Source: an uncultured Christensenellaceae bacterium
Lineage (GTDB): Bacteria > Bacillota > Clostridia > Christensenellales > UBA3700
Length of the DNA stretch: 64,000 nucleotides
Direction: 5' to 3'
Assembly: GCA_944380305.1 (NCBI GenBank)
Contig: CALWHF010000011.1
Coordinates: 1-64,000 of the forward strand
Shown here: positions 1 to 64,000 of the stretch, in pieces
Layout: each line of letters opens with the position of its first letter
How positions within the stretch are numbered: position 1 is the stretch's first letter
Notes under the pieces: generated by a model
Told to the model about the DNA's origin: nothing
Databases searched by the model: none
What the model saw: only the letters and a program-made list of their open reading frames with translations
Translations under genes and position numbers: made by a program

Positions 1-1353
1 GTCCGCGTTTTCGCAGGTGATACCCAGTATGTCGTACGCTCCCGCCTTCAGGAACGGAGCGGTGCATGACAGGTAGTGATTGGAGTTGTCCGCGACGAAA
101 CAGCCCGTGCCGTTCTTGCGCTCGTAGATTATGTGCGTTCTGCGTGCGGGCACTCGGGAGATGCCCTCGGGGAGTTTGAAATAATCTTCGAAAGAGGACA
201 GCACCGTGCCGTCGTCGTATTCCACGTTTACGAACGCGAACGCGCATTGCGCTCTTTCCGCGACGGGGATCTCGCAACGCTTGCAGCCGTTCTGCGGCAG
301 GATTATCTTGCTCCAGTTCCTTATCGTCGAGTCCAGCTCGTCAAAAGCGTACCAGACTGCTATCTCCTTCGTTGCGAGGGGAGCGTCCACGGTCATGTTC
401 GCGACGAGTTTGCCGTCTTCTTCCGCGAGATTGAGCGCGGGGCTTTTTTTCAGCCTCGGAGCTTTCGCGTCGAAATAATCGACGAAATTGAGCTGGGTCG
501 AAAGGGTGTATTGCGGCAGCAACAGTCCCGTATTGGGGCTGACCGTGCAGAATACGCGGTCGTTTTCGATAAGAGAAAGAGTGCTTTCGACTCTATCTAT
601 GCTGGTTATCGGATTGTTCGATCCGCATACGAGCAGGCAGGGGCACTCGACGTAGCGCGCGTAGGTCTGGCTGGCGCATCCCGCGAACCATCTCTCGCGC
701 TCGTCCGTCATCTGCAAAGGCTCGGCGTCTTCGTCGAACCGGAACAGCTCGTCGTATTCTCTCCAACCCGCGTTGTTTATCGCTATCGCGGCGTCCACGC
801 GTTTGTCCATTGCGGCGGTCTGCCACATCATATCCGCGCCTTCGCGCGCGCCGACCAGTATGATTTTGCAATCGGAGCAGAGCGTTTTGATCAAGGTGAC
901 GACTCTGCGCGTAACGGTAGTCCACAGGTACTGGCAGCTGTCTTTTGCAGACGGTTCGGCAATCGACAGATGTCCCGCGCTGCGGGCGATCTCTCCGTAT
1001 CTGAGGCTTTCGGGATAGCGCGAACGCTTCGTCGAATCGGCGTTCTCGGCGTCGTAATCGAAACATATGAAACCGAAACCGCGGTCTATAAACGCGTTGA
1101 CGAAATTGGGCGGGGGCGGATTGCCCGTGCCGTCTTTGACGTAAACCACGATTTTGGGTGACGCGGAAGAGGGGTACGAGCCTTCGACGAATATTCTCGG
1201 CGCGCCGTCCTCGGCACCGTCGCCGTTGAAGAACGCCTCGAAAGAAATGCGGCCGCCTTGCTTGCGAAAGTCCGTGAAGGAGATCTGAAGCGGAGCGGCC
1301 TCGGGGTCGTAATCCTGCCATATCTGAAGAGGAGTCAATATCATATTTTCCAT
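1..1353 (-). CDS. alpha/beta-hydrolase-like protein with degenerate catalytic site (3' truncated by window edge)
   Basis: An open frame of 451 codons runs without a stop from an ATG at 1353 to the window edge, so the C-terminus is missing. The middle of the protein resembles the alpha/beta-hydrolase core of acetyl-xylan-esterase or PhoPQ-regulated (PqaA-like) proteins: a beta strand, then a nucleophile-elbow-like turn, then a segment like 'D-RVDAAIAI', then a strand before the acid loop. The usual GxSxG is G168-A-R-E-G172, so the nucleophile serine is absent. The acid loop reads GSNNP (N247 where Asp is expected), and the loop that normally carries His reads SPNTG. All three catalytic residues therefore appear lost. 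No signal peptide is visible, suggesting a cytoplasmic protein. No Shine-Dalgarno precedes the ATG; a promoter -10 sits 7 nt upstream, so the mRNA may be leaderless. The fold assignment is by eye; the role is unknown. Confidence 0.7.
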   Translation of the reverse strand, partial: MENMILTPLQIWQDYDPEAAPLQISFTDFRKQGGRISFEAFFNGDGAEDGAPRIFVEGSYPSSASPKIVVYVKDGTGNPPPPNFVNAFIDRGFGFICFDYDAENADSTKRSRYPESLRYGEIARSAGHLSIAEPSAKDSCQYLWTTVTRRVVTLIKTLCSDCKIILVGAREGADMMWQTAAMDKRVDAAIAINNAGWREYDELFRFDEDAEPLQMTDERERWFAGCASQTYARYVECPCLLVCGSNNPITSIDRVESTLSLIENDRVFCTVSPNTGLLLPQYTLSTQLNFVDYFDAKAPRLKKSPALNLAEEDGKLVANMTVDAPLATKEIAVWYAFDELDSTIRNWSKIILPQNGCKRCEIPVAERAQCAFAFVNVEYDDGTVLSSFEDYFKLPEGISRVPARRTHIIYERKNGTGCFVADNSNHYLSCTAPFLKAGAYDILGITCENAD

Positions 1354-1360
1354 ACGAAAT

Positions 1361-1389
1361 ATTATAGTATAGTGCGCGAAAAAATGCAA
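1361..1389 (-). promoter_or_regulatory. sigma-A promoter for the 1-1353 gene, predicted leaderless
   Basis: On the minus strand TTGCAT (1384-1389) and TATAAT (1361-1366) are separated by 17 bp. The -10 ends 7 nt before the ATG at 1353, so transcription should begin at or next to the A of the start codon. Confidence 0.7.
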
Positions 1390-1494
1390 GCGGTTGCGCG
1401 TGCGGACGAAAACAGACGAAAAAAGAGTCGCGGGGGCGAAAAAGGGGCATAAATCCCGCAAAAGGAGCGTATTATTGCAAGGACGGGAGGGATT

Positions 1495-1968
1495 ATGAGC
1501 GAATACGACGATTACAGGATTGCCGACGACGAACAGGCAGAAAAGATAAATGCCGAGCTCGTCGGAGCAAAAGGAGAGGAGCGTGCCGCGGCAAAAGCAG
1601 GCGTATTTCCCGTATATCTGACCGACGAGGTCGCGCGCGCCGCCGAGAGTTGCCGCAATGCCGCAAGCGGCTGCGTCTATCTGCTCGATTATGCGACGAC
1701 CGCCGACGAAGAGAGATTGCTCGGATACGCCGCCGACGTCATGGACGGTATTGCCGTGTCGCTCGGGAAAGGGAAGACCGACCGGGAAAAATTCGGTGCT
1801 TACGGCGTCAGACAGGCTCTTAAAAAAACCTATCTCGCTGCCTGCGACGCTGCGATGAGATTGTGCTCGCTCGCGGACGCGTCAAACGATCCCGCAGTGG
1901 CTGTCCATGCTAGAAACGCGCTCTCGGCAAGTATCGGTACTATGGCGGTATATCTTATACAAATTTAA
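1495..1968 (+). CDS. hypothetical protein, 157 aa
   Basis: Starts at an ATG with a good GGGAGG ribosome site 6 nt upstream. I do not recognise the family. The protein is soluble, acidic at its N-terminus, alanine-rich and probably mostly helical, with several cysteines (around residues 54, 61, 119 and 126). No membrane segment or signal peptide is visible. It is transcribed away from the flanking minus-strand genes and seems monocistronic. No clear promoter with both boxes was found; a TATTAT hexamer lies at 1470-1475. Confidence 0.65.
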   Translation: MSEYDDYRIADDEQAEKINAELVGAKGEERAAAKAGVFPVYLTDEVARAAESCRNAASGCVYLLDYATTADEERLLGYAADVMDGIAVSLGKGKTDREKFGAYGVRQALKKTYLAACDAAMRLCSLADASNDPAVAVHARNALSASIGTMAVYLIQI

Positions 1969-2023
1969 GTGTCCGTGTAGGTTATAAGCGTTTATCTGCG
2001 CTGAGAGAGATGTCGCTTCGGAT

Positions 2024-2048
2024 AAAAAAATCCCGCCTTTGGGGCGGG
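2024..2048 (-). terminator. terminator of the DUF378 gene
   Basis: Stem CCCGCC (2032-2037) pairs with GGCGGG (2043-2048); read on the minus strand it is followed by a T-rich run (2024-2031). It lies 17 bp beyond the stop codon of the 2065-2310 gene. Confidence 0.8.
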
Positions 2049-2064
2049 TAAAAACCTTTACGTT

Positions 2065-2310
2065 TTATTCGTTGTCGTGTGCTTTCGTTCCCTTTTCGAT
2101 AGCATTGATCCTCTTGGGGTTGAACTTGTTGTATATCAGATATACGATAGTCCATATACCCGCGATGCCCACTATCGCGTAGAGAATGCGCGCGCCGACG
2201 TACGCTTCCGACGTGAATATCCAGTTTACGAAATTGAAATCGAAAATACCCACGCTCAGCCAGTTGAGTGCTCCGACGACGAGGAGCAGCAATGCGATTA
2301 CGGTTATCAT
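2065..2310 (-). CDS. DUF378 family small membrane protein
   Basis: 81 aa with two hydrophobic segments (about residues 1-22 and 38-62) and the family hallmark GALNW near residue 13, followed by an 'F-D-F' turn and a second helix containing 'RILYAIVGIAGIW'. DUF378 (YuzA-type) proteins are two-pass membrane proteins of unknown function, common in Firmicutes. The start is supported by AAAGGAGG 5 nt upstream. A GC-rich hairpin (AGGCG/CGCCT, 2334-2346) lies in its 5' region. It has its own terminator and is monocistronic. Confidence 0.85.
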   Translation of the reverse strand: MITVIALLLLVVGALNWLSVGIFDFNFVNWIFTSEAYVGARILYAIVGIAGIWTIVYLIYNKFNPKRINAIEKGTKAHDNE

Positions 2311-2392
2311 GACAGCCTCCTTTTGGTGATATTAGGCGGTACGCCTTACCGCTAGTTTGTATATTACGCGACAAATTATCCGCGAAAAATAA

Positions 2393-2421
2393 TTGAATTA
2401 TCTTCCGCTTTAGTTTATAAT
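2393..2421 (+). promoter_or_regulatory. sigma-A promoter for the membrane/zinc-ribbon operon
   Basis: TTGAAT (2393-2398), 17-bp spacer, TATAAT (2416-2421). It lies 55 bp upstream of the ATG at 2476 and drives the two overlapping genes that follow. Confidence 0.75.
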
Positions 2422-2475
2422 CTTAGTATCCGCGCGAAAGTGTTTCGGGCGGGAAAAACTTTCAAGGATATTATC

Positions 2476-3204
2476 ATGGCAAGCAGAGGAAAGAAAAAAA
2501 CTCAATCGAGAGGAGTGCAGACTGCCGACGTCGTCGCGGTCTCGGCTAAAAGAGATCTCAGATACAAATACGTCGTCGCCGCGCTTCTGGTGCTTCTGAC
2601 CGTCTTCCTGTTCATAAATTCGTTTACCGTACAGGCGAACATCACCTACGAGGACGAGAACGGCAACAACCTTCTTTCGGAGGTCGATCCGTCCGACATG
2701 ACTTTCGGCAAAAGTGCCGTGACGATCCTGTTCGCGCCCGTAGACGGTTACGACGACGCGGTCGGATACACGTTGAAAAACCTGCCCATCTCGGGCGGCA
2801 GCGAGCTTGTGCAGCAGATTGCCAAGCAATTGCTCGCCGATTATCCTCAAAGTCAGCTCGACATGCTCGACACGGCTTATCTTACGATATACGTCACCGA
2901 GGCTGTCTATCTGGCTGCGTCGATAGCGTTTATCGTTACGGCGATAACGGTGCTCGTACGCAAGAGAGAAAAGGACGACGTTACCGCGCTGGCGGCGGCG
3001 TCGGCAATGACGCTTTTGTCGGCAGTCAGGCTCGTGATAGGTCTGATCATGTGTATGAGCAGCACCAAAGAGTTTATAATCACTGCGGGAGGCGCACCCT
3101 GGCTCGCGCTGATCGCGACCGTTGCGGCGACGGTGCTCCTTGCCATCGTGGTCAACGGAAGACTCAAAAAAAACAAGGCTAAGACCGCGGAGATAAAGAA
3201 ATGA
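2476..3204 (+). CDS. hypothetical four-pass membrane protein
   Basis: 242 aa when started at the ATG at 2476, behind a weak AAGGATAT site; an in-frame start upstream at 2440 lacks a ribosome site. The N-terminus is basic (KKK at residues 6-8). Hydrophobic segments lie near residues 32-52, 134-156, 165-188 and 198-222. A polar, probably extracytoplasmic region of about 75 residues separates the first two. The last four bases (ATGA) overlap the start of the zinc-ribbon gene, so the two are co-translated and probably work together. Family not recognised. Confidence 0.7.
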   Translation: MASRGKKKTQSRGVQTADVVAVSAKRDLRYKYVVAALLVLLTVFLFINSFTVQANITYEDENGNNLLSEVDPSDMTFGKSAVTILFAPVDGYDDAVGYTLKNLPISGGSELVQQIAKQLLADYPQSQLDMLDTAYLTIYVTEAVYLAASIAFIVTAITVLVRKREKDDVTALAAASAMTLLSAVRLVIGLIMCMSSTKEFIITAGGAPWLALIATVAATVLLAIVVNGRLKKNKAKTAEIKK

Positions 3205-4043
3205 AATGCAGAGTATGCGGTAAAGAGATAGAAGAAGGGTCCGAATTTTGCAGATACTGCGGAGCGTCCCAAAAGAAAAAACGCAAGCCGACGTGGAGTG
3301 AGCGCAAAAAGGAAAGGGAGCGCGAGACCGCAGAACTGATGAAAAAATCCTGTCTGACCGAGCAGGACGTGCTGCTCGCCGTGCCCGTAGGGACGGAAGG
3401 TCTGAAGATCGTCGCGATAGGAGAGACCCGTAAAGAATACGTCCGTTGCGTCCTTCTGGGCGTTTTGTACGCTGTTATCACCGCCGCCGCGCTTGCGGGG
3501 CTTGTACTGATGATGAGACTTCAGATAAATTCGCTGTCGAGGACGTTGCGCGCGGTGATATGTTTCGCGCTTCTGCTCGTGCTGGCGGGATTCGGAGCCG
3601 CTTGTGCGGACAGGATATACAGCGCGGGAGTGTTCTCGAGGATGAGCAAGAGCGTCAGGGCGGTCAAGAAGGTCAGTTACGGCAAAGCTCCTTATATCAC
3701 GAACGAAGGAAAACTCTACCGTATGGTCTGCAATGCGAAGTGTGCCGCGTGCGGTTCTTCCGTGCATATCGAAGAATTCGAAGGCAGGCTGTACGAGGTC
3801 TGCGACTTCGACAGGACGCATCTGGGAGTGCTTTCGGCAGCGGAGATATTCCGCGATCTCCTCGGCGTCGAGACGGAAGAGGCGAAAGAGGAGAACGCAA
3901 AAGAGACCGGGGACGCCGTGCCGCAAGACGGAAAGAGCGAGGACTCTCCGAAAGAGACTGCGGACTACGGGACGGAGGTCGTCGGACAAGAGGAGATCCC
4001 TCAACCCGAAGAAAAGAGAGACGCGTCAGATAAGAGCGAGTAA
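3201..4043 (+). CDS. zinc-ribbon membrane protein
   Basis: 280 aa. The N-terminus is a zinc ribbon (CRVCGKE at residues 3-9, then CRYCGA at about 17-22). A basic linker leads to two hydrophobic segments (about 76-100 and 114-136). A second cysteine cluster follows near residues 176-205 (C-N-A-K-C-A-A-C, then V-C-D-F). The C-terminal 55 residues are acidic, lysine- and glutamate-rich and probably disordered. The start overlaps the previous stop by 4 nt. The layout suggests a membrane protein with two cytoplasmic metal-binding modules; the function is unknown. Confidence 0.75.
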   Translation: MKCRVCGKEIEEGSEFCRYCGASQKKKRKPTWSERKKERERETAELMKKSCLTEQDVLLAVPVGTEGLKIVAIGETRKEYVRCVLLGVLYAVITAAALAGLVLMMRLQINSLSRTLRAVICFALLLVLAGFGAACADRIYSAGVFSRMSKSVRAVKKVSYGKAPYITNEGKLYRMVCNAKCAACGSSVHIEEFEGRLYEVCDFDRTHLGVLSAAEIFRDLLGVETEEAKEENAKETGDAVPQDGKSEDSPKETADYGTEVVGQEEIPQPEEKRDASDKSE

Positions 4044-4062
4044 GATCGGACACGACTTTTTC

Positions 4063-4090
4063 GCCGTCCCGACAGGGGCGGCGTTTTTTT
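4063..4090 (+). terminator. terminator of the 2476-4043 operon
   Basis: GCCGTCCC (4063-4070) pairs with GGGGCGGC (4075-4082), followed by a run of seven T (4084-4090). Confidence 0.85.
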
Positions 4091-4245
4091 CGGCATTATT
4101 CGGCCTGCTTTTTAGCGGACGAATAAGAGGAGAAAAAGCTGATTTCGGATAGAAAAGACGATACTTGTCGTCAAAAACGCGCCTTTTTGCAAAGTAAAAG
4201 AGCACGACGCGCCGTTTTTGCCGAATTTCTTTGAAAACTTCCTAT

Positions 4246-4274
4246 TTACAACCGCCTGCGCGTTAGTGTATAAT
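4246..4274 (+). promoter_or_regulatory. promoter of the GPH transporter-GH20 operon
   Basis: TTACAA (4246-4251), 17 bp, TATAAT (4269-4274), 35 bp upstream of the transporter ATG. The 4091-4245 stretch upstream holds no gene. Confidence 0.65.
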
Positions 4275-4309
4275 AATCAGGACGGGCATGTCCGTCAAAG
4301 GGGAATTTT

Positions 4310-5854
4310 ATGCAGATCGTTGACAAAGCCGTCGGGGTCGTAAAAGACTTTTTCCGAAATTGGGACAAGCCGGCGGAAGGCAATTACGTCGGAAACAAAG
4401 AGATCATCGCATATTCGGTCGGCGGTATGGGCGTGCAGTTCGTCGCGGCGATATACGCTCAGATACTGTTGCAGGCAAACTGTCTGTTGATAGGAACGGT
4501 ATACGGATTGAAGCCGACGGATCTGGCGATGCTCCTTATGATCAATACGGTCATATCGATTGTCATTCAGCCGTTCAAGAGCTGGCTTATCGACAATACT
4601 CCCGGCAAGCAGGGCAAGGCGAGACCGTGGATATTGTGGCTGGGACCGCCTTGCGCGATACTGATGTCGGTGACGGCGTTCATTCCGCAATCGTGGAGCA
4701 AGCAGACGATATTGATATGCGTGGGAGTGCTGTACATACTGATGAACTTCATCTACCAGTTCTATTTCGGCATGTACACCCAGCTCGTTCAGCTCGAGAC
4801 CCCCAATACGAACGAGCGCGCGAAGATCATATCGATAAGCTCGATTATTTATAGCCTCGCTCCTACCATTACGGGTGCGGCGTTCCCGCTGATAGCGACT
4901 TTCTTCGAGCTGGGTCAGGTTGACCAGAACTTCTACAAGGTCATCTTCCCGGTATTCTCGTTCCTCGGCTGCGGTCTCGGAATGTTCGCGTATTTCGGCA
5001 CTAAAGAGCGCATAATCGTTCCGCGCAGGCAGGTGCAGAAGGTCAAATTTGTCGACGGATTCGTCAAAATCTGCAAGAACAGATATTTCTGGATAAACAA
5101 CGTATCCACATGGTTCGCGTTCGCACGCGCCGCGATTACCGGCAGCATGTACTGGGCGTATGTCTATATGTTGCAGAACGAAAGCATACAGGCAGTTGCG
5201 AGTCTCGTCATAGGTACGGCGTCTCTTGTCGGCATGGCGATAGGACCGTTTATGATAAAGAAGATAGGCAAGAGGAATACCGTGCTTCTGACCGACGGCG
5301 TATTCGCGTTGTCGATGGTGCCTCTGATATTCTACAACAATAACTTCTACGTCTTCGCCGCCGCGTGTTACGTCGCTTTCTGGGCGACAGCGGTGCAGAT
5401 AATCACGACGCCCGCTATGAGTGCGGACGCTCTCGATTACCAGCAGTGGAAGACGGGAGACAGACTCGAAGGTTTCTCGCAGAATTTCGCGATAATAAAT
5501 TCTCTTATAGCGATAGGCACAAACTACATATTGCCGTTCATATACGAATATTACGGGCTGATCAACGACTACGACGTGCTTTACGACGAGGCGGTGAGGT
5601 CGCCGATGCTCGTTGCGATGGCTGTGCTTGCGGTGGCGGGCGCGTTGTTGCACGGTGCGCCGTACATCTTCTGGAACATGACCGAAAAGGATCAGGAACG
5701 CATGATCGAGGATCTGAAGAAACGCGCTCACGAGCAGAACGTTCTTGACGGTTGTGCCGATGCAAGTTTGCTTTCGAGCGACGAACACATTAACGAAGGA
5801 GATATTTTCGGAGACGAAAGCGCAAATGTCGGCGACGGGGAGGAAAGACAATGA
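4310..5854 (+). CDS. GPH-family sugar:cation symporter (MFS)
   Basis: 514 aa, about 12 hydrophobic segments. It resembles the glycoside-pentoside-hexuronide (MelB/XylP) family, which imports glycosides with Na+ or H+. After the second helix comes an 'LIDNTPGKQGKARPW' loop, matching the family pattern of D..D+T.++G+.RP. The start follows AAAGGGG 6 nt upstream. The C-terminal 60 residues are an acidic hydrophilic tail. It heads an operon with a lipoprotein (4-nt overlap) and a cytoplasmic hexosaminidase, which suggests uptake of an N-acetylhexosamine-containing disaccharide. The exact substrate cannot be read from sequence. Confidence 0.85.
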   Translation: MQIVDKAVGVVKDFFRNWDKPAEGNYVGNKEIIAYSVGGMGVQFVAAIYAQILLQANCLLIGTVYGLKPTDLAMLLMINTVISIVIQPFKSWLIDNTPGKQGKARPWILWLGPPCAILMSVTAFIPQSWSKQTILICVGVLYILMNFIYQFYFGMYTQLVQLETPNTNERAKIISISSIIYSLAPTITGAAFPLIATFFELGQVDQNFYKVIFPVFSFLGCGLGMFAYFGTKERIIVPRRQVQKVKFVDGFVKICKNRYFWINNVSTWFAFARAAITGSMYWAYVYMLQNESIQAVASLVIGTASLVGMAIGPFMIKKIGKRNTVLLTDGVFALSMVPLIFYNNNFYVFAAACYVAFWATAVQIITTPAMSADALDYQQWKTGDRLEGFSQNFAIINSLIAIGTNYILPFIYEYYGLINDYDVLYDEAVRSPMLVAMAVLAVAGALLHGAPYIFWNMTEKDQERMIEDLKKRAHEQNVLDGCADASLLSSDEHINEGDIFGDESANVGDGEERQ

Positions 5855-6573
5855 AGAGACGTGTCAGGATTATTGCCGCGTTCATCGCGATATTCGTTTT
5901 ATGTTTTACGGCGACGGTATTTGTCGCGTGTAACGAAACGCTCAGTCCGGAGGAAGGCAGAGACCTTCTCGTGAAAGGGATAGAAGCCGCGAAAGAAAGC
6001 GACGTGTATTATATAAAATACAGAGTAAACGACAACAGCTCCCTGAACGGAAAATACGTTCAGTACAGTCTGAACGTGCAGAAGGATACCGCGAAATTCA
6101 CCGTAGCGACGGGCGACATCCTGAAAACGGTATACGACGATACTTATTACGGAAGGAGCCTGAAACAGGACGTAGACGCGAAAAACGCGAGCGGGAGCGA
6201 CTATATTACGGGCAAAGTGTTCTGGGGTGAGAGCGGCAAATGGGAGATCGCCCGGTGTTCTCTGGACGAGTTCTTGACTGACGGGAAGATCGCGGATTAT
6301 AATATGGACAGCGTTGCGGGACTTCTGACGGATCTGACCGAGCAGGAACTCGAGATCTCGTCGGTCAGCGAAACGGGCAGGGTCGTATACATAACCGCCA
6401 AGGTCACTAAAGAAGGCAATCCGTTGTCGGCATATCCGTCGCTCACGATAAGACTGATCAACGGAAAACTCGCGTACGTCGGCGATTCGGCTGAGAGTCT
6501 TTACATAAATATTTCGTACGGCGGACCGAAAATAAGCGTTCCCGCATGGACGGCGGAGACCGCAAAGGAGTAA
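5851..6573 (+). CDS. small lipoprotein of unknown function
   Basis: 240 aa. A basic start (MKRRVR) leads into a hydrophobic stretch and a lipobox-like FVAC ending at Cys27, so it should be lipid-anchored on the outer face of the membrane. The rest is a beta-rich soluble domain with alternating polar and hydrophobic residues, resembling the LppX/LprG-type or DUF6612-type fold in pattern only. It begins inside the last codons of the symporter gene (ATGA overlap) and is followed by the GH20 gene. It could serve as a substrate-binding or envelope accessory protein for the transporter; this is inference. Confidence 0.7.
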   Translation: MKRRVRIIAAFIAIFVLCFTATVFVACNETLSPEEGRDLLVKGIEAAKESDVYYIKYRVNDNSSLNGKYVQYSLNVQKDTAKFTVATGDILKTVYDDTYYGRSLKQDVDAKNASGSDYITGKVFWGESGKWEIARCSLDEFLTDGKIADYNMDSVAGLLTDLTEQELEISSVSETGRVVYITAKVTKEGNPLSAYPSLTIRLINGKLAYVGDSAESLYINISYGGPKISVPAWTAETAKE

Positions 6574-6578
6574 TACAG

Positions 6579-8186
6579 ATGAAAGAAATAATTCCCAGAC
6601 CGCAATCGGTCATCGAGGCTAAAAAGGGCGGCACGTTCGATATGGCGAAGGTAGACGCTCTCGACGTGGACGCGAAGTTCGCGCTGACGACGCCCGTGAT
6701 AACTTCGATACTCGAAGAAGGACTAGGCAGGAAATTGCCCAAAGAGGGTAAAAACGTGCTGAAGATAGGTTTTGCGGCTGAACTCGCGCCGCAGAGCTAC
6801 CGCATAGAGACGGACGAAAACGGGATCGGCATCGTAGCGGGTGATGCGGCGGGCGCGCTTTATGCGGTGCAGACGCTGAGGGTAGGCACGATGATGGGCA
6901 CTCCGCAAAAGAACACGCTCGTTCCTTGCGGCAAGGTCAACGATTATCCCCGTTACCGCTGGCGCGGCATCCTTCTCGACGAAGCCCGTCATTTCTTCGG
7001 CGAGGAAGAGGTCAAGAAACTGCTCGACGTCATGTGCATGCACAAGCTCAACGTGCTGCACTGGCATCTGACCGACGATCAGGGCTGGAGAATAGAGATC
7101 AAGAAGTATCCGTTGCTGACCGAGGTCGGCTCATCGAGGCCGTGCTCGCAGATACACGGCTGGCTGTCAACCGACGTGGACGACGTGCCCGTAAGCGGAT
7201 ACTATACGCAGGAGAAGATAAAAGAGATCGTCGCTTATGCGGCGGAAAGGGGCATTTCGGTTATTCCCGAGATAGACATGCCCGCACATCTCGCGGCGGC
7301 TATGGCGGCGTATCCGTGGCTGGGTTGCAGAGAACTGAAGAGAGATCCGCATTATTATTTCGGCGGGAGGATACCGACTTCTCAGGGCGTCAAGGACTGG
7401 AACAGGAGCGCGTGCATAGGCAAGCCTTCCACGATGGAATTCATAAAGGGCGTGATAGACGAGATATGCGAGCTGTTCCCCGCGCCGTACTTCCATATCG
7501 GCGGCGACGAGGCTCCCAAGGACGAGTGGAAGAACTGTCCCGCTTGTCAGGAACTTATACGTTCGCTCGGGCTCAGGAACGAGAAACAGCTTCAGGGCTG
7601 GTTCATCAACGAGGTCGCGAAGTACGTCAGGAGCAAGGGCAGACGTCTTATCGGCTGGAACGAGGTGCTCGAGGGAGACATCCTCGACAACGACGTAGTG
7701 GTGCAGTACTGGACGCCGCGCCGCGATCCGAAGGTGATCAAGCACGTCAGAAAGGGCGGCAGCGTGGTCATCAGCAAGCACAAATATTTCTACTTCGACA
7801 TGCCGTACGCTCAGTATCCGCTGAGGAACACATATATGTTCAATCCGTATTTCGAGGGCTTCATTTCGATGTACGACAACAACGTCAAGGGCATCGAGGG
7901 CACTCTCTGGACGGAATGGATCTCTACGCCGTCCAAGCTGGAATTCCAGCTCTTCCCCAGGATGGAGGCTCTCGCCGAAGTGTCGTGGTACGGCGGACCC
8001 AAGAACTTCAAGAAATTCCTCGGCAGGCTCAGGGAGTACATGCCTCTTCTCGACATGTACGGTCTGAACTACGCGAAAGAGGAGATCTACCGCCAGCCAA
8101 ACCCGTTCACCAGAGTAAAGACGATACGCACCTGGTACGGCGGAAACGAGAACGTGGAGTACGAAAAAAACGACAACAAGCATTGA
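6579..8186 (+). CDS. beta-N-acetylhexosaminidase, GH20, cytoplasmic
   Basis: 535 aa from ATG 6579, chosen because AAAGGAG (6564-6570) overlaps the previous stop at the right distance. GH20 enzymes remove terminal GlcNAc or GalNAc by substrate-assisted catalysis. Residues 1-120 form the N-terminal GH20b alpha/beta domain. The barrel starts at 'RYRWRGILLDEARHFF', followed by 'LHWHLTDDQGWR' and the catalytic pair D310-E311 within HIGGDEAP. WTEW near residue 447 is the conserved aromatic sugar-binding segment. There is no signal peptide, unlike most secreted GH20s, so the enzyme probably acts on sugars imported by the symporter at the head of the operon. Confidence 0.95.
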   Translation: MKEIIPRPQSVIEAKKGGTFDMAKVDALDVDAKFALTTPVITSILEEGLGRKLPKEGKNVLKIGFAAELAPQSYRIETDENGIGIVAGDAAGALYAVQTLRVGTMMGTPQKNTLVPCGKVNDYPRYRWRGILLDEARHFFGEEEVKKLLDVMCMHKLNVLHWHLTDDQGWRIEIKKYPLLTEVGSSRPCSQIHGWLSTDVDDVPVSGYYTQEKIKEIVAYAAERGISVIPEIDMPAHLAAAMAAYPWLGCRELKRDPHYYFGGRIPTSQGVKDWNRSACIGKPSTMEFIKGVIDEICELFPAPYFHIGGDEAPKDEWKNCPACQELIRSLGLRNEKQLQGWFINEVAKYVRSKGRRLIGWNEVLEGDILDNDVVVQYWTPRRDPKVIKHVRKGGSVVISKHKYFYFDMPYAQYPLRNTYMFNPYFEGFISMYDNNVKGIEGTLWTEWISTPSKLEFQLFPRMEALAEVSWYGGPKNFKKFLGRLREYMPLLDMYGLNYAKEEIYRQPNPFTRVKTIRTWYGGNENVEYEKNDNKH

Positions 8187-8253
8187 CGGAGACGCCGCGC
8201 TTTGCGCGTTAGCGGACAAAACCGTCTTGCGAGTGTATTAAGTCGGAATAAGC

Positions 8254-8280
8254 GACGCGCGGCAGCCCGCGCGTCTTTTT
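8254..8280 (+). terminator. terminator of the GH20 operon
   Basis: A perfect 9-bp GC-rich stem (8254-8262 with 8267-8275), CAGC loop, then five T. Confidence 0.9.
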
Positions 8281-8285
8281 ATATA

Positions 8286-8314
8286 TTGAAATCCTGTTTT
8301 GCGTGTGTTATAAT
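8286..8314 (+). promoter_or_regulatory. promoter of the glycerol-3-phosphate operon
   Basis: TTGAAA (8286-8291), 17 bp, TATAAT (8309-8314), immediately after the preceding terminator and 27 bp before the first ATG. Confidence 0.85.
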
Positions 8315-8341
8315 AGTCTCAGTAAACAAAAGGGGAAACTT

Positions 8342-9772
8342 ATGAAAAAAGTTTTGATCATAGGCGCGGGCGTGGTAGGCTGTTCGGTCGCGAGAGAACT
8401 CAGCCGCTACGACGTACAGATCACCGTTGTGGAAAAGGCGAACGACGTGGCTTGCGGTACGAGCAAAGCCAATTCGGGCGTCGTTCATGGCGGTTTCGAT
8501 GCAAAACCTCATTCGTACAAGGCGTGGTTCAACGTACGCGGCAACGAGATGTTCGACAAACTGTCGAAAGAGCTGGATTTTCCGTTCAAACGAAACGGCG
8601 CGTACGTCCTGTGTTTCGACGAGAGCAAATGGGGCGATCTGAAAAAGCTGTACGACCAGGGCGTCGAAAACGGCGTCAAGGGTATCAAGGTCGTGACGGG
8701 CGACGAGGTCAGACAGCGCGAGCCGTACGTTTCGCAGGAAGTCAAGGGCGCGTTGTGGTGCCCGTCGTCGGGCATAGTCAGCCCGTACGAAATGACGATT
8801 GCCTACGCCGAGAACGCGGCTGACAACGGCGTCGAATTCATTTTCGAAAAGACGGTCGTATCTCTGAAACGGAACGGCAGTAAGATGACGGCGGTATTCG
8901 AGGACGGCGACGAGATCATCGCCGACGCGATAGTCAACTGCGCGGGTCTCCACAGCGACGAACTGAACAATACCGTGTCCGACAAGAAATACAACATAGT
9001 GCCGAGAAAAGGCGAGTATATGCTGCTCGATAAGACGGCGGGCTATCTGACGTCGACTACGTTGTTCCAGCTGCCGACGGCTATGGGCAAGGGCATACTC
9101 GTCGTTCCGAGCGTGCACGGCAACATCCTGCTGGGACCGACTGCGGTCGATATAGAAGACAAGGAGTGCAAGGACACGACGTACGACGGACTCGCCGAGG
9201 CGTTCGACAAGGCGAGGATAACTATGCCGAGCCTTACTAAAAAACAGGTGATCACGCAGTTTACGGGGCTGAGAGCGCACGCCGATGCTGGTGACTTCGT
9301 CGTAGGCTGGGCGGGAGAGGAGTTCCCGCTGTACAACCTGATAGGCATAGAAAGCCCGGGGCTGACCGCGGCTCCCGCGCTTGCCGTACAGGCGGCGGAG
9401 GACGTCGCGGACTATCTCGCACTGGGATTCAACGATAAGTTCGATCCTATAAGAAAAGGTATTCCGTGTTTCGCGACGATGACCGAAAAGGAGAGAGCTG
9501 AGATAATAAAGAAAAATCCGCTTTACGGCAGGATAGTCTGCCGTTGCGAGGTCGTCACCGAGGGCGAGATAGTGGACAGCATAAACAGACCCGTCGGAGC
9601 GAAGGACCTCGACGGCGTAAAGAGACGCACCCGCGCGGGTATGGGCAGATGCCAGAGCGGTTTCTGTTCCGAACGCGTCATGGAGATAATCGCGAGGGAG
9701 AGAGGCATCGACATGACAGAGGTCACAAAGAGCGGTAAAGGCTCTGAAATTCTCGTCGGGAGGGTAGAGTGA
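8342..9772 (+). CDS. FAD-dependent glycerol-3-phosphate dehydrogenase-type oxidoreductase with BFD-like [2Fe-2S] domain
   Basis: 476 aa. The N-terminal Rossmann motif GAGVVG (residues 8-13) and the 'SGVVHGG' loop mark the DAO superfamily (COG0579; GlpA/LhgO-like). The last 90 residues form a BFD-like cysteine domain: CRCE near residue 401, then GRCQSGFC about 40 residues later. In the Clostridia this protein is encoded with a second flavoprotein, a DUF1667 protein and glycerol kinase, and is taken to oxidise glycerol 3-phosphate to dihydroxyacetone phosphate, as GlpABC does. All three partners follow here. The ATG at 8342 lies 6 nt after AAAAGGGG; the upstream in-frame start at 8303 lies inside the promoter. 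Confidence 0.88.
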   Translation: MKKVLIIGAGVVGCSVARELSRYDVQITVVEKANDVACGTSKANSGVVHGGFDAKPHSYKAWFNVRGNEMFDKLSKELDFPFKRNGAYVLCFDESKWGDLKKLYDQGVENGVKGIKVVTGDEVRQREPYVSQEVKGALWCPSSGIVSPYEMTIAYAENAADNGVEFIFEKTVVSLKRNGSKMTAVFEDGDEIIADAIVNCAGLHSDELNNTVSDKKYNIVPRKGEYMLLDKTAGYLTSTTLFQLPTAMGKGILVVPSVHGNILLGPTAVDIEDKECKDTTYDGLAEAFDKARITMPSLTKKQVITQFTGLRAHADAGDFVVGWAGEEFPLYNLIGIESPGLTAAPALAVQAAEDVADYLALGFNDKFDPIRKGIPCFATMTEKERAEIIKKNPLYGRIVCRCEVVTEGEIVDSINRPVGAKDLDGVKRRTRAGMGRCQSGFCSERVMEIIARERGIDMTEVTKSGKGSEILVGRVE

Positions 9773-11034
9773 TGAGCGTAAAGAACTTGATAATAATAGG
9801 CGGAGGTCCTGCGGGTCTCGCGGCTGCGAAGAGCGCGTACGATGCGGGGGAGAGAGATATTCTTATCCTCGAAAGAGAAGATAAACTCGGCGGCATACTC
9901 AACCAGTGCATACACAACGGTTTCGGCCTCCATACGTTCAAAGAGGAACTGACGGGACCCGAATACGCCGCGCGTTACGTCGACGAGGTGCTGAAAAGAG
10001 GGATCGAATACAAGCTCGGCACGACCGTGCTTTCGATAGACAAGAACAGGAGAGTCACCTGTGCAAACGAAAAGGACGGGCTTCTTGTTTACGACGCGAA
10101 GGCGATAATCCTCGCATGCGGTTGCAGAGAAAGACCGAGAGGCGCGATAAACATCGCGGGTTGCCGCGCAGCGGGCATATTCAGCGCGGGCACGGCGCAG
10201 AAACTGATAAATATTGACGGCTACATGCCGGGAAAGGAAGTCGTGATACTCGGCAGCGGCGACATAGGACTGATAATGGCGCGCCGCATGACCTTCCAGG
10301 GCGCGAAAGTAAAAGCGGTCGTCGAACTGATGCCCTATTCGTCGGGGCTTAACCGCAACATTGTCCAGTGTCTCAAAGACTTCGACATCCCGCTGCTGTT
10401 TTCGCATACGGTGGTCGAGATAAAGGGAAAAGGCAGGGTGTCCTCGGTCGTCATAGCCGAAGTGGACAAGAACCTGAACCCGATAAAGGGCACGGAGCAG
10501 GAAATAAAGTGCGATACCCTTCTGCTAAGCGTGGGACTCCTTCCCGAAAACGAATTGTCCAAGATGGCTGACGTAAAGCTCAGTCCCGTCACGGGCGGCG
10601 CGGTCGTTGACGACGACATGATGACCGAGACCGACGGAATATTCGCGTGCGGCAACGTACTTCACGTTCACGATCTCGTTGACTTCGTCAGCGAAGAAAG
10701 CGAGTGGGCGGGCGCAAGAGCCGCGGCGTATATCAAAGGAGAGAAGACGGGAGGAGAGTGTGTCGGGATAGAGGCGACGGACGGCGTAAGATACGTCGTG
10801 CCTCAGTTTGCGCACAGAGAGGGAGAAGGAACTCTCAAACTCAAGATGCGCGTCGGCAACGTGTTCAGAAACGTAAGGCTGTGCGTGAACTGCGACGGCG
10901 AAGACGTGTACTCAAAGAAGTGCATGATAGTGACTCCCGGTGAGATGGAGACGATCACATTAAACGAAAAACAAACACGGGCACTCAAAAATTGTAAAAA
11001 GGCAGTCGTCTGCCTGAAGGCGGTGGAAAAATGA
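9772..11034 (+). CDS. NAD(P)/FAD-dependent oxidoreductase (GlpB-like partner)
   Basis: 420 aa. GGGPAG near residue 10 binds FAD, 'ILEREDKLGGIL' follows, and the second nucleotide motif GSGDIG lies near residue 162. A late segment 'TETDGIFACGNVLHVHDL' is the usual FAD-contact ATG/D motif. Family COG0446, related to the small NADH-dependent flavoproteins. Its start ATG shares one base with the previous stop (TGATG); a GTG one codon earlier is possible, but GGGAGG at 9759-9764 suits the ATG. It probably passes electrons between the dehydrogenase and a cofactor pool; the electron acceptor is not evident. Confidence 0.88.
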   Translation: MSVKNLIIIGGGPAGLAAAKSAYDAGERDILILEREDKLGGILNQCIHNGFGLHTFKEELTGPEYAARYVDEVLKRGIEYKLGTTVLSIDKNRRVTCANEKDGLLVYDAKAIILACGCRERPRGAINIAGCRAAGIFSAGTAQKLINIDGYMPGKEVVILGSGDIGLIMARRMTFQGAKVKAVVELMPYSSGLNRNIVQCLKDFDIPLLFSHTVVEIKGKGRVSSVVIAEVDKNLNPIKGTEQEIKCDTLLLSVGLLPENELSKMADVKLSPVTGGAVVDDDMMTETDGIFACGNVLHVHDLVDFVSEESEWAGARAAAYIKGEKTGGECVGIEATDGVRYVVPQFAHREGEGTLKLKMRVGNVFRNVRLCVNCDGEDVYSKKCMIVTPGEMETITLNEKQTRALKNCKKAVVCLKAVEK

Positions 11035-11390
11035 AAGAGATGATCTGCATATGCTGTCCTATGGGGTGCAGACTGACCGTGGACGACAGCGATATTAACA
11101 ACGTCAAGGTCAGCGGCAATACCTGTCCGAGAGGCGAAAAGTACGGCAAAGAAGAAGTCGTATGCCCCAAGAGGATGGTGACCTCGGTCGTCAGAGTGCG
11201 CGGCGGAAACGTCGCGATGCTCAGCGTCAAGACAAAAGAGGCGATAGAGAAGTCAAAGATATTCGACGCGCTGGCGACGCTGAAAGGAGTGGTCGTCGAC
11301 GCCCCCGTCAATATAGGAGATACCGTGGTCTCGGACGTGCTCGGTACGGGCGTGGATTTCATAGCGACCAAGAACGTCGCCGCAAAATGA
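11031..11390 (+). CDS. DUF1667 cysteine-rich protein
   Basis: 119 aa. The N-terminal cysteine pattern CICCPMGC (residues 5-12), CPRG (near 27) and CPKR (near 44) is the DUF1667 signature and probably binds an Fe-S cluster or zinc. The ATG overlaps the preceding stop by 4 nt. This family is almost always encoded with the two flavoproteins upstream, so it is probably the third subunit of the glycerol-3-phosphate-oxidising complex. Biochemical proof of that role is not something I can cite. Confidence 0.9.
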   Translation: MKEMICICCPMGCRLTVDDSDINNVKVSGNTCPRGEKYGKEEVVCPKRMVTSVVRVRGGNVAMLSVKTKEAIEKSKIFDALATLKGVVVDAPVNIGDTVVSDVLGTGVDFIATKNVAAK

Positions 11391-11415
11391 CGCAAAGTCG
11401 GTAAGAGGTGGAATT

Positions 11416-12897
11416 ATGACAAAGTACGTTATGTCGATAGACCAGGGTACCACGAGCTCGAGAGCTATCGTTTTTGACAAAAAAGGGAATATTATAGCCA
11501 AGGCACAAAAGGAATTCACTCAGATATATCCGCACGAAGGCTGGGTGGAGCACGACCCCGAAGAGATAATCGCGGGAGTGAAAGAGGTCGTCGCCGACGT
11601 GATCGGCAAGGTCGGCGCGGACGAGATAGACTGCATAGGCATAACCAATCAGAGAGAGACCGTCGTCGTCTGGGACAAGAATACGGGAAAACCCGTATAC
11701 AACGCGATCGTATGGCAATGCAGGCGTACCGCGGATTACTGCGATAAGCTCAAGGAGGCGGGGCTTGAAAAACTCGTATATTCAAAGACGGGGCTTCAGA
11801 TAGACGCATACTTCAGCGCGACCAAGATTAAATGGATACTGGACAAAGTCAGGGGAGCGAGAGCGCGCGCGGAAAAAGGCGAACTGCTCTTCGGCACGAT
11901 GGATACCTACGTCATGTGGTGTATGTCGGGGGGCAGGATATTCGCGACCGACTATACCAACGCGAGCAGGACGATGCTTTTCAATATACACGACATGGCG
12001 TGGGACGACGACCTGATAGAGATGTTCGACGTGCCGCGTACGATGTTCCCCGAGGTGTATCCGTCGGGACACGCGTTCGGCTTTACCGACGCCGCGATAA
12101 CGGGCAGAGAGATACCCGTATGCGGTGACGCCGGAGATCAGCAAGCCGCGCTTTACGGACACCTGTGCACGAAAAAGGGCAGTATCAAGAACACATACGG
12201 CACGGGTTGTTTCGTGCTCATGAACACGGGCGACGAGCCGATAGAGTCCAAGCGCGGACTCGTGACCACGGTCGCAGCGAGCATGGACGGACAAAAACCG
12301 CAATACGTTCTCGAAGGGAGCGTGTTCGTAGGCGGCGCGGTCATACAATGGCTGAGAGACGAGCTGAAGATAATAAATTCTTCGCCCGAGACCGAGGAAA
12401 TAGCGAAAAGCGTGCCCGATACGGGCGGCGTCTACATAGTGCCCGCGTTCGTCGGGCTGGGCGCGCCGCACTGGGATGCCAGGGCGAGAGGACTGATCAC
12501 GGGCATCACGCGCGGTACCTCGAGAGCGCATATTGTCAGAGCCGCGCTCGAGGCGATAGCGTACCAGGTGGTGGACGTCATGCACGCGATGCAGAGCGAT
12601 GCGGAATGCAAGATCACCGCGCTCGGAGTGGACGGCGGTGCGTGTGCGAACGATTTTCTGATGCAGTTTCAGGCGGACATACTCGATTGCAACGTGGTAA
12701 GACCAAAGATCATAGAGACGACCGCGCTCGGCGTCGCATATCTCGCGGGGCAGTGCACGGGTTACTGGAATGACGAGGATGAGATCAGAGAAAACGTCGG
12801 CGTGGAGAGGATCTTCGAGCCTAAAATGTCGAGGAAAAAGAGGACGGATCTGCTCCTGGGTTGGGCAGACAGCATAGCGAGAGCGAAGTTCCGCTGA
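11416..12897 (+). CDS. glpK: glycerol kinase
   Basis: 493 aa, the usual length. FGGY-family kinase that phosphorylates glycerol with ATP to sn-glycerol 3-phosphate in the cytoplasm. The N-terminus has the phosphate-1 motif DQGTTSSRA. The central part carries 'GDAGDQQAALYG' and 'NTYGTGCF', and the C-terminal half carries 'VDGGACANDFLMQF' (adenosine motif region). The ribosome site is AGAGGTGG. It is the last gene of the operon and supplies the substrate for the upstream dehydrogenase. No glycerol facilitator gene (glpF) is in the window. Confidence 0.97.
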   Translation: MTKYVMSIDQGTTSSRAIVFDKKGNIIAKAQKEFTQIYPHEGWVEHDPEEIIAGVKEVVADVIGKVGADEIDCIGITNQRETVVVWDKNTGKPVYNAIVWQCRRTADYCDKLKEAGLEKLVYSKTGLQIDAYFSATKIKWILDKVRGARARAEKGELLFGTMDTYVMWCMSGGRIFATDYTNASRTMLFNIHDMAWDDDLIEMFDVPRTMFPEVYPSGHAFGFTDAAITGREIPVCGDAGDQQAALYGHLCTKKGSIKNTYGTGCFVLMNTGDEPIESKRGLVTTVAASMDGQKPQYVLEGSVFVGGAVIQWLRDELKIINSSPETEEIAKSVPDTGGVYIVPAFVGLGAPHWDARARGLITGITRGTSRAHIVRAALEAIAYQVVDVMHAMQSDAECKITALGVDGGACANDFLMQFQADILDCNVVRPKIIETTALGVAYLAGQCTGYWNDEDEIRENVGVERIFEPKMSRKKRTDLLLGWADSIARAKFR

Positions 12898-12939
12898 CGC
12901 GCCGTCGGGACGCGGCTGGGACAATGCACGCGTTTTCGT

Positions 12940-12968
12940 TTGCGTAGACCGTAAAATAATGTTACAAT
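12940..12968 (+). promoter_or_regulatory. promoter of the second GPH transporter
   Basis: TTGCGT (12940-12945), 17 bp, TACAAT (12963-12968). Its position downstream of an in-frame ATG at 12959 rules that ATG out as the start for this transcript. Confidence 0.6.
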
Positions 12969-12997
12969 TTACGGGTACGCAACAAGGAGTTGTCTTT

Positions 12998-14416
12998 TTG
13001 GAAGAGAAACAGTATCTGACAAAGATGGAAAAATCGGGGTACGGGCTCGCCGCCTTGGGGCAGGGAGCCATGTACGCGATGATGACCTCCTGGCTGAGCA
13101 GGTTCTATACCGACGTGCTCGGTCTGGAGCTTCTTTTCGTCATGGGACTGATGTGGGTCGCCCGTCTCGTATTCGCGATCGGCGATCCGCTTATGGGCAT
13201 ACTCGTGGACAATACCCGCACGAGATTCGGCAAGATGAGGCAATATCTGCTGTTCGCGCCTTTCATAGTGTCCCTTCTCAGCGTCTTCCTTTTTATCGAT
13301 TTCGGGCTCGATATGACGGGAAAGATGGTCTACGCGTCCGTGACCTATATGGTATGGGGCATAGCCTACGCTGTATGCGACGTGCCTTTCTGGGGTTTGC
13401 CGTACGCAATGACGCCAAACGTCGGAGAGAGGGATAAATTCCTGTCTTTTGCCCGCACTCTGAACAGTATAGGAGGCGCGCTGCCCGTTGCGATAGTCGC
13501 GTTGCTTATCGGCGACAATATGCTGGGACTCAGAAAGGGTCTGATGGTCGGCGCGATACTTTTTTCGGCGATAGCTATAGTGCCGTTCTCGATGACGTTC
13601 TTCTTTACGAGAGAGAGGATCGAGCCGCAGAAGGAAAAACTCAGCGTAAAGCAGTCCTTCGGCGTGATCGGCAAGTGCAAACCGTTGATCCTTGTCATGC
13701 TTTTCGGGCTTCTCAGCTTCGGCAGATATTTGATACAGGCGTCGTATACCTACGCGGCGGACTATGTCTTCACCTATTACGAAACGGCAAATTCTTTCAC
13801 GGCGTTCGTATACGACATGCGGCAGATACTCGGCGCGGCTCTCATAGGCATAGGGATGTTCCCGTCCATGATAATCATGCCTAAACTTCTGAAAAAATAC
13901 AATACCCGAAGGATCGCGCTTGGCGCGGGAGTGTTTTCGGGCGCGGTGCTGGGGCTTTTCTTCGTGATAGGTTCGCTGACTCATTACAATTATTATATTT
14001 CGTTGCCGTTCTTCTTCCTCAGCGGACTGCCGCTGGGAATTTACAACGTGATCACGTTCTCCATGGTCGGGGAGTGTATTGATTATCTGCAATACAAGCT
14101 AGACATACGCGCCGAAGGACTCGCGTCTTCATGCATATCATTCGTGGGAAAACTCAGCGCGGCGTTTTCGGCAGGTGCGATACCTCTCGTGCTCGAGATA
14201 GCCGATTACGTTCAGCCGATCACCGAAAACGGCGTGACGGTCATTCAGCAGCAGACGTCGGGCACCCGTACGGCTATATTCATGTTGCTTACTCTGATAC
14301 CCGCAGTCAGTCTTTTCGTATCGACGCTGCCTCTTCTCGCATACGATCTCGTAGGGAGAAAGAAACAGGAGATAGAAGAAGGACTCAAAATGAAACAGGT
14401 CATCAAAGAAGACTGA
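12998..14416 (+). CDS. GPH-family sugar:cation symporter (MFS)
   Basis: 472 aa from a TTG at 12998, which follows AAGGAG (12984-12989) by 8 nt. The alternative ATG at 12959 has no ribosome site and lies upstream of the predicted transcription start. About 12 membrane segments. The family loop 'DPLMGILVDNTRTRFGKMR' lies near residue 62, the hallmark D-P..G...D.T.+RFGK.R of MelB-type symporters. It is placed after glpK but has its own promoter. The substrate is unknown; use of a glycoside that yields glycerol (for example galactosyl-glycerol) would fit the location but is conjecture. Confidence 0.85.
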   Translation: MEEKQYLTKMEKSGYGLAALGQGAMYAMMTSWLSRFYTDVLGLELLFVMGLMWVARLVFAIGDPLMGILVDNTRTRFGKMRQYLLFAPFIVSLLSVFLFIDFGLDMTGKMVYASVTYMVWGIAYAVCDVPFWGLPYAMTPNVGERDKFLSFARTLNSIGGALPVAIVALLIGDNMLGLRKGLMVGAILFSAIAIVPFSMTFFFTRERIEPQKEKLSVKQSFGVIGKCKPLILVMLFGLLSFGRYLIQASYTYAADYVFTYYETANSFTAFVYDMRQILGAALIGIGMFPSMIIMPKLLKKYNTRRIALGAGVFSGAVLGLFFVIGSLTHYNYYISLPFFFLSGLPLGIYNVITFSMVGECIDYLQYKLDIRAEGLASSCISFVGKLSAAFSAGAIPLVLEIADYVQPITENGVTVIQQQTSGTRTAIFMLLTLIPAVSLFVSTLPLLAYDLVGRKKQEIEEGLKMKQVIKED

Positions 14417-14497
14417 AAAGGTAACGAGAATAGGCTCTTTCGGCTAAACGAGAAAAAGATTTGTCTGAAAACGGGATAAATATTCGGAAAAAGAAAA

Positions 14498-14519
14498 CAT
14501 CCGCCTTAAAAAGCGGATG
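14498..14519. terminator. bidirectional terminator between GPH transporter and tetR-family gene
   Basis: CATCCGC (14498-14504) pairs with GCGGATG (14513-14519). T-rich tracts flank it on both strands, so it can serve the two converging genes. Confidence 0.7.
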
Positions 14520-14566
14520 ATTTCTTTCTGTTTTTGAAGTGCCGTTTTGCCGAAGCCGTGCCTTTC

Positions 14567-15121
14567 TCAGCCGCCGAAACCGCCCTTGATGTGGTTTGTC
14601 AGCGACTGCATCAGATACGCGCTCTTTGCCGTGCCGATGTCCTGAAGATTGTCGCATATCGTCTCTACGAGTCCCGAGATCAGAAAACATACCGAATATT
14701 CGAACATCGTCCTGTCGCGGTAACGGTACGAGTTTTCCTGCAATATCTTGTTTTCGAGCATTCCTTTCAGCTTGCGACGGAAGTCGGAATGAAAGTTGTT
14801 CTGAAGAAGATTGATATAAAGATCGAGATCTTTCTGAAGAAAATCGAAAACGTGTTTGAGAAAAGGCTCGGGATTCGTCAGTATCGTCGCGAAGTCGAAT
14901 TTGTCGAGTACGCTGGTTATGTTGGCGATAATGTCGTTGTGAACCTGTTCGATAACGTCCGTCGCATCGTAATAATGCAGATAAAATGTGCTGCGGCTGA
15001 CATCTGCGAGGGAGCAGATCTCCTTTATCGACAGTTTGTTGATGGGAACGGTATTCAGGAGCTGTACGGTAGCAGTGATTATCGCTCTCTGAGTCTTTCT
15101 TATTCTTCTGTCCTTGGGCAT
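14567..15121 (-). CDS. TetR/AcrR-family transcriptional regulator
   Basis: 184 aa. The N-terminal helix-turn-helix lies at about residues 28-50 (IKEICSLADVSRSTFYLHY). The C-terminal ligand/dimer domain is helical and like TetR_C families that sense small hydrophobic molecules. AAGGAG lies 10 nt before the ATG. It diverges from the DegV gene across 174 bp that contain a dyad (15263-15278), so it may control that promoter and possibly itself. Confidence 0.92.
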   Translation of the reverse strand: MPKDRRIRKTQRAIITATVQLLNTVPINKLSIKEICSLADVSRSTFYLHYYDATDVIEQVHNDIIANITSVLDKFDFATILTNPEPFLKHVFDFLQKDLDLYINLLQNNFHSDFRRKLKGMLENKILQENSYRYRDRTMFEYSVCFLISGLVETICDNLQDIGTAKSAYLMQSLTNHIKGGFGG

Positions 15122-15262
15122 AAAATGCGACTCCTTGTTAAAAATTCAACAAATCGCGTCGTAGTGTATCGTAATGATCAAATATCTCGTAATTATCCGC
15201 GAAAAAATCACGCGGCGCGCTCTGATTTGTTCTATAATAAGTATAGATTAAAAATTTACAGT

Positions 15263-15278
15263 TGTCTATTATTTGACA
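15263..15278. promoter_or_regulatory. candidate TetR operator dyad
   Basis: TGTC (15263-15266) and GACA (15275-15278) are inverted arms around 8 bp; 6 of 8 positions of each half are symmetric. It lies between a TATAAT hexamer (15233-15238) and the DegV ribosome site, where binding would block early transcription. Confidence 0.3.
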
Positions 15279-15295
15279 CATATTTAGGAGGCAAC

Positions 15296-16183
15296 ATGAT
15301 TCATATAGTGACCGATGCTACTACCGATTTTCCCAAGCAGTTTTACGAGAAAGATTTTACCGTTCTTCCTATGGGATTCATGCTTGACGACGAGGACTTC
15401 GACGGAGAAAACAAAACTCTTCCCGCAAAAGAATTTTACGACTTCATGAGGGCAGGCAGAAAGACGAATACCCGTATGGTGGACGAAGCGACGATAATCA
15501 AATACGTCGAGCCGCTTCTCAAAGAAGGCAAAGACGTTCTTTACGTCGTGTTTTCCTCGGGACTCTCGGGCACATACGACAACGCAGTGCGTGTTTTTAA
15601 GGATCTGCACGAGAAATATCCTTCCTGTAATCTTGCGGCGGTCGACAGCTACAACGCAAGCATGGGCGAAGGGCTCCTCGTATGGTACACGCTCAAGAAG
15701 AGGGCTGAGGGAGCGACTTTCGAAGAACTATGCAAGTACGTCGAAGACACGCAGGCACATCTGTGTTCCTACTTTACCGTCGACGATCTCAAACATCTCG
15801 CGAGACTGGGCAGAGTTACCAAGACGGCGGCGTTCATAGGTTCGCTCGCAAACATAAAGCCCGTGCTTTTCGTCAACACTAAAGGCAAGCTGATCCCGAT
15901 AGGAAAGGTCGTGTCCAGAAAGAAGTCTCTGAAGGCTCTCGTCGACAAGATGGAAGAAAAGATGCTTCCCGCGAGCAAACAGCAAAAGATATTTATAGGT
16001 CACGGTGATTGCTACGAGGACGCCGTATATGTTAAAGAAGAGATAAAAAAGCGTTTCGGTCTCGACTGCGTGGTCATAGATTATATCGGACCCGTTATCG
16101 GTGCTCATACGGGAGCCGGCGTCGTTGCGTTGTTCTTCCTGGGCAGCGACAAAGTCGAGAAGAATGACACTTCCGAAGACTGA
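15296..16183 (+). CDS. DegV family fatty-acid-binding protein
   Basis: 295 aa. Starts at ATG 15296 behind TAGGAGG; the frame stays open far upstream through the tetR-family gene, but that extension is not coding. The N-terminus 'IVTDATTDFPK' is the DegV signature. 'SSGLSGTY' near residue 89 and the second-domain 'GRVTKTAAFIGSLANIKPVL' near residue 173 contact the fatty acid carboxylate in known structures. DegV proteins (FakB type) present fatty acids to a FakA kinase for phospholipid synthesis in Firmicutes. No fakA is nearby. Confidence 0.93.
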   Translation: MIHIVTDATTDFPKQFYEKDFTVLPMGFMLDDEDFDGENKTLPAKEFYDFMRAGRKTNTRMVDEATIIKYVEPLLKEGKDVLYVVFSSGLSGTYDNAVRVFKDLHEKYPSCNLAAVDSYNASMGEGLLVWYTLKKRAEGATFEELCKYVEDTQAHLCSYFTVDDLKHLARLGRVTKTAAFIGSLANIKPVLFVNTKGKLIPIGKVVSRKKSLKALVDKMEEKMLPASKQQKIFIGHGDCYEDAVYVKEEIKKRFGLDCVVIDYIGPVIGAHTGAGVVALFFLGSDKVEKNDTSED

Positions 16184-16196
16184 ACATAAATTTTTT

Positions 16197-16228
16197 CGCC
16201 CCCGAACCGTACGTTTCGGGGGCGTTTT
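16197..16228 (+). terminator. terminator of the DegV gene
   Basis: A 10-bp stem (16197-16206 with 16215-16224) rich in G and C, then TTTT. Confidence 0.9.
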
Positions 16229-16260
16229 GTATATTGTATTATTATATTTTATAAAAACGC

Positions 16261-16289
16261 TTGAAATCTTCGGCGTTTTATTGCACAAT
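16261..16289 (+). promoter_or_regulatory. promoter of the CoA-transferase gene
   Basis: TTGAAA (16261-16266), 17 bp, CACAAT (16284-16289). The -10 is imperfect. The ribosome site CAGGGG precedes the ATG at 16318. Confidence 0.55.
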
Positions 16290-16317
16290 TATTACAAATA
16301 AATCCAGGGGATAAATT

Positions 16318-17631
16318 ATGTACGACTACAAGTCCAAGGTCATAGATCTCGAAAAGGCGTTGTCTCTTGTGAAAGACGGGTGCAACATCGTTACGGGGCT
16401 GGGAGCAGCGGAAGCGCAATGTTTTCTGGGCGCGCTGCATACTTTAGCGGGCAAGGTCTCCAACGTCAAGGTCACTACCTGTCTTTCGGTGTGCGACTAC
16501 GAGTTCACCAAGCCGAAGTATTCGGATACTTTCAGGATAGAGAGCTGGTTTTATTCGGCAAAACAGCGCAAGGAGCACTCGCACGGGAATCTTTCTTTTA
16601 TCCCCAACCATCTTCATCTTGCGGCGAGCAAAAGGCTGTGGGCGGCTCATCCCGACATAGTCGTCGTCAACGCCAGCATGCCCGATAAGCACGGTTATAT
16701 GTCGATCGGACTTTCCAACGTATATGAAAAGGCGATGATAGAGGCGGCAGATACCGTGATAATCGAAGTCAATCCCAACGTTCCCAGAGTATTCGGCGAT
16801 TGCGACGTGCACGTCTCTCAGGTCGATTACATACTCGAGACCGACTATGCACTTCCCGAGATACCCGACATCGAACCCAACGAAAAGGACAGGATCATAG
16901 GCAAGCTTGTCGCCGACTACGTCAATGACGGCGATTGCATACAGCTGGGTATCGGAGGTATCCCAAACGCGTTCGCTCAGGCTCTTATGACCAAACACGA
17001 CCTCGGCATACACACCGAGATGCTGACTACGGGCATGGTTGATCTGATAGAGGCGGGCGTGGTCAACGGCAGCAGGAAACAACGCAACAAAGGCAAGGTC
17101 GTCAGCGCGTTCGCACTGGGGAACAAGAAACTGTACGACTTCATGGACGACAATATCGGCATTGAGGTAAGAAACTGTGCCGAGGTCAACGACCCGTACG
17201 TCATCGCGCAGAACGACAATCAGATCTCCGTCAACACTACGCTCGAAGTGGATCTGACGGGACAGTGTTGCAGCGAATCTCTGGGCTCGACCCAGTTCAG
17301 CGGAACGGGAGGGCAGGCGGATACCGCGATCGGTGCGCAGATGTCGAAGAACGGCAAGTCATTCATTGTGCTCTATTCGACCGCTATGGTCAGGAATCAC
17401 CATACGGGTCAGAGAGAAGAAAAATCAAAGATTGTTTGTCAGCTCAAGGCGGGCGCGGCGGTTTCGCTGTCGAGGAACGACATCGACTTTCTTGCCACTG
17501 AATACGGGGTGGTTTCGCTCAGAGGTACGAATGTAAGAGACAGGGTCGAAAAGATTATCTCAGTAGCTCACCCGATGTTCAGAGAAAAACTCAGGGCGGA
17601 TGCGATAAAACTAGGTCTTATATGGAAATAA
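16318..17631 (+). CDS. acetyl-CoA hydrolase/transferase family protein (4-hydroxybutyrate / butyrate:acetate CoA-transferase type)
   Basis: 437 aa, the family length. These enzymes exchange CoA between acetate and acyl groups such as butyrate or 4-hydroxybutyrate, by way of a glutamyl-CoA thioester. 'QLGIGGIPNA' near residue 203 and 'GIHTEM', with E234 as the likely catalytic glutamate, match the family. 'FSGTGGQAD' near residue 328 is the second CoA-site motif. In a fermenting Clostridium-like cell this would be the last step of butyrate or related acid formation. The acyl substrate cannot be fixed from sequence alone. Monocistronic, with its own promoter and terminator. Confidence 0.92.
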   Translation: MYDYKSKVIDLEKALSLVKDGCNIVTGLGAAEAQCFLGALHTLAGKVSNVKVTTCLSVCDYEFTKPKYSDTFRIESWFYSAKQRKEHSHGNLSFIPNHLHLAASKRLWAAHPDIVVVNASMPDKHGYMSIGLSNVYEKAMIEAADTVIIEVNPNVPRVFGDCDVHVSQVDYILETDYALPEIPDIEPNEKDRIIGKLVADYVNDGDCIQLGIGGIPNAFAQALMTKHDLGIHTEMLTTGMVDLIEAGVVNGSRKQRNKGKVVSAFALGNKKLYDFMDDNIGIEVRNCAEVNDPYVIAQNDNQISVNTTLEVDLTGQCCSESLGSTQFSGTGGQADTAIGAQMSKNGKSFIVLYSTAMVRNHHTGQREEKSKIVCQLKAGAAVSLSRNDIDFLATEYGVVSLRGTNVRDRVEKIISVAHPMFREKLRADAIKLGLIWK

Positions 17632-17656
17632 CCGTGATTCCGCACGGAGATGCGTG

Positions 17657-17690
17657 GTCCCGTACAATAAAAGTGCGGGACATTTTTATT
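17657..17690 (+). terminator. terminator of the CoA-transferase gene
   Basis: GTCCCGTAC (17657-17665) pairs with GTGCGGGAC (17673-17681), one G-T pair, followed by a T-rich tract. Confidence 0.8.
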
Positions 17691-18283
17691 GACTTTTACG
17701 TTCGAGAGAATTAGAATGTTGTCGTCGATCCGGCAAAGTCTGCATTAAAATACACTTATGGGTATAAAAAATAATATTTGCGAAACGGTACGACGCGTAT
17801 CTGCAGTATGAGTCGTGCAAAAAAACTCGTTACGAAAAATACAGCAAAAGCGCATATGTGTCGGTAAAAAGCACGGATAAAATTCTTGAGACGAAATGTC
17901 GAACTATATAGCGGTAAAATTTTACAAAAAAATAAATTTTTATGCAAAATTAAGAATAATATACAAAACAAGGCAGCTGATTCGAATAATTGCAAAAGAT
18001 GTATAAAATAAGAAAGCCTTTATTTGGGATTTTTCTTTTCGAAGAATCGCACAAAGGGGTGGAAAATGCGTTAAATCGGGCATAACCGCGTTTTGACGCA
18101 AAAAAGAGAACCTCTCTAAATTTTCTAAATAACTTAAAAATACGTTAAAATTTCAAATTTTATGTACAATTCGGTTTTTTGTTTGCATATTTTTGACATA
18201 TGGTTTATATGAATTTAGTCTGCAAAACAGTATATTTTCAGAAAAAACGGTGATTTCGTACGTTTTGGACAGACAAAATTTGT
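17691..18283 (+). other. AT-rich non-coding leader region before the giant genes
   Basis: About 590 bp with clearly lower GC than its surroundings, many A and T runs, and no convincing gene. A minus-strand frame at 17756-17995 lacks a ribosome site and has a low-complexity F/L/I-rich product. Several promoter-like hexamers are present, including TTGACA near 18193 and TACAAT near 18161, but only the pair at 18284-18312 is well spaced. It may hold regulatory sites or an unrecognised small RNA; I see no clear hairpin-terminator structure inside it. Confidence 0.5.
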
Positions 18284-18312
18284 TTGAATTCAAAAAAATT
18301 ATGTGCTACAAT
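18284..18312 (+). promoter_or_regulatory. promoter of the giant surface-protein operon
   Basis: TTGAAT (18284-18289), 17 bp, TACAAT (18307-18312). It predicts a leader of about 80 nt before the ATG at 18401, which is preceded by AGAGAGGTG. Confidence 0.7.
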
Positions 18313-18400
18313 TTACATATATGCATTCACGCGTGTATTAATATATGCGCTCGCGCCGCGAAAAACAGCGGCAACAAAGAAGGCAGAGAGGTGAAGAACT

Positions 18401-21400
18401 ATGAGCAGGTTCAGAAAAACGGCGACGATCGTCCTTGCAGCGTTCATTCTCGTGATCGTGCTTTCGGCAGGCCTTGCGGCTTGCGAAAACAAAGTGCAGG
18501 TCAAGGTAACGCTGGAATACGACGGCGGCACTTTCGCGGGTGCGCTGAGGGCGGACGTCACTCTCAATTCGGGCGACACGCTCGACCTTACGCAATATTC
18601 TCCGATCAAGAAGAATTGCATTTTCGCAGGGTGGACCGACGGCAAGAATACATACAGCGGGACGTACGTCGCAGGGACGTCGGACGCGACGCTGACCGCG
18701 GTCTGGATACCCAAGACGTCGGGCAATACGCTGGACGCTCTGAAAGTGATCCTTGCGGGATTGCAGAACGAGGGAGCGTATTCGTTCGCATTCGAAGGCA
18801 GCGGTAAAGACGCTGACGGCAACGCTACGGGCATCGCGCTGAAAGCAAACGTATCCAGCGAACAGAAATACGAGCTTGCCGTCGAATTTTCGGACGGTAC
18901 GGGCGCGAAGACGGTAGGCGTATATGTGATAGACGGGATGTTCTACGTCTGGTCTCCCGAGATGGGCGGCGTCGTGCTCGAAGATTTCGACATGAATTAT
19001 ATACTCGCGCTCGCCGACCGCGTGCCCGAGGTGCTTGGCAATCTTCTCGGCGGCATAAACATCGTGGGTATGAATATCGATACGATACTCAACCTGCTTT
19101 TCAACATGTTCACTTCCACGACCGAAACGGTGATGGACGGATACACCGTATACGGCATACGGATCAACCCCAAGGGTCTTGACGGTATCGTGAGTCTGCT
19201 CAACGCGATCAATCTCGACTCTATACTCAAGGGTGCGGGTCTCAACATCAAGACGTCGGGTCTCATCACATGGTTCAGGGGCATACTTCCCGACATGACG
19301 ATAAACCTCAACGTATCCATAGACGACGTGACAGGCAAAGTCGTAGACGTGACTTCGGATGCGAAATACGAGGGTGAAGATTATTTCGAATTTACCGCCG
19401 AAAGGGCAGGTTTCTTCGCTGAAGGGGAGGTCGGGACGATAGCTCCCGAGGCACTCGAAGGTTATCAGCAGATATCTCTCGGCAACATAGATATGCACGT
19501 CGACATTGCCGTGGACAACGAGGGAGCGGATCTCGGCGCGCTTATCAACACGATAGCGGGCACGCAGGCGATCCCCGCGGGCACGCTGATGCTCGGCTCT
19601 AATCTCAATTACAGACTGTCTCTCAAGACCGCGATCGACATTGCGGGAGAAGAAAATGACGAGAACTATATCGTGCTCGAGCTGGACGAGATCAAGTCGG
19701 ACGGCACGCTTTCGCCGTTTATTTCGGCATACTATAAAGAAGGATTCGTATATATCAACGTCGACGGGCTCATCGGCGGAGTATACGCCGGCAAGGGCGT
19801 CAAGATAGGCGTCGATCTCAAAGAGCTGGTAAGCGGCGTGAAAAAGGTCGTGACGGATGCGATTGACGGGGTATTCTTCACCGAGTCGCGCGCTCTAAAC
19901 GGCAGTTCGCGGCTCGATAAAGACGGAGTGGTCGCGCTTTCTGGCACGGACGGAAACTATTACGTTTCGGACAGCGTGCTCAACTTCATAAAAGTGGTGG
20001 TCGGAGTGTTCGGCGTCGACGGCGACAAAGTCGACGTTACCGACGGTACGGACGACAACGGCAACTTCAGCGTGCTTTCGTTCGAGGTGGACAGCGAATT
20101 CCTGACCGCATTCCTTGCCGCGGTGGGAACGACGGCGACCATCCCCGATTTCGGCGACGTGATGCTGAACGTAAAGCTCGATGCCGACGGACTGGACAGC
20201 GTGAGCATCGACGCTGCTCTGAAAGGCGGCGTCAAGGCGGGGCTTTTGCTCGATTCGTTTTCGATAGGAAAGGCTCCTCAATTCGAAGGATACGATTCGA
20301 TAGCCGACTACATCGACGCAAAAGTGGGAGACGAGAGCAGATACACCTATTCTGTGAAAGAACTGGTGGCGGACGTGCTCAAGGGAGTTTCTCTCGACGT
20401 CGATGCGGAACTTTCGCTTGCTGCGGGCAAATTCAATCTGATGGACATAGTATCGCTGTTCGGTCTCGACATAGGGGATACGGTAACTCCGTGGACTCTG
20501 ACGGCTGACAGCAAAGTCGCCGTCAATCTGGCGGCGGACGTATCCGTGGACGCGGCGACGTCCGCGTTGTCGGCAAGCATAGTGCTGACTCTAAAGGAGG
20601 ATTTCGCTCTGGGAGCGGACAAGATACTTCCCGCAGGAAAACTTCTTGCGGTATATCTGTCCGATGACGGAACGGGATACATAGACCTTTCGGGCATATC
20701 GCTCTTCGGGGCGCAGATGCCCGCGGTAAAGGCTAACATAGATCTTGAGACTGTGATTGACGGGCTGATGACGCAGCTCGATACCGACCTCGTATTTGAC
20801 GTTTCGGGACTTTTCGGAGCAGAGGAGGAGACGCTCTCGAGGCTCAACGCCGACGGATCGGCAAGCCCGCTGAATCTCGGTTCGGAAGTCACTTCCGAGG
20901 CAAGCGGTATCATAATCACTTCTAAATCGTTGCAGGTCAACCTGACTCTCGCGACCGTAAAAGCGATACTCGGCGCGTTCGGCGTCGAACTCGCTCTGCC
21001 CGACGGCATCGACGTCGGACTCGACGCGTCGCTCGACGACAAGGGTCTTGAAGTAAACGCATCCGCATCGTTGCCCGCGAGCGGAGAATACGACGCTCTG
21101 ACGCTGGGGCTTGCCGTAAGCGTGGGCGAAAACGGACTCAAAGCGGGCGTAGACGGACTCGCGGAGCAGATAAAGGCGGATATTGCCCGGAATACCGCGG
21201 GACTCGCCGACGCGCAGTCCAACGTGATCAAGGCGTTGCTCGGTACGGTCGGCAGACTGTCGATCAGCGCGGAGATAGAGGTCGGCACGGACGAAGAGGC
21301 GGACCTCGGTGCATTCGTATCCGACTTCGTAAAGAAATGGCTGCCCGATACGGGTATCGACGTTCAGATTGAGAGCGGCAAGGTAGGGTTGCAGATAGCT

Positions 21401-24400
21401 CTGAATTCCGACAGAGAAGAATACGCGGTCGTCCTGACCGAAGGCGAAGGCAACGTGTTGCTGAGCGCGCGCGTCTGCGGAGAGACGGTGGTCGTCAAAG
21501 TCGTGGACTTCGGCAGTTTCGTAATGCGTGACACGGGACTCATCGCGATGATAAAAGGCGCGGTCGACGAAGCAATCGATTCGATAGCGGGCGCAGATCT
21601 GAACACCTTGTTCGAAAATCTGCTCAACCCGTCTGAGGAACAGCCGTCCGATCCCGAACAGCCTGAGGAACCCGAACAGCCCGAGGAACCCGAACAGCCT
21701 GCGGACGAAGGAACGGGCATCGACGTCATATCGCTGCTCGGCGGCGTATCGGTGAACGATGCGGTCATTAATATTGATATTACGCGCGAAATGATAGCGA
21801 AGATCCTGGCATCGCTGGGCATAGAGGTCGATTTCGTCTCGGCAAACGGACTTATAGACGTTGCGGACGGCAGAGCCGAGATCAATGCCGACATCGGCAA
21901 CGGCGCGCTCGAGCTCGGCATAGGGCTTTCGATAGGAAAGACGGATGACGAGACGATGGATTACGGGTTTGCGACCGACCTCCTCGATGCTTACGGCGAC
22001 GCATACGTTCCCGCTGCCGAGAACGCGGCGGAACATCTGCGCGCGTACATCGAGACTAAACTCAGGGCACTCGGCGAATACCGCAGTTATATGTCTTCCT
22101 GGTCGCTTTCCGCGCTTGCCAACGAATACACGCGTTATTCCACGGGTGACGGAGTCGTGATATTCACGTCGAGAGAAGACCTGCAACAGTACGTCATGGG
22201 ACTTCTGTCGGGCATTTCGCTCGAAGCGGACGTAAACCTGGACTTTACGGCGGGAGAATACAACATACTCGATTTCGTGGGCAGGTTCGTCGATCTGACG
22301 ACGCTGGGACTTCCCGCCGATTCGTCGCTGATCGTATCGTTCGGCGAACCGAGCATAGATCTGTCGCTCAGATTCAACAGCGCGATAGTCGCTGACGGCG
22401 GCACGGCGGACGGAGTCATGGGTCTCGAGATAATCGCCAACAGACCTCTCGCTCTCGGCACCACGGTAGGCGGAGGGGAGGGCGTCACCGTCATACCCGA
22501 GGGAGAGGCACTCCTTGCGGTATACATCAGGGACGGAAGCCTGTATATCGACGTGACCGCGCTTGAGGTACTCGGGCTGAGCCTGCCGGTATTCAAGGCG
22601 GACAATTTCGATCTTCCGTCTTTCCTGTACGGCAAGATTGACGAACTCGTCTCAGGCATATTCGCAGAAGAGAATACAGAAGGAGAGGGAGGCACTTCCG
22701 TTGCGGACGTACTCGCTCTCGCAGACGGCGACGGCGGAAACGTGACGTTGATCCTCGCGCGCAACAGATTGCAGCTTTCGGTGACGATGGCGGCAATAGG
22801 CGCGTTGCTGTCCAACTTCCTGACGGGAGACGCGGCGACGACGGTTGAAGATATCCTTTCTTCGCTCGGCGACGTAAACGTTGATCTCAGCCTGCTCAGA
22901 GACGACACGGCGGGCAACGGCGTATACAACTTTACGCTTTCGGCGGGCGGCAACATCATGACCACGATAGACGGTCAGCCTTCGGCATTCGCGCTTTCGG
23001 TAGGCGCGAGCTCGGCTGACATAAAACTGGGAGACGATACGCTTTACGAGACTTTCGGCGCGTACGTCGACGGAAAGATAGCGGGTTACGACAAGACTTA
23101 TTCGGATATTCTGAGAGGCATTGCCGACAACCTGTTCAAAGGCTCGATGCTGATCGACGTAGAGGTAGATCTCAACACGGGCAAATATTATCTCAACGAG
23201 CTGGTAAACAACATTCTGTCGGCTGTTACAGACGGTTCTGAGATAGTCGTTCCGATAGCGGTCGAGACGGGCACTTTCGGCAAGGCTCTGCAACTTGCGT
23301 TGCAATGGAACCTCGATCCCGACAGCAAGCAGCTCAAGCTTATGTTCGAGGTCAGGGACGGGGACAACGTGCTGATAGGCGCGTATATGTATGACGGCGA
23401 ACTCGTGATCGATCTCACGGGAGTGGGACTGATAAGCGTCAAGGTTTCTGACGTGGCGGTTATCGATCAGCTGACGGATTCGCTTATGACAGCGATAGAC
23501 AGCCTGCAGGGACTCGATCTCAACGAACTTCTCGGAGGATTGTTCGGCGACGATCAGACGACAATGAGTCTGACGCCGAGAGACGGTTCGGAGAGCGGGG
23601 ATACGGGCAGCGCGGGAGACGCCGACGCCGCGGACAACGCATGGATAACTCAGCTGCTCGGCGTGGTCATGCTTGAGAACACGAATATCAAACTCGCGCT
23701 TTCGACCGAAATACTCGAAAACGTGATCTTCGCGCTTGCGGGCAAGAGGATAGATCTCGGCGATCTGTTCGATCTCAGCGCGAATCTCGGCATATTGTCG
23801 GGAGTAATCTCCTTTGACGCAAAGCTGTTCGGAGACGACGAGAACGCGCTCATAAGCATGAGCGTAGACGCGTCTCTCAGCAACGACACGATAGTATCCA
23901 ACGCATACATACAGGCGGTATTCATGCGCGATCACTACGAGATAAACGCAAGCGATACGGGCACGATCATCACCGACGCGATAAACAATTTCGCAGACGT
24001 GAGTTTTGCTCTCGATCTCGCACTTTCTTTCCAAAAGGGGTCTTACAATATAGCCGAACTCATATCCAAATTCGGGGTCAGCGCGCTTGCGGGCACGCAG
24101 CTGCTCTGGGAATTCACCGAAGACACGACGATTTCGCTGACGCTCGAGATAAAACTCAAACTTTATGCGGATGACGGCACCGACGGAGGAAAGAACGGGA
24201 TGGCGTCGATCGAGTTCAAGACGAAAGACGCGTTTAAGCTCGGCGTGAGTCAGCTGTTCCCCGCGGATACGGTATTGATAGGACTTTACGCATACGAAGA
24301 CGTGCTCTATCTGGACGCGGGCGGCATAAGCATACTCGGCATCGATCTGCCGGTATTCAAGGTGGATTTCGATCTGTTCGGAACGCTGATGACAAAGCTC

Positions 24401-27400
24401 AGAGAAATGGGCAATTCGGCGCAGACGCAGAGCGAACCCGTGATAGTGGCGAGCGACGAAACGGGTGAAGGAAACGACACCGTGCTGATGCCTCTCGACG
24501 ACTCCGACGGAGAGATCTCGATCGGCATAACCGAGAACGAGATCGCGGTCACTGCCGCGCTCGGAGCGATAGCGGCGGTACTCGAGGATCTCGGAGTGAA
24601 TCTCGGCGTAGATCTCGGGGCATTCGACATAACGGCGGCGATCAGGATAAAAGACGGTTTGTCGGTAGAAGTGGGAGGCGTGCTCGTTCCTTCGACGGAC
24701 GGAAGCGAAAAGCCCTTCCTTCTCTCGCTGACGATACCCGGCGACGCGCTGCAATTCGGCGTGGACGTCAATGCTCTCGGCAACTATCTGAAGCAGAAGG
24801 CGAACGCGTACAAGGATTACAACGACGATCTTATCGCGACGCTGAAAGAGACTCTCGGCAACAATTCGATAAAGGCAGACGTCACGATAGAGTCGCAGGC
24901 GAGCAAGGTGGACATGAACACGCTGATCGCAGGTATTCTCAAGACGGCGGGCATCGATCTCAACATCCCCGTAAATCTGTATTTCGACGAGATGAATTAC
25001 GAGCTTGAGCTGCTGCTCAACTGGGATATGGCGAGCCGCAAGCTGCTTCTCGAGGTCAATATAAAAGGAAAGATAAACAAAAAGACGCTTATCGGTCTGT
25101 ACGGCGACAGCAGCGATCTGTACATCGCGCTGGGCGGCGTGGGGCTCGTGGATCTGCACGTCAAGGGCTCTCCGCTCGTACCCGTGCTGTTCAACAAGCT
25201 GGACGAGGCTCTCGCGGGCATAAATCCGATAATAATTTCCGACATACTAGAAGATCTGTTCGCGGGCAAGGATCTTTCCGAAGAAAGCGCGAACATGAAT
25301 TCCGGAGAGACGCAGCCTCTCGACGGAGAAAACGCGAGTACGCTCGCGGGCGGCAACGATCTGATAAGATACCTGCTGAGTTCGCTGAAGATCACCGACA
25401 GCAAGGTGGTGGCGGATATAACCAGCGACATCATGGCGCAGATAATGCGCGCGCTCGGCATTGACATCGACTTCGTGTTCGAGGCGGGCGTAGGCGTCGA
25501 TCTTGCAGGAGACAAGATAGAGGGATACGTCAATATAGGTTCAGATTCTCAGATAGGGCTTGTGCTCGGATTAAACGGCAAACCCACGAGATTCCTGCCT
25601 TCCGACCTTTCCACCTACATCACGATAGACGCCGAGAACGGCGCGCAGGACGGCGGTCAGGTGGTCAAAGAATTTATTGACGGATTCGACTTCGCATTCT
25701 CGCTCGACCTTATGAGTGCGACTGTCGGCACTCTCGTCGACAGCTCGATGGGAGTGACGTATACCCGCGTCGAGATAAAGAAAGTGACGGGAGTCGTCGC
25801 TCTCGACAATCATTCCGAGACTGCGGGCGCGGCAGGCAAATCGGGCATATTGCTCAGCGTACTCAGCGTCAGCGAGGAAGAGTACAACTCGCACGGATCG
25901 GGTACTACCAAAGCGATGATGCACGTTTATCTGGACTATTCTGCGGGAAGTGCGACGTTATATCTGTGCCCCGGTTGGTTCGTTATCGACGTATTGATGG
26001 GAATACCTGTCGACATAACGACGTATCTGAAGTCGATGACGCTGCAACTCGATCTGCTTAATATGCTTGCACCGACAGTGGAAAATCTTATAAAGCAGGT
26101 CAACGATGCGGCAAACAATCTCGGCAACGAAGAAACTCCCGAAGAGACTCCGCCGTCGCAGGATACGGGCAGCGGCGAAGAGACCGAGCCTACGGGTATA
26201 GCGAAAGTCATAGCGGACCTCGACATCGAAGCGTTGCTTCGTCCGGGTATCGATCTCAACTTGCTTTCGACGGGAGTAACAAACCTCAATGTTAAGTTCG
26301 ATCCCTATGAACTCAACAAGCTGATAGACGGCATAATGGGCTGTCTGTTCGGTGCCGATACCATTCTCGATCTGACAACGGTCGAAGCAAACGGCGCAAA
26401 GCTGTTCTCGCAGAATTATTTGCAGAGAATGTGGTGGGATCGCCTGGCGGGAAGCAATACGGCGAGTGCTGCGGAAGGAAGTACGCCTTACAGCACATGG
26501 GACAGCATACAGAAAGATCTTAGAAATATCATCAACGACGTTCTCCCCGCAGTCGGTTACGGTAGTATATCCTGGCTGCTCGGTGTGATCGACTGGTCGG
26601 GCACGACGGGCAACTTCCACGAGATATTCAAGAGAATAACGTCTATCGCTGTATTCAACGAGGCGGAGATCAACGTAAACCTGCTTGAGGGAACGCTGGC
26701 AAACATATCGTTCATAGGCAGCGATACGGGCGCGGCTGTCACGAAGTACGAGCTCGGCAGCGACGGCGTGTGGAGAGATACGGGAGAGATATTGACTCAC
26801 AGAGTCAGATCGACGTACGCTATAAGCAGCAAACGCGACACCGACGGAGCGTATTACTACACCTATAAGTATGCGGGCAGCGGTCCCGCTGCCGAATACG
26901 GCGGCAGAGGCTTGCTCTTCCGTTCGGGTTACGCGTATTACAGCGAGAAAGGCATAGACGCCACCTACGGATACGGAGACTACAACAAGAACTACTCGCA
27001 GATCTACTATTCCAACGAGATATGGATCTACAACAAGTCTTCCACGGTCGGCGACCCGAATTATACTCTGAACGGCACCGAAGGCGCGGTAGACTGGGGC
27101 AACCTGTCCGCAAACGTCACGTTCAACCCGTATATGTATTCTTCCGAGAATCAGTATCAGGCGGCGGTAGACGAATACTGGGACAGATACTTCTCCGACT
27201 ACGGCACGGCGGTATATCAGAAGGGCACTGCGGTCAAACGCGGCACGATCTCGCTGAGCTACAACGGCAGGGCGTTCGACAAGAGCGTGCTCAAGGAGAT
27301 CATGAACAGGGCGGGCACTCACACGATAAGAGCGACTGCCACGTTCAAAGACGGCACGAGCAGCTGGACAGATCTGACGTTCAGGGTTAAGGACGTAGGC

Positions 27401-28549
27401 ACGGGCGGTCAGGACAGCGTGCGCAGCGTGGATACGGTCAATCTGCACGTCTACGAATCCGTCCCCGATTACTTCACCGTGACGACCTACTCGGGCGAGA
27501 GAGTGAAGTATTACACCGACGGCAAGACGGTGACGCTCGAAGGAGATTACAAGGCAACTAGTCCTGCGGGCGGCACGAAGACGGCGAGACTGAAATTCGC
27601 CAACGGGGCGAGCTATCCCGTCACGATAAACTACTATGACAGCACGATTAACGATCAGACGATAGACATGTCGTGGTACGACCTCGACTTCACGGGAGCA
27701 GATACCGCGGAGGGCAAGGATGCGGCGGTACAGGCTATCCTCGACAAATTCGATATGTATTACGGCGACGGAACGTTTATTCCCGAATTGCTGACCGAGA
27801 ATGCGACGTGGGATACGACCGAGCTTTACGGACTCGTCGCGAGAGACAGAGGAAATCTGTCGGCGACGACGGTAAACGTCACGGTTACTTTCGACAAGCG
27901 CATAGGTACGGACGGCACCACTCTCGAGAACGTGGAGTCGGCTCTGAGACAGACCGTAACGCTGACGCTGAACATGGAAGACAAGCGCAAACTGTCGATA
28001 GTTTACCAGGGACTGACAGAAGGCAACTATCTCAAAGTGGATCCGTACAGATATTACCTGTATATGGTCACGGGCAACGAGAGCGACAACCCGATACCGT
28101 CCACGGTCACCGCGACGTATCAGGGAGGAAAGAAGGAGACCATAAACGTTGTCACCCAATTCGCTGCGGATACCGACTGGAGCTACATGACGGCAAAAAC
28201 GGTCACCGCGACGGTGAAAATCGACCCGACGAAGTATGACGGCAAGGGTTACTTCGACGAAAATATGCAGATCAGCGTCAACATAGACCGCAACGTTATA
28301 CAGGCGGTGTATTTCGACGACGCGAAGACGCAGGACTACATCGTCAGAGGAGAGAAGTACGCTGTCGCAACGGTCGTCTTCACCAACGGACTCGAACTGA
28401 AGATGCCGGTAGCGGTGGTTGAAAACGGAAACGAAGCGGACGTATACATCGGATTTGACGTCGAAACGTATACGACATACGGCAAGATAGCCACGTTCAG
28501 CGGTATAAACGGCACTTTGTTGCAGGCGTTTACCGTACAGATAAGATAA
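18401..28549 (+). CDS. giant modular surface lipoprotein, 3382 aa
   Basis: A signal sequence ending in the lipobox LAAC (Cys28) should anchor the N-terminus to the outer membrane face. Residues 33-100 are one Listeria-Bacteroides (InlB B-type) repeat. Residues 110 to about 2560 hold nine degenerate modules averaging 290 residues, each with an 'LxGxYxxDGxLYIDLxG'-type strand pair. Acidic linkers rich in E, G, S, T and P separate many modules (for example a P-E-Q linker encoded at 21633-21700). Residues 2560 to 3382 hold a unique region and then several Ig-like beta domains. There is no LPXTG motif or C-terminal membrane helix. I do not recognise the module family; it resembles LppX/LolA-like or beta-groove proteins only in strand pattern. 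The next giant gene begins 18 bp after its stop, so the two are co-transcribed. Adhesin, envelope scaffold and lipid carrier are all possible. Confidence 0.9.
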   Translation: MSRFRKTATIVLAAFILVIVLSAGLAACENKVQVKVTLEYDGGTFAGALRADVTLNSGDTLDLTQYSPIKKNCIFAGWTDGKNTYSGTYVAGTSDATLTAVWIPKTSGNTLDALKVILAGLQNEGAYSFAFEGSGKDADGNATGIALKANVSSEQKYELAVEFSDGTGAKTVGVYVIDGMFYVWSPEMGGVVLEDFDMNYILALADRVPEVLGNLLGGINIVGMNIDTILNLLFNMFTSTTETVMDGYTVYGIRINPKGLDGIVSLLNAINLDSILKGAGLNIKTSGLITWFRGILPDMTINLNVSIDDVTGKVVDVTSDAKYEGEDYFEFTAERAGFFAEGEVGTIAPEALEGYQQISLGNIDMHVDIAVDNEGADLGALINTIAGTQAIPAGTLMLGSNLNYRLSLKTAIDIAGEENDENYIVLELDEIKSDGTLSPFISAYYKEGFVYINVDGLIGGVYAGKGVKIGVDLKELVSGVKKVVTDAIDGVFFTESRALNGSSRLDKDGVVALSGTDGNYYVSDSVLNFIKVVVGVFGVDGDKVDVTDGTDDNGNFSVLSFEVDSEFLTAFLAAVGTTATIPDFGDVMLNVKLDADGLDSVSIDAALKGGVKAGLLLDSFSIGKAPQFEGYDSIADYIDAKVGDESRYTYSVKELVADVLKGVSLDVDAELSLAAGKFNLMDIVSLFGLDIGDTVTPWTLTADSKVAVNLAADVSVDAATSALSASIVLTLKEDFALGADKILPAGKLLAVYLSDDGTGYIDLSGISLFGAQMPAVKANIDLETVIDGLMTQLDTDLVFDVSGLFGAEEETLSRLNADGSASPLNLGSEVTSEASGIIITSKSLQVNLTLATVKAILGAFGVELALPDGIDVGLDASLDDKGLEVNASASLPASGEYDALTLGLAVSVGENGLKAGVDGLAEQIKADIARNTAGLADAQSNVIKALLGTVGRLSISAEIEVGTDEEADLGAFVSDFVKKWLPDTGIDVQIESGKVGLQIALNSDREEYAVVLTEGEGNVLLSARVCGETVVVKVVDFGSFVMRDTGLIAMIKGAVDEAIDSIAGADLNTLFENLLNPSEEQPSDPEQPEEPEQPEEPEQPADEGTGIDVISLLGGVSVNDAVINIDITREMIAKILASLGIEVDFVSANGLIDVADGRAEINADIGNGALELGIGLSIGKTDDETMDYGFATDLLDAYGDAYVPAAENAAEHLRAYIETKLRALGEYRSYMSSWSLSALANEYTRYSTGDGVVIFTSREDLQQYVMGLLSGISLEADVNLDFTAGEYNILDFVGRFVDLTTLGLPADSSLIVSFGEPSIDLSLRFNSAIVADGGTADGVMGLEIIANRPLALGTTVGGGEGVTVIPEGEALLAVYIRDGSLYIDVTALEVLGLSLPVFKADNFDLPSFLYGKIDELVSGIFAEENTEGEGGTSVADVLALADGDGGNVTLILARNRLQLSVTMAAIGALLSNFLTGDAATTVEDILSSLGDVNVDLSLLRDDTAGNGVYNFTLSAGGNIMTTIDGQPSAFALSVGASSADIKLGDDTLYETFGAYVDGKIAGYDKTYSDILRGIADNLFKGSMLIDVEVDLNTGKYYLNELVNNILSAVTDGSEIVVPIAVETGTFGKALQLALQWNLDPDSKQLKLMFEVRDGDNVLIGAYMYDGELVIDLTGVGLISVKVSDVAVIDQLTDSLMTAIDSLQGLDLNELLGGLFGDDQTTMSLTPRDGSESGDTGSAGDADAADNAWITQLLGVVMLENTNIKLALSTEILENVIFALAGKRIDLGDLFDLSANLGILSGVISFDAKLFGDDENALISMSVDASLSNDTIVSNAYIQAVFMRDHYEINASDTGTIITDAINNFADVSFALDLALSFQKGSYNIAELISKFGVSALAGTQLLWEFTEDTTISLTLEIKLKLYADDGTDGGKNGMASIEFKTKDAFKLGVSQLFPADTVLIGLYAYEDVLYLDAGGISILGIDLPVFKVDFDLFGTLMTKLREMGNSAQTQSEPVIVASDETGEGNDTVLMPLDDSDGEISIGITENEIAVTAALGAIAAVLEDLGVNLGVDLGAFDITAAIRIKDGLSVEVGGVLVPSTDGSEKPFLLSLTIPGDALQFGVDVNALGNYLKQKANAYKDYNDDLIATLKETLGNNSIKADVTIESQASKVDMNTLIAGILKTAGIDLNIPVNLYFDEMNYELELLLNWDMASRKLLLEVNIKGKINKKTLIGLYGDSSDLYIALGGVGLVDLHVKGSPLVPVLFNKLDEALAGINPIIISDILEDLFAGKDLSEESANMNSGETQPLDGENASTLAGGNDLIRYLLSSLKITDSKVVADITSDIMAQIMRALGIDIDFVFEAGVGVDLAGDKIEGYVNIGSDSQIGLVLGLNGKPTRFLPSDLSTYITIDAENGAQDGGQVVKEFIDGFDFAFSLDLMSATVGTLVDSSMGVTYTRVEIKKVTGVVALDNHSETAGAAGKSGILLSVLSVSEEEYNSHGSGTTKAMMHVYLDYSAGSATLYLCPGWFVIDVLMGIPVDITTYLKSMTLQLDLLNMLAPTVENLIKQVNDAANNLGNEETPEETPPSQDTGSGEETEPTGIAKVIADLDIEALLRPGIDLNLLSTGVTNLNVKFDPYELNKLIDGIMGCLFGADTILDLTTVEANGAKLFSQNYLQRMWWDRLAGSNTASAAEGSTPYSTWDSIQKDLRNIINDVLPAVGYGSISWLLGVIDWSGTTGNFHEIFKRITSIAVFNEAEINVNLLEGTLANISFIGSDTGAAVTKYELGSDGVWRDTGEILTHRVRSTYAISSKRDTDGAYYYTYKYAGSGPAAEYGGRGLLFRSGYAYYSEKGIDATYGYGDYNKNYSQIYYSNEIWIYNKSSTVGDPNYTLNGTEGAVDWGNLSANVTFNPYMYSSENQYQAAVDEYWDRYFSDYGTAVYQKGTAVKRGTISLSYNGRAFDKSVLKEIMNRAGTHTIRATATFKDGTSSWTDLTFRVKDVGTGGQDSVRSVDTVNLHVYESVPDYFTVTTYSGERVKYYTDGKTVTLEGDYKATSPAGGTKTARLKFANGASYPVTINYYDSTINDQTIDMSWYDLDFTGADTAEGKDAAVQAILDKFDMYYGDGTFIPELLTENATWDTTELYGLVARDRGNLSATTVNVTVTFDKRIGTDGTTLENVESALRQTVTLTLNMEDKRKLSIVYQGLTEGNYLKVDPYRYYLYMVTGNESDNPIPSTVTATYQGGKKETINVVTQFAADTDWSYMTAKTVTATVKIDPTKYDGKGYFDENMQISVNIDRNVIQAVYFDDAKTQDYIVRGEKYAVATVVFTNGLELKMPVAVVENGNEADVYIGFDVETYTTYGKIATFSGINGTLLQAFTVQIR
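18880..26000 (+). repeat. nine protein-level modules of about 290 aa in the giant lipoprotein
   Basis: The marker strand pair recurs at about residues 172, 446, 749, 1018, 1372, 1658, 1959, 2229 and 2508, that is, intervals of 274, 303, 269, 354, 286, 301, 270 and 279. Modules 3, 5 and 7 share an A form (marker followed by 'LPVFK.D.DL'). Modules 4, 6 and 8 share a B form (marker followed by 'GVGLI.V' and an 'L..AL/I' helix). Each marker is preceded by an 'S...D..L....G.YN...L...FG' segment and followed by an 'I..A/T...I..AL..LG.....L' helix. The DNA is too diverged for these to be recent duplications. Confidence 0.75.
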
Positions 28550-28567
28550 CAAGCAGGAGAGAGTATT

Positions 28568-31500
28568 ATGAGTAAGACTAAGAAGAAATTGTTTTATTCG
28601 GCAATCGTAGCGGTAGCGATACTGCTGGCTTTCGTAGCGGCGGTATTCGTGACGGCTCCGCAAGGCGCGATCGTCAGCGAGACGGGAGAATGGCAGTCGC
28701 CGCTCAATACCGTCAACGTCGGGATGTCCGCATCGGAAGCGGCTGTAGAGACGAGTATCGGCGGACCGGGAACGGTAGCTGATTCCGACAAGGTCACAAA
28801 CAATTTGGTAAGCGGAGCCAAGCCGATAAACGATGCACAAGATCTGGAAGACGCTTTGAAGAACGGAGGAACGCATTATCTTACGACCAGTTTCAGTTAC
28901 GATGCATCGCAGTCGTCGAGTTCTTCTGCGGCTAGCGGCAGTTTTGACGGCGTTATATACGGAAACGGTCATACGATAACGGTAAACATCGGGGAGAGCA
29001 TTTCATACGATGCAAGCTCTTCCGACGGAACGTACGGGTTTATCGTCAAGACTTTGTCGGGAGGTACAATCAGAGATCTGAACGTCGTCATCTCATCTTA
29101 TACTTCGTCTTATTCCAGATTCGGCATCAAACTTTCGACGATGAAGTATCAAGATCAGCCCGAAAGAAACAGAGGTGTTAATCAGGCGTACAAAGCCTGC
29201 ATCGGCGGTATAGCGGGAGAGGTGACGAACAACGGCGTGATACACAACTGTACAGTCACTTACCAAGGAAATCTCGCGCTTGTCAACAACGGTGCCGTAC
29301 CGGGCAGTGCGAATGCAGTCGAATGGGGGAAGAACTGCGTTTATTATTTCGGCGGTATCGTAGGATCGGCAGAGGATTCCACGATAATGTATTCCGAGGT
29401 CAATTATGACGGCAACGTCGTTCACGCGGGTCAGCTCAACAAAGGCGGCAGCAATATGATGATAGCTACCGGCGGTGTCGCGGGCAGAGTCAACGGCAGC
29501 GCGGTGATGCGCAAGACATACGTCCAGGGCAGCGGTATCCTCGCAAGCGAAGGACATATTACTTCGCAAGGTTGGACGACCAGTGTCCCCAGCAGCGATT
29601 TCTACACAGGAGGTATCGTAGGCTGGGTATCGGTCAACGGTTCTCTCGACGTCAACGGCGTATACCTCAACCTGACGCATCTGTCCACTTCGAGCGAAGG
29701 ATCGCCGTGGGGCGGTACCAACAATATGAGTCAAGGCAGTTCCGGTGCGATCAAGACGTATTTTTACGCGTATGACAACGCAAGCGGATCACACGGTATC
29801 ACGCAATGGTACGACAGCATGCAAAACGATTCAAAATCAAACATAAGCTCGAGCGAAAACGCGCATATGATGCGCTCGTCTTACGGCGTCGGTGCTGCGC
29901 AGACGGGCAGGACGGTGAAACTCAGCAACGTCTACGTTTCCTCTCAGATGGACAACGTGATAAAGCAGCATCACCCTTATGCCGTCAACTATATACAGCA
30001 GGGCGTTTCGTCGACAACCTCGGCAAAGAACAACAGCGTATGGCAGAAATACAGATGGGTCTACAACGTGGTTTCGAGCGAAAAGGGTATCAGCGACTTC
30101 GAATTCTCTCCTTATTCGAATTCGGGACGTATCAGCGGAACTTCGTTGACAAACCTCAGGGACAATCAGAGGATAGTATATCAGAAATATCAGAACAACA
30201 GCGAAAACAACTTCGTATATAAAATAACCGTGGGCGGGGACGTCTATGACGTTTCGGGACAGACCTATAACAACTTCGGCAATGCGGGAGTGCTGTGGAT
30301 CCCCGTAAGATATACCGCTTACAACAGCACGAACAATCAGAATATAGTGGATTCGAACTACGTCGTTGCTCAGGACACCGACAACTACAGCCCGAGAGTG
30401 ATTTACGAAACTGTTGCCGAATATGCGTCTTATCTCTATATGGATTACGATATGTCGAGAGGTTACGACGGCACGGACAGAGCGTTGGACGGCTATCGGG
30501 GCAGCGGCGGCAACTATACCTACGTCTACAACGGCGAAATGTTGTACGTTCCTTCGTTTGCGGGTTACCTGACGGGATACGGCACCGGCGGAAAGATAAT
30601 CTTCGATCAGGACGAACTCAACTCAATACTCGGCAGTTCGACCAACTTCTCGCTCTCTTCGTCGAATACGATAGTCAATTCGAGCACGGTGGAATACAGT
30701 CAGTATAAGTGGATACACTGGCAGAACGCGGGCAACGTCGGTATATATTCGATGTCGTACAACAAGCCTGCCGACAGCGGGCCGAAGTTTATCACCAAAG
30801 ACGGCAAGAATTATTATTGCGCGCTTGACGGCGATTATACGAACAAGACGATCAACGTCGTGCCGTATACGCTTTCTCTCAACTGGAATGCGGACGGTTT
30901 CGTCTACAACGGCGCGACCAAGGACGTGACGGCGACTTTTGCGTCGATGCCTTCGGCGAGAAACGAGATAAATCTCGGCAACAACGATGCGGATAAGCTC
31001 GGCGTTGCGCTGGCATATTCGGCGGACAATCCCGCTCTTCTCGAAAACAACAAGCCGTATCACGCGGGTCAATACACCGTAACGGCAAACCTGACCTACA
31101 ACAACACGACCGAAGACCCGATGAAGGGCAACTTCGAGCTGCCCGATTCGTCGTATTCGTTCAGCGTGGGCCAGGTGCAGATGACGGTAAGTCCCAGCGA
31201 CGTGGTATCCGTTTACGGTAATACTCATACCGACGCGCTGGCAGGAGCAAAAGTAACGGTCGGCGGCGATTGGGTAGGCGAAGATTCGGCGTTCTTCACG
31301 TTCAGCGTAAAGACGGTGGACGACACCGTAGGTTTCGCGACGAAGACGGGAGATTACCCGACCACGGTAACGGCGTCTCTGACAGAGGGCGCGGTCGCTG
31401 AAAAACTGGGCGATTACGAGTTCGCGGTCACGGAAGGCAAACTCACGATAGAGGCAAGACCGATAAACGGCGTTCTGAGCATAAACGAAGGCGTTTACAA

Positions 31501-34500
31501 CGGTTCCGAATACGCCGCTACGCTTGCGCTCGAGGACGGCGTCAGGGTCAGCACCGACAGCGTGTACACGCTCGATTACGAGAAGAACGGCGAGACGGCG
31601 GGCTACGTCGTCAACGCGGGCGAATATCTGATCAGGATCACGCCCGAAGCGGACAAATATAAAATAGGAACGATAATAATTCAAGGTAAAGACGAGATCT
31701 ACGAGAACGGCGTTACAAAGCTCACCGTTGAGCAGAGAAACGTCGATGTGACTCTCGCGTTCGACAACGGTTACGTTTACGACGGCGCGAACAAGGTCAC
31801 TTCGGTCGCTCTCCAGCAGCAGGAAGGCAACGCGGGTATCCTCAACGGAGAAAGCGTACAGGCGATTATGAGCTACAACGGCGAGGCAGAGGCGATATTC
31901 CCCGCGGCGTATGCGACGAGCGTGACTTTCGACAGCTCCAACTACAAGGCGGGCACGATCGCGGGCGGTGAGTTCACGATCGAGAGAGCAGAGCTTACCG
32001 TCAACGTGGACAGCGACAGCGCGACGTACGACGGCACGGGCAAAAATATAGGCTACACTCTCGTTGGCGTGGCGAACGAAGAGGATATGCTCGCTCTCGT
32101 CGGCACCGTTACGGTGACTTATAACGCGGCTGCGACCGCTCCCGTAAACGCTGGAGTTTACGCGGTCGAGATCGTCGTAGCCGAAGGCAAGGCGTACAAA
32201 GCGACTTCCGTTTCGGCTCAGTTTACCGTGAACAAGGCGCAGATAGCTTTCGAGCCTGTCAGAGAGACGGTATATACGGGCAAGGATATTTCGCCCGAGT
32301 ATGCGATAACCGCTCCCGGAATGGACGATGCGTCCTCGCTGGAGAGTTTCGTCACCGAGAGCCACAGCGTTATACACAACGCGACGACCTACGACGTAAA
32401 GCTGAGTTTTGCGGGTACGAACAACTACGAGCCGAAAGAGGAGACGTATCAGCTCACCGTAAAGCGTGCGGATCTTTCGGTATCTCTCGACGACGCGCAG
32501 ATGCTGACTTATAACGGCGGCGCGCAGACGCCCGTCTATTCGGTCTCCGCTCTCGCGGAGGACGACGAGTACGGTGCGGTCACACTCACGACGGCGGGAG
32601 ACGGACTTGTCGAAGGCAATGCGGTCAACGCGGGTTCGTACACCTTCACGCTCGCTATCGAAGAGAGCACCAACTACAATGCGGTTGACATGACCGTGTC
32701 GTTTACGATAGAAAAATACAGACTCACCGTGATAGGCGCGTCGGAGCAGTTCATTCCCGTGATAAACGAGAACGAGACCTCGGTCACGGCGATAGAAAGG
32801 TATCTGCCTTCTCTCGACGTGGTTCTTGTAGACGCGACGGGCGTTTATGACAACGGCAGTCTGGCTTACGCGACCAAAGTCGGCGATGCTCCCGCAAGCG
32901 AGATCGTGTTCTCCGACGGTAAAGGAGTATTTACCGCGGATATAACGGTGAACGGTCTCGACGAGAACAACTACGCGTTCGATACGGTGACGATCATTGT
33001 CAACGTGCTTGACGCGAGCATAAAGATAACCGTCAACGGGGAAGAGACGGTGCTCGCTGAGGCGGTATTCGGCGACGCTCTCGAAATTTCCGCTAAAGGA
33101 CGTTACGGAGAAAACGCCGAAGAGGACGTTCAGTCCGTGACGTGGTACGCCAAAGGCGAGAGCGGCGAATACAACGTCGAGCTCGGCGCGGAAGTTCCGA
33201 CCGATGCGGGAGAATATATGGCGTCGTTCAGATATACGTTCGGTCAGGACAGCAACTACGTTGCCAGAGCACTTTATCTGGCTATTTCTCCCAAGGCGGT
33301 CAACGTGACGCTCGACGGAAGCAGTGTGTCGATAATTTACGGCGACGAGCCCGTTCTCGACGGGGCGACTTACAGCTCGGACGACAACGGAATAACGCTT
33401 GAGATAACCTATTCGACCGACGCGGTACGTTATTCCGAGGTCGGCGCGTACAATCTGTACGGAGAGATCGCGGGAGTAAAGACGGGAGACGTTGACGGCA
33501 AGACGTCCAATTACTCGTTTACGGTTGAGAACGGCAAGGTCAACGTGGTTCCCAAGACGGTTTACCTCAAGGCAGACAACGTGTCAGCGACTTACGGCGA
33601 CGAGGTTATATTCTCTAGCTTTACCGTTTATGAAGACGACGGCTCTACGGTATGGTCAGGATACGCCGACGCGGCGAAGATAAAGGCGACTTTCTCGGTT
33701 CAGAGCGGAATTCTGACGGTTGGCGAGTACGACGTTTCGATCAGCGGCGAAAACGCGAATTACAACGTGATGTCCGTGACCGAGAAGGGAAAACTCACGA
33801 TAGAAAAGCGCAGGATAGTGCTGACGGTAGACGACGTTTCGGTGGTCTACGGCTCGACAGAACTTCCCGTATTCAAGGGCAGCATAATAGAAGGCAATCT
33901 CGTCAACGGCGATTCCCTCGGCTCGGTCACGGGCACATACAACGAGGAAGTGACCGCGCTCGGCGAGCTTGGCGTAAACGACGGAGGATACGTTCTTACC
34001 GAATACGTCACCCTCAAAGAGACGCTGGTCAGCGCGCAACAGGGCGACAATTACGAAATATCTTTCGCCGATACTTCTAAAATTTTCGTTACGCCGAAAC
34101 ATATAGTCGTTACGTTCATCGGCTGGCAGTCTGATGGGGCTCTCGGCATTGACAGCGCGACTTACAACGCGAAGGAGTGGACGCCGTCCGCAACTCTAGA
34201 AGGCGTGATCAACAATGACGAAGTCAGCGTCGTGTTCGACGCGGGCGAAGTGAAAAACGCCGGCTCGTACTCTAAAGTGCTGACGCTCGGAGGCGCAGAC
34301 GCTGACAATTATTACGCAGACAGCTGCACAGCTTCTCTCGAGATACTGCCTTACAAGACGGAAATATCCGTCGGAGACGTGGCCGAATACGTTTACGAAT
34401 ACGGCGAAGGAAAGACGGCGATTGACGCGAGCGTCAGACTTCTCGACGGTGACTCGCAGGACGGTTCTTTCGTTCAGAAAAACTACGTCGGCACCGAAAC

Positions 34501-37500
34501 CGGCGTGACGGGCATACAGGTGTCCTGGGACAGCGTGTGGAATGCAGGCGTTTACACCGTAGTCATCGCGTACAGCGGAGTCAATTACGTCGCGGATCCC
34601 GTTACCGTAAGCATCACGGTAGAAAAGAAAGTGCTCGCTAAAGTCGATCCCAAACAGATCGGCAACGGCAGCTCGGTCTACAATGCGACAAACATCAGTC
34701 TGACGGCGGCAGACGTCGCGGATATGTCTGCTTTCGAAGGACTCGAAGACTATATCTACATAGTGATCGCTCTCAACGGTAATCCCGCTACCGTGATCAG
34801 GAATGTGGGCAACTATACCGTCGATCTCAGACTGGCGGACAACGGTAATTACGAGATAGACGGCGGAGGCGATTCGCTGCTCAACACTCTCGCAACCTAC
34901 GAGATTACAAAGGCGGACGCGAGCAACCTCGGTTTTTCGCTTACATTCGGCAACAAACTCTATGACGGTACAGACATGACCGAGTATATCAAGTCCGTGA
35001 TAGCCGTCAGCGGTATAGGCGGAGAACCCGTAACGGGTGCGACGTTGCAGCTCGTGATAAAGAACGGGAACGGAGAAGAGGATATACCTCTCAATTCCGG
35101 AGTGTACAAGATAGAGGTTGCAGCGTCCGGAATGACAAATTACAACGATACGCAGATGAACGAGGCGGGCGATTTTACTATCGACAAAGTATACGTCGCC
35201 GCGGACATGATCACGCTCGACAACAAGACGACGGTTTACAATGCGGCGGAGCAGACGCTCGGCGCGAACGGGATTGTCGACAGCGCGGTCCTTCTCAAAG
35301 TGGAATACGAGTATACCGCGACTGACTTCTCGTCCTTTACGGGTGCGATCGACGCCGGTAAATATCAGGTTAGGATGAGGGTGCTTTTCGACAAACTCAA
35401 TTCGAGATTCAGCGACGACGTTACTCCTAACGAGGTCAACGATCCGGACTTTGGTGACGTGTACGAATTCGTGTTTACGGCAGAGCTCGACATCACCGCG
35501 ACTACTCCGACGATCTCTCTCGACAAGAACACTCTCGCAAATTACTTTGACGGTTACGGACATTCGATAGAATTTACGCTTTCGGGCGTTGGCAACGATT
35601 CGACGATGGCTTCTGCTTACGACGTATCGTTAGGCGTTGACAACGCTGTTACGATAGAAGGTCTCGGCTCGTTTACCGTCAGCTATTATACCGACGCCGC
35701 TTACGGCAACAAACTCGTGGATACGTCGGGTGCTGCTGCCGTGCCGACCACGGTGCTGCTCTCGGACGGAAAGACGCAGCCGTATTACATGATGGTACAG
35801 TTCGTTTCCGAAAATCCCAACTATTCCGACTTCGAATACAAGAACAGCGGCTACGATATGGCTCTTTACATTATGCAGTCCGTCGTCACTCTGTCTTTCG
35901 GCAGTCTGTCTGTACAGTACGGTCAGCTGGGTTCTCAGGCTGCGGCTAACGAGTACGTCAAGAACAACATGACCTACACCTATACCGTAAACGACGAGGG
36001 CAGCGCGTCCGTCAATTACGATCCCGAGGCAATGCTCGAGATCAGCTACAACCTTACTTCGTTCGACGTCAATGCCGGCACTTACGACATAGCGATCTCG
36101 GCGGTCGCGGCAAAGACGGAATTCGCAAGTTCCGTCACGGCTGTCATAAGGAACGCAAACAACGTCAAACTCACCGTAACCCCCGCAGACGTGACGGATG
36201 CGATGAAGGCTACGTTCGTCGGCACGGAGGACAGCTACGGCAACAAGACGTATACCGAGAGCGACTTCGCATGGCAGCTCAAGGGCATAAGAAACGAAGA
36301 CGTCGCCTACACGGTCAGCTACAACGGCGAGAGCGAGTTCTCGATCTCCGACGCGGGCGAGTACGATATAGACATTGCCATCTCCTCAGGCAACTACAAG
36401 GCGTGGACGGGCAGCGTGAAACTGGTTATAAACAAAGTGGGCGTAGACGTGGTATGGACTCTCGGCGGCGAAGAACCCGTCAACGGAGTGCTCTCCAAGA
36501 CTTACGACGGCAGACCCGCGGAACTTACAGTTACCGTGGCGGGAGTCGAAGGACTCGAGGCTGATTACGTTTACGTCAATTCCGAAGGCACAGAGATCGA
36601 CGCTCCCTACGTCGTAGGCTCTCACAGGGCAAAGGCGGTGCTCGCTAACGATAACTATTACATCAATTCAGGTTCCGAATACGTTACGGTCGAGATAGGT
36701 TACGTCGAGCTCGACGAGGCGACGATCAGAGAGTGGATCTCCGACGACAGCGACGTATACGGTTCGGTACAAGGTATCGACATAACCGGTCTTCCCGAGG
36801 GATACGGTGCGGCGTCCGTGGTCTACACCGACGGCGTCGACACCTACGATTCCGAGACGATAAAGACGGCTAAGGCGGGCACTTACAGCGCGACCGTCAC
36901 GGTCAGCAACGCAAGCAGCTCAGGCAGCGCGGTATTCACCTATACGATAGAGAAAATGGGCGTGACGTTCACGGTAAACGCATCCGTCGCGTTCGGCAAG
37001 AAACCGACTGCGGCAGACGTTAAGATGGGTTCAGACAAGGCTCTCGCGAGCGGCGATACGGCAAGCGTTTCCGAGGTAACGTTTACATCCGCTTATAACG
37101 AGAAACTCGCGTTCGGTACATACTCGATGAAGGACTACTTCGCGTCCGTGACCGTAGCGTTCAACCGCAATGCAGATTGCTACGTCTACAAGATAGTTAT
37201 GGGCACGTTCACGGTAACGCCTTCGTCGGCACCCGAAATATCCGAGGTCGGCGCGAACTACAACACCGCGACCGTCAAACTCCCCACCGAAGGCGTATAT
37301 GCTTACAAGATCGGTGTCAGAGGCACATGGACGACGATGAGCAGCGCGAGCGATACGATTCTGGTAGCGGGGCTGAATGCAAACACTTCGTACACCGTTT
37401 ACGTCGCTTACGCAGGGTTTACGGACAGCTATTCTACCAAGACATTTACTACTACGGCAGATCCCGCGAAGCTTTCAGAGATGATCGAAGAGATCAACGA

Positions 37501-37819
37501 AGGCGGACTGACGCTCGAAAAGCAGGAACAGTACGACAGCATTCTCGCATATTACGAGACGATTGCCGAATCTGACAGAGCGGAAATACAGGCAGAATAC
37601 GATGCTCTCGTGGCACAGTTCAACGCGCTTAAAGAGAATCAGGGCGAAAGCGGCGGCGAAGTTTCTCCGAAACCCGTTGAAATCGATGCGGCGGTGCTTG
37701 CAGTCTGCATAGTATGTATCGTACTGATAGTCGCATCCGTGGCAGGAGTAATTGCGGCGGCGATCGTCAGAAAGCGCAGAGAAAAAAACGCTTTGAAATC
37801 CGACGGAAATCTCGTCTGA
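28568..37819 (+). CDS. giant MBG-repeat surface protein with C-terminal membrane anchor, 3083 aa
   Basis: Starts behind AGGAGAG, 18 bp after the previous giant gene. Residues 1-32 are a signal sequence without a lipobox. Residues 120-360 contain GLUG-like beta-helix repeats (GGIAGEV, GGIVGSAED, GGVAGRV, GGIVGWVS). Residues 360-770 are S/N/Y-rich. About 22 MBG-type beta repeats of about 95 residues span about 775-2885, each beginning 'Y[ND]G' or 'YG' and carrying 'NAG.Y.V', often ending 'FTIEKA.LTV'. An Fn3-like domain follows near 2885-2960, then a short helical hairpin, then a hydrophobic segment of about 25 residues and a basic tail (RKRREK). There is no LPXTG, so it is anchored by a membrane helix rather than sortase. 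The architecture suggests a long fibrous adhesin with its stalk in the cell wall; the ligand is unknown. Confidence 0.92.
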   Translation: MSKTKKKLFYSAIVAVAILLAFVAAVFVTAPQGAIVSETGEWQSPLNTVNVGMSASEAAVETSIGGPGTVADSDKVTNNLVSGAKPINDAQDLEDALKNGGTHYLTTSFSYDASQSSSSSAASGSFDGVIYGNGHTITVNIGESISYDASSSDGTYGFIVKTLSGGTIRDLNVVISSYTSSYSRFGIKLSTMKYQDQPERNRGVNQAYKACIGGIAGEVTNNGVIHNCTVTYQGNLALVNNGAVPGSANAVEWGKNCVYYFGGIVGSAEDSTIMYSEVNYDGNVVHAGQLNKGGSNMMIATGGVAGRVNGSAVMRKTYVQGSGILASEGHITSQGWTTSVPSSDFYTGGIVGWVSVNGSLDVNGVYLNLTHLSTSSEGSPWGGTNNMSQGSSGAIKTYFYAYDNASGSHGITQWYDSMQNDSKSNISSSENAHMMRSSYGVGAAQTGRTVKLSNVYVSSQMDNVIKQHHPYAVNYIQQGVSSTTSAKNNSVWQKYRWVYNVVSSEKGISDFEFSPYSNSGRISGTSLTNLRDNQRIVYQKYQNNSENNFVYKITVGGDVYDVSGQTYNNFGNAGVLWIPVRYTAYNSTNNQNIVDSNYVVAQDTDNYSPRVIYETVAEYASYLYMDYDMSRGYDGTDRALDGYRGSGGNYTYVYNGEMLYVPSFAGYLTGYGTGGKIIFDQDELNSILGSSTNFSLSSSNTIVNSSTVEYSQYKWIHWQNAGNVGIYSMSYNKPADSGPKFITKDGKNYYCALDGDYTNKTINVVPYTLSLNWNADGFVYNGATKDVTATFASMPSARNEINLGNNDADKLGVALAYSADNPALLENNKPYHAGQYTVTANLTYNNTTEDPMKGNFELPDSSYSFSVGQVQMTVSPSDVVSVYGNTHTDALAGAKVTVGGDWVGEDSAFFTFSVKTVDDTVGFATKTGDYPTTVTASLTEGAVAEKLGDYEFAVTEGKLTIEARPINGVLSINEGVYNGSEYAATLALEDGVRVSTDSVYTLDYEKNGETAGYVVNAGEYLIRITPEADKYKIGTIIIQGKDEIYENGVTKLTVEQRNVDVTLAFDNGYVYDGANKVTSVALQQQEGNAGILNGESVQAIMSYNGEAEAIFPAAYATSVTFDSSNYKAGTIAGGEFTIERAELTVNVDSDSATYDGTGKNIGYTLVGVANEEDMLALVGTVTVTYNAAATAPVNAGVYAVEIVVAEGKAYKATSVSAQFTVNKAQIAFEPVRETVYTGKDISPEYAITAPGMDDASSLESFVTESHSVIHNATTYDVKLSFAGTNNYEPKEETYQLTVKRADLSVSLDDAQMLTYNGGAQTPVYSVSALAEDDEYGAVTLTTAGDGLVEGNAVNAGSYTFTLAIEESTNYNAVDMTVSFTIEKYRLTVIGASEQFIPVINENETSVTAIERYLPSLDVVLVDATGVYDNGSLAYATKVGDAPASEIVFSDGKGVFTADITVNGLDENNYAFDTVTIIVNVLDASIKITVNGEETVLAEAVFGDALEISAKGRYGENAEEDVQSVTWYAKGESGEYNVELGAEVPTDAGEYMASFRYTFGQDSNYVARALYLAISPKAVNVTLDGSSVSIIYGDEPVLDGATYSSDDNGITLEITYSTDAVRYSEVGAYNLYGEIAGVKTGDVDGKTSNYSFTVENGKVNVVPKTVYLKADNVSATYGDEVIFSSFTVYEDDGSTVWSGYADAAKIKATFSVQSGILTVGEYDVSISGENANYNVMSVTEKGKLTIEKRRIVLTVDDVSVVYGSTELPVFKGSIIEGNLVNGDSLGSVTGTYNEEVTALGELGVNDGGYVLTEYVTLKETLVSAQQGDNYEISFADTSKIFVTPKHIVVTFIGWQSDGALGIDSATYNAKEWTPSATLEGVINNDEVSVVFDAGEVKNAGSYSKVLTLGGADADNYYADSCTASLEILPYKTEISVGDVAEYVYEYGEGKTAIDASVRLLDGDSQDGSFVQKNYVGTETGVTGIQVSWDSVWNAGVYTVVIAYSGVNYVADPVTVSITVEKKVLAKVDPKQIGNGSSVYNATNISLTAADVADMSAFEGLEDYIYIVIALNGNPATVIRNVGNYTVDLRLADNGNYEIDGGGDSLLNTLATYEITKADASNLGFSLTFGNKLYDGTDMTEYIKSVIAVSGIGGEPVTGATLQLVIKNGNGEEDIPLNSGVYKIEVAASGMTNYNDTQMNEAGDFTIDKVYVAADMITLDNKTTVYNAAEQTLGANGIVDSAVLLKVEYEYTATDFSSFTGAIDAGKYQVRMRVLFDKLNSRFSDDVTPNEVNDPDFGDVYEFVFTAELDITATTPTISLDKNTLANYFDGYGHSIEFTLSGVGNDSTMASAYDVSLGVDNAVTIEGLGSFTVSYYTDAAYGNKLVDTSGAAAVPTTVLLSDGKTQPYYMMVQFVSENPNYSDFEYKNSGYDMALYIMQSVVTLSFGSLSVQYGQLGSQAAANEYVKNNMTYTYTVNDEGSASVNYDPEAMLEISYNLTSFDVNAGTYDIAISAVAAKTEFASSVTAVIRNANNVKLTVTPADVTDAMKATFVGTEDSYGNKTYTESDFAWQLKGIRNEDVAYTVSYNGESEFSISDAGEYDIDIAISSGNYKAWTGSVKLVINKVGVDVVWTLGGEEPVNGVLSKTYDGRPAELTVTVAGVEGLEADYVYVNSEGTEIDAPYVVGSHRAKAVLANDNYYINSGSEYVTVEIGYVELDEATIREWISDDSDVYGSVQGIDITGLPEGYGAASVVYTDGVDTYDSETIKTAKAGTYSATVTVSNASSSGSAVFTYTIEKMGVTFTVNASVAFGKKPTAADVKMGSDKALASGDTASVSEVTFTSAYNEKLAFGTYSMKDYFASVTVAFNRNADCYVYKIVMGTFTVTPSSAPEISEVGANYNTATVKLPTEGVYAYKIGVRGTWTTMSSASDTILVAGLNANTSYTVYVAYAGFTDSYSTKTFTTTADPAKLSEMIEEINEGGLTLEKQEQYDSILAYYETIAESDRAEIQAEYDALVAQFNALKENQGESGGEVSPKPVEIDAAVLAVCIVCIVLIVASVAGVIAAAIVRKRREKNALKSDGNLV
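30890..37220 (+). repeat. about 22 tandem MBG-type repeats in the second giant protein
   Basis: Repeats of roughly 95 residues with a 'YNG/YDG/YG' opening strand, 'NAG.Y' core and 'NY' turn. Openings include FVYNG, GVYNG, YVYDG, ATYDG, TVYTG, LTYNG, ATYGD, VVYGS, SVYNA, KLYDG, TVYNA and KTYDG. The copies are diverged at both DNA and protein level. Confidence 0.75.
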
Positions 37820-37842
37820 AGCAAAGATAGGATGTAAAATAA

Positions 37843-37874
37843 GAACCGCACGTTTCTAAGCGTGCGGTTCTTTT
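37843..37874. terminator. terminator after the giant genes, possibly bidirectional
   Basis: A perfect 10-bp stem (37843-37852 with 37861-37870) followed by TTTT on the plus strand. The minus strand also has a T-rich tail, serving the converging alpha-galactosidase gene. Confidence 0.85.
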
Positions 37875-37925
37875 ATCGTTGAGGATTTAAGTTTGTGTCT
37901 CTAAAGCGTGAGTTTGTCGGAGAAC

Positions 37926-39728
37926 TCAATCTTTGTCGGCGTTCTCGACCTTGTCGACGGAGACGAGAGAAGTTTCTCCGAGCAGGTCGAAACTCTCGTC
38001 GCCTTTGTTGATCGCGCCGCTGTAAAGCGCGATTTCGAGCTTCTTTTCTCCGTCGCCGTAGTCGTAACGAACGGTAAGTACGAATTTCGCGCTCATGGAG
38101 ACTTCTGTTATTTTCGCGCGTCTGCCGTCGAAGACATGTTTCAGAGCGTTAAGCTGCAATTCGTTGTAATCTCCCACGTTATCCGAAGTGAACAGCACGC
38201 TGCCGAAGAGTTTGTTGATTTCGGCAAGGGTCGTTTTTTGCTTGAAGGTCATGTCTATGTTGCCGTTTCTGAGCAGGAAGACGTCGGGATCGTTGCCGAA
38301 AACTCTGCCGTCGAGGTGGCGGCGGAAAGCCGAGTTTGCAATCGCATGAGAAGTTGAGACGCCCTCTCTTATATCGTAGTCGTTTTTAGTCCATGACAGA
38401 GATATGTCCGATCCTATGCGGCAATAGTCCACCTTGCCGAAAGCGGGCATCAGCGGAACTCCGCAACCGAGTATCAGCTTATTTCCGACGCATTCTCTCA
38501 GCAGATCCATGGCGTCGTACATGATCTTTGCGCGACATTTGCCGTTGAAAGGCTTGATCGCGGCGGCGTACAAAAAGTCGAGCTTTACGAGATCGTAACC
38601 CCAGTCATTGAGAACGACGTCGAATACCTTTTTCAGGTGTGCGCGCACTTCTTCGTTGTAAATGTCGAGCGCGTAAAAACCTCCCCAGTTGAGGCCTGCG
38701 CGGCAAGGTCTGCCTTTTTCGTCGGAAATAAGCCAGTCTTTGTGATTTTTGAACACGTTGCTGAGCGGAGATACGGCAAAAGGAGCAAGCCATAAGCCTG
38801 CGAGCATGCCTTTTTCGTGTATCATGTCGGCAATCGGTTTCATGCCGTCTTTGACGTCGAGCTGAGGCTTGACATTGCCCGCGTCGTTGCGCAAGTCGTT
38901 CAGTACGTTGTGGAAGTCTGATTTGATCTCTGTCCAGTCGCCTATGTTTTTCTGATAGCCGTCGTCTATCTGGAATACGTCGGTATCGATTCCGCAAGAG
39001 GAGAGTGATTCAAGATCGCGCTCTATGATATTAGAATCGATGTCTGAGTAGTAATTATACCACGTCGTATATCCTTTTTTGAGAGGACAGGGACGACATT
39101 TGATACCCATTGCTGCGAAATAAGCGTCGAAGACGTAATCGTATTCTCCGCTTATTCCCGTTATTTTTGCAAGAACGTTTTCTCCTTTGACGAGTTTTCT
39201 GCCTTCGAGGTCGACGCTTATCGAAAGAGTTCCGTGTACGGTGTCGAAATCGAAGATCGTATAACCCGTGCTGTCATCGAGTGAGCCTACCAGAGTTATC
39301 GCGTTGCCGTGTCTGACGTAACCGTAAGAGAATCCGTAGAATCTTCCCGCTGCGTGAGACGTTGGCTTGTATATCGAATAATCACCCGAGCAAGAGAAGC
39401 CCGTTTTTTTCGCAAGGTTGCCGTATGCGAATTTACGCATCAGGGAAGCGGGGGCGTATTGATTGGCATTGCAGGGGTATTCCATGCTGTCTGTCCATGA
39501 CTGGAATCCGTTGGCGTATATTCTGCTGTTTTTGCCGTAATCGAATTTTACCGTTATTCTGAGAAGGCTTATTTCGGCATCTCCGTCACATTCGGCTTTG
39601 ACCGTCATTACGTCGCCGTCGCACGAGAGGGATACCTCCGTAGAGGCTCCGTTCCATGCGTATTCGATGTCGGCAGGACCGAATATGCCGCTGTCTGCAC
39701 CGCATATTGCTTTAGCTTGCTTTTGCAT
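37926..39728 (-). CDS. alpha-galactosidase, GH36 family, cytoplasmic
   Basis: 600 aa, shorter than the classical 720-aa GH36 enzymes. An N-terminal beta-sandwich (about residues 1-210) precedes the barrel. Barrel motifs are 'FQIDDGYQ', 'GLWLAPFAVSP', 'KLDFLY' with the likely nucleophile D384, and 'CRIGSDIS' with the likely acid/base D441. GH36 enzymes hydrolyse terminal alpha-galactosides such as melibiose and raffinose by a retaining mechanism. No signal peptide, so the substrate must be imported. The start follows AAAAGGAG. An MFS transporter gene lies directly upstream on the same strand with 241 bp between, and could supply the sugar. Confidence 0.92.
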   Translation of the reverse strand: MQKQAKAICGADSGIFGPADIEYAWNGASTEVSLSCDGDVMTVKAECDGDAEISLLRITVKFDYGKNSRIYANGFQSWTDSMEYPCNANQYAPASLMRKFAYGNLAKKTGFSCSGDYSIYKPTSHAAGRFYGFSYGYVRHGNAITLVGSLDDSTGYTIFDFDTVHGTLSISVDLEGRKLVKGENVLAKITGISGEYDYVFDAYFAAMGIKCRPCPLKKGYTTWYNYYSDIDSNIIERDLESLSSCGIDTDVFQIDDGYQKNIGDWTEIKSDFHNVLNDLRNDAGNVKPQLDVKDGMKPIADMIHEKGMLAGLWLAPFAVSPLSNVFKNHKDWLISDEKGRPCRAGLNWGGFYALDIYNEEVRAHLKKVFDVVLNDWGYDLVKLDFLYAAAIKPFNGKCRAKIMYDAMDLLRECVGNKLILGCGVPLMPAFGKVDYCRIGSDISLSWTKNDYDIREGVSTSHAIANSAFRRHLDGRVFGNDPDVFLLRNGNIDMTFKQKTTLAEINKLFGSVLFTSDNVGDYNELQLNALKHVFDGRRAKITEVSMSAKFVLTVRYDYGDGEKKLEIALYSGAINKGDESFDLLGETSLVSVDKVENADKD

Positions 39729-39816
39729 ATTTTTTCTCCTTTTGAATAATGAGCGTACGGATGTTTAACGGCTGTTTCGCAAATCCGCAGAATGCGCTGC
39801 CGAACGTGCCCGACGC

Positions 39817-39826
39817 TTAACGTTAA
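39817..39826. promoter_or_regulatory. palindrome upstream of the alpha-galactosidase gene
   Basis: TTAACGTTAA is a perfect 10-bp palindrome with a central CG, as in LacI-family operators. It lies about 90 bp upstream of the GH36 ATG. No LacI-type regulator is in the window, and a 10-bp palindrome may be chance. Confidence 0.25.
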
Positions 39827-39969
39827 TATAATAATAACACATAATGAGTATGCGAAGATAGCAAAATATGAAAATTCTCATTACAGGCAGCGTAAAATCC
39901 TAGTAAAGAAGACATGCAAATCCGCCTTGCGCGGAAAACGACGGGGCATTGAGACGGCGTACCGAGAGT

Positions 39970-41235
39970 TCAATACGGTATCGATTCTCTTTCGCGGCGA
40001 TGCTTGTCCATATTGCCGATCGCGAATAGACAGATCAGCAGAAGTACGGGGAAAATGGTTCCTACGAGGATCCCGCCTCTCAGACCTAATTGCTCGGCTG
40101 TCAGACCGAAGTCGGATGCCATGAGGCTCAGTTTTTCAGAATCGACAACGGCATCGGCTATCAATCCCGCGATTCCGGGACCCATGGCACATCCAAGGTC
40201 TCCGAAAAGCGCGCAGAGTCCGAACATCGAGGTTCCTCCCAGCGGGAAGCGTGCGCTGGTATTGCTGATAGTTCCCGGCCACAGCATGCTGACCGTGAGC
40301 CCTGTGAATCCGCATGCGAGAAGCGAGATTATCGGGTCGGGTACGAATACCATCGCGAGATAGCATGCGATGCAGCACGAGGCGAGTATTTTGAGTACCC
40401 GCAAAAGGTTGAATTTCGCTCCGAACAGCCCGAATACGAGCCTGCCCGTGCCCATAAGCACCGCAAACAGGCAGGGACCGAGCAGATCGCCGAGAAATTT
40501 GGATACCCCAAGTCCCTTTTCCGCAAACAGGGAAGACCATTGAGACACGGTGAGTTCGCACGCTCCCGCGCAGGTCATGACGATAAGAGCGAGCAAGAAC
40601 CTTTTATCCTTAATAAGGGCTTTGAGCGGGGTGCGTTTTTCTTCGGGTATGGTATCGGCTACGGGTACTAACAAAAACCATATCATATTCGCCACCGGAA
40701 CTATCGCCCACGCGAACGGCAGAACGTACCACAAAGACGAATCGAATATTTTTATGAAAAGGGTGGATAAAAGAACTATCACTGCCTGTCCCCAACAGTA
40801 AAATGAGTGGAGCATCGCCATCGTGCTTTTTTTCTCACCCAAAGGCAGCAATTCGGTGAGAGGGCTGACCACGACTTCGATAAGACCTCCGCCTATCGCG
40901 AATATCACGGTGGAGATCGTCAGAGCCGCGAAAGTATTGCTCCATACGAGGGGCAGAAGACCGAGCAGGACCAGTCCGAGCGCGCTGACAGCCATAGCGA
41001 GCGTTACCGCAACGCGGAAACCGAATTTGTCCGTTATCTTTCCTGCGAATGCGTCAACGCAAAGCTGGGTAAGAAAGTTTATCAGGATAACGGAACTGAG
41101 TAAAGAAAGATCCAGACCGAATTCGTCCTGAAACACCACGAACAGAAGAGGCGTAAGGTTATTGTTTATCGCCTGAACGACGAATCCCGTCATGCAGCCC
41201 GAGAGGGTATGGTTGTAGGTCAGTCTGTTTTTCAT
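39970..41235 (-). CDS. MFS transporter (probable sugar permease)
   Basis: 421 aa from the ATG at 41235, about 12 membrane segments. The first loop contains 'DAFAGKITDKFGFR', the MFS motif A (G...D+.G.+). The fold is like FucP-type or general sugar MFS permeases, with a long first cytoplasmic half and no large insert. The ATG at 41235 is chosen because another in-frame ATG at 41244 lies inside the -10 box. No ribosome site precedes it, so translation may start from a leaderless mRNA. It lies upstream of the GH36 gene; a galactoside substrate is an inference from this neighbour. Confidence 0.85.
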   Translation of the reverse strand: MKNRLTYNHTLSGCMTGFVVQAINNNLTPLLFVVFQDEFGLDLSLLSSVILINFLTQLCVDAFAGKITDKFGFRVAVTLAMAVSALGLVLLGLLPLVWSNTFAALTISTVIFAIGGGLIEVVVSPLTELLPLGEKKSTMAMLHSFYCWGQAVIVLLSTLFIKIFDSSLWYVLPFAWAIVPVANMIWFLLVPVADTIPEEKRTPLKALIKDKRFLLALIVMTCAGACELTVSQWSSLFAEKGLGVSKFLGDLLGPCLFAVLMGTGRLVFGLFGAKFNLLRVLKILASCCIACYLAMVFVPDPIISLLACGFTGLTVSMLWPGTISNTSARFPLGGTSMFGLCALFGDLGCAMGPGIAGLIADAVVDSEKLSLMASDFGLTAEQLGLRGGILVGTIFPVLLLICLFAIGNMDKHRRERESIPY

Positions 41236-41242
41236 CTCTTCC

Positions 41243-41271
41243 ATTATATGAAAGAGAACCGAAAAAGGCAA
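41243..41271 (-). promoter_or_regulatory. promoter of the MFS gene, predicted leaderless
   Basis: On the minus strand TTGCCT (41266-41271), 17 bp, TATAAT (41243-41248). The -10 ends 7 nt before the ATG at 41235. Confidence 0.65.
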
Positions 41272-41353
41272 GCGACGGGCTGCGTGTACCCGAATGTCAC
41301 AGGTTTTTCGCGCCGTCGGCGGGCAGCGTTTTTGACTCTCGGGTACGCGCGGG

Positions 41354-41382
41354 TTGACTTTGAACGACGAATGACGTAAAAT
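41354..41382 (+). promoter_or_regulatory. promoter of the DUF2804 gene
   Basis: TTGACT (41354-41359), 17 bp, TAAAAT (41377-41382), followed by GAGGTGG and the ATG at 41402. Confidence 0.7.
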
Positions 41383-41401
41383 TAGATATACGAGGTGGAT
41401 T

Positions 41402-42433
41402 ATGCAAAACAGACTGACGAAAGGAAGACTTCTCGACGACGAAGGAAGACTGTTGCAGGCAGGGTATTCTACGACTCTTGCACGCAGATACGACCGCAAA
41501 TACGTCAAGGCGAGCAAGTGGAGAATAAAAGAATGGGATTATTATATAATCTCCGACGGTAAAAAGAGTATAGCTTTCACGCTTTCGGATATAGGATATA
41601 TCGGACTGATGAGCGTCAGCGTCATAGATCTCGAAAAGGCGGAATACCGCACTTCGTCAAAAATTACGCTGTTTCCGTTCGGCAAATATTCTTTTCCGTG
41701 CAGTTACGAGGACGGAGACGTAAAGTACGAGTCGAATGGGCTGAAACTTTATTTTCGCAACGACAAAGGCGAAAGAGAGATAGAATGCGAATATAAGAAA
41801 TGGAACGGAAAGGATACGCTTACCGCGAAGATAAAGCTGACGGATCCGCCCAGAGACGCAATGGTGATCGCGACTCCGTTCAAAGAAAACGAAAGAGCGT
41901 TTTATTATAATGCGAAACTCAATTGCATGACAGCCCGGGGATACTTCGCGATAGGCGATGATAAATACGTTTTCGATTCTTCTTCCGCACTCGGTACTCT
42001 CGACTGGGGAAGAGGAGTATGGACGTATAAAAACGTCTGGTACTGGGGCAGTATGCAGTGGAGACTCAGAAACGGCCACACGATCGGATTCAATCTCGGG
42101 TACGGTTTCGGAGACACTTCGCAGGCGAGCGAAAATATGTTTTTCACCGACGGGATAGCGCATAAACTCGGCAATGTCACTTTCGGGATACCTCAGAGAG
42201 ACGGCGAGGATGACTTTATGAAAGAGTGGACGATAAAGGACGACGAGGACAGACTGTTCATGAGGTTCAGACCTATCGTCGACCGTTACGACGGAGTAAA
42301 TGCGTTGATAGTATCCACCTGTCAGCATCAGGTTTTCGGGGAATTCAGCGGATATGTAAGGCTCGATGACGGTACGATGATAGAATTTGAATCATGTCGC
42401 GGATTTGCCGAAAAAGTAATCAATAAATGGTAA
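41402..42433 (+). CDS. DUF2804 family protein
   Basis: 343 aa. 'LDWGRGVWTYKNVWYWGS' near residue 200 is the DUF2804 signature, and the whole length matches the family. The protein is rich in beta strands and aromatic residues, like lipocalin/AttH-type barrels, and has no signal peptide. The function of DUF2804 proteins is unknown. Monocistronic, with its own promoter and terminator, divergent from the MFS gene. Confidence 0.9.
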   Translation: MQNRLTKGRLLDDEGRLLQAGYSTTLARRYDRKYVKASKWRIKEWDYYIISDGKKSIAFTLSDIGYIGLMSVSVIDLEKAEYRTSSKITLFPFGKYSFPCSYEDGDVKYESNGLKLYFRNDKGEREIECEYKKWNGKDTLTAKIKLTDPPRDAMVIATPFKENERAFYYNAKLNCMTARGYFAIGDDKYVFDSSSALGTLDWGRGVWTYKNVWYWGSMQWRLRNGHTIGFNLGYGFGDTSQASENMFFTDGIAHKLGNVTFGIPQRDGEDDFMKEWTIKDDEDRLFMRFRPIVDRYDGVNALIVSTCQHQVFGEFSGYVRLDDGTMIEFESCRGFAEKVINKW

Positions 42434-42465
42434 CATAATATATCGATAACATACACGGGCAGGAA

Positions 42466-42500
42466 AAAGCGGAAAGGTCGTATTCTTTCCGCTTTAATTT
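42466..42500. terminator. bidirectional terminator
   Basis: An 11-bp stem (42466-42476 with 42485-42495) with T tracts on both sides. It serves DUF2804 on the plus strand and the small gene at 42525-42665 on the minus strand. Confidence 0.85.
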
Positions 42501-42524
42501 TTCGTCATGCCGAGTAATATATTG

Positions 42525-42665
42525 TTAAAGGTCGTCAGCGTCCTGGCACGGAGCGTCAGGTCGGCATTTTCCTGTATAACTTCCCAGCGGATCGAATCTG
42601 CGTTCGCACGCATTATATGCTTCGACGACGGGATCTCGCTTGACCTTGTTGCGTTTTGCAGGCAT
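42525..42665 (-). CDS. 46-aa conserved-looking small protein
   Basis: The ATG at 42665 lies behind a near-perfect AAAGGAGGTG. The frame remains open upstream but only this start has a ribosome site. The product begins MPAKRNKVKRDP and ends with 'FDPLGSYTG...DAPCQDADDL', a compact, charged, soluble protein with three cysteines. I have a weak memory of similar small proteins in other Clostridia but cannot name a family. It sits between two genes on the other strand, with a terminator just after it. Confidence 0.75.
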   Translation of the reverse strand: MPAKRNKVKRDPVVEAYNACERRFDPLGSYTGKCRPDAPCQDADDL

Positions 42666-42763
42666 ATTTTCACCTCCTTTTATCAAAGAGTCTGACGGAT
42701 CAGCAAGGATAGCGTGTGCAAGTAAAATCATTGTAAACATTGATTGCCGCAATCCCGATAGTA

Positions 42764-42792
42764 TAGACATAGGGTTGTCGCTGTGTTATACT
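42764..42792 (+). promoter_or_regulatory. promoter of the SCP2-like / pseudo-dehydrogenase operon
   Basis: TAGACA (42764-42769), 17 bp, TATACT (42787-42792), 25 bp before the ATG at 42817, with an AAGGGG ribosome site between. Confidence 0.65.
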
Positions 42793-42816
42793 TTAGACAA
42801 ACCTAAGGGGTGCAAT

Positions 42817-43311
42817 ATGAAAGGAAAAAAACCGATAAAAAAAGCAATAACGGCTGTCAATATGTACTTTTTTGCAAGGTCTGTCGTGTGTTGCAACAAG
42901 TATGACGAGAACTTCAGAAAGTACGTCGGAATGCTGCCCGACAGATTCGTATTCAGGTTCAGGATCCTGCCCGACGGAACATCCATGACTCTCGTCAAAA
43001 GAGACGGCAAACTTAGCGCGACGACAAGAAGAGACTTTACGGTAAAACCGGACGTCGACGTCTGTTTCAAGAATCTCGAAAGCGCGTTTTCGTTCGTGAC
43101 CGGGCGCAAATCGCTCGCAAAATGCATTGCGCAATCGGCATTCGTTATACAGGGTGACGTCTCGGGGATGATGACGGTTTCGCACATGTTCGACATAGTA
43201 GGGTCGTACATGCTCACCGACAGGTTTCTGAAGAAATACGACAGAGCGATTCTGCCGCGCACCGCAGGAGTAAACAAAGTGCGTTTCATGACGCTCTTCG
43301 GGAGGTTATAA
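42817..43311 (+). CDS. SCP2-like sterol-carrier-fold protein
   Basis: 164 aa from ATG 42817 behind AAGGGG. The pattern matches SCP2-type lipid-binding domains: an N-terminal strand pair 'FRFRILPDG', a central 'DVCFKNLESAFSFVTGRKS', and an 'I.GDVS' segment followed by a C-terminal amphipathic helix pair. SCP2 domains hold acyl chains or other hydrophobic ligands in a pocket. It is the first gene of a tightly packed operon, one base ahead of the first dehydrogenase homologue. Assignment is by pattern; no search was possible. Confidence 0.6.
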   Translation: MKGKKPIKKAITAVNMYFFARSVVCCNKYDENFRKYVGMLPDRFVFRFRILPDGTSMTLVKRDGKLSATTRRDFTVKPDVDVCFKNLESAFSFVTGRKSLAKCIAQSAFVIQGDVSGMMTVSHMFDIVGSYMLTDRFLKKYDRAILPRTAGVNKVRFMTLFGRL

Positions 43312-43312
43312 A

Positions 43313-44497
43313 ATGAAAGACGGCGGATTTTATTATGAATTCGAAAATCCTTCAAAAGTAGTCGCGGGAGCAGGGTGTCTTTCGGACGCGGTAAAAAAGC
43401 TGCCTGCACTCGGTCTGCATAATGCGTTTTTCATGTGCGACGGTCACGACAAGGACAGTGCGGTAGACGAAGTGCTTAAGGCAGTCAATTCCGTAAAGGT
43501 CAGAACGGGAGCGATGTACGTCAATTCGGAGAAAGTCGTGTGCCTTGCAAGTCTGAGAGAAATGCGCGACGTTTACCGTGTTAACAATTGCGATTGTATC
43601 GTTGCATGCGGCGATTACAGAGTTATAAACACCGCAAAAGCAATAAGACTTCTGCTTTCGGGACAGGTCGTGCGTTTTGAGGACGTGAAAGGTATCAACG
43701 TCGCAAAAAAGAAAGTCGAGATCCCTCTGGTCGTCATCCCGACCTGCGTCGGAATCAGCAACGTAGTTACGTCGGGCGCGCTGATAAAAGACGACGACGG
43801 AGACGTTTCGGAATGCGTTTCTCCGCTTGCCGCGCCGGACTATTGCATAATCGATCCTTCGCTGACGTCGGTATTCGATACTCCGACCACGATAGCGGGC
43901 GCGCTCGAGTCGTTTGCCAAGAACATAGAAGAATTCGTAAGCAAGCAGGCGATCACGATTACGAAATGCATGAATCTTATAGCGATAAGGGAAATCAGGG
44001 ACAATGTGTTCAAGGTGGTCAACGATCCTATGGACGAGCATGCCGTGTTGGGACTTCAGAGAGCGGGTCTTCTTGCGGGCGTTTGTTATTCAAACGCGTC
44101 TGCCGGAATAGCTCACGCGCTTTCGGGTGCGCTGTCAAATGTTACGGGTACTGACAACTATATCTGCATGGGTATAGTATTCGCTGCCTGCATGAGATAC
44201 AATCTTCCTGTTGCCGAAAAGGATTACGCTCAAGCACTTTATTATATAATAGGAGACGACAGGTACGCAGCAACGCCCGCACAGGACAGAGCGCGCACTC
44301 TGATAGAGACTTCCGAAAAGATGATAAAAGAACTTTTAGAAGAAAACGGCTTGCCGCTGACGCTGTCGGACATCGGCATGAAAGAAGAGGACCTCGGAAA
44401 GGTAGTAGACGAAACGATGAAATCGTACGCGCTCGTCACAAACCCGAGGATCGTGACAAAAGAAGACGTATACGAGATATTAAGGAGCGTGATGTGA
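43313..44497 (+). CDS. iron-containing alcohol dehydrogenase homologue with altered metal site
   Basis: 394 aa, the usual Fe-ADH length and layout: an N-terminal Rossmann-like half and a helical C-terminal half. The NAD-site pattern GGGSxxDxAK appears as ACGDYRVINTAK near residue 99, so the loop has changed. The helix that normally carries two metal ligands (D-x3-H) reads E199-x3-K203. The third ligand position is H268, kept, but the fourth, 14 residues later, is N282. Two or three of four ligands are therefore lost. It may bind another metal or none, and may not be a dehydrogenase. GGGAGG for this ATG lies inside the end of the SCP2-like gene. Confidence 0.8.
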   Translation: MKDGGFYYEFENPSKVVAGAGCLSDAVKKLPALGLHNAFFMCDGHDKDSAVDEVLKAVNSVKVRTGAMYVNSEKVVCLASLREMRDVYRVNNCDCIVACGDYRVINTAKAIRLLLSGQVVRFEDVKGINVAKKKVEIPLVVIPTCVGISNVVTSGALIKDDDGDVSECVSPLAAPDYCIIDPSLTSVFDTPTTIAGALESFAKNIEEFVSKQAITITKCMNLIAIREIRDNVFKVVNDPMDEHAVLGLQRAGLLAGVCYSNASAGIAHALSGALSNVTGTDNYICMGIVFAACMRYNLPVAEKDYAQALYYIIGDDRYAATPAQDRARTLIETSEKMIKELLEENGLPLTLSDIGMKEEDLGKVVDETMKSYALVTNPRIVTKEDVYEILRSVM

Positions 44498-44498
44498 T

Positions 44499-45680
44499 AT
44501 GAGTACGTTCAATTTTTCAAACGACGTGAAGATCCTCTGCGGAGATCACGCTCTCGACAATCTGCCTTTCGAACTCAGGACGAAGGATTGTACCCGTCCG
44601 CTTTTCATTTCGGACGAGAGATCTTACAGACTGGGTTTTGTCAAGGAAGTCAGACGAGCCATGGACAACGACATCGCGGGATTCGGTGCGACTTATTTCA
44701 GGATCTCAGAAAAAGCTTCCTGTAAAGATTGCGACGACGTCGTGAATCTGTACAGAGCACACGATTGCGACGGAATAATCGCTCTTGGCGGAGATAACGT
44801 TGTGCAGGTCGCAAAAGTCGCGAAGCTTATGTTGTTGCAGGGAGTAGGGGATTTCGTATATTTCAATCATAAGTCAGATATGGACGCAGACAAGAATCCC
44901 TACGACAGCCTGCCGCTTTTCATACTTCCTTCCGATATACCTTCGGGAATCGAGGCAAGCGACAGAGCATATATCTTCGATGAAAAGAACAATTTTCTTT
45001 ATAATTTCAACAGCGAGATGACAAGAGCTACCGCCGTATTTCTCGACGTCAGACTGACCGACATAATGCCCGCAAAAGCAATGGCTACCGCAGGACTGGG
45101 CGCGCTCGCTATGGGTATAAAAGGTTTTGTCGACAATGCCGACAATCCGATCGCTCTGGCTTATGCGACGGGCGCGATCCATACGCTTGTCAACGAGCTT
45201 TTGCCCGCAATGAGACACAACTCGAATTCGGATTACAGGATAAGCATATATTCGTCGATAATATACGCGGGGGCAGCGTATTATCGGATAGAAGAAAGTC
45301 TGCTGAGAGACATGACCAACGAGCTGTCGATCAAGACGTCGCTTTCGCATTTGCAGATACTTTCAATTATTTTCCCGACTTATTACAAGGAGAAAGTGAA
45401 CAAAGACAGGGTGTTCAAGAGCGTGCTTATGCCCATCGTCGGAGAAGAGCAGTACGCGCTGACGAATTCCAAGTCGAGAGAGATCGTCGCGATAGACACT
45501 CTCAAAGAGTTCTGGAACAAGGTCATATCTTTGGCGGGAATACCTTCGAGATTGCAGGAGACGGGCGTTGAGCAGGGCGATTTCGTAAAGCTTGCGGACG
45601 CCGTCATTAATCGTTACAGGGGCACGGATCCGCACAACAACTTCACCACGATAGTCAAACTGCTGGAGGAGGCGTTTTGA
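44499..45680 (+). CDS. second, diverged iron-alcohol-dehydrogenase homologue with altered metal site
   Basis: 393 aa. It starts one base after the stop of its neighbour, behind AAGGAG. The overall pattern follows Fe-ADH: 'IIALGGDNVVQVAK' near residue 92 stands where GGGSxxDxAK is expected. The metal helix reads G201-x3-M205 instead of D-x3-H, and the later histidine pair is replaced by charged or polar residues, apart from an SH motif near residue 285. The two tandem copies are clearly different from each other, so this is an old duplication. A heterodimer of two specialised subunits is one possibility; a regulatory pseudoenzyme is another. Confidence 0.75.
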   Translation: MSTFNFSNDVKILCGDHALDNLPFELRTKDCTRPLFISDERSYRLGFVKEVRRAMDNDIAGFGATYFRISEKASCKDCDDVVNLYRAHDCDGIIALGGDNVVQVAKVAKLMLLQGVGDFVYFNHKSDMDADKNPYDSLPLFILPSDIPSGIEASDRAYIFDEKNNFLYNFNSEMTRATAVFLDVRLTDIMPAKAMATAGLGALAMGIKGFVDNADNPIALAYATGAIHTLVNELLPAMRHNSNSDYRISIYSSIIYAGAAYYRIEESLLRDMTNELSIKTSLSHLQILSIIFPTYYKEKVNKDRVFKSVLMPIVGEEQYALTNSKSREIVAIDTLKEFWNKVISLAGIPSRLQETGVEQGDFVKLADAVINRYRGTDPHNNFTTIVKLLEEAF

Positions 45681-46282
45681 ACGACTTTTTCAAAAAGGCG
45701 GAAGAACTGAAAACGGCGGCTACGGATTCTGATAAAAAGCCCCGCATGCTTTTGCACAGCTGTTGCGGTCCGTGCAGCACGGCGTGTATCGAATATCTCG
45801 CTGAAGCGTTCGACCTGACGATACTGTTTTACAACCCGAATATCGCACCTAAAGAAGAATACGATCTTCGAGCGAAAGAACAGGCACGTTACGTTTCGGA
45901 TTTTGCTAAAGAAGTGAAATGCGTTATATGCGATTACGAGCCGACTGTGTTTTACGACTCGGTCAAAGGGTTTGAAAAATGCGAGGAAGGCGGCGACAGG
46001 TGCGCTATATGTTTTGATTTGAGATTGGATTTCAGCGCAAAATACGCAAAGGAGCACGGTTTCGATTATTTTTGCACGACGCTGACCGTAAGTCCGCATA
46101 AAAATGCCGCGCTGATAAATTCGATAGGAAAAGAGAAAGAGAAAAAGTACGGTATAGCGTTCTTTCCGTCCGATTTCAAGAAAAAGGACGGTTATCTCAG
46201 ATCGGTGAGACTGGCTAAGGCGGCAGGATTGTATCGACAAAATTATTGCGGTTGTATTTTTTCGTTTGCCGATAAAAAATAA
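45677..46282 (+). CDS. queH: epoxyqueuosine reductase QueH
   Basis: 201 aa. QueH (formerly DUF208) reduces epoxyqueuosine to queuosine in tRNA, independent of cobalamin, using Fe-S chemistry. The HSCCGPC motif near residue 27, 'GGDRCAICFDLRL' near residue 109, and YCGC near the C-terminus are the conserved cysteines. The start is a TTG overlapping the previous stop by 4 nt (TTGA), with GGAGGAGG in front of it. It is the last gene of the SCP2/dehydrogenase operon; the functional link to those genes is not obvious. Confidence 0.93.
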   Translation: MNDFFKKAEELKTAATDSDKKPRMLLHSCCGPCSTACIEYLAEAFDLTILFYNPNIAPKEEYDLRAKEQARYVSDFAKEVKCVICDYEPTVFYDSVKGFEKCEEGGDRCAICFDLRLDFSAKYAKEHGFDYFCTTLTVSPHKNAALINSIGKEKEKKYGIAFFPSDFKKKDGYLRSVRLAKAAGLYRQNYCGCIFSFADKK

Positions 46283-46294
46283 TTTACACGAAAT

Positions 46295-46326
46295 AACGGT
46301 GCGTTTGAGTAAAATGCACCGTTTTT
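46295..46326 (+). terminator. terminator after queH
   Basis: AACGGTGC (46295-46302) with GCACCGTT (46316-46323), extended by four further pairs, then a T run. Confidence 0.85.
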
Positions 46327-46370
46327 CAATAGCTTACCGATATAATTATATAGAAATGCATAAAATATTG

Positions 46371-46399
46371 TCGACAAAAAGCGATTTTTGTTTTACAAT
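46371..46399 (+). promoter_or_regulatory. promoter of the Wzz-like gene
   Basis: TCGACA (46371-46376), 17 bp, TACAAT (46394-46399). GGAGG lies 5 nt before the ATG at 46451. Confidence 0.6.
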
Positions 46400-46450
46400 G
46401 TACTTAGCGCGGGCGTATACTTTACGTTACGCGCACGTTCGGAGGTTACT

Positions 46451-47809
46451 ATGCAGGACGACAAGAAAGAATTTACTCTAAAGCAGGTCACCGAGGTTTT
46501 GAAAAAGGGCTGGCTTACCATACTTATTTACGTTTTGGTGGCAGCGATAGTTTTCGGATCTTGTGCCGCAATCGTCAAAACAGTGGCGACTACAAACGAG
46601 TACCGCGCAAAGATAGGTTTCGTCAGCGCGGTAGACGATGACATGATAAAGATGCTCAATTCTTCCGAAAACGTTACTTCGGCACTTACCGACCTCGGAA
46701 TGAAAGAAGAAGAGATCCCCGCTTACGTCGACGAGATAAGAGCCGCAATTTCGCTCACTTCGGTGGTTTACGAAAATCAGACGGACAGCGATACTCAGTT
46801 TGTCCCGAGCAGTTACACCGTTACAATGAGTGAAATAGACGGGCTCAGCGAGGCTAAATGCACGCAGATACTCAATCAGATAGTCGTGAATTTCATCGAG
46901 GCGTATAACATGAAGAATTCCTCGAACAACATTACGACGGAAAACGAGCAGGCATTCACAAATTATGCCTCAAGCGATTATATCGTTGTCGTATACGACA
47001 TAGACGACAAGATCGACACAATGATGTCGACCGCAAACTCTTTGGCGTCGCGTTCTACGTCTTTCGTCGCGTCGTCGGTTAATATGACTTTCGCGGATCT
47101 CATTTCGATGATGGAATCGATAAAGAGACAGCTCGAAGTATTTGATGAATATATTACCATAAAGGGAATAACGAAAGCCACCACGGGACTTTCTGCAAGC
47201 GATTACATTGCGATGAGGGTGGATATGCTCGAGAGCGAAAAGAGCAGATACGAGGAAACTGCTTCCAAATTCAAAGAAGTGGTTGATCAGGTAACTGCAA
47301 ACGGATCTTTCAGCGGAACCATTGACGGACAGTCTGTCGTGATACAGGATCAGACCTCGTATTTCAACTTCCTCAATAAGTATATCGATGCCGTAAACAG
47401 AGCGGCGTCTGCCGCGCAGTCGTACAACAACTGGCTGAACAAGCAGACAGCTTTCGATTCGGCTACGGCTTTCCCTAATGCATCGGAAGAACAGAAAGCC
47501 GCGTTTATCGCAGACGCCGATGCAAAGATCGCTTTGCTCGTTGATTCTACGACCCAGATGATAGAGCTGTATAACAAGATGGTACAGGATTATAACAAGA
47601 GCGGCATGTCGTCGTCCTCGTCTGCGAGCCTGATTACTCCCGCATACGTCATTTCCACTTCGGCTTTGTCGAACACTATGATGTTGCTGATAATAGTTCT
47701 TGCGGTAGTTCTTGCGGCTCTGATAGGATTCGTGCGTGTCAGAAACAGATACGTCGCATCTCTCGAAGTCGGCGTTGCGGTCGGACAGAGCGAAGAAAAG
47801 AACGAATAA
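46451..47809 (+). CDS. Wzz/chain-length-determinant-like membrane protein
   Basis: 452 aa from the ATG at 46451. Two membrane helices, near residues 20-44 and 412-432, bracket a long extracytoplasmic region with coiled-coil-like segments, the Wzz/YveK (polysaccharide co-polymerase) layout. The N-terminal cytoplasmic tail 'TLKQVTEVLKKGWL' is typical of the family. The C-terminal 25 residues are cytoplasmic. Such proteins normally set glycan chain length next to a tyrosine kinase and glycosyltransferases; none is in this window, and the gene is monocistronic. The sequence before the second helix is S-rich. Confidence 0.7.
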   Translation: MQDDKKEFTLKQVTEVLKKGWLTILIYVLVAAIVFGSCAAIVKTVATTNEYRAKIGFVSAVDDDMIKMLNSSENVTSALTDLGMKEEEIPAYVDEIRAAISLTSVVYENQTDSDTQFVPSSYTVTMSEIDGLSEAKCTQILNQIVVNFIEAYNMKNSSNNITTENEQAFTNYASSDYIVVVYDIDDKIDTMMSTANSLASRSTSFVASSVNMTFADLISMMESIKRQLEVFDEYITIKGITKATTGLSASDYIAMRVDMLESEKSRYEETASKFKEVVDQVTANGSFSGTIDGQSVVIQDQTSYFNFLNKYIDAVNRAASAAQSYNNWLNKQTAFDSATAFPNASEEQKAAFIADADAKIALLVDSTTQMIELYNKMVQDYNKSGMSSSSSASLITPAYVISTSALSNTMMLLIIVLAVVLAALIGFVRVRNRYVASLEVGVAVGQSEEKNE

Positions 47810-47832
47810 CGGATAACTAAACGAAAAAATCA

Positions 47833-47860
47833 CCCCCGGCTGAAGTCGGGGGATTTTTTT
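47833..47860 (+). terminator. terminator of the Wzz-like gene
   Basis: CCCCCG (47833-47838) pairs with CGGGGG (47847-47852), followed by ATTTTTTT. Confidence 0.85.
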
Positions 47861-48036
47861 GTGTGCCGATCGTATGTGTTTTGCATTGCGGCAATTTTGC
47901 TTGACGGGAAAAAGGATATAAAAAAGAAAACGATCGCAAACGCAAAGGAAAACGACCGCTCTCTCTCAACGCCTTTCCTTTCGGAAAGTAACTATAATTT
48001 ACTATAAGACGAAAATTTTGTCAATATATTTCCATC
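47861..48036. other. intergenic stretch with no gene seen
   Basis: Together with the flanking terminators the gap between genes is 308 bp. It is AT-rich. A small CTTTCC/GGAAAG hairpin lies near 47983-47998. No open frame, tRNA or clear promoter was seen. Confidence 0.5.
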
Positions 48037-48065
48037 AAAAAATGCGAAAAATATGCAATTTTTCG
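48037..48065 (-). terminator. terminator of the SDR gene
   Basis: CGAAAAAT (48045-48052) pairs with ATTTTTCG (48058-48065). On the minus strand the stem is followed by six T (48037-48042). The stem is AT-rich, so this is less certain than the others. Confidence 0.55.
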
Positions 48066-48117
48066 TCTAAAATCGCACTGCAAACGTATATGCCCGCAAA
48101 AAAAAGTTTGTATTGTC

Positions 48118-48846
48118 TCAGACGATAAAACCGCCGTCGACGCATATCGTCTGTCCCGTGACGTATTCCGCGCCGTCTATGAAGAAGAGTACGACTTTTG
48201 CGACATCTTCGGGAGTGCCCAGTCTTCCTACGGGGATGTGCTCCTCCAAGACTTTTTTGTCTTGGGCTGAGAGATGAGAATTCATATCCGTATCGATGAC
48301 GCCGGGGCACACGCAGTTTACGGTGACGTCCGAAAGCGCGAGCTCTTTCGCCATTGCTTTGGTAAAAGCGATCACGCCGCCTTTCGTCGCGCTGTATACG
48401 CTTTCGCACGACGCTCCGCTTACACCCCATATCGATGCGATATTAACGATCTTTCCCTGACGCGCCGACGCCATGGCAGGGCATACGAGCTTGGTCAGAC
48501 TTATCACGCCTTCGAGGTTGACGGCTATCATACGGGAGACATCTGCATCCGAAGTGTCGGCAAGGGGAGCGATCACAGATTCTGCGGCATTGTTTACAAG
48601 TGCGTAAATGCCGCCGAAGTTCGAAACGACGTCTTCGGTTACGCGGCGCAACGCGTCCGTATCCGCCATATCCGCCTTGTACGCGCTTACCATGCAGTTT
48701 TGTTTCGCAAGTTCGCCTACGAGTTCTGCGGCGTCTCCGTCGCTCGATTTATAAGTAAAAGCCACGGCGTATCCCGCTTTTGCAGCCAGTTTTACGACGG
48801 CACGGCCTATTCCTCTCGCGCCGCCTGTCACAAGTACCGTTTTCAT
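48118..48846 (-). CDS. SDR-family oxidoreductase (FabG-like)
   Basis: 242 aa. Classical short-chain dehydrogenase: TGGARGIG (residues 7-14) binds NADP(H), NNAAES near 86 is the NNAG motif, serine lies in NIASIWG near 138, and Y-S-A-T-K supplies the catalytic Tyr and Lys near 151-155. 'CPGVIDTDM' follows. It resembles 3-oxoacyl-ACP reductase, but no other fatty-acid genes are near and the substrate is unknown. No ribosome site precedes the ATG; the -10 box lies 6 nt upstream, so the mRNA is predicted to be leaderless. Confidence 0.93.
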   Translation of the reverse strand: MKTVLVTGGARGIGRAVVKLAAKAGYAVAFTYKSSDGDAAELVGELAKQNCMVSAYKADMADTDALRRVTEDVVSNFGGIYALVNNAAESVIAPLADTSDADVSRMIAVNLEGVISLTKLVCPAMASARQGKIVNIASIWGVSGASCESVYSATKGGVIAFTKAMAKELALSDVTVNCVCPGVIDTDMNSHLSAQDKKVLEEHIPVGRLGTPEDVAKVVLFFIDGAEYVTGQTICVDGGFIV

Positions 48847-48852
48847 AATTCG

Positions 48853-48881
48853 ATTATATTATTTTGTTTGGAGAAAATCAA
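48853..48881 (-). promoter_or_regulatory. promoter of the SDR gene, predicted leaderless
   Basis: On the minus strand TTGATT (48876-48881), 17 bp, TATAAT (48853-48858). The -10 ends 6 nt before the ATG. It overlaps the promoter of the helicase gene on the other strand. Confidence 0.65.
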
Positions 48882-48896
48882 GTTTTGTTGTATCAT
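48868..48896 (+). promoter_or_regulatory. promoter of the DEAD-box helicase gene, predicted leaderless
   Basis: TTGGAG (48868-48873), 17 bp, TATCAT (48891-48896), ending 6 nt before the ATG at 48903. It faces away from the SDR promoter, and the two share sequence within a 56-bp gap. Confidence 0.55.
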
Positions 48897-48902
48897 AAAG
48901 CT

Positions 48903-50594
48903 ATGGAAAACAATACACAATCGGGATTTGAAGTTTTCGGGTTGCCCGAAACCGTGATACGCGTTCTCGACGAAGAGGGCATTTCGACTCCCACAGAGAT
49001 ACAGCAAAAAGTGATACCGACGGCAGCTGACGGAGCTGACGTAATAGCGAAAGCTCCTACGGGAACGGGCAAAACTCTTGCTTACGTTCTGCCGCTGATA
49101 AAAAACGCAGACGTTTCGTCGAAAAATGTCGGCGCGCTGGTGCTGTGTCCCACGAGAGAACTCGCTTTGCAGATAGGCGACGTTATCAAGAGCGTTACGA
49201 AGTATACCGAAGGCATACGCACCGCGGTGTTGTACGGAGGGCAGGACATACAGAGACAGCTTTTTCTGCTGAGAAAAAAGCCTCAGATAGTCGTGGGCAC
49301 AGTAGGCAGAGTGCTCGATCATATCGAGCGCAAGACGGTAAAGCTCAAAGACCTGAAGACTCTCGTTCTCGACGAGTGCGACGTTATGCTCGATATGGGA
49401 TTTATAGGAGATATAAGAAAAATAGTTGCGAAGACAAACACGGACAGGCAAAATCTCGTTTTTTCCGCTACGATACCAAAGGCTATCGAAACGCTATGCG
49501 CCGAGATAATGAATGATCCCGTCAGCGTCGCGGCTGAGAGCGACGGAAAAGAGATACCTGACGTCGCGCAGTATTATATATTGCTGAAAGACGCGCAGAG
49601 AGTCGAGTGCCTTTGCGCGCTCGAGAAGAGATACGGACTGAAAAAGACGATAGTCTTCTGCAATACGAAATTCAGGGCGGAAAAGCTTGCCCAGGCTATG
49701 AAGAGCAAGGGGACGGAATGTTGTCTTTTGCACGGAGATCTGGATCAGAAAGAACGCAATGCGGCAATGAGATCGTTCAGGGAGGGCAGGTGTCAGATGC
49801 TTGTAAGTACCGACGTGTCGGCAAGGGGCATCGACGTGGATGCCGTGGATGCCGTGATAAATTTCGATCCGCCCGCAGACGAAGACTATTATGTGCACAG
49901 GATAGGCAGGACGGCGCGCGCGTTCAGAAAGGGAGCTGCTTATACTTTCGTCGAGGCATATCAGCTTGCTTACATCCAGGCGTACATAAGGCGTACGGGA
50001 GAAGAGATCTCACCGATCGATCCTGATTTCGATCGCTCTGCGACGTACACATTGCCAAAGGACGGTTCCAACAAGAGGGACGCCGAGGCGAGAGAAAGAG
50101 ACAGGGCGCATTCCGTCAGATATTTCGTCAATATAGGGAAAAGAGATATGCTCGACAAACCGACTCTCGTAAAACTCGTATGTTCGAAGGCAGGGGTCAG
50201 CGAGTATAAGATAATAGATGTCAAGATACGGGACACATATTCCTTCGTGCAGGTAACCGAAGACGAGGCGGAAAAAGTATGGTCTCTCAAAGGACTGACG
50301 GTCGGGACACGAAAAATAAACGTAGAGGTGGCGTCCGAAGAGGCGGAAAACAAGGAGAAAAAGGATAAGAATAAAGCTGCGCGCAAGAAAGAAAGCGACG
50401 GGGCAGACGGACGGAGAACGGACAGGGGCAACCGCTTCGCGTCGGATCGTTCAAAGAAAAGGAGCAACGACGGAAATGGCAGAGACATTGCGAAGGACGG
50501 AGCCAAACGCGTTTCCAAAAACGGAAAGGTGCTCAATTCAAAAGGTCAGATCCAGAACCCCAAGCCCAGAGGAAAGCGCACGAAGAAACTCTGA
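48903..50594 (+). CDS. DEAD-box RNA helicase with DbpA-type RNA-binding domain
   Basis: 563 aa from ATG 48903. RecA-like core motifs are Q motif near residues 10-35, motif I APTGTGKT, motif Ib 'PTRELALQ', motif II DECD in place of DEAD, motif III SAT, and motif VI HRIGRTAR. Residues from about 410 to 480 form a DbpA-like RRM (GKRDMLDKPTLVKLVC..AG), which in DbpA/YxiN targets 23S rRNA. The last 80 residues are lysine-, arginine- and glycine-rich, probably disordered and RNA-binding. A role in ribosome assembly or RNA turnover is expected. No ribosome site precedes the ATG. Confidence 0.95.
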   Translation: MENNTQSGFEVFGLPETVIRVLDEEGISTPTEIQQKVIPTAADGADVIAKAPTGTGKTLAYVLPLIKNADVSSKNVGALVLCPTRELALQIGDVIKSVTKYTEGIRTAVLYGGQDIQRQLFLLRKKPQIVVGTVGRVLDHIERKTVKLKDLKTLVLDECDVMLDMGFIGDIRKIVAKTNTDRQNLVFSATIPKAIETLCAEIMNDPVSVAAESDGKEIPDVAQYYILLKDAQRVECLCALEKRYGLKKTIVFCNTKFRAEKLAQAMKSKGTECCLLHGDLDQKERNAAMRSFREGRCQMLVSTDVSARGIDVDAVDAVINFDPPADEDYYVHRIGRTARAFRKGAAYTFVEAYQLAYIQAYIRRTGEEISPIDPDFDRSATYTLPKDGSNKRDAEARERDRAHSVRYFVNIGKRDMLDKPTLVKLVCSKAGVSEYKIIDVKIRDTYSFVQVTEDEAEKVWSLKGLTVGTRKINVEVASEEAENKEKKDKNKAARKKESDGADGRRTDRGNRFASDRSKKRSNDGNGRDIAKDGAKRVSKNGKVLNSKGQIQNPKPRGKRTKKL

Positions 50595-50745
50595 GAATGC
50601 GTAAGAAAGACTCGGGGAGCTGAATATAAGGTTTATTAAATAACGATGTCAAGCGCAACGCGCGTCGGACGACGGTAAAAGCCCTCGTCGGACGCGTTCT
50701 TGAATAAAACCGTATATTAAGTCAACAATTTATCCGAGGAAAGTC

Positions 50746-50985
50746 ATGAGAGAAATCAGATTCGGATTGCAAGGCGCGAAAAAACGGGTAAATATGCTTG
50801 CGGGCAGAGATGTCGTGCTCGTCGTAAACCGTGGCAGGAACAAGATAGAAAAACTGCGCGGCAGGATAGACGAGGTGCACGACGGTATATTCACTTTCAA
50901 AGAGGACGAAGGAAAGATAAATTCTTTTTCGTACAGCGACGTGCTGACAAAGAGCGTCAGATTCTTTCCTCCCGACGCTATGTAA
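50746..50985 (+). CDS. veg: Veg family protein
   Basis: 79 aa, the Veg length. 'GRDVVLVVNRGRNKIEKLRGRIDEVHDGIFTF' is close to the family pattern (DUF1021). In Bacillus subtilis Veg stimulates biofilm matrix production, and the gene lies next to ispE as part of yabG-veg-sspF-ispE. The same neighbourhood is partly kept here. The start follows CGAGGAAAG. No clear terminator separates it from the gene downstream. Confidence 0.93.
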   Translation: MREIRFGLQGAKKRVNMLAGRDVVLVVNRGRNKIEKLRGRIDEVHDGIFTFKEDEGKINSFSYSDVLTKSVRFFPPDAM

Positions 50986-51075
50986 AGCGTTTAGCAACGT
51001 CATTCAAAATTTTGTAATATTTTTTGCCATCGTCGATATATTTATTAGTGACAAAACTTTATCCACGGGGGCAAT

Positions 51076-52566
51076 ATGGCTGTTCAAAACAAATTCAACA
51101 AGTACGCAAACGACAAGATAGTCAGGGAAAAATGCGAGCAGATAGTGCTGGCATGTTCGATAGATACCGCGCTCAAGGGAGGCGCGGACAAGGTGTTGTG
51201 CCGCAGGGCGGAAGTATCCGCCGTACGCGCGACGGCAGGAGACGGGCAGGCGGCGATAAGCGGCAAGCTCAACGTGAAGGCGGTGTATATCGATTCGGAA
51301 GGTGCGCTCGACAGCGTGGATTACGTTTCCGATTTTTCAAAGACAGTTGCGTGTCCGTCGGCAACGGACGGCGCGACAGTGCTCGTATTTGCGAAAGTGG
51401 TCGACGTGCAGGCGGCGGTGGAAGGCGACAACGTAAAGATGCAGACTGTCGTCGAGCTTTGCCCGAGCGTCGTGGTGCACAACGAATACGATCTTATCGA
51501 AGACGCTGATGGTGCGTTCCTGAAAAGAGGAAGTTCGTCGTTTTGCAGGCTTGCGGGAATATCCGATACCGAGTGTTCGGTAGACGAGCAGTACGCTACG
51601 GGAGCCGTGGTCGAAAAGGTGCTTGCTTTCGACAGCGATGCGGCGGTATGCAAGGTCACCGAGGACGGCGACGGAGCAATAGTCGAGGGAGAGGCGAGCG
51701 TTTCTCTCGTTTACAGAAGCGACGGCAAGGCAGTGCAGAAGAATATGACTCTGCCGTTCGTTCAGAGAGTGGAAGGCAAGGAGGGCGCGACATACGAGGT
51801 GCAGGCAGAAGTCAGAGACAGCAAACTCGTAATAGGCGGCTCGGCGAGCGAGAACGTATTCGACGTCAAAGTGGACGTGAGTATCAGGGCGATCGTCACT
51901 GAGAGAGTCGAAGAACAGCTCGTTACCGACGAATACTGCCCCGATAAAGAACTGAAACTATCGCGCCTGTGTACGTCTTTCCCGCATTATGTCAAGACGC
52001 AGTGCACAAGAGAAAGGATAAGCGGCAGTGTCGAGAGCGGCTCGGACGATGCCGGTATAAGCAGGATAGTCGCCGCTTTCGCTACCGAAAACGACGTTGC
52101 TTCGACGGACTTCAGAGAGGACGGCGCAAACGTGGAAGGAGTGCTTGCTGTATGCGTGATATATCTCGACGACAACGACGAGTACGGCAGCGTATCCATC
52201 GATCTGCCGTATTCGGTAACGTTGCCGCATTGCGGAGAGGGTGCGGATGTCCGTGCCGAGTCTTTCGACGTGTCCGCAAAGGTAAAGAGAGACAGAGAGA
52301 TAGAGGTCACGGCAACCGTATGCGTGAGCGCGGACTGTTACGAGACTTGCACGATTGAAGGAATCGACGGTGTAGAAGAAGGCGAGGTGATGAAACCGTG
52401 CGAAGATGCGATCAGCATATACTACGCAAAACATGGAGATACGCTGTGGGAAGTAGCAAAAAAACTGAGCATGGCACCCGAAAAGATAGCCGAACAGAAC
52501 CCGTCCGCGGGAGAAGTGCTTGAAGAAGGCGAAAACATCGTGGTTTACAGAGAGGCTGCCATATGA
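51076..52566 (+). CDS. SPOCS (DUF3794) repeat and LysM domain protein
   Basis: 496 aa. About three SPOCS (DUF3794) beta domains span residues 10-440, with recurring segments such as 'V.AVYIDSEG' and 'VCVIYLDDNDEYGSV'. The last 50 residues form a LysM peptidoglycan-binding domain (YYAKHGDTLWEVAKKL...I..QNP). Related DUF3794-LysM proteins in Clostridia are sporulation-associated, and the SPOCS domain was named for spore-coat relatives. No signal peptide is visible, as with many coat proteins made in the mother cell. Veg lies upstream and ispE downstream. The start follows GGGGG. A standard sigma-A promoter was not evident. Confidence 0.9.
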   Translation: MAVQNKFNKYANDKIVREKCEQIVLACSIDTALKGGADKVLCRRAEVSAVRATAGDGQAAISGKLNVKAVYIDSEGALDSVDYVSDFSKTVACPSATDGATVLVFAKVVDVQAAVEGDNVKMQTVVELCPSVVVHNEYDLIEDADGAFLKRGSSSFCRLAGISDTECSVDEQYATGAVVEKVLAFDSDAAVCKVTEDGDGAIVEGEASVSLVYRSDGKAVQKNMTLPFVQRVEGKEGATYEVQAEVRDSKLVIGGSASENVFDVKVDVSIRAIVTERVEEQLVTDEYCPDKELKLSRLCTSFPHYVKTQCTRERISGSVESGSDDAGISRIVAAFATENDVASTDFREDGANVEGVLAVCVIYLDDNDEYGSVSIDLPYSVTLPHCGEGADVRAESFDVSAKVKRDREIEVTATVCVSADCYETCTIEGIDGVEEGEVMKPCEDAISIYYAKHGDTLWEVAKKLSMAPEKIAEQNPSAGEVLEEGENIVVYREAAI

Positions 52567-52572
52567 TATAAT
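52544..52572 (+). promoter_or_regulatory. promoter of ispE inside the upstream gene, predicted leaderless
   Basis: TTTACA (52544-52549), 17 bp, TATAAT (52567-52572), which ends 6 nt before the ispE ATG. The -35 lies inside the last codons of the SPOCS/LysM gene. Confidence 0.7.
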
Positions 52573-52578
52573 AAAGAC

Positions 52579-53391
52579 ATGGACAAAATAAAAGTCAAAG
52601 TACACGCAAAAGTCAATCTGACTCTCGAGATCACGGGTATCAACGACAGGGGATACCACGAGCTGGATATGCTGTGTTGTTCTGTATCGACCTTCGACGA
52701 AGTCGAAACGGTCGTTTCGGACAGGATAAAAGTCGTAATGGACGGCGCGGAGGCGGGGAAAGAAAACACCGCTTTCCGCGCCGCGTCGTTTGTCTATGAC
52801 GAGTGCGGTACCGCTCTTAGCGTTTCAATAAAAAAGGGCATACCCGTAGGCGCGGGGCTGGGCGGTTCGTCGGCTGATGCGAGCGCGGTATTTTTTTCGG
52901 CGGTGAAGTTGGGACTTATCGACAACGCCACGGCAGAAAGGCTTGCAGTAAAGGTAGGCAGCGATGTCGTCTATATGATGAGAGGAGGATATTGCAGGTT
53001 GCTGGGTGAGGGTGAAAAGGTGACTCCTCTCGGCGAACTGAATTTTCGTCTCGCGATAGTTCAGAAAGAAATCGGAGCGTCGACGAAAGATGTTTACGCG
53101 GGTTACGACAAAGACCCCCGCAAGGGACTCGGCGTGGACGCCGTATTGAGAGGAGAGAGATATTACAATGTGCTCGAAAGGTCGGCGGTTGCCGAATGCC
53201 CTTCGATCTACGAGATCAAAGACAGGTTGCTGAGACTTTACGGCAACGCGACGATGACGGGAAGCGGCAGCGCGGTATTCGCCGTGGTCGGAGACGACGC
53301 GAGCGAGGAGATACTCAAAGAAAAGTTCGCCGATTGCGCGTTTGCGTCTATTGTCGGCACCGTGGACAAAGGCATAGAGTTGATCCGATAA
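52579..53391 (+). CDS. ispE: 4-diphosphocytidyl-2-C-methyl-D-erythritol kinase
   Basis: 270 aa. GHMP kinase of the MEP isoprenoid pathway; it phosphorylates the 2-hydroxyl of CDP-ME with ATP. 'AKVNLTLEI' at the N-terminus, the ATP loop PVGAGLGGSSADAS near residue 91, and 'MTGSGSAVFAV' near residue 222 are the three GHMP motifs. No ribosome site precedes the ATG, which is only 12 bases beyond the previous stop. Its own promoter makes expression independent of the sporulation-type neighbour, fitting a housekeeping gene. Confidence 0.96.
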   Translation: MDKIKVKVHAKVNLTLEITGINDRGYHELDMLCCSVSTFDEVETVVSDRIKVVMDGAEAGKENTAFRAASFVYDECGTALSVSIKKGIPVGAGLGGSSADASAVFFSAVKLGLIDNATAERLAVKVGSDVVYMMRGGYCRLLGEGEKVTPLGELNFRLAIVQKEIGASTKDVYAGYDKDPRKGLGVDAVLRGERYYNVLERSAVAECPSIYEIKDRLLRLYGNATMTGSGSAVFAVVGDDASEEILKEKFADCAFASIVGTVDKGIELIR

Positions 53392-53411
53392 AAGCGGTAA
53401 AGCAGAAGTAT

Positions 53412-53444
53412 ATCCCTGTCCGTAAACACGGGCAGGGATTTTTT
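53412..53444 (+). terminator. terminator of ispE
   Basis: A 12-bp stem (53412-53423 with 53428-53439, one G-T pair), AAAC loop, then TTTTTT. Confidence 0.9.
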
Positions 53445-53463
53445 GTCGCAGAGAACGCTCCCG

Positions 53464-56313
53464 TCACAGATCTCTTATGGTATCCACGGGTTTTTTCCTG
53501 GAGAAGAAGTATACGGGGAGGACGGTGGATATTACCGCCGTTACGACCGCAATGCCGAATATCATCAGCACGGAGAGTATCCCGAAAGCGAACGGGGAGA
53601 AGGTGATGCCGATAGACGCGGATATGTTCGAGTTTACCGCCGCGCAGGTTATCGCGGTCGCCAAAGTGGATACCAGAGCGCATATCAGCACTATTATCAT
53701 GGATTCGGACAAAAAGATCTTTAACACGTCGCTGCTCTTTGCTCCGACCGCGCGCAGTATGCCTATTTCGCGTTTTTTGTCCGCAATGGATACGCTTATG
53801 AAGTTGAACAGCAGAAGAGCCGAGAATACAGCACAACAGATACCCGTGATGAGGAATATTCCCGACAGCAGAGAAACCGTATTGCTGACAGAGGATATTG
53901 AGCAGTAATTCGCGTTGTTTATTCTGTAAGTCACGTCTTTGCCGAGGTTCACTTTCTCGCCTCTGACGAGTTCGGAGAGAGCCTGAGGATCGTCTGCCAC
54001 GGGTATCAGCACGCCTGAATAATCGCCCTCGGCATAATCGAAGTCGGTCACGAATTCCTGAAAATAGTAGCTTCCTTTTACGACGGCAGCCTTTACCTTA
54101 TCGTAAGACTCGTCGTCGAGTATCACCGTATCGGTATACGCGTAACGGTATCTGCAGAGTATCGCGGTCACTTTTTTGGTGACGACGGCGTTTTTGTCCG
54201 TATCGTAAAAGGTCACTTCGCAGACGCCCGTCAGGTCGTACTCGTCGCAGAAAGCAAGCAGATCGGACAAATATTGTCCGAAGGTATTTTCGTCGCCGCA
54301 GGCTTCCGTTTTCAACAGGTAGTATTTCGACCTGAGCGTAACTCCGTTTTCGTCGGGCAGGTCATATACGCTTTCAAGCCCTTTTTCGGATACTTTTTGT
54401 TCGAGATCGGCGGCGAACAGGCTTTGCCACATATTGTAGCTGACGGCGATGCCGTCTCGGAGGGAGGTCGTTTCTCTTCCGTCGCAGGCGAGAGCGGGTA
54501 TCGCTGCGATGACGTTGCTTTTCGCGATGTTGTCAATGTGGAGAGAATCCGTCGTCGCGTATCCGTCCGATCTGTTGCTCGCCGTCACCGATCCGCAGTG
54601 GGAAATCGTCGCCTTATCCGAGACAAATCGGTCATCTGAGGCCGCTGCAATCTGAAGGTAGAAATCGCGGGTGACCAGAGCGGAGAGCAGGAAGTTGTCT
54701 CCGGGAGTCGAATAGTTTAACGGCATCGAAGTATCGAGTTTCAGATCGTCAGACGTCAGAGGAGTCGAATATACGCCCGAGACGGTAAACGAAAAATCTT
54801 TATATTTGAGTTTTATATCCTCGATGTCCGATACGAAATTGTATTCGTAACCGACCAGCTGCGAGAACGCGTATTCTGACAGCGCGATCTCGTTCGCCGT
54901 TCGTGGGGCTCTGCCGCGGGTATACGTCACGTCGACGCTGTCGTAAGGCGCGAACGAGTATATTTTGAAAGAAGTTTCGTCCGAAGTCATGTATTCGGTA
55001 AAAGACATCTGAGGGACGTCGTAAAGAGGCACTACCAAGTCGCCGTATTTTTCTTTGAGCGAGGCAATGTCCTCGTCGGTATAGTTGACCTGCTCGTAAG
55101 CAATATCGGTTCCCTTGAATTTTCCTTCGGTATACTCGTATACGTTCGTCACCATTTGTTTGGAAGCGTAAATATACTGTTCGTCGGTGTCTTTCAGACT
55201 GTTTATCGCGACCTCCGTCGGGTCGTAGAACATTATCGTCGAGAACATTCCGAACATCGTGAAAGAGATTATCGCGAGGAGAAGAGTAAACGCGAAACGG
55301 ACGGGTTTTATTTTCATTCCGCTCGCGCCTATTTTTACGGCTCTGCGCAGGGGGAGTCTGGATCTGATCAGTTTTCTGTCTTCGTCGGAGTACGTCCTGA
55401 CCTCGGGCGCGGAGTCTCTTTCCTTGAATACTATGCGTTCGCCGCCCGCGTTTATATTCGCGATCCTTTTGTATTTTTCTATTTCGTCTCCGTTTTTGCA
55501 TACGAGAACGTCGCAGTTCGACGAAGAGATAAAGGCGTTGAGTTTGTTTACGTCTTCTTTTCCCAGAGTCGCGCCTTTTTTCACGAGCACGGTATCGTTT
55601 CCGACAAAAGTGAGTTTTTCGCCGCTTTCGGTGTTCGCTTCGGTATCCTTTACGACGTCGGAGATTATCCTGCCGTCTTTGAGTTCTATGATCCTGTCGG
55701 CATAGATCTCAGCGAATTCTCTGTCGTGGGACACTACGAGGACGAGTTTGTCGAAAGACAGTTTTTTCAGAGTGTCGAATACCTGTTTGCCCGTGACGGA
55801 GTCAAGTGCGCCCGTCGGCTCGTCCGCCATGATTATTTCGGGATTTTTGACGAGAGCGCGGGCGATAGCGACTCTCTGTTTCTGTCCGCCCGACAGGGTG
55901 CTCGGTTTGCGTTTTGCAACGCTTTCAAGCTCGACCTGCTTCAGAATTTCGGTGATCGCCGAGGGATCCTTTTGCCTGCCCTGAAGCTCGAGAGCTATCG
56001 CGATGTTGTCTTCGACCGAAAATTCGGACAATATATTGTATTCCTGAAACACGAATCCGACGCAGGTATTGCGGTAACTGTCGTAGTCCGTTTCGGTAAA
56101 GTCTTTAGTGCTCCTGCCCTTTACGAACAGTTCGCCCTCGTCGGGGACGTCCAGACCGCCGCACACGTTGAGCAGAGTGGATTTGCCGCATCCCGATTTG
56201 CCCAGCACGAATACCATGCCTTTGTCCGGGAATACGACCGAAACGTCGTCAAGTGCGCGGGTCTCGCCCGCCTTTGTTTTATAGATTTTCGATACGTTTT
56301 TGAGTTCGATCAT
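53464..56313 (-). CDS. fused ABC transporter, ATPase plus FtsX-type permease (MacB-like)
   Basis: 949 aa from ATG 56313, behind AAAGGAG. Residues 1-220 are a LolD/MacB-type ATPase: Walker A GKSGCGKST (38-46), signature LSGGQ near 143, Walker B IIMADEP, and the switch His in 'VVSHD'. A basic linker leads to a first membrane helix near residue 360. A long extracytoplasmic region of about 430 residues follows, then three helices of an FtsX permease ending 'PVDTIRDL'. Such proteins act as mechanotransmitters or export peptides and lipoproteins, and many Firmicutes members confer peptide-antibiotic resistance. The half-transporter would dimerise. The upstream region has repeated TGTAAAG motifs that may bind a regulator not encoded here. 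Confidence 0.93.
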   Translation of the reverse strand: MIELKNVSKIYKTKAGETRALDDVSVVFPDKGMVFVLGKSGCGKSTLLNVCGGLDVPDEGELFVKGRSTKDFTETDYDSYRNTCVGFVFQEYNILSEFSVEDNIAIALELQGRQKDPSAITEILKQVELESVAKRKPSTLSGGQKQRVAIARALVKNPEIIMADEPTGALDSVTGKQVFDTLKKLSFDKLVLVVSHDREFAEIYADRIIELKDGRIISDVVKDTEANTESGEKLTFVGNDTVLVKKGATLGKEDVNKLNAFISSSNCDVLVCKNGDEIEKYKRIANINAGGERIVFKERDSAPEVRTYSDEDRKLIRSRLPLRRAVKIGASGMKIKPVRFAFTLLLAIISFTMFGMFSTIMFYDPTEVAINSLKDTDEQYIYASKQMVTNVYEYTEGKFKGTDIAYEQVNYTDEDIASLKEKYGDLVVPLYDVPQMSFTEYMTSDETSFKIYSFAPYDSVDVTYTRGRAPRTANEIALSEYAFSQLVGYEYNFVSDIEDIKLKYKDFSFTVSGVYSTPLTSDDLKLDTSMPLNYSTPGDNFLLSALVTRDFYLQIAAASDDRFVSDKATISHCGSVTASNRSDGYATTDSLHIDNIAKSNVIAAIPALACDGRETTSLRDGIAVSYNMWQSLFAADLEQKVSEKGLESVYDLPDENGVTLRSKYYLLKTEACGDENTFGQYLSDLLAFCDEYDLTGVCEVTFYDTDKNAVVTKKVTAILCRYRYAYTDTVILDDESYDKVKAAVVKGSYYFQEFVTDFDYAEGDYSGVLIPVADDPQALSELVRGEKVNLGKDVTYRINNANYCSISSVSNTVSLLSGIFLITGICCAVFSALLLFNFISVSIADKKREIGILRAVGAKSSDVLKIFLSESMIIVLICALVSTLATAITCAAVNSNISASIGITFSPFAFGILSVLMIFGIAVVTAVISTVLPVYFFSRKKPVDTIRDL

Positions 56314-56348
56314 TATGGTCTCCTTTCGAGGACGCCGTCCTCGTATAA

Positions 56349-56377
56349 AGCATAACAATGCGGTAAAGTGGAGTCAA
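56349..56377 (-). promoter_or_regulatory. promoter of the ABC transporter
   Basis: On the minus strand TTGACT (56372-56377), 17 bp, TATGCT (56349-56354). GTAAAG (56363-56368) sits in the spacer and CTTTAC (56387-56392) just upstream of the -35, forming an inverted pair around the -35 box. Confidence 0.65.
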
Positions 56378-56410
56378 TACAGCCGACTTTACAATTTTGT
56401 GACGAAAAAA

Positions 56411-56430
56411 ATGTAAAGCGTGCTTTACAT
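56411..56430. promoter_or_regulatory. perfect 20-bp operator-like palindrome
   Basis: Arms ATGTAAAGC (56411-56419) and GCTTTACAT (56422-56430) are exact inverted repeats around 2 bp. The same TGTAAAG/CTTTACA half-site recurs in the promoter below. The gap of 56314-56576 also holds the spoIIR upstream region, so either gene could be the target. Confidence 0.6.
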
Positions 56431-56576
56431 CTGCGAAAAAACGCCGAAAGTCGCAACCCGTGCTCGCAATATTTCTCACGTCGTTAAATATATTCGCAAG
56501 CAGCCGTGTTTTTTCGCATCGCTCAGGATGAATAAAAAGCCCTTATGCGGCAATAATTTTTCGCGGAGGAAAGAGT

Positions 56577-57116
56577 ATGAAAAAGATCATCGTTCTGATT
56601 GCGGCACTCGTTGCGGTGCTTGTCATAGTAAACGCGGTAGCCTTTGCGGTCGAAGAAAATAACGATGCGGTAAACGCGGAATATCTCAGGATACATATAA
56701 GAGCGAACAGCAATTCCGAGATCGACCAGAACGTCAAGTACAAGGTAAAGGCGGCTGTCGTAGACGCGCTGACGCCCGAACTTTACGGCGTGAAGAACAA
56801 AGAAGAGGCGATGGAGGTCATCTACGAAAACCTTTCTCTGATAGACGAGGTCAGCGAAAGAGTTCTCGAAAGCAACGGCTTTTACTACGGCGCGAAGGCG
56901 AGACTTTGCGAGGAGGAATTTCCGACGAGGACGTACGGAGAGCTGACTCTGTCAAGCGGAGTTTACGACGCGCTGATCGTGGATCTCGGCAGCGGAGAAG
57001 GAGACAACTGGTGGTGTGTCGTGTTTCCGCCGCTGTGTTTCGTAGCCGACGGAGAAGGAGAGGAAGTTACATACAGATCTATCATAGCCGAGTGGTTTCG
57101 CAAACTTTTCGGCTGA
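56577..57116 (+). CDS. spoIIR: stage II sporulation protein R
   Basis: 179 aa. SpoIIR is secreted from the forespore and triggers SpoIIGA to process pro-sigma-E in the mother cell. A signal peptide of about 25 residues is followed by 'LRIHIRANSNSEIDQNVKYKVK' (the family has L+.HV.ANSDS..DQ..K) and by 'GDNWWCVVFPPLCF', the hallmark. The start follows GCGGAGGAAAG. It leads a cluster with sleB and ypeB, only 12 bp upstream of sleB. Confidence 0.97.
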   Translation: MKKIIVLIAALVAVLVIVNAVAFAVEENNDAVNAEYLRIHIRANSNSEIDQNVKYKVKAAVVDALTPELYGVKNKEEAMEVIYENLSLIDEVSERVLESNGFYYGAKARLCEEEFPTRTYGELTLSSGVYDALIVDLGSGEGDNWWCVVFPPLCFVADGEGEEVTYRSIIAEWFRKLFG

Positions 57117-57128
57117 TCAGGGAGGAAT

Positions 57129-57827
57129 ATGAACAAAACGACTGCACTTAGGGTGATTTGCGCGTTTCTGATTATCGCGGTGGTCGCCGTTCCGATAATA
57201 GCTTTCGGTGGGAGCGGATCGTCCGAAGTCGAAGAGAGCGTTGTGCTCAAAGTCGGTTCGAGCGGTTCGCAGGTAAAGACGTTGCAGACCAAACTCAACA
57301 ACTGGGGCTACGACGCGGGCACGGTGGACGGGATTTTCGGTTCCAAAACGCAGGCGGCGGTCAAACGCTTTCAGCAGAAGAACGGTCTCACGGTCGACGG
57401 CATAGTGGGCGCGAAAACGGCGGCGGCTCTCGGCATGACGCTGACGTCGTCATCGAGCTCCAACAGCAGCTATTCGTCGCAGGACGTATATCTGCTTGCA
57501 AAGTGCATACACGCAGAAGCGAGAGGAGAACCGTATATGGGACAGGTCGCCGTGGGAGCGATCGTGCTCAACAGAGTAAAGAGCAGCAGTTTTCCCAATA
57601 CGATCTCGGGTGTCATATATCAGCCTTACGCGTTTACTGCGGTCATAGACGGGCAGATGAATCTCGAACCGAATCAGACTGCGTACAACGCGGCGAGGGA
57701 TGCTATGAACGGCTGGGATCCTACCAACGGGTGCATATATTATTATAATCCCGCGACGGCGACCAGTTCGTGGATATGGTCGCGTAAAGTGATGATAACG
57801 ATAGGAAAACACAATTTCGCGATTTGA
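57129..57827 (+). CDS. sleB: spore cortex-lytic enzyme SleB
   Basis: 232 aa. Signal/anchor helix at residues 8-27, then a PG_binding_1 domain (about 40-100: 'GSSGSQVKTLQTKL', 'DGIFGSKTQAAVKRFQ'), a serine-rich linker, then a Hydrolase_2 lytic transglycosylase domain (about 120-232) with 'AKCIHAEARGEPYMGQVAVGAIVLNRV', whose Glu is catalytic. SleB degrades spore cortex containing muramic lactam during germination. It is followed by ypeB, whose product keeps SleB stable in spores. Confidence 0.97.
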   Translation: MNKTTALRVICAFLIIAVVAVPIIAFGGSGSSEVEESVVLKVGSSGSQVKTLQTKLNNWGYDAGTVDGIFGSKTQAAVKRFQQKNGLTVDGIVGAKTAAALGMTLTSSSSSNSSYSSQDVYLLAKCIHAEARGEPYMGQVAVGAIVLNRVKSSSFPNTISGVIYQPYAFTAVIDGQMNLEPNQTAYNAARDAMNGWDPTNGCIYYYNPATATSSWIWSRKVMITIGKHNFAI

Positions 57828-57836
57828 GAGGTGCGC

Positions 57837-59204
57837 ATGCAGACACAGAATACAAGCGACGTACGGCATAAAAACCTGAGAGTCGCGCATTACTTCATAT
57901 TTGCGGCGGTCGCTCTTCTGGTTGCGGCGGTGATAACGCTCGGGATATTTCTCGGGTTTGCCGTCGACGACAGGAACGAGCTGTCGCTGCGTTCGGAAAA
58001 CGTCTATACGTCGGCGTTCTATTCTCTGGAGGACAGTCTTTTGCAGATAGAGACCAATCTGGGTAAAATGCGGGTGATCAGGACGCCGTCGCTGCAATCC
58101 GAGCTTCTGACCAAAGCCGTGATAAACGCTGAGGTGGCTGAGCAATGTCTTTCTTCTCTGAGCGTATCGGGCGCGGCGATGAGCAGCACGATAAAATTCT
58201 GCAACCAGGTCGGAGATTACAGCCTGTATCTTCTTCGCAAGCTCGATAACGGAGAGAGCTTGTCGGATACAGATTATTCGACGCTGGATAAACTCTACGA
58301 GAGCACCTATGAGCTCGGTTCGAGACTCGGCGAGATCTCGGGGAAGATCGCGTCAGGCGAGTATTCGTTCTCAATGCTTGGCAAAGAGGACGACGCTTTC
58401 TCGGCAACGGTGTCGGACATAGCAGACGGTGCGATAGAGTATCCGTCCCTGATTTACGACGGACCTTTCAGCGACGGACTCGAAGACCCTGCGCCCGTCG
58501 TGCTCGAAGGAGAGGATATAACGGCGGAACAGGGAGCAGAAATGCTGAAGAAGTATATGTCCGACTACGAGGACATAGAAGTTTCTTATGAAGGTGAGCT
58601 GGGCGGTTTCATAGAATGTTATTCGTATACTTTCTCGTCGGGCGGCGTTTACGGCAATGCGATGCTTTCAAAAAAAGGAGGCGCGCTGGTGATGGCGGAC
58701 GTCAACGATACCGTTACGAACCCCGGATACACCAAAGAGCAGGGCGTCGAACTTGCAGAACAGTATTGCGAAAAGATAGGTATATCCGATATGTCGGCGG
58801 TCTGGGCATGCGTGACGGACAGCGAACTGTACGTCAATCTCTGCTACGAGCAGGACGGGATAATCTTTTATCCCGATATGGTCAAAGTGAAGATCTCGCT
58901 CGAGACGGGAAAGGTGACGGGATACGAAGCTAGAGAATATATCTATAACCATACCGAGCGCGACGCGGATTACAACGTCTCGGTTACCGAGGAAGAGGCT
59001 CTTGCCGCGGGTTACGGCGAGATGAGCGTCGAAAGCGTGAGACTTGCCGTGATACCTCTCGACGCTGGCGGCGAAAAGCTGACGTACGAAGTGTACGGGA
59101 CTGTGGACGGGTACGGGTTTTTCGTTTATGTCGACGCGGCTACGGGCAAGGCGGTCAGAGTCCTTCAGGTGATAGACAGCGACGAAGGCGAACTGCTGAT
59201 GTGA
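57837..59204 (+). CDS. ypeB: germination protein YpeB
   Basis: 455 aa from the ATG at 57837; a GTG at 57831 is possible, but GAGAGGTG is better placed for the ATG. An N-terminal membrane anchor (about residues 20-43) precedes a helical region and two or three PepSY-like YpeB repeats ('EEDITAEQGAEMLKKYM', 'GYTKEQGVELAEQYCEKIG', 'VTEEEALAAGY'). YpeB is needed to keep SleB in dormant spores. It lies 9 nt after sleB, the usual arrangement. Confidence 0.95.
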   Translation: MQTQNTSDVRHKNLRVAHYFIFAAVALLVAAVITLGIFLGFAVDDRNELSLRSENVYTSAFYSLEDSLLQIETNLGKMRVIRTPSLQSELLTKAVINAEVAEQCLSSLSVSGAAMSSTIKFCNQVGDYSLYLLRKLDNGESLSDTDYSTLDKLYESTYELGSRLGEISGKIASGEYSFSMLGKEDDAFSATVSDIADGAIEYPSLIYDGPFSDGLEDPAPVVLEGEDITAEQGAEMLKKYMSDYEDIEVSYEGELGGFIECYSYTFSSGGVYGNAMLSKKGGALVMADVNDTVTNPGYTKEQGVELAEQYCEKIGISDMSAVWACVTDSELYVNLCYEQDGIIFYPDMVKVKISLETGKVTGYEAREYIYNHTERDADYNVSVTEEEALAAGYGEMSVESVRLAVIPLDAGGEKLTYEVYGTVDGYGFFVYVDAATGKAVRVLQVIDSDEGELLM

Positions 59205-59222
59205 TTTGCAGACATGACGAAG

Positions 59223-59250
59223 GGACGCTCCTCGCGGGGCGTTCTTTTTT
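59223..59250 (+). terminator. terminator of the spoIIR-sleB-ypeB cluster
   Basis: A 9-bp stem with two G-T pairs (59223-59231 with 59236-59244), loop TCGC, then six T. Confidence 0.8.
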
Positions 59251-59328
59251 AATATCGGAACGATTCGCAACGGAGTTAAAACCCGGTTTTTCGTTCCGAA
59301 AAGCCCTAAAGCGCGAAAAAACGCCGTC

Positions 59329-59357
59329 TTGAAACGCATGACAGTTTGTGGTATAAT
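59329..59357 (+). promoter_or_regulatory. promoter of the TIR-like gene
   Basis: TTGAAA (59329-59334), 17 bp, TATAAT (59352-59357). GGGGGAGGG precedes the ATG at 59385. Confidence 0.8.
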
Positions 59358-59384
59358 GGTAAAAAACGGGGGAGGGAAACGCGT

Positions 59385-60089
59385 ATGCCGAGATTTGATT
59401 TTTATGCGGCGTTTTCGTTCGACGACTATGACGGAGCGTCAAGGCTGATAAGAGTTCTGACGGCTGAAGGCAAAACGTGTTTTACCGATTCGTATATATG
59501 CGAAGAGGTGCTATCCCGCGCCGAAACGCAAGGCGCGTTGGATTACAGCGACGGCGCGATAGTGATTGCCGATTCCGAAGGCAACAACGACGGGCTTATG
59601 AATATCGCCAGGCTTGCGGCGGAAATAGGTCTGTTCGTCTCGATGGTCGCTCCCGAGGATCTCGATGTGCCTGCCGATCTCGAGGCATACGACGGGCTGA
59701 GAGTTTACAGACGCAGGGAAGCGGACTGGGAGAAGAAGATCGCAGAGGAGATAATAGCGGATAATCCCGTAGACGAAGAGACTGCGAAACTGCTCAGGCT
59801 GATGTCGGTATTCGAGCAGGACAACGAAAAATTCGTCCTCGAATATTCGCTGAAGAAACTTGCCAGACTGCGTGATGCGGTCAGGAATAAGCCCGAGCTC
59901 ATGTCGGTATACATCAAGGGAATTTTCGAGAGCGCGAAACTCGACTGGAACAATGCCGACAAGACAGAGCTTCGGGAATGGTGGGACGTTCTGTCCTTTG
60001 CCAGAGAACACGCGGGCAGCGGATCTCTTGCGGATATAAGGCTCATCGAGTCTGTCATGTACAGGGTAAGGAAAGTGCTTTTTCCCTGA
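59385..60089 (+). CDS. soluble protein with possible TIR-like N-terminal domain
   Basis: 234 aa. The first 110 residues follow a TIR-like strand-helix order: 'FDFYAAFSFDDYDGASRLIRVL' (compare D.FISY...D), 'GKTCFTDSYI' (compare G...W.D), then 'AIVIADSEGNNDG' and 'GLFVSMVAPEDL'. The canonical NADase glutamate cannot be assigned with confidence. The last 115 residues are helical and charged. No signal peptide or membrane helix is seen. No known defence or signalling partner is beside it. Monocistronic. The TIR call is tentative, and a generic Rossmann-type domain is equally possible. Confidence 0.45.
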   Translation: MPRFDFYAAFSFDDYDGASRLIRVLTAEGKTCFTDSYICEEVLSRAETQGALDYSDGAIVIADSEGNNDGLMNIARLAAEIGLFVSMVAPEDLDVPADLEAYDGLRVYRRREADWEKKIAEEIIADNPVDEETAKLLRLMSVFEQDNEKFVLEYSLKKLARLRDAVRNKPELMSVYIKGIFESAKLDWNNADKTELREWWDVLSFAREHAGSGSLADIRLIESVMYRVRKVLFP

Positions 60090-60118
60090 ATAAACCCTGT
60101 TTATCTACACGGGCACAA

Positions 60119-60148
60119 AAAACACGCGGAATACGACCGCGTGTTTTT
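60119..60148. terminator. bidirectional terminator
   Basis: AACACGCGG (60121-60129) pairs with CCGCGTGTT (60137-60145), with A and T tracts on either side serving converging genes. Confidence 0.85.
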
Positions 60149-60157
60149 TTGAGGATT

Positions 60158-60385
60158 TTATAGGGTGATCTCGATGCTCTGTCTGCCGTCCGATGTAGAC
60201 GCTTGCATCAGTTTGAGTTTTCCCATAGTCTTTTTTGCGCGTTTGAGTTCTTTACAGGTTTCCTTGGCGATTATCGACTTTTCGTCTTTATCAATTTCCG
60301 AGTCGTGAAGCAATGCCCGTACAGCCAGTCCTGTCGGCACCAAAAACACGAATTTCAAAGCATTTGATTTTATCGTTATCTTCAT
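60158..60385 (-). CDS. 75-aa protein, putative partner of XRE regulator
   Basis: Begins one base after the stop of the XRE gene, so it is translationally coupled. The sequence starts 'MKITIKSNALKF.F.VPTG', continues with a lysine-rich helical middle (residues 25-60), and ends 'S.DGRQSIEITL'. This resembles small Clostridial proteins found with regulators, which open 'MKI.IKT...F..PVPTGL' and end with a 'V.I.I' strand. Function unknown. Confidence 0.7.
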   Translation of the reverse strand: MKITIKSNALKFVFLVPTGLAVRALLHDSEIDKDEKSIIAKETCKELKRAKKTMGKLKLMQASTSDGRQSIEITL

Positions 60386-60386
60386 A

Positions 60387-60878
60387 TCACATCTGCTCGA
60401 CGGTCAGCTTGGCGTAGTCGCCATGTGCGCTTTTACATTCCATGATCGGGCCAAGCATGCCCATTTTTACCATACGGGCGATCTGATCGAAGTCGATGCC
60501 TTTGAGCGCGTCGTTGTTTCTGCCCATTTCCGATTGCAGGAACAGCTTGCCTAGTTTGTAAGGTATCGTAAAAAGTGCTTTATCGCCGTTTGTGCTGCGG
60601 GCTTCCATTTTTATCAGGAGTCTGTCCTCGTCTATCGTTTCGGGCTTGACCACAGTCGTCGCCTCTTTTTTTATGCCGAGAAGTTCGTCCGCGGATATGC
60701 CGAAGATCTCTGCGAGTGTGGCGAGCAAGGTGATGTCGGGTGCGGATATGTCGTTCTCCCATTTGCTGACCGCCTGCGACGATACGCCGCATTTTTCGCC
60801 GAGTTCTTCCTGCGTTATGCCGCGCAATTTTCTATATTGAGCAATTCTTTGTCCTAGAGTTCTGTTGTCTTTTTCCAT
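60387..60878 (-). CDS. XRE-family transcriptional regulator
   Basis: 163 aa. An HTH_3 domain occupies residues 8-65 ('LGQRIAQYRKLRGITQEELGEKCGVSSQAVSKWEN'). The C-terminal part repeats a pattern seen in the partner protein ('DRLLIKMEARSTNGDKALFTIP'), ends with another 'KLTVEQM' strand, and may bind the partner. The start follows GAGGAGAG. Three direct repeats upstream (61127-61177) are candidate binding sites for it. Confidence 0.9.
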   Translation of the reverse strand: MEKDNRTLGQRIAQYRKLRGITQEELGEKCGVSSQAVSKWENDISAPDITLLATLAEIFGISADELLGIKKEATTVVKPETIDEDRLLIKMEARSTNGDKALFTIPYKLGKLFLQSEMGRNNDALKGIDFDQIARMVKMGMLGPIMECKSAHGDYAKLTVEQM

Positions 60879-60915
60879 ATATCTCTCCTCGTATACTTTT
60901 ATATCCGTCGCGTTT

Positions 60916-61050
60916 TCAGCGTATGGAAAAGGGCTGTTGCCCGTAAAGCGTTTTCTTGTTTTGCCATTCTGCGCGTATCGTATTCGCGGTCATGAGGTTG
61001 TTTATATATTGTGACCGTTCGTTACCGACATGAGTTTTTTTCTTTTTCAT
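60916..61050 (-). CDS. 44-aa basic small protein
   Basis: ATG at 61050 lies 6 nt after AAAGGAGAG. The frame is open for 23 codons upstream, but only this start has a ribosome site. The product (MKKKKTHVGNE...QPFSIR) is basic and hydrophilic. It lies 37 bp upstream of the XRE gene in the same direction, so it is probably the first gene of that operon. It could be a short leader peptide or a real protein; family unknown. Confidence 0.5.
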   Translation of the reverse strand: MKKKKTHVGNERSQYINNLMTANTIRAEWQNKKTLYGQQPFSIR

Positions 61051-61126
61051 TTTCGTCTCTCCTTTGCTCTGCGGCTTCTTTATGGTTACATCGTAGCCTA
61101 TTTGCGGCGTAAATACCACAGACCGG

Positions 61127-61177
61127 AGGTTGAAATCGCTAAACCGTCGGTTGGATTTTGGTCAACTTGCGGTTGGA
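61127..61177 (-). repeat. three direct repeats with about two-helical-turn spacing
   Basis: AGGTTGAA (61127-61134), CGGTTGGA (61148-61155) and CGGTTGGA (61170-61177) start 21 and 22 bp apart, on the same face of the helix. They lie in the 313-bp gap (61051-61363) upstream of the XRE operon. The rest of that gap holds the VOC-gene promoter and no other feature I recognise. Confidence 0.5.
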
Positions 61178-61314
61178 CGGGCGCATTTTATAACTTTCAA
61201 GGATAAAAATCGGGCAGGATGCGGTCTGTTGCGTTTTGTTGTCGTACCGATACAGTAAAATAATAACACACATGACGTTTGAAGGCAACGTCGGGATATT
61301 ATTTGAAAACATTA

Positions 61315-61343
61315 TTGAATTAAAACCTCGGTCGGGGTATAAT
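61315..61343 (+). promoter_or_regulatory. promoter of the VOC-family gene
   Basis: TTGAAT (61315-61320), 17 bp, TATAAT (61338-61343). GAGGAT precedes the ATG at 61364. Confidence 0.8.
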
Positions 61344-61363
61344 TGTTTCTTGAGGATAAAGAA

Positions 61364-61732
61364 ATGAAATTCAGACCCGTTCACGAAAATTACAACGTCC
61401 GCGACCTCGACCGCTCTATAAAATTTTACTATGAGGCACCGGGGCTCAAAGAAAAACGCAGGATAAACGCCGAAGACGGCTCTTTCGTCATCGTCTATCT
61501 CGGGAGCGACGACGTGGATTTTCTGCTTGAATTGACGTGGCTTAAAGATTTCGGCCGCGACTACGATCTCGGAGACAACGAGTTTCATCTCGCTTTCGAA
61601 ACCGAGGATTTTGCAAAGGCGCACGCGCTTCACGAGAGCATTGGGTGCATATGTTATGAAAACCCCGCAATGGGGATTTATTTCATAAGCGATCCCGACG
61701 GTTACTGGTTGGAGATAGTGCCTGCACGCTGA
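61364..61732 (+). CDS. VOC family / glyoxalase-like protein
   Basis: 122 aa from ATG 61364; the earlier in-frame start lies at the edge of the -10 box. The layout is that of lactoylglutathione-lyase-like VOC proteins: 'H.NYNVRDLDRSIKFYYE..GL', 'VYLG', 'LELTW', 'FHLAFETEDF', 'ISDPDGYWLEIV'. Metal ligands His (near 5), Glu (near 57), His (near 75) and Glu (near 118) appear present, so it may be an active glyoxalase I converting methylglyoxal adducts. The pattern EALGL is EAPGL here. Monocistronic. Confidence 0.9.
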   Translation: MKFRPVHENYNVRDLDRSIKFYYEAPGLKEKRRINAEDGSFVIVYLGSDDVDFLLELTWLKDFGRDYDLGDNEFHLAFETEDFAKAHALHESIGCICYENPAMGIYFISDPDGYWLEIVPAR

Positions 61733-61896
61733 TAGTCGCGCTTTTGCGGTTTTTTTCTCCGTATACGGTATTTCGGCGGAGGAGAGAACTGCTTTTCGAT
61801 TCTCTATATTATTCGATAAAAAATCATTTTCGATGCGCTTGACTGCGGTTTCAGACAGTTTCCGCTTTTGTGCCGAAGTTGCTAATTTTACCCGAA

Positions 61897-61925
61897 TTGA
61901 CACATTTTCCCGGGTATGTTATAAT
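61897..61925 (+). promoter_or_regulatory. consensus sigma-A promoter of the terminal lipoprotein gene
   Basis: TTGACA (61897-61902), 17 bp, TATAAT (61920-61925): a perfect match in both boxes and spacer, the strongest promoter in the window by sequence. Confidence 0.9.
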
Positions 61926-61969
61926 ATTTATATATAGCGCGTGCTACGCGCTGAAATAAGGAGGAAAAC

Positions 61970-64000
61970 ATGGCAAAGAACAGAAAGTTATTGTTTGCAG
62001 TCTCCATCGTGATCGTGACGGCATTGCTCTTGACTGTGTTTACCGCGTGCGTTACTAAGGAAAAACCGGGAGAAACGACTCCTCAGGATACGGCTCTGAG
62101 CGAACAGGAAGTAAAAGACATGCTCTATTCCGTGAGCATAGACGACGATTCGAATCCTTATATAATAATGAGCATGGGAGGGGGCTACGGGGCCGATACG
62201 GCGTATTCCAGGACGGATTCAGAAGAGATCCTCTATACGAAAACGACAGGCACTCAGATCACCGAGGAAAACTATTACAAGTACGATTCGTCGGGATACA
62301 CGAGAACTACCGACAGATATTATAACGGAGAAAGAGATTTTTATTACGTCGATCTGACCGAGCCGGAATTCAGGAATTACGTCGATGAAAACCTGAAAAG
62401 TTTCGGTCAATTCGTAAATAACTATGTGAGTCTCATTTTAGATTCGAGTGACGAGTTCAAAACGTATTATCCCGACTCCGCTTACGTCAATCTGTACGGT
62501 ACGAAGAAAGTATCGGGCGAATACGAACTGAATTTTGCTACCGTCGCCGCTCTCGACGGCGAGGCGGAACATATCACTCTTACCGTTCATACAGATTCCG
62601 AAAAGAGAGTGACCTCCATGCAGATCACAACGTCCAAGCCCGAAGGATTTTTTTCCGACGTGTTCACCAATAACATTATTACGGTGCTGGATCTGAGTGT
62701 GACATACGACAACGTAAAGCAGGTCCCGTTCTGTGAAGAATGCAGGAACGAGAAGAACAACGTGACGGTTTCGCCCGCATTTGACGCACGTTTCCCCGAA
62801 GGATTTACTTCGTCGTGCGCCCCCGGCGGAGAACTTACGTTGCCGAACGAGGTCGAATCCGAGATTTTCGGGGCGTACGAGTTCCAGGGATGGTATTACG
62901 ACTCCGATTACAAGTATCCCGTGAAAGACAACGTCATGAAAGTTACCTATTCTCAGTCGTGGCAGACCGTGTATCCGAAATTCGCGCTCGGTAAGCCCGT
63001 GCTCGAGCTGAACGGAGGAACTTTCGTCGACAATGAGGACGTCGAAAATAACGTATTTCTCTACGATTATATGTATGTAATGCCGGAAAAGGACGGTTAC
63101 GCGTTCGAAGGCTGGTATCTCGACTCGGCTCTGACTCAGAAACTCGATTACGTCAACGGCGACGTAGCGGCTAGCTCCGACGTCACTCTGTATGCGAAAT
63201 ACGACAAGGAGGTAACGTTGAAGTTCGTCACGAATGCGGATTACGGGATATATCCGAAGAAGGGATCGGAGGGCAGTACATTGAATGCTCCGACGATATA
63301 TCAGAAGGGAAAGCGTTTCGTCGGTTGGTATACCGACAGCGCGCTGACCAAGCCGTTCGACGGTAAATTCCCGAAAGACGACGCTACTCTTTACGCAAAG
63401 TACGAGGACGGCGTGACGATCAATCTGGTATATTACGACGGGGTCTACAACGACGCCGGCACGCCCAAATATTACGTCGCGGAAAAGAACGGCGATCTCG
63501 CCGAACTCAAGGCGGTTCTGAACGGATTTGCGTCGAACGCTTTCTACAACGATATGTCCCAGGAATTCATGTGTTGGGCTGTCGATACCGCGGGTACGGA
63601 ATTCGATTCCTATCCTACGGCAGAGACCACGCTGTACGCTTATTATGTTGACCCCGCATATCTGGTTTACACCATCCCCGACGGGTACGGTATAACCTAT
63701 ATGGACATGTCGATACAACAGCTAAGGAGGGAATACGGCACGAGCCTCACTTTCGGAGAGTGGATCGAGCAGAATGGGCTTGCAGATAACCTTTTCAACA
63801 ACTGCGGCGTCGATATAGGGTTGAACAAGATGGATTATTGGTACGAGGATAAGGCATGCACCGTCAAGGCAGATCTCACAAAGTGGCCTATGGGAAGCAT
63901 CACGCTGTACGGAAAGATATTGCCAAGGCTCAGGATAGATTTCGTGATAGACGGCGAGGTTTTCGACAGTTTCGTCTTCGACAGCGAATATCCCGTCAGC
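61970..64000 (+). CDS. surface lipoprotein with Listeria-Bacteroides repeats (3' truncated by window edge)
   Basis: 677 codons without a stop, so the C-terminus is beyond the window. ATG 61970 follows a perfect AAGGAGG. A signal sequence ends in a lipobox-like FTAC with Cys27. Residues 30-270 are a beta-rich domain of unknown type, with a CxxC (CEEC) near 255. From about residue 270, at least three InlB B-type repeats follow ('LELNGGTF...GYAFEGWYLDSALTQ', 'GKRFVGWYTDSALTKPF', each ending 'TLYAKY'), then two more degenerate copies. These repeats form beta-grasp-like stalks in Gram-positive adhesins. It is expected to be abundant at the cell surface; the ligand is unknown. Confidence 0.88.
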   Translation, partial: MAKNRKLLFAVSIVIVTALLLTVFTACVTKEKPGETTPQDTALSEQEVKDMLYSVSIDDDSNPYIIMSMGGGYGADTAYSRTDSEEILYTKTTGTQITEENYYKYDSSGYTRTTDRYYNGERDFYYVDLTEPEFRNYVDENLKSFGQFVNNYVSLILDSSDEFKTYYPDSAYVNLYGTKKVSGEYELNFATVAALDGEAEHITLTVHTDSEKRVTSMQITTSKPEGFFSDVFTNNIITVLDLSVTYDNVKQVPFCEECRNEKNNVTVSPAFDARFPEGFTSSCAPGGELTLPNEVESEIFGAYEFQGWYYDSDYKYPVKDNVMKVTYSQSWQTVYPKFALGKPVLELNGGTFVDNEDVENNVFLYDYMYVMPEKDGYAFEGWYLDSALTQKLDYVNGDVAASSDVTLYAKYDKEVTLKFVTNADYGIYPKKGSEGSTLNAPTIYQKGKRFVGWYTDSALTKPFDGKFPKDDATLYAKYEDGVTINLVYYDGVYNDAGTPKYYVAEKNGDLAELKAVLNGFASNAFYNDMSQEFMCWAVDTAGTEFDSYPTAETTLYAYYVDPAYLVYTIPDGYGITYMDMSIQQLRREYGTSLTFGEWIEQNGLADNLFNNCGVDIGLNKMDYWYEDKACTVKADLTKWPMGSITLYGKILPRLRIDFVIDGEVFDSFVFDSEYPVS

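What the first reader, a model, noticed from the sequence alone, without database searches (positions are those of the whole stretch)
18401..37819. Two giant surface-protein genes in one transcript with opposite anchoring
A 3382-aa lipoprotein (N-terminal lipid anchor) and a 3083-aa protein (C-terminal membrane helix) are separated by 18 bp, share one promoter (18284-18312) and end at one strong terminator (37843-37874). Together they take up 19.4 kb. They have different repeat families, so they are not duplicates, and their shared transcription suggests a joint structure on the cell surface. I know of no described pair with this architecture.
Basis: partly seen in the sequence, partly recalled or inferred. 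Interest (0 to 1): 0.8.

Follow-up and report, generated by a model that had tools for sequence, protein, structure and literature searches.

The report
Length-matched pair of giant surface proteins
Uncultured bacteria of the order Christensenellales carry two giant genes side by side whose proteins are predicted to be tied to the cell membrane from opposite ends, and because the two lengths rise and fall together across 56 gene pairs the proteins likely build one joint structure on the cell surface.

The parts
18284..18312 (+). Promoter-like site: TTGAAT, 17 nt, TACAAT with extended -10 (TGCTACAAT)
   Evidence: TGNTANAAT in the window and 8 of 8 orthologues
18401..28549 (+). P1: giant lipoprotein, 3382 aa
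   Evidence: family in 45 of 46 genomes
18401..18484 (+). Lipoprotein signal peptide and lipobox LAAC; predicted lipidated Cys28 (codon 18482-18484)
   Evidence: lipobox in 28 of 28 orthologues
18743..26800 (+). Tandem repeats of about 300 aa in a super-repeat of about 600 aa (P1 residues about 115-2800); candidate LolA-like fold, low confidence
   Evidence: profile self-comparison, E to 1e-22
21638..21705 (+). Short Glu/Pro-rich linker repeat (EQPEEP) inside P1
   Evidence: family D5
26801..28546 (+). C-terminal part of P1 (residues 2801-3382), taken as Ig-like by analogy only
   Evidence: weak Big_4 matches (E up to 1, best 9.1e-7) in 10 of 14 family members, none in P1 itself; weak internal repeat 2898-2998 with 3149-3256, probability 14%
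28550..28567 (+). 18-bp gap with ribosome-binding site AGGAG (28555-28559)
   Evidence: gap 16-25 bp in 7 of 7 complete loci, window included
28568..37819 (+). P2: giant surface protein, 3083 aa, predicted signal peptide at N-terminus
28799..29698 (+). P2 N-terminal right-handed beta-helix, GLUG type (residues about 78-377)
30899..36979 (+). MBG-like Ig repeats (residues about 778-2804; 14 matched stretches, 3 of them the query units themselves)
   Evidence: Pfam MBG_3 below cut-off
37688..37768 (+). P2 C-terminal predicted transmembrane segment (residues 3041-3067), followed by a basic tail
   Evidence: no LPXTG
37841..37872 (+). Intrinsic terminator, 14-pair stem

Best explanation
The two neighbouring giant genes likely encode the two halves of one surface stalk: P1 predicted to be lipid-anchored by its N-terminus in the outer leaflet of the single cell membrane, P2 predicted to be anchored by its C-terminal membrane helix, so that the two chains would run side by side in opposite chain direction over the same distance. 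Shown: the order of the genes, the anchor signals and their polarity as read from sequence, the constant pairing within the GTDB family, and the co-scaling of lengths. Inferred: the genes are co-transcribed from one promoter; the length match exists because both span the same distance and touch; P1's beta-rich repeats form the supporting rod; P2's Ig-like repeats lift its N-terminal beta-helix to the tip, where it binds a glycan or host surface.
For: Pairing: 58 lipoprotein genes were tabulated by similarity to P1 or its two paralogues, not by neighbour; 56, from 39 genomes, have a completely readable downstream gene, and all 56 are giants of 1208-4477 aa on the same strand at -53 to +223 bp; 55 show both N-terminal and C-terminal hydrophobic helix by a simple hydropathy rule. 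Anchor polarity: lipobox in 54 of 55; lipobox-like match in 2 of 57 partners. Co-scaling: Spearman 0.94 over 56 pairs; 0.97 over 12 group means; 0.96 without the largest group; 0.59 for within-group deviations (48). Independent contrasts on a 56-tip tree: r 0.916 (0.66 after dropping the five most influential), 0 of 2000 permutations as high. In 13 genomes with two or three pairs, 21 of 21 comparisons are concordant. Specificity: in 27 loci with a third giant, lipoprotein against partner gives 0.74, lipoprotein against third giant 0.36, partner against third giant 0.43. One pair in another GTDB family: 10531 aa followed by about 6370 aa with a C-terminal helix. Length constraint: 28 P1 orthologues 3338-3400 aa, 32 P2 orthologues 3053-3093 aa. 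No Omp85 and no sortase match in the genome fits a single membrane with lipid and helix anchoring. Beta-helix.
Against: No contact has been shown. The window's own group has an outlying ratio (0.91 against 0.61-0.77 elsewhere). The contrast correlation drops to 0.66 once five contrasts are removed. My 12 groups were drawn by genus and lipoprotein length, so group means are not wholly independent of one variable. Distant giant lipoproteins in families f24 (3 loci) and f3 (1 locus) have no such partner; in one of them, G093, the next gene is a large secreted protein without a C-terminal helix called. The f16 partner (G060) has a lipobox-like FVGC, which would break the anchor rule there. The P1 fold model is poor (mean pLDDT 53, pTM 0.35). 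Some loci have a third giant, so the unit may not be strictly a pair.
Confidence: 0.58

Rival explanations
1. Two co-regulated but physically independent surface proteins: the operon only ensures that both are made, and both lengths follow the same outside constraint (wall or capsule thickness) without contact.
For: The two share no sequence similarity; 27 loci add a third giant; co-scaling could follow a shared external thickness rather than contact.
Against: In one genome, pairs of different size coexist and each lipoprotein matches its own partner in rank (21 of 21), which a single wall thickness does not predict.
Confidence: 0.22
2. P1 is a lipid-handling relay: tandem LolA/LppX-like half-barrels carry a lipid or lipoprotein from the membrane outward, with P2 as its scaffold.
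For: 28 of the 50 listed structural rows are named LolA, LolB, LolA-like, LppX, LprF, LprG, RseB or MucB; lipoprotein anchor; helix-plus-beta-meander pattern in the model.
Confidence: 0.1
3. P2 is chiefly a polysaccharide-active enzyme: its beta-helix cuts glycans, and P1 holds the substrate or the enzyme at the surface.
Confidence: 0.07

Closest known systems
GLUG-type beta-helix domain of IgA1 proteases (3n6z, 7uvk, 6xja)
   Different: No peptidase family matched; in P2 it sits on an MBG-like stalk with a C-terminal membrane helix, next to a giant lipoprotein
MBG / bacterial Ig-like repeat surface proteins
   Same: Tandem Ig-like repeats in P2 and partners
   Different: Paired and length-matched with a lipoprotein; no LPXTG, no sortase in the genome
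LolA/LppX/LprG superfamily (lipid-carrying half-barrels)
   Same: Helix plus antiparallel beta-meander per repeat in the model; 28 of 50 listed structural rows
   Different: Many tandem copies in one giant lipoprotein; similarity at noise level only
Giant bacterial surface proteins (e.g. the nearly 10,000-aa matrix-binding protein of S. aureus, name Ebh recalled; surface class of giant genes of Reva and Tummler; both as cited in PMC11573180, passages seen)
   Same: Very long, predicted surface proteins
   Different: The examples in the passages seen are single proteins; here two oppositely anchored giants are encoded together and co-scale

Membership tests
Bacterial lipoprotein (P1) | Signal peptide ending in a lipobox with Cys | tested here: met
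   P1 LAAC; 28 of 28 orthologues; 54 of 55 family members, the miss has YGC
LPXTG/sortase-anchored surface protein (P2) | LPXTG motif before the C-terminal helix, and a sortase in the genome | tested here: not met
   LPXTG in 0 of 32 orthologues; no sortase match in G000 (92% complete), control rings in 3 named genomes
GLUG beta-helix (P2 N-terminus) | Right-handed beta-helix close to the IgA1-protease beta-helix | tested here: met
   Foldseek's best E for the whole model was 1.4e-3 with probability 1.00, none at E <= 0.001
GLUG beta-helix (P2 N-terminus) | Pfam GLUG sequence motif | tested here: inconclusive
   no match in P2; 1 of 16 partners at E <= 0.05, below the cut-off
MBG domain protein (P2) | Pfam MBG domain above its cut-off | tested here: inconclusive
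   P2 17.8 bits against cut-off 25; 6 of 16 partners match MBG_3 and 4 of 16 MBG_2 at E <= 0.05; 14 stretches, 3 of them the queries, by profile self-comparison
LolA/LppX superfamily (P1 repeats) | LolA half-barrel fold | tested here: inconclusive
IgA1 protease (M26) | M26 peptidase domain | tested here: not met
   no peptidase family in P2 with Pfam or NCBIfam at E <= 0.1

The most novel reading that the evidence does not exclude
A previously undescribed kind of cell-surface machine in Christensenellales: two unrelated giant proteins, one lipid-anchored at its N-terminus and one helix-anchored at its C-terminus, run antiparallel and set each other's length, so the pair works as a two-strand molecular ruler holding a beta-helix head at a fixed height. 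Several rulers of different height coexist in one cell.
Probability: 0.38. Interest if true: 0.88.

Novelty: new variant of a known kind. Interest (0 to 1): 0.72.

Why it matters
Two unrelated giants are locked together here by gene order, opposite anchor signals and matched length throughout a family of uncultured bacteria; the window's pair alone takes about 1% of a 1.9 Mb genome, and some genomes have three pairs. It offers a natural length series (1.7/1.2 to 10.5/6.4 thousand residues) for asking how bacteria fix the height of what they display, and a concrete candidate for how a cell without a detected sortase touches host or food surfaces.

Tried and rejected
Chance ORFs: rejected; the frames are kept in dozens of relatives, and orthologue lengths vary by about 2%.

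P1 and P2 as diverged duplicates: rejected, no significant similarity. A BLASTP self-comparison of P1 and P2 in the same script listed no internal repeats, although profile comparison did; I rely on the latter.

Co-scaling as a genome-wide effect (long-gene genomes): rejected by within-genome concordance, 21 of 21. As pure phylogenetic inertia: contrasts r 0.916, but 0.66 without the five most influential.

Covalent wall anchoring of P2: rejected. Outer membrane: no Omp85 match in the genome, which is 92% complete, so absence is not absolute.

The P1 fold by prediction gave a poor model; Foldseek had nothing at E <= 0.001. The P2 model as a whole has mean pLDDT 54.5; only the beta-helix is confident. 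Sequence search of solved structures found nothing meaningful. Rfam and tRNA: nothing in the window. The lipoprotein family beyond the order: the class sample of 391 genomes matched only the window's own genome and one of the same order, the phylum sample of 398 only the own genome; these searches scored at most two first-look candidates per genome.

Selection to keep in mind: the 58 lipoprotein genes come from loci that I picked from the listed matches plus the genus orthologues; not all matches were listed or fetched. Matches in G001, G005, G028 and G030, and single further ones in G003 (C8) and G019 (C101), were not opened; G043 has none. Dropped before the length counts: G018 (contig end) and G019 (partner cut by contig end). 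G016 and G023 have the first part of P2 beside P1 at a contig end and were not in the P1-group count. G300 (f3) holds only the open frame and says nothing about a partner. Signal peptides and membrane helices were called by a hydropathy rule in my scripts, not by a trained predictor.

Open-access paper searches that found no description of such a pair: (listings and starts of abstracts only; passages of PMC11573180 seen). Preprints and most subscription journals were not searched.

Full report
What is there. Two ORFs of 3382 aa (P1, 18401-28549) and 3083 aa (P2, 28568-37819) follow each other on the + strand with 18 bp between them. P1 starts with a lipoprotein signal peptide (LAAC, Cys28). 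P2 starts with a signal peptide without a lipobox and ends in a hydrophobic segment of 27 residues with a basic tail. A 14-pair terminator follows at 37841-37872. The two proteins share no significant similarity.

Where it lives. The window lies in a 1.94 Mb genome of 33 contigs. Named orthologues come from metagenome-assembled genomes of uncultured Christensenellaceae, uncultured Christensenella and Candidatus Ornithoclostridium excrementipullorum (8 loci), order Christensenellales, Clostridia; the latter genus name appears in a chicken-gut study (PMC8035907, listing only). The genome has no Omp85 and no sortase match, while the controls ring in 7 and 3 named genomes; it is 92% complete. This fits a single-membrane cell that must hold surface proteins by lipid or by membrane helix.

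Orthologues in the genus. Of 12 other genomes of the genus, 9 have orthologues of both P1 and P2 and 3 (G013, G015, G018) have neither, only matches at the level of paralogues. Six have the complete pair adjacent, two have the start of P2 beside P1 at a contig end, and one has the two on different contigs. Lengths hardly change (28 P1 orthologues 3338-3400 aa, 32 P2 orthologues 3053-3093 aa), although identity falls to about 44% for P1 and is 41-47% over the first 800 residues for 26 of 32 P2 orthologues. Of six named loci long enough to test, five share the neighbourhood (glycerol-3-phosphate dehydrogenase-like genes, FGGY kinase, MFS, DegV, acetyl-CoA hydrolase, then P1, P2 and a melibiase); the sixth, L118, does not.

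The lipoprotein family. P1 belongs to a wider family with matches in 45 of 46 genomes of the GTDB family (34 of 34 good ones) and in 75 of 297 genomes sampled from the order, the matches outside the family being weak (best E 4e-20) and partial. In a class sample of 391 and a phylum sample of 398 genomes it was found only within the order. The own genome has three copies. Ends are conserved and the middle varies. Profile self-comparison of P1 shows repeats of about 300 aa within a super-repeat of about 600 aa. Ten of 14 members have a weak Big_4 Ig-like match (E up to 1, best 9.1e-7) and 3 of 14 Listeria-Bacteroides repeats; P1 itself has no Pfam match.

The partner. I tabulated 58 lipoprotein genes, chosen by similarity and not by neighbour, and read downstream. 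In 56, from 39 genomes, the next gene could be read completely: all 56 are giants of 1208-4477 aa on the same strand, gap -53 to +223 bp; 55 have both an N-terminal and a C-terminal hydrophobic helix, while in G006 no C-terminal helix was called. The polarity of anchoring is equally constant: a lipobox in 54 of 55 lipoproteins (the remaining one ends YGC), and a lipobox-like match in 2 of 57 partners. Partners diverge quickly (17-27% to P2 in 15 compared) but their alignment keeps an N-terminal DGNG-type consensus that lies in P2's beta-helix, and 6 and 4 of 16 match MBG_3 and MBG_2 at E <= 0.05.

Lengths go together. Lipoprotein and partner lengths correlate with Spearman 0.94 over 56 pairs, 0.97 over 12 group means (groups drawn by genus and lipoprotein length) and 0.96 without the largest group; deviations within groups (48) still correlate at 0.59. 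Independent contrasts on a tree of the lipoproteins give r 0.916 (0.66 after dropping the five most influential), not reached in 2000 permutations. In 13 genomes with two or three pairs, all 21 comparisons are concordant. As a control, in 27 loci with a third giant the lipoprotein correlates 0.74 with its partner, 0.36 with the third giant, and the partner 0.43 with the third giant; the length range there is narrow. One pair in another GTDB family (f16, G060) fits in size: 10531 aa followed by about 6370 aa with a C-terminal helix, although that partner has a lipobox-like FVGC at its start. The window's group is an outlier in ratio (0.91 against 0.61-0.77), which I cannot explain. Giant lipoproteins of families f24 (3 loci) and f3 (1 locus) have no such partner; in one (G093) the next gene is a large secreted protein with a metallopeptidase-like HEMGH stretch, read by eye, and no C-terminal helix. 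So the pairing is not universal in the order.

Interpretation. Constant pairing within the family, fixed opposite polarity of anchors and matched lengths are what one expects if two chains run side by side over the same distance: P1 outward from its N-terminal lipid, P2 outward from its C-terminal helix, so that P1's C-terminus and P2's N-terminal beta-helix end up at the tip. That they touch, and that the tip binds glycans or host surfaces, is inferred. The main rival is two independent surface proteins sharing one transcript and one outside constraint; it explains gene order but not why several pairs of different size in one genome each match internally.

Known or new. Giant surface proteins are known as a class (PMC11573180, passages seen), and the beta-helix and MBG parts are known domains. 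I found no paper describing this pair in the open-access library (listings). I therefore call it a new variant of a known kind, with a fair chance that the length-matched pair is a kind of its own.

Noticed in passing
G277:C2:100847-141613 (L150-L152); also G175, G229, G114, G209, G060: Distant relatives of P1 in other families of the order sit in single open frames of up to 13,588 aa (that one with lipobox IAAC); 4 of 5 loci examined for it lack a partner.
   Followed up: partly
G020:C3 (L167), G000:C5 (L180) and others, after the giant genes: A small protein of about 161-187 aa with an N-terminal helix follows the giants in many loci; the two that I read are lipoproteins without a convincing Pfam match; the window's own pair lacks it.
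   Followed up: partly
27 loci listed, e.g. L181:6950-13660 -: A third giant gene (1.3-2.6 thousand aa, N-terminal helix) follows the pair; it scales less well with the lipoprotein.
   Followed up: partly
L058:4423-6349, L009:15753-17885, L069:5835-7831: An OmpR-type regulator and histidine kinase lie upstream of many pairs (one or both among the six upstream genes in 28 of 55 rows, some rows being pieces of one locus); none is among the seven genes upstream of the window's pair that were scanned.
   Followed up: partly
window 8303-12897; L106, L107: Glycerol-3-phosphate dehydrogenase-like genes and an FGGY kinase lie upstream of the window's pair and of two short pairs in another genus, although the lipoprotein tree does not group these pairs.
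   Followed up: partly
window 37688-37816: Many P2 orthologues keep Cys-X-X-Cys within the membrane helix and a short tail with acidic residues near its end, often DGxLV or GDDF; meaning unknown.
   Followed up: no
G000:C5:78763-89739 (L111): A 3658-aa giant with N- and C-terminal helix lies about 2 kb upstream of the C5 lipoprotein, so this locus has giant helix-anchored proteins on both sides.
   Followed up: no
L058:2688-3545 and other loci of genus g5: An NlpC/P60 plus SH3 lipoprotein lies upstream of the pair in several genomes of one genus.
   Followed up: no
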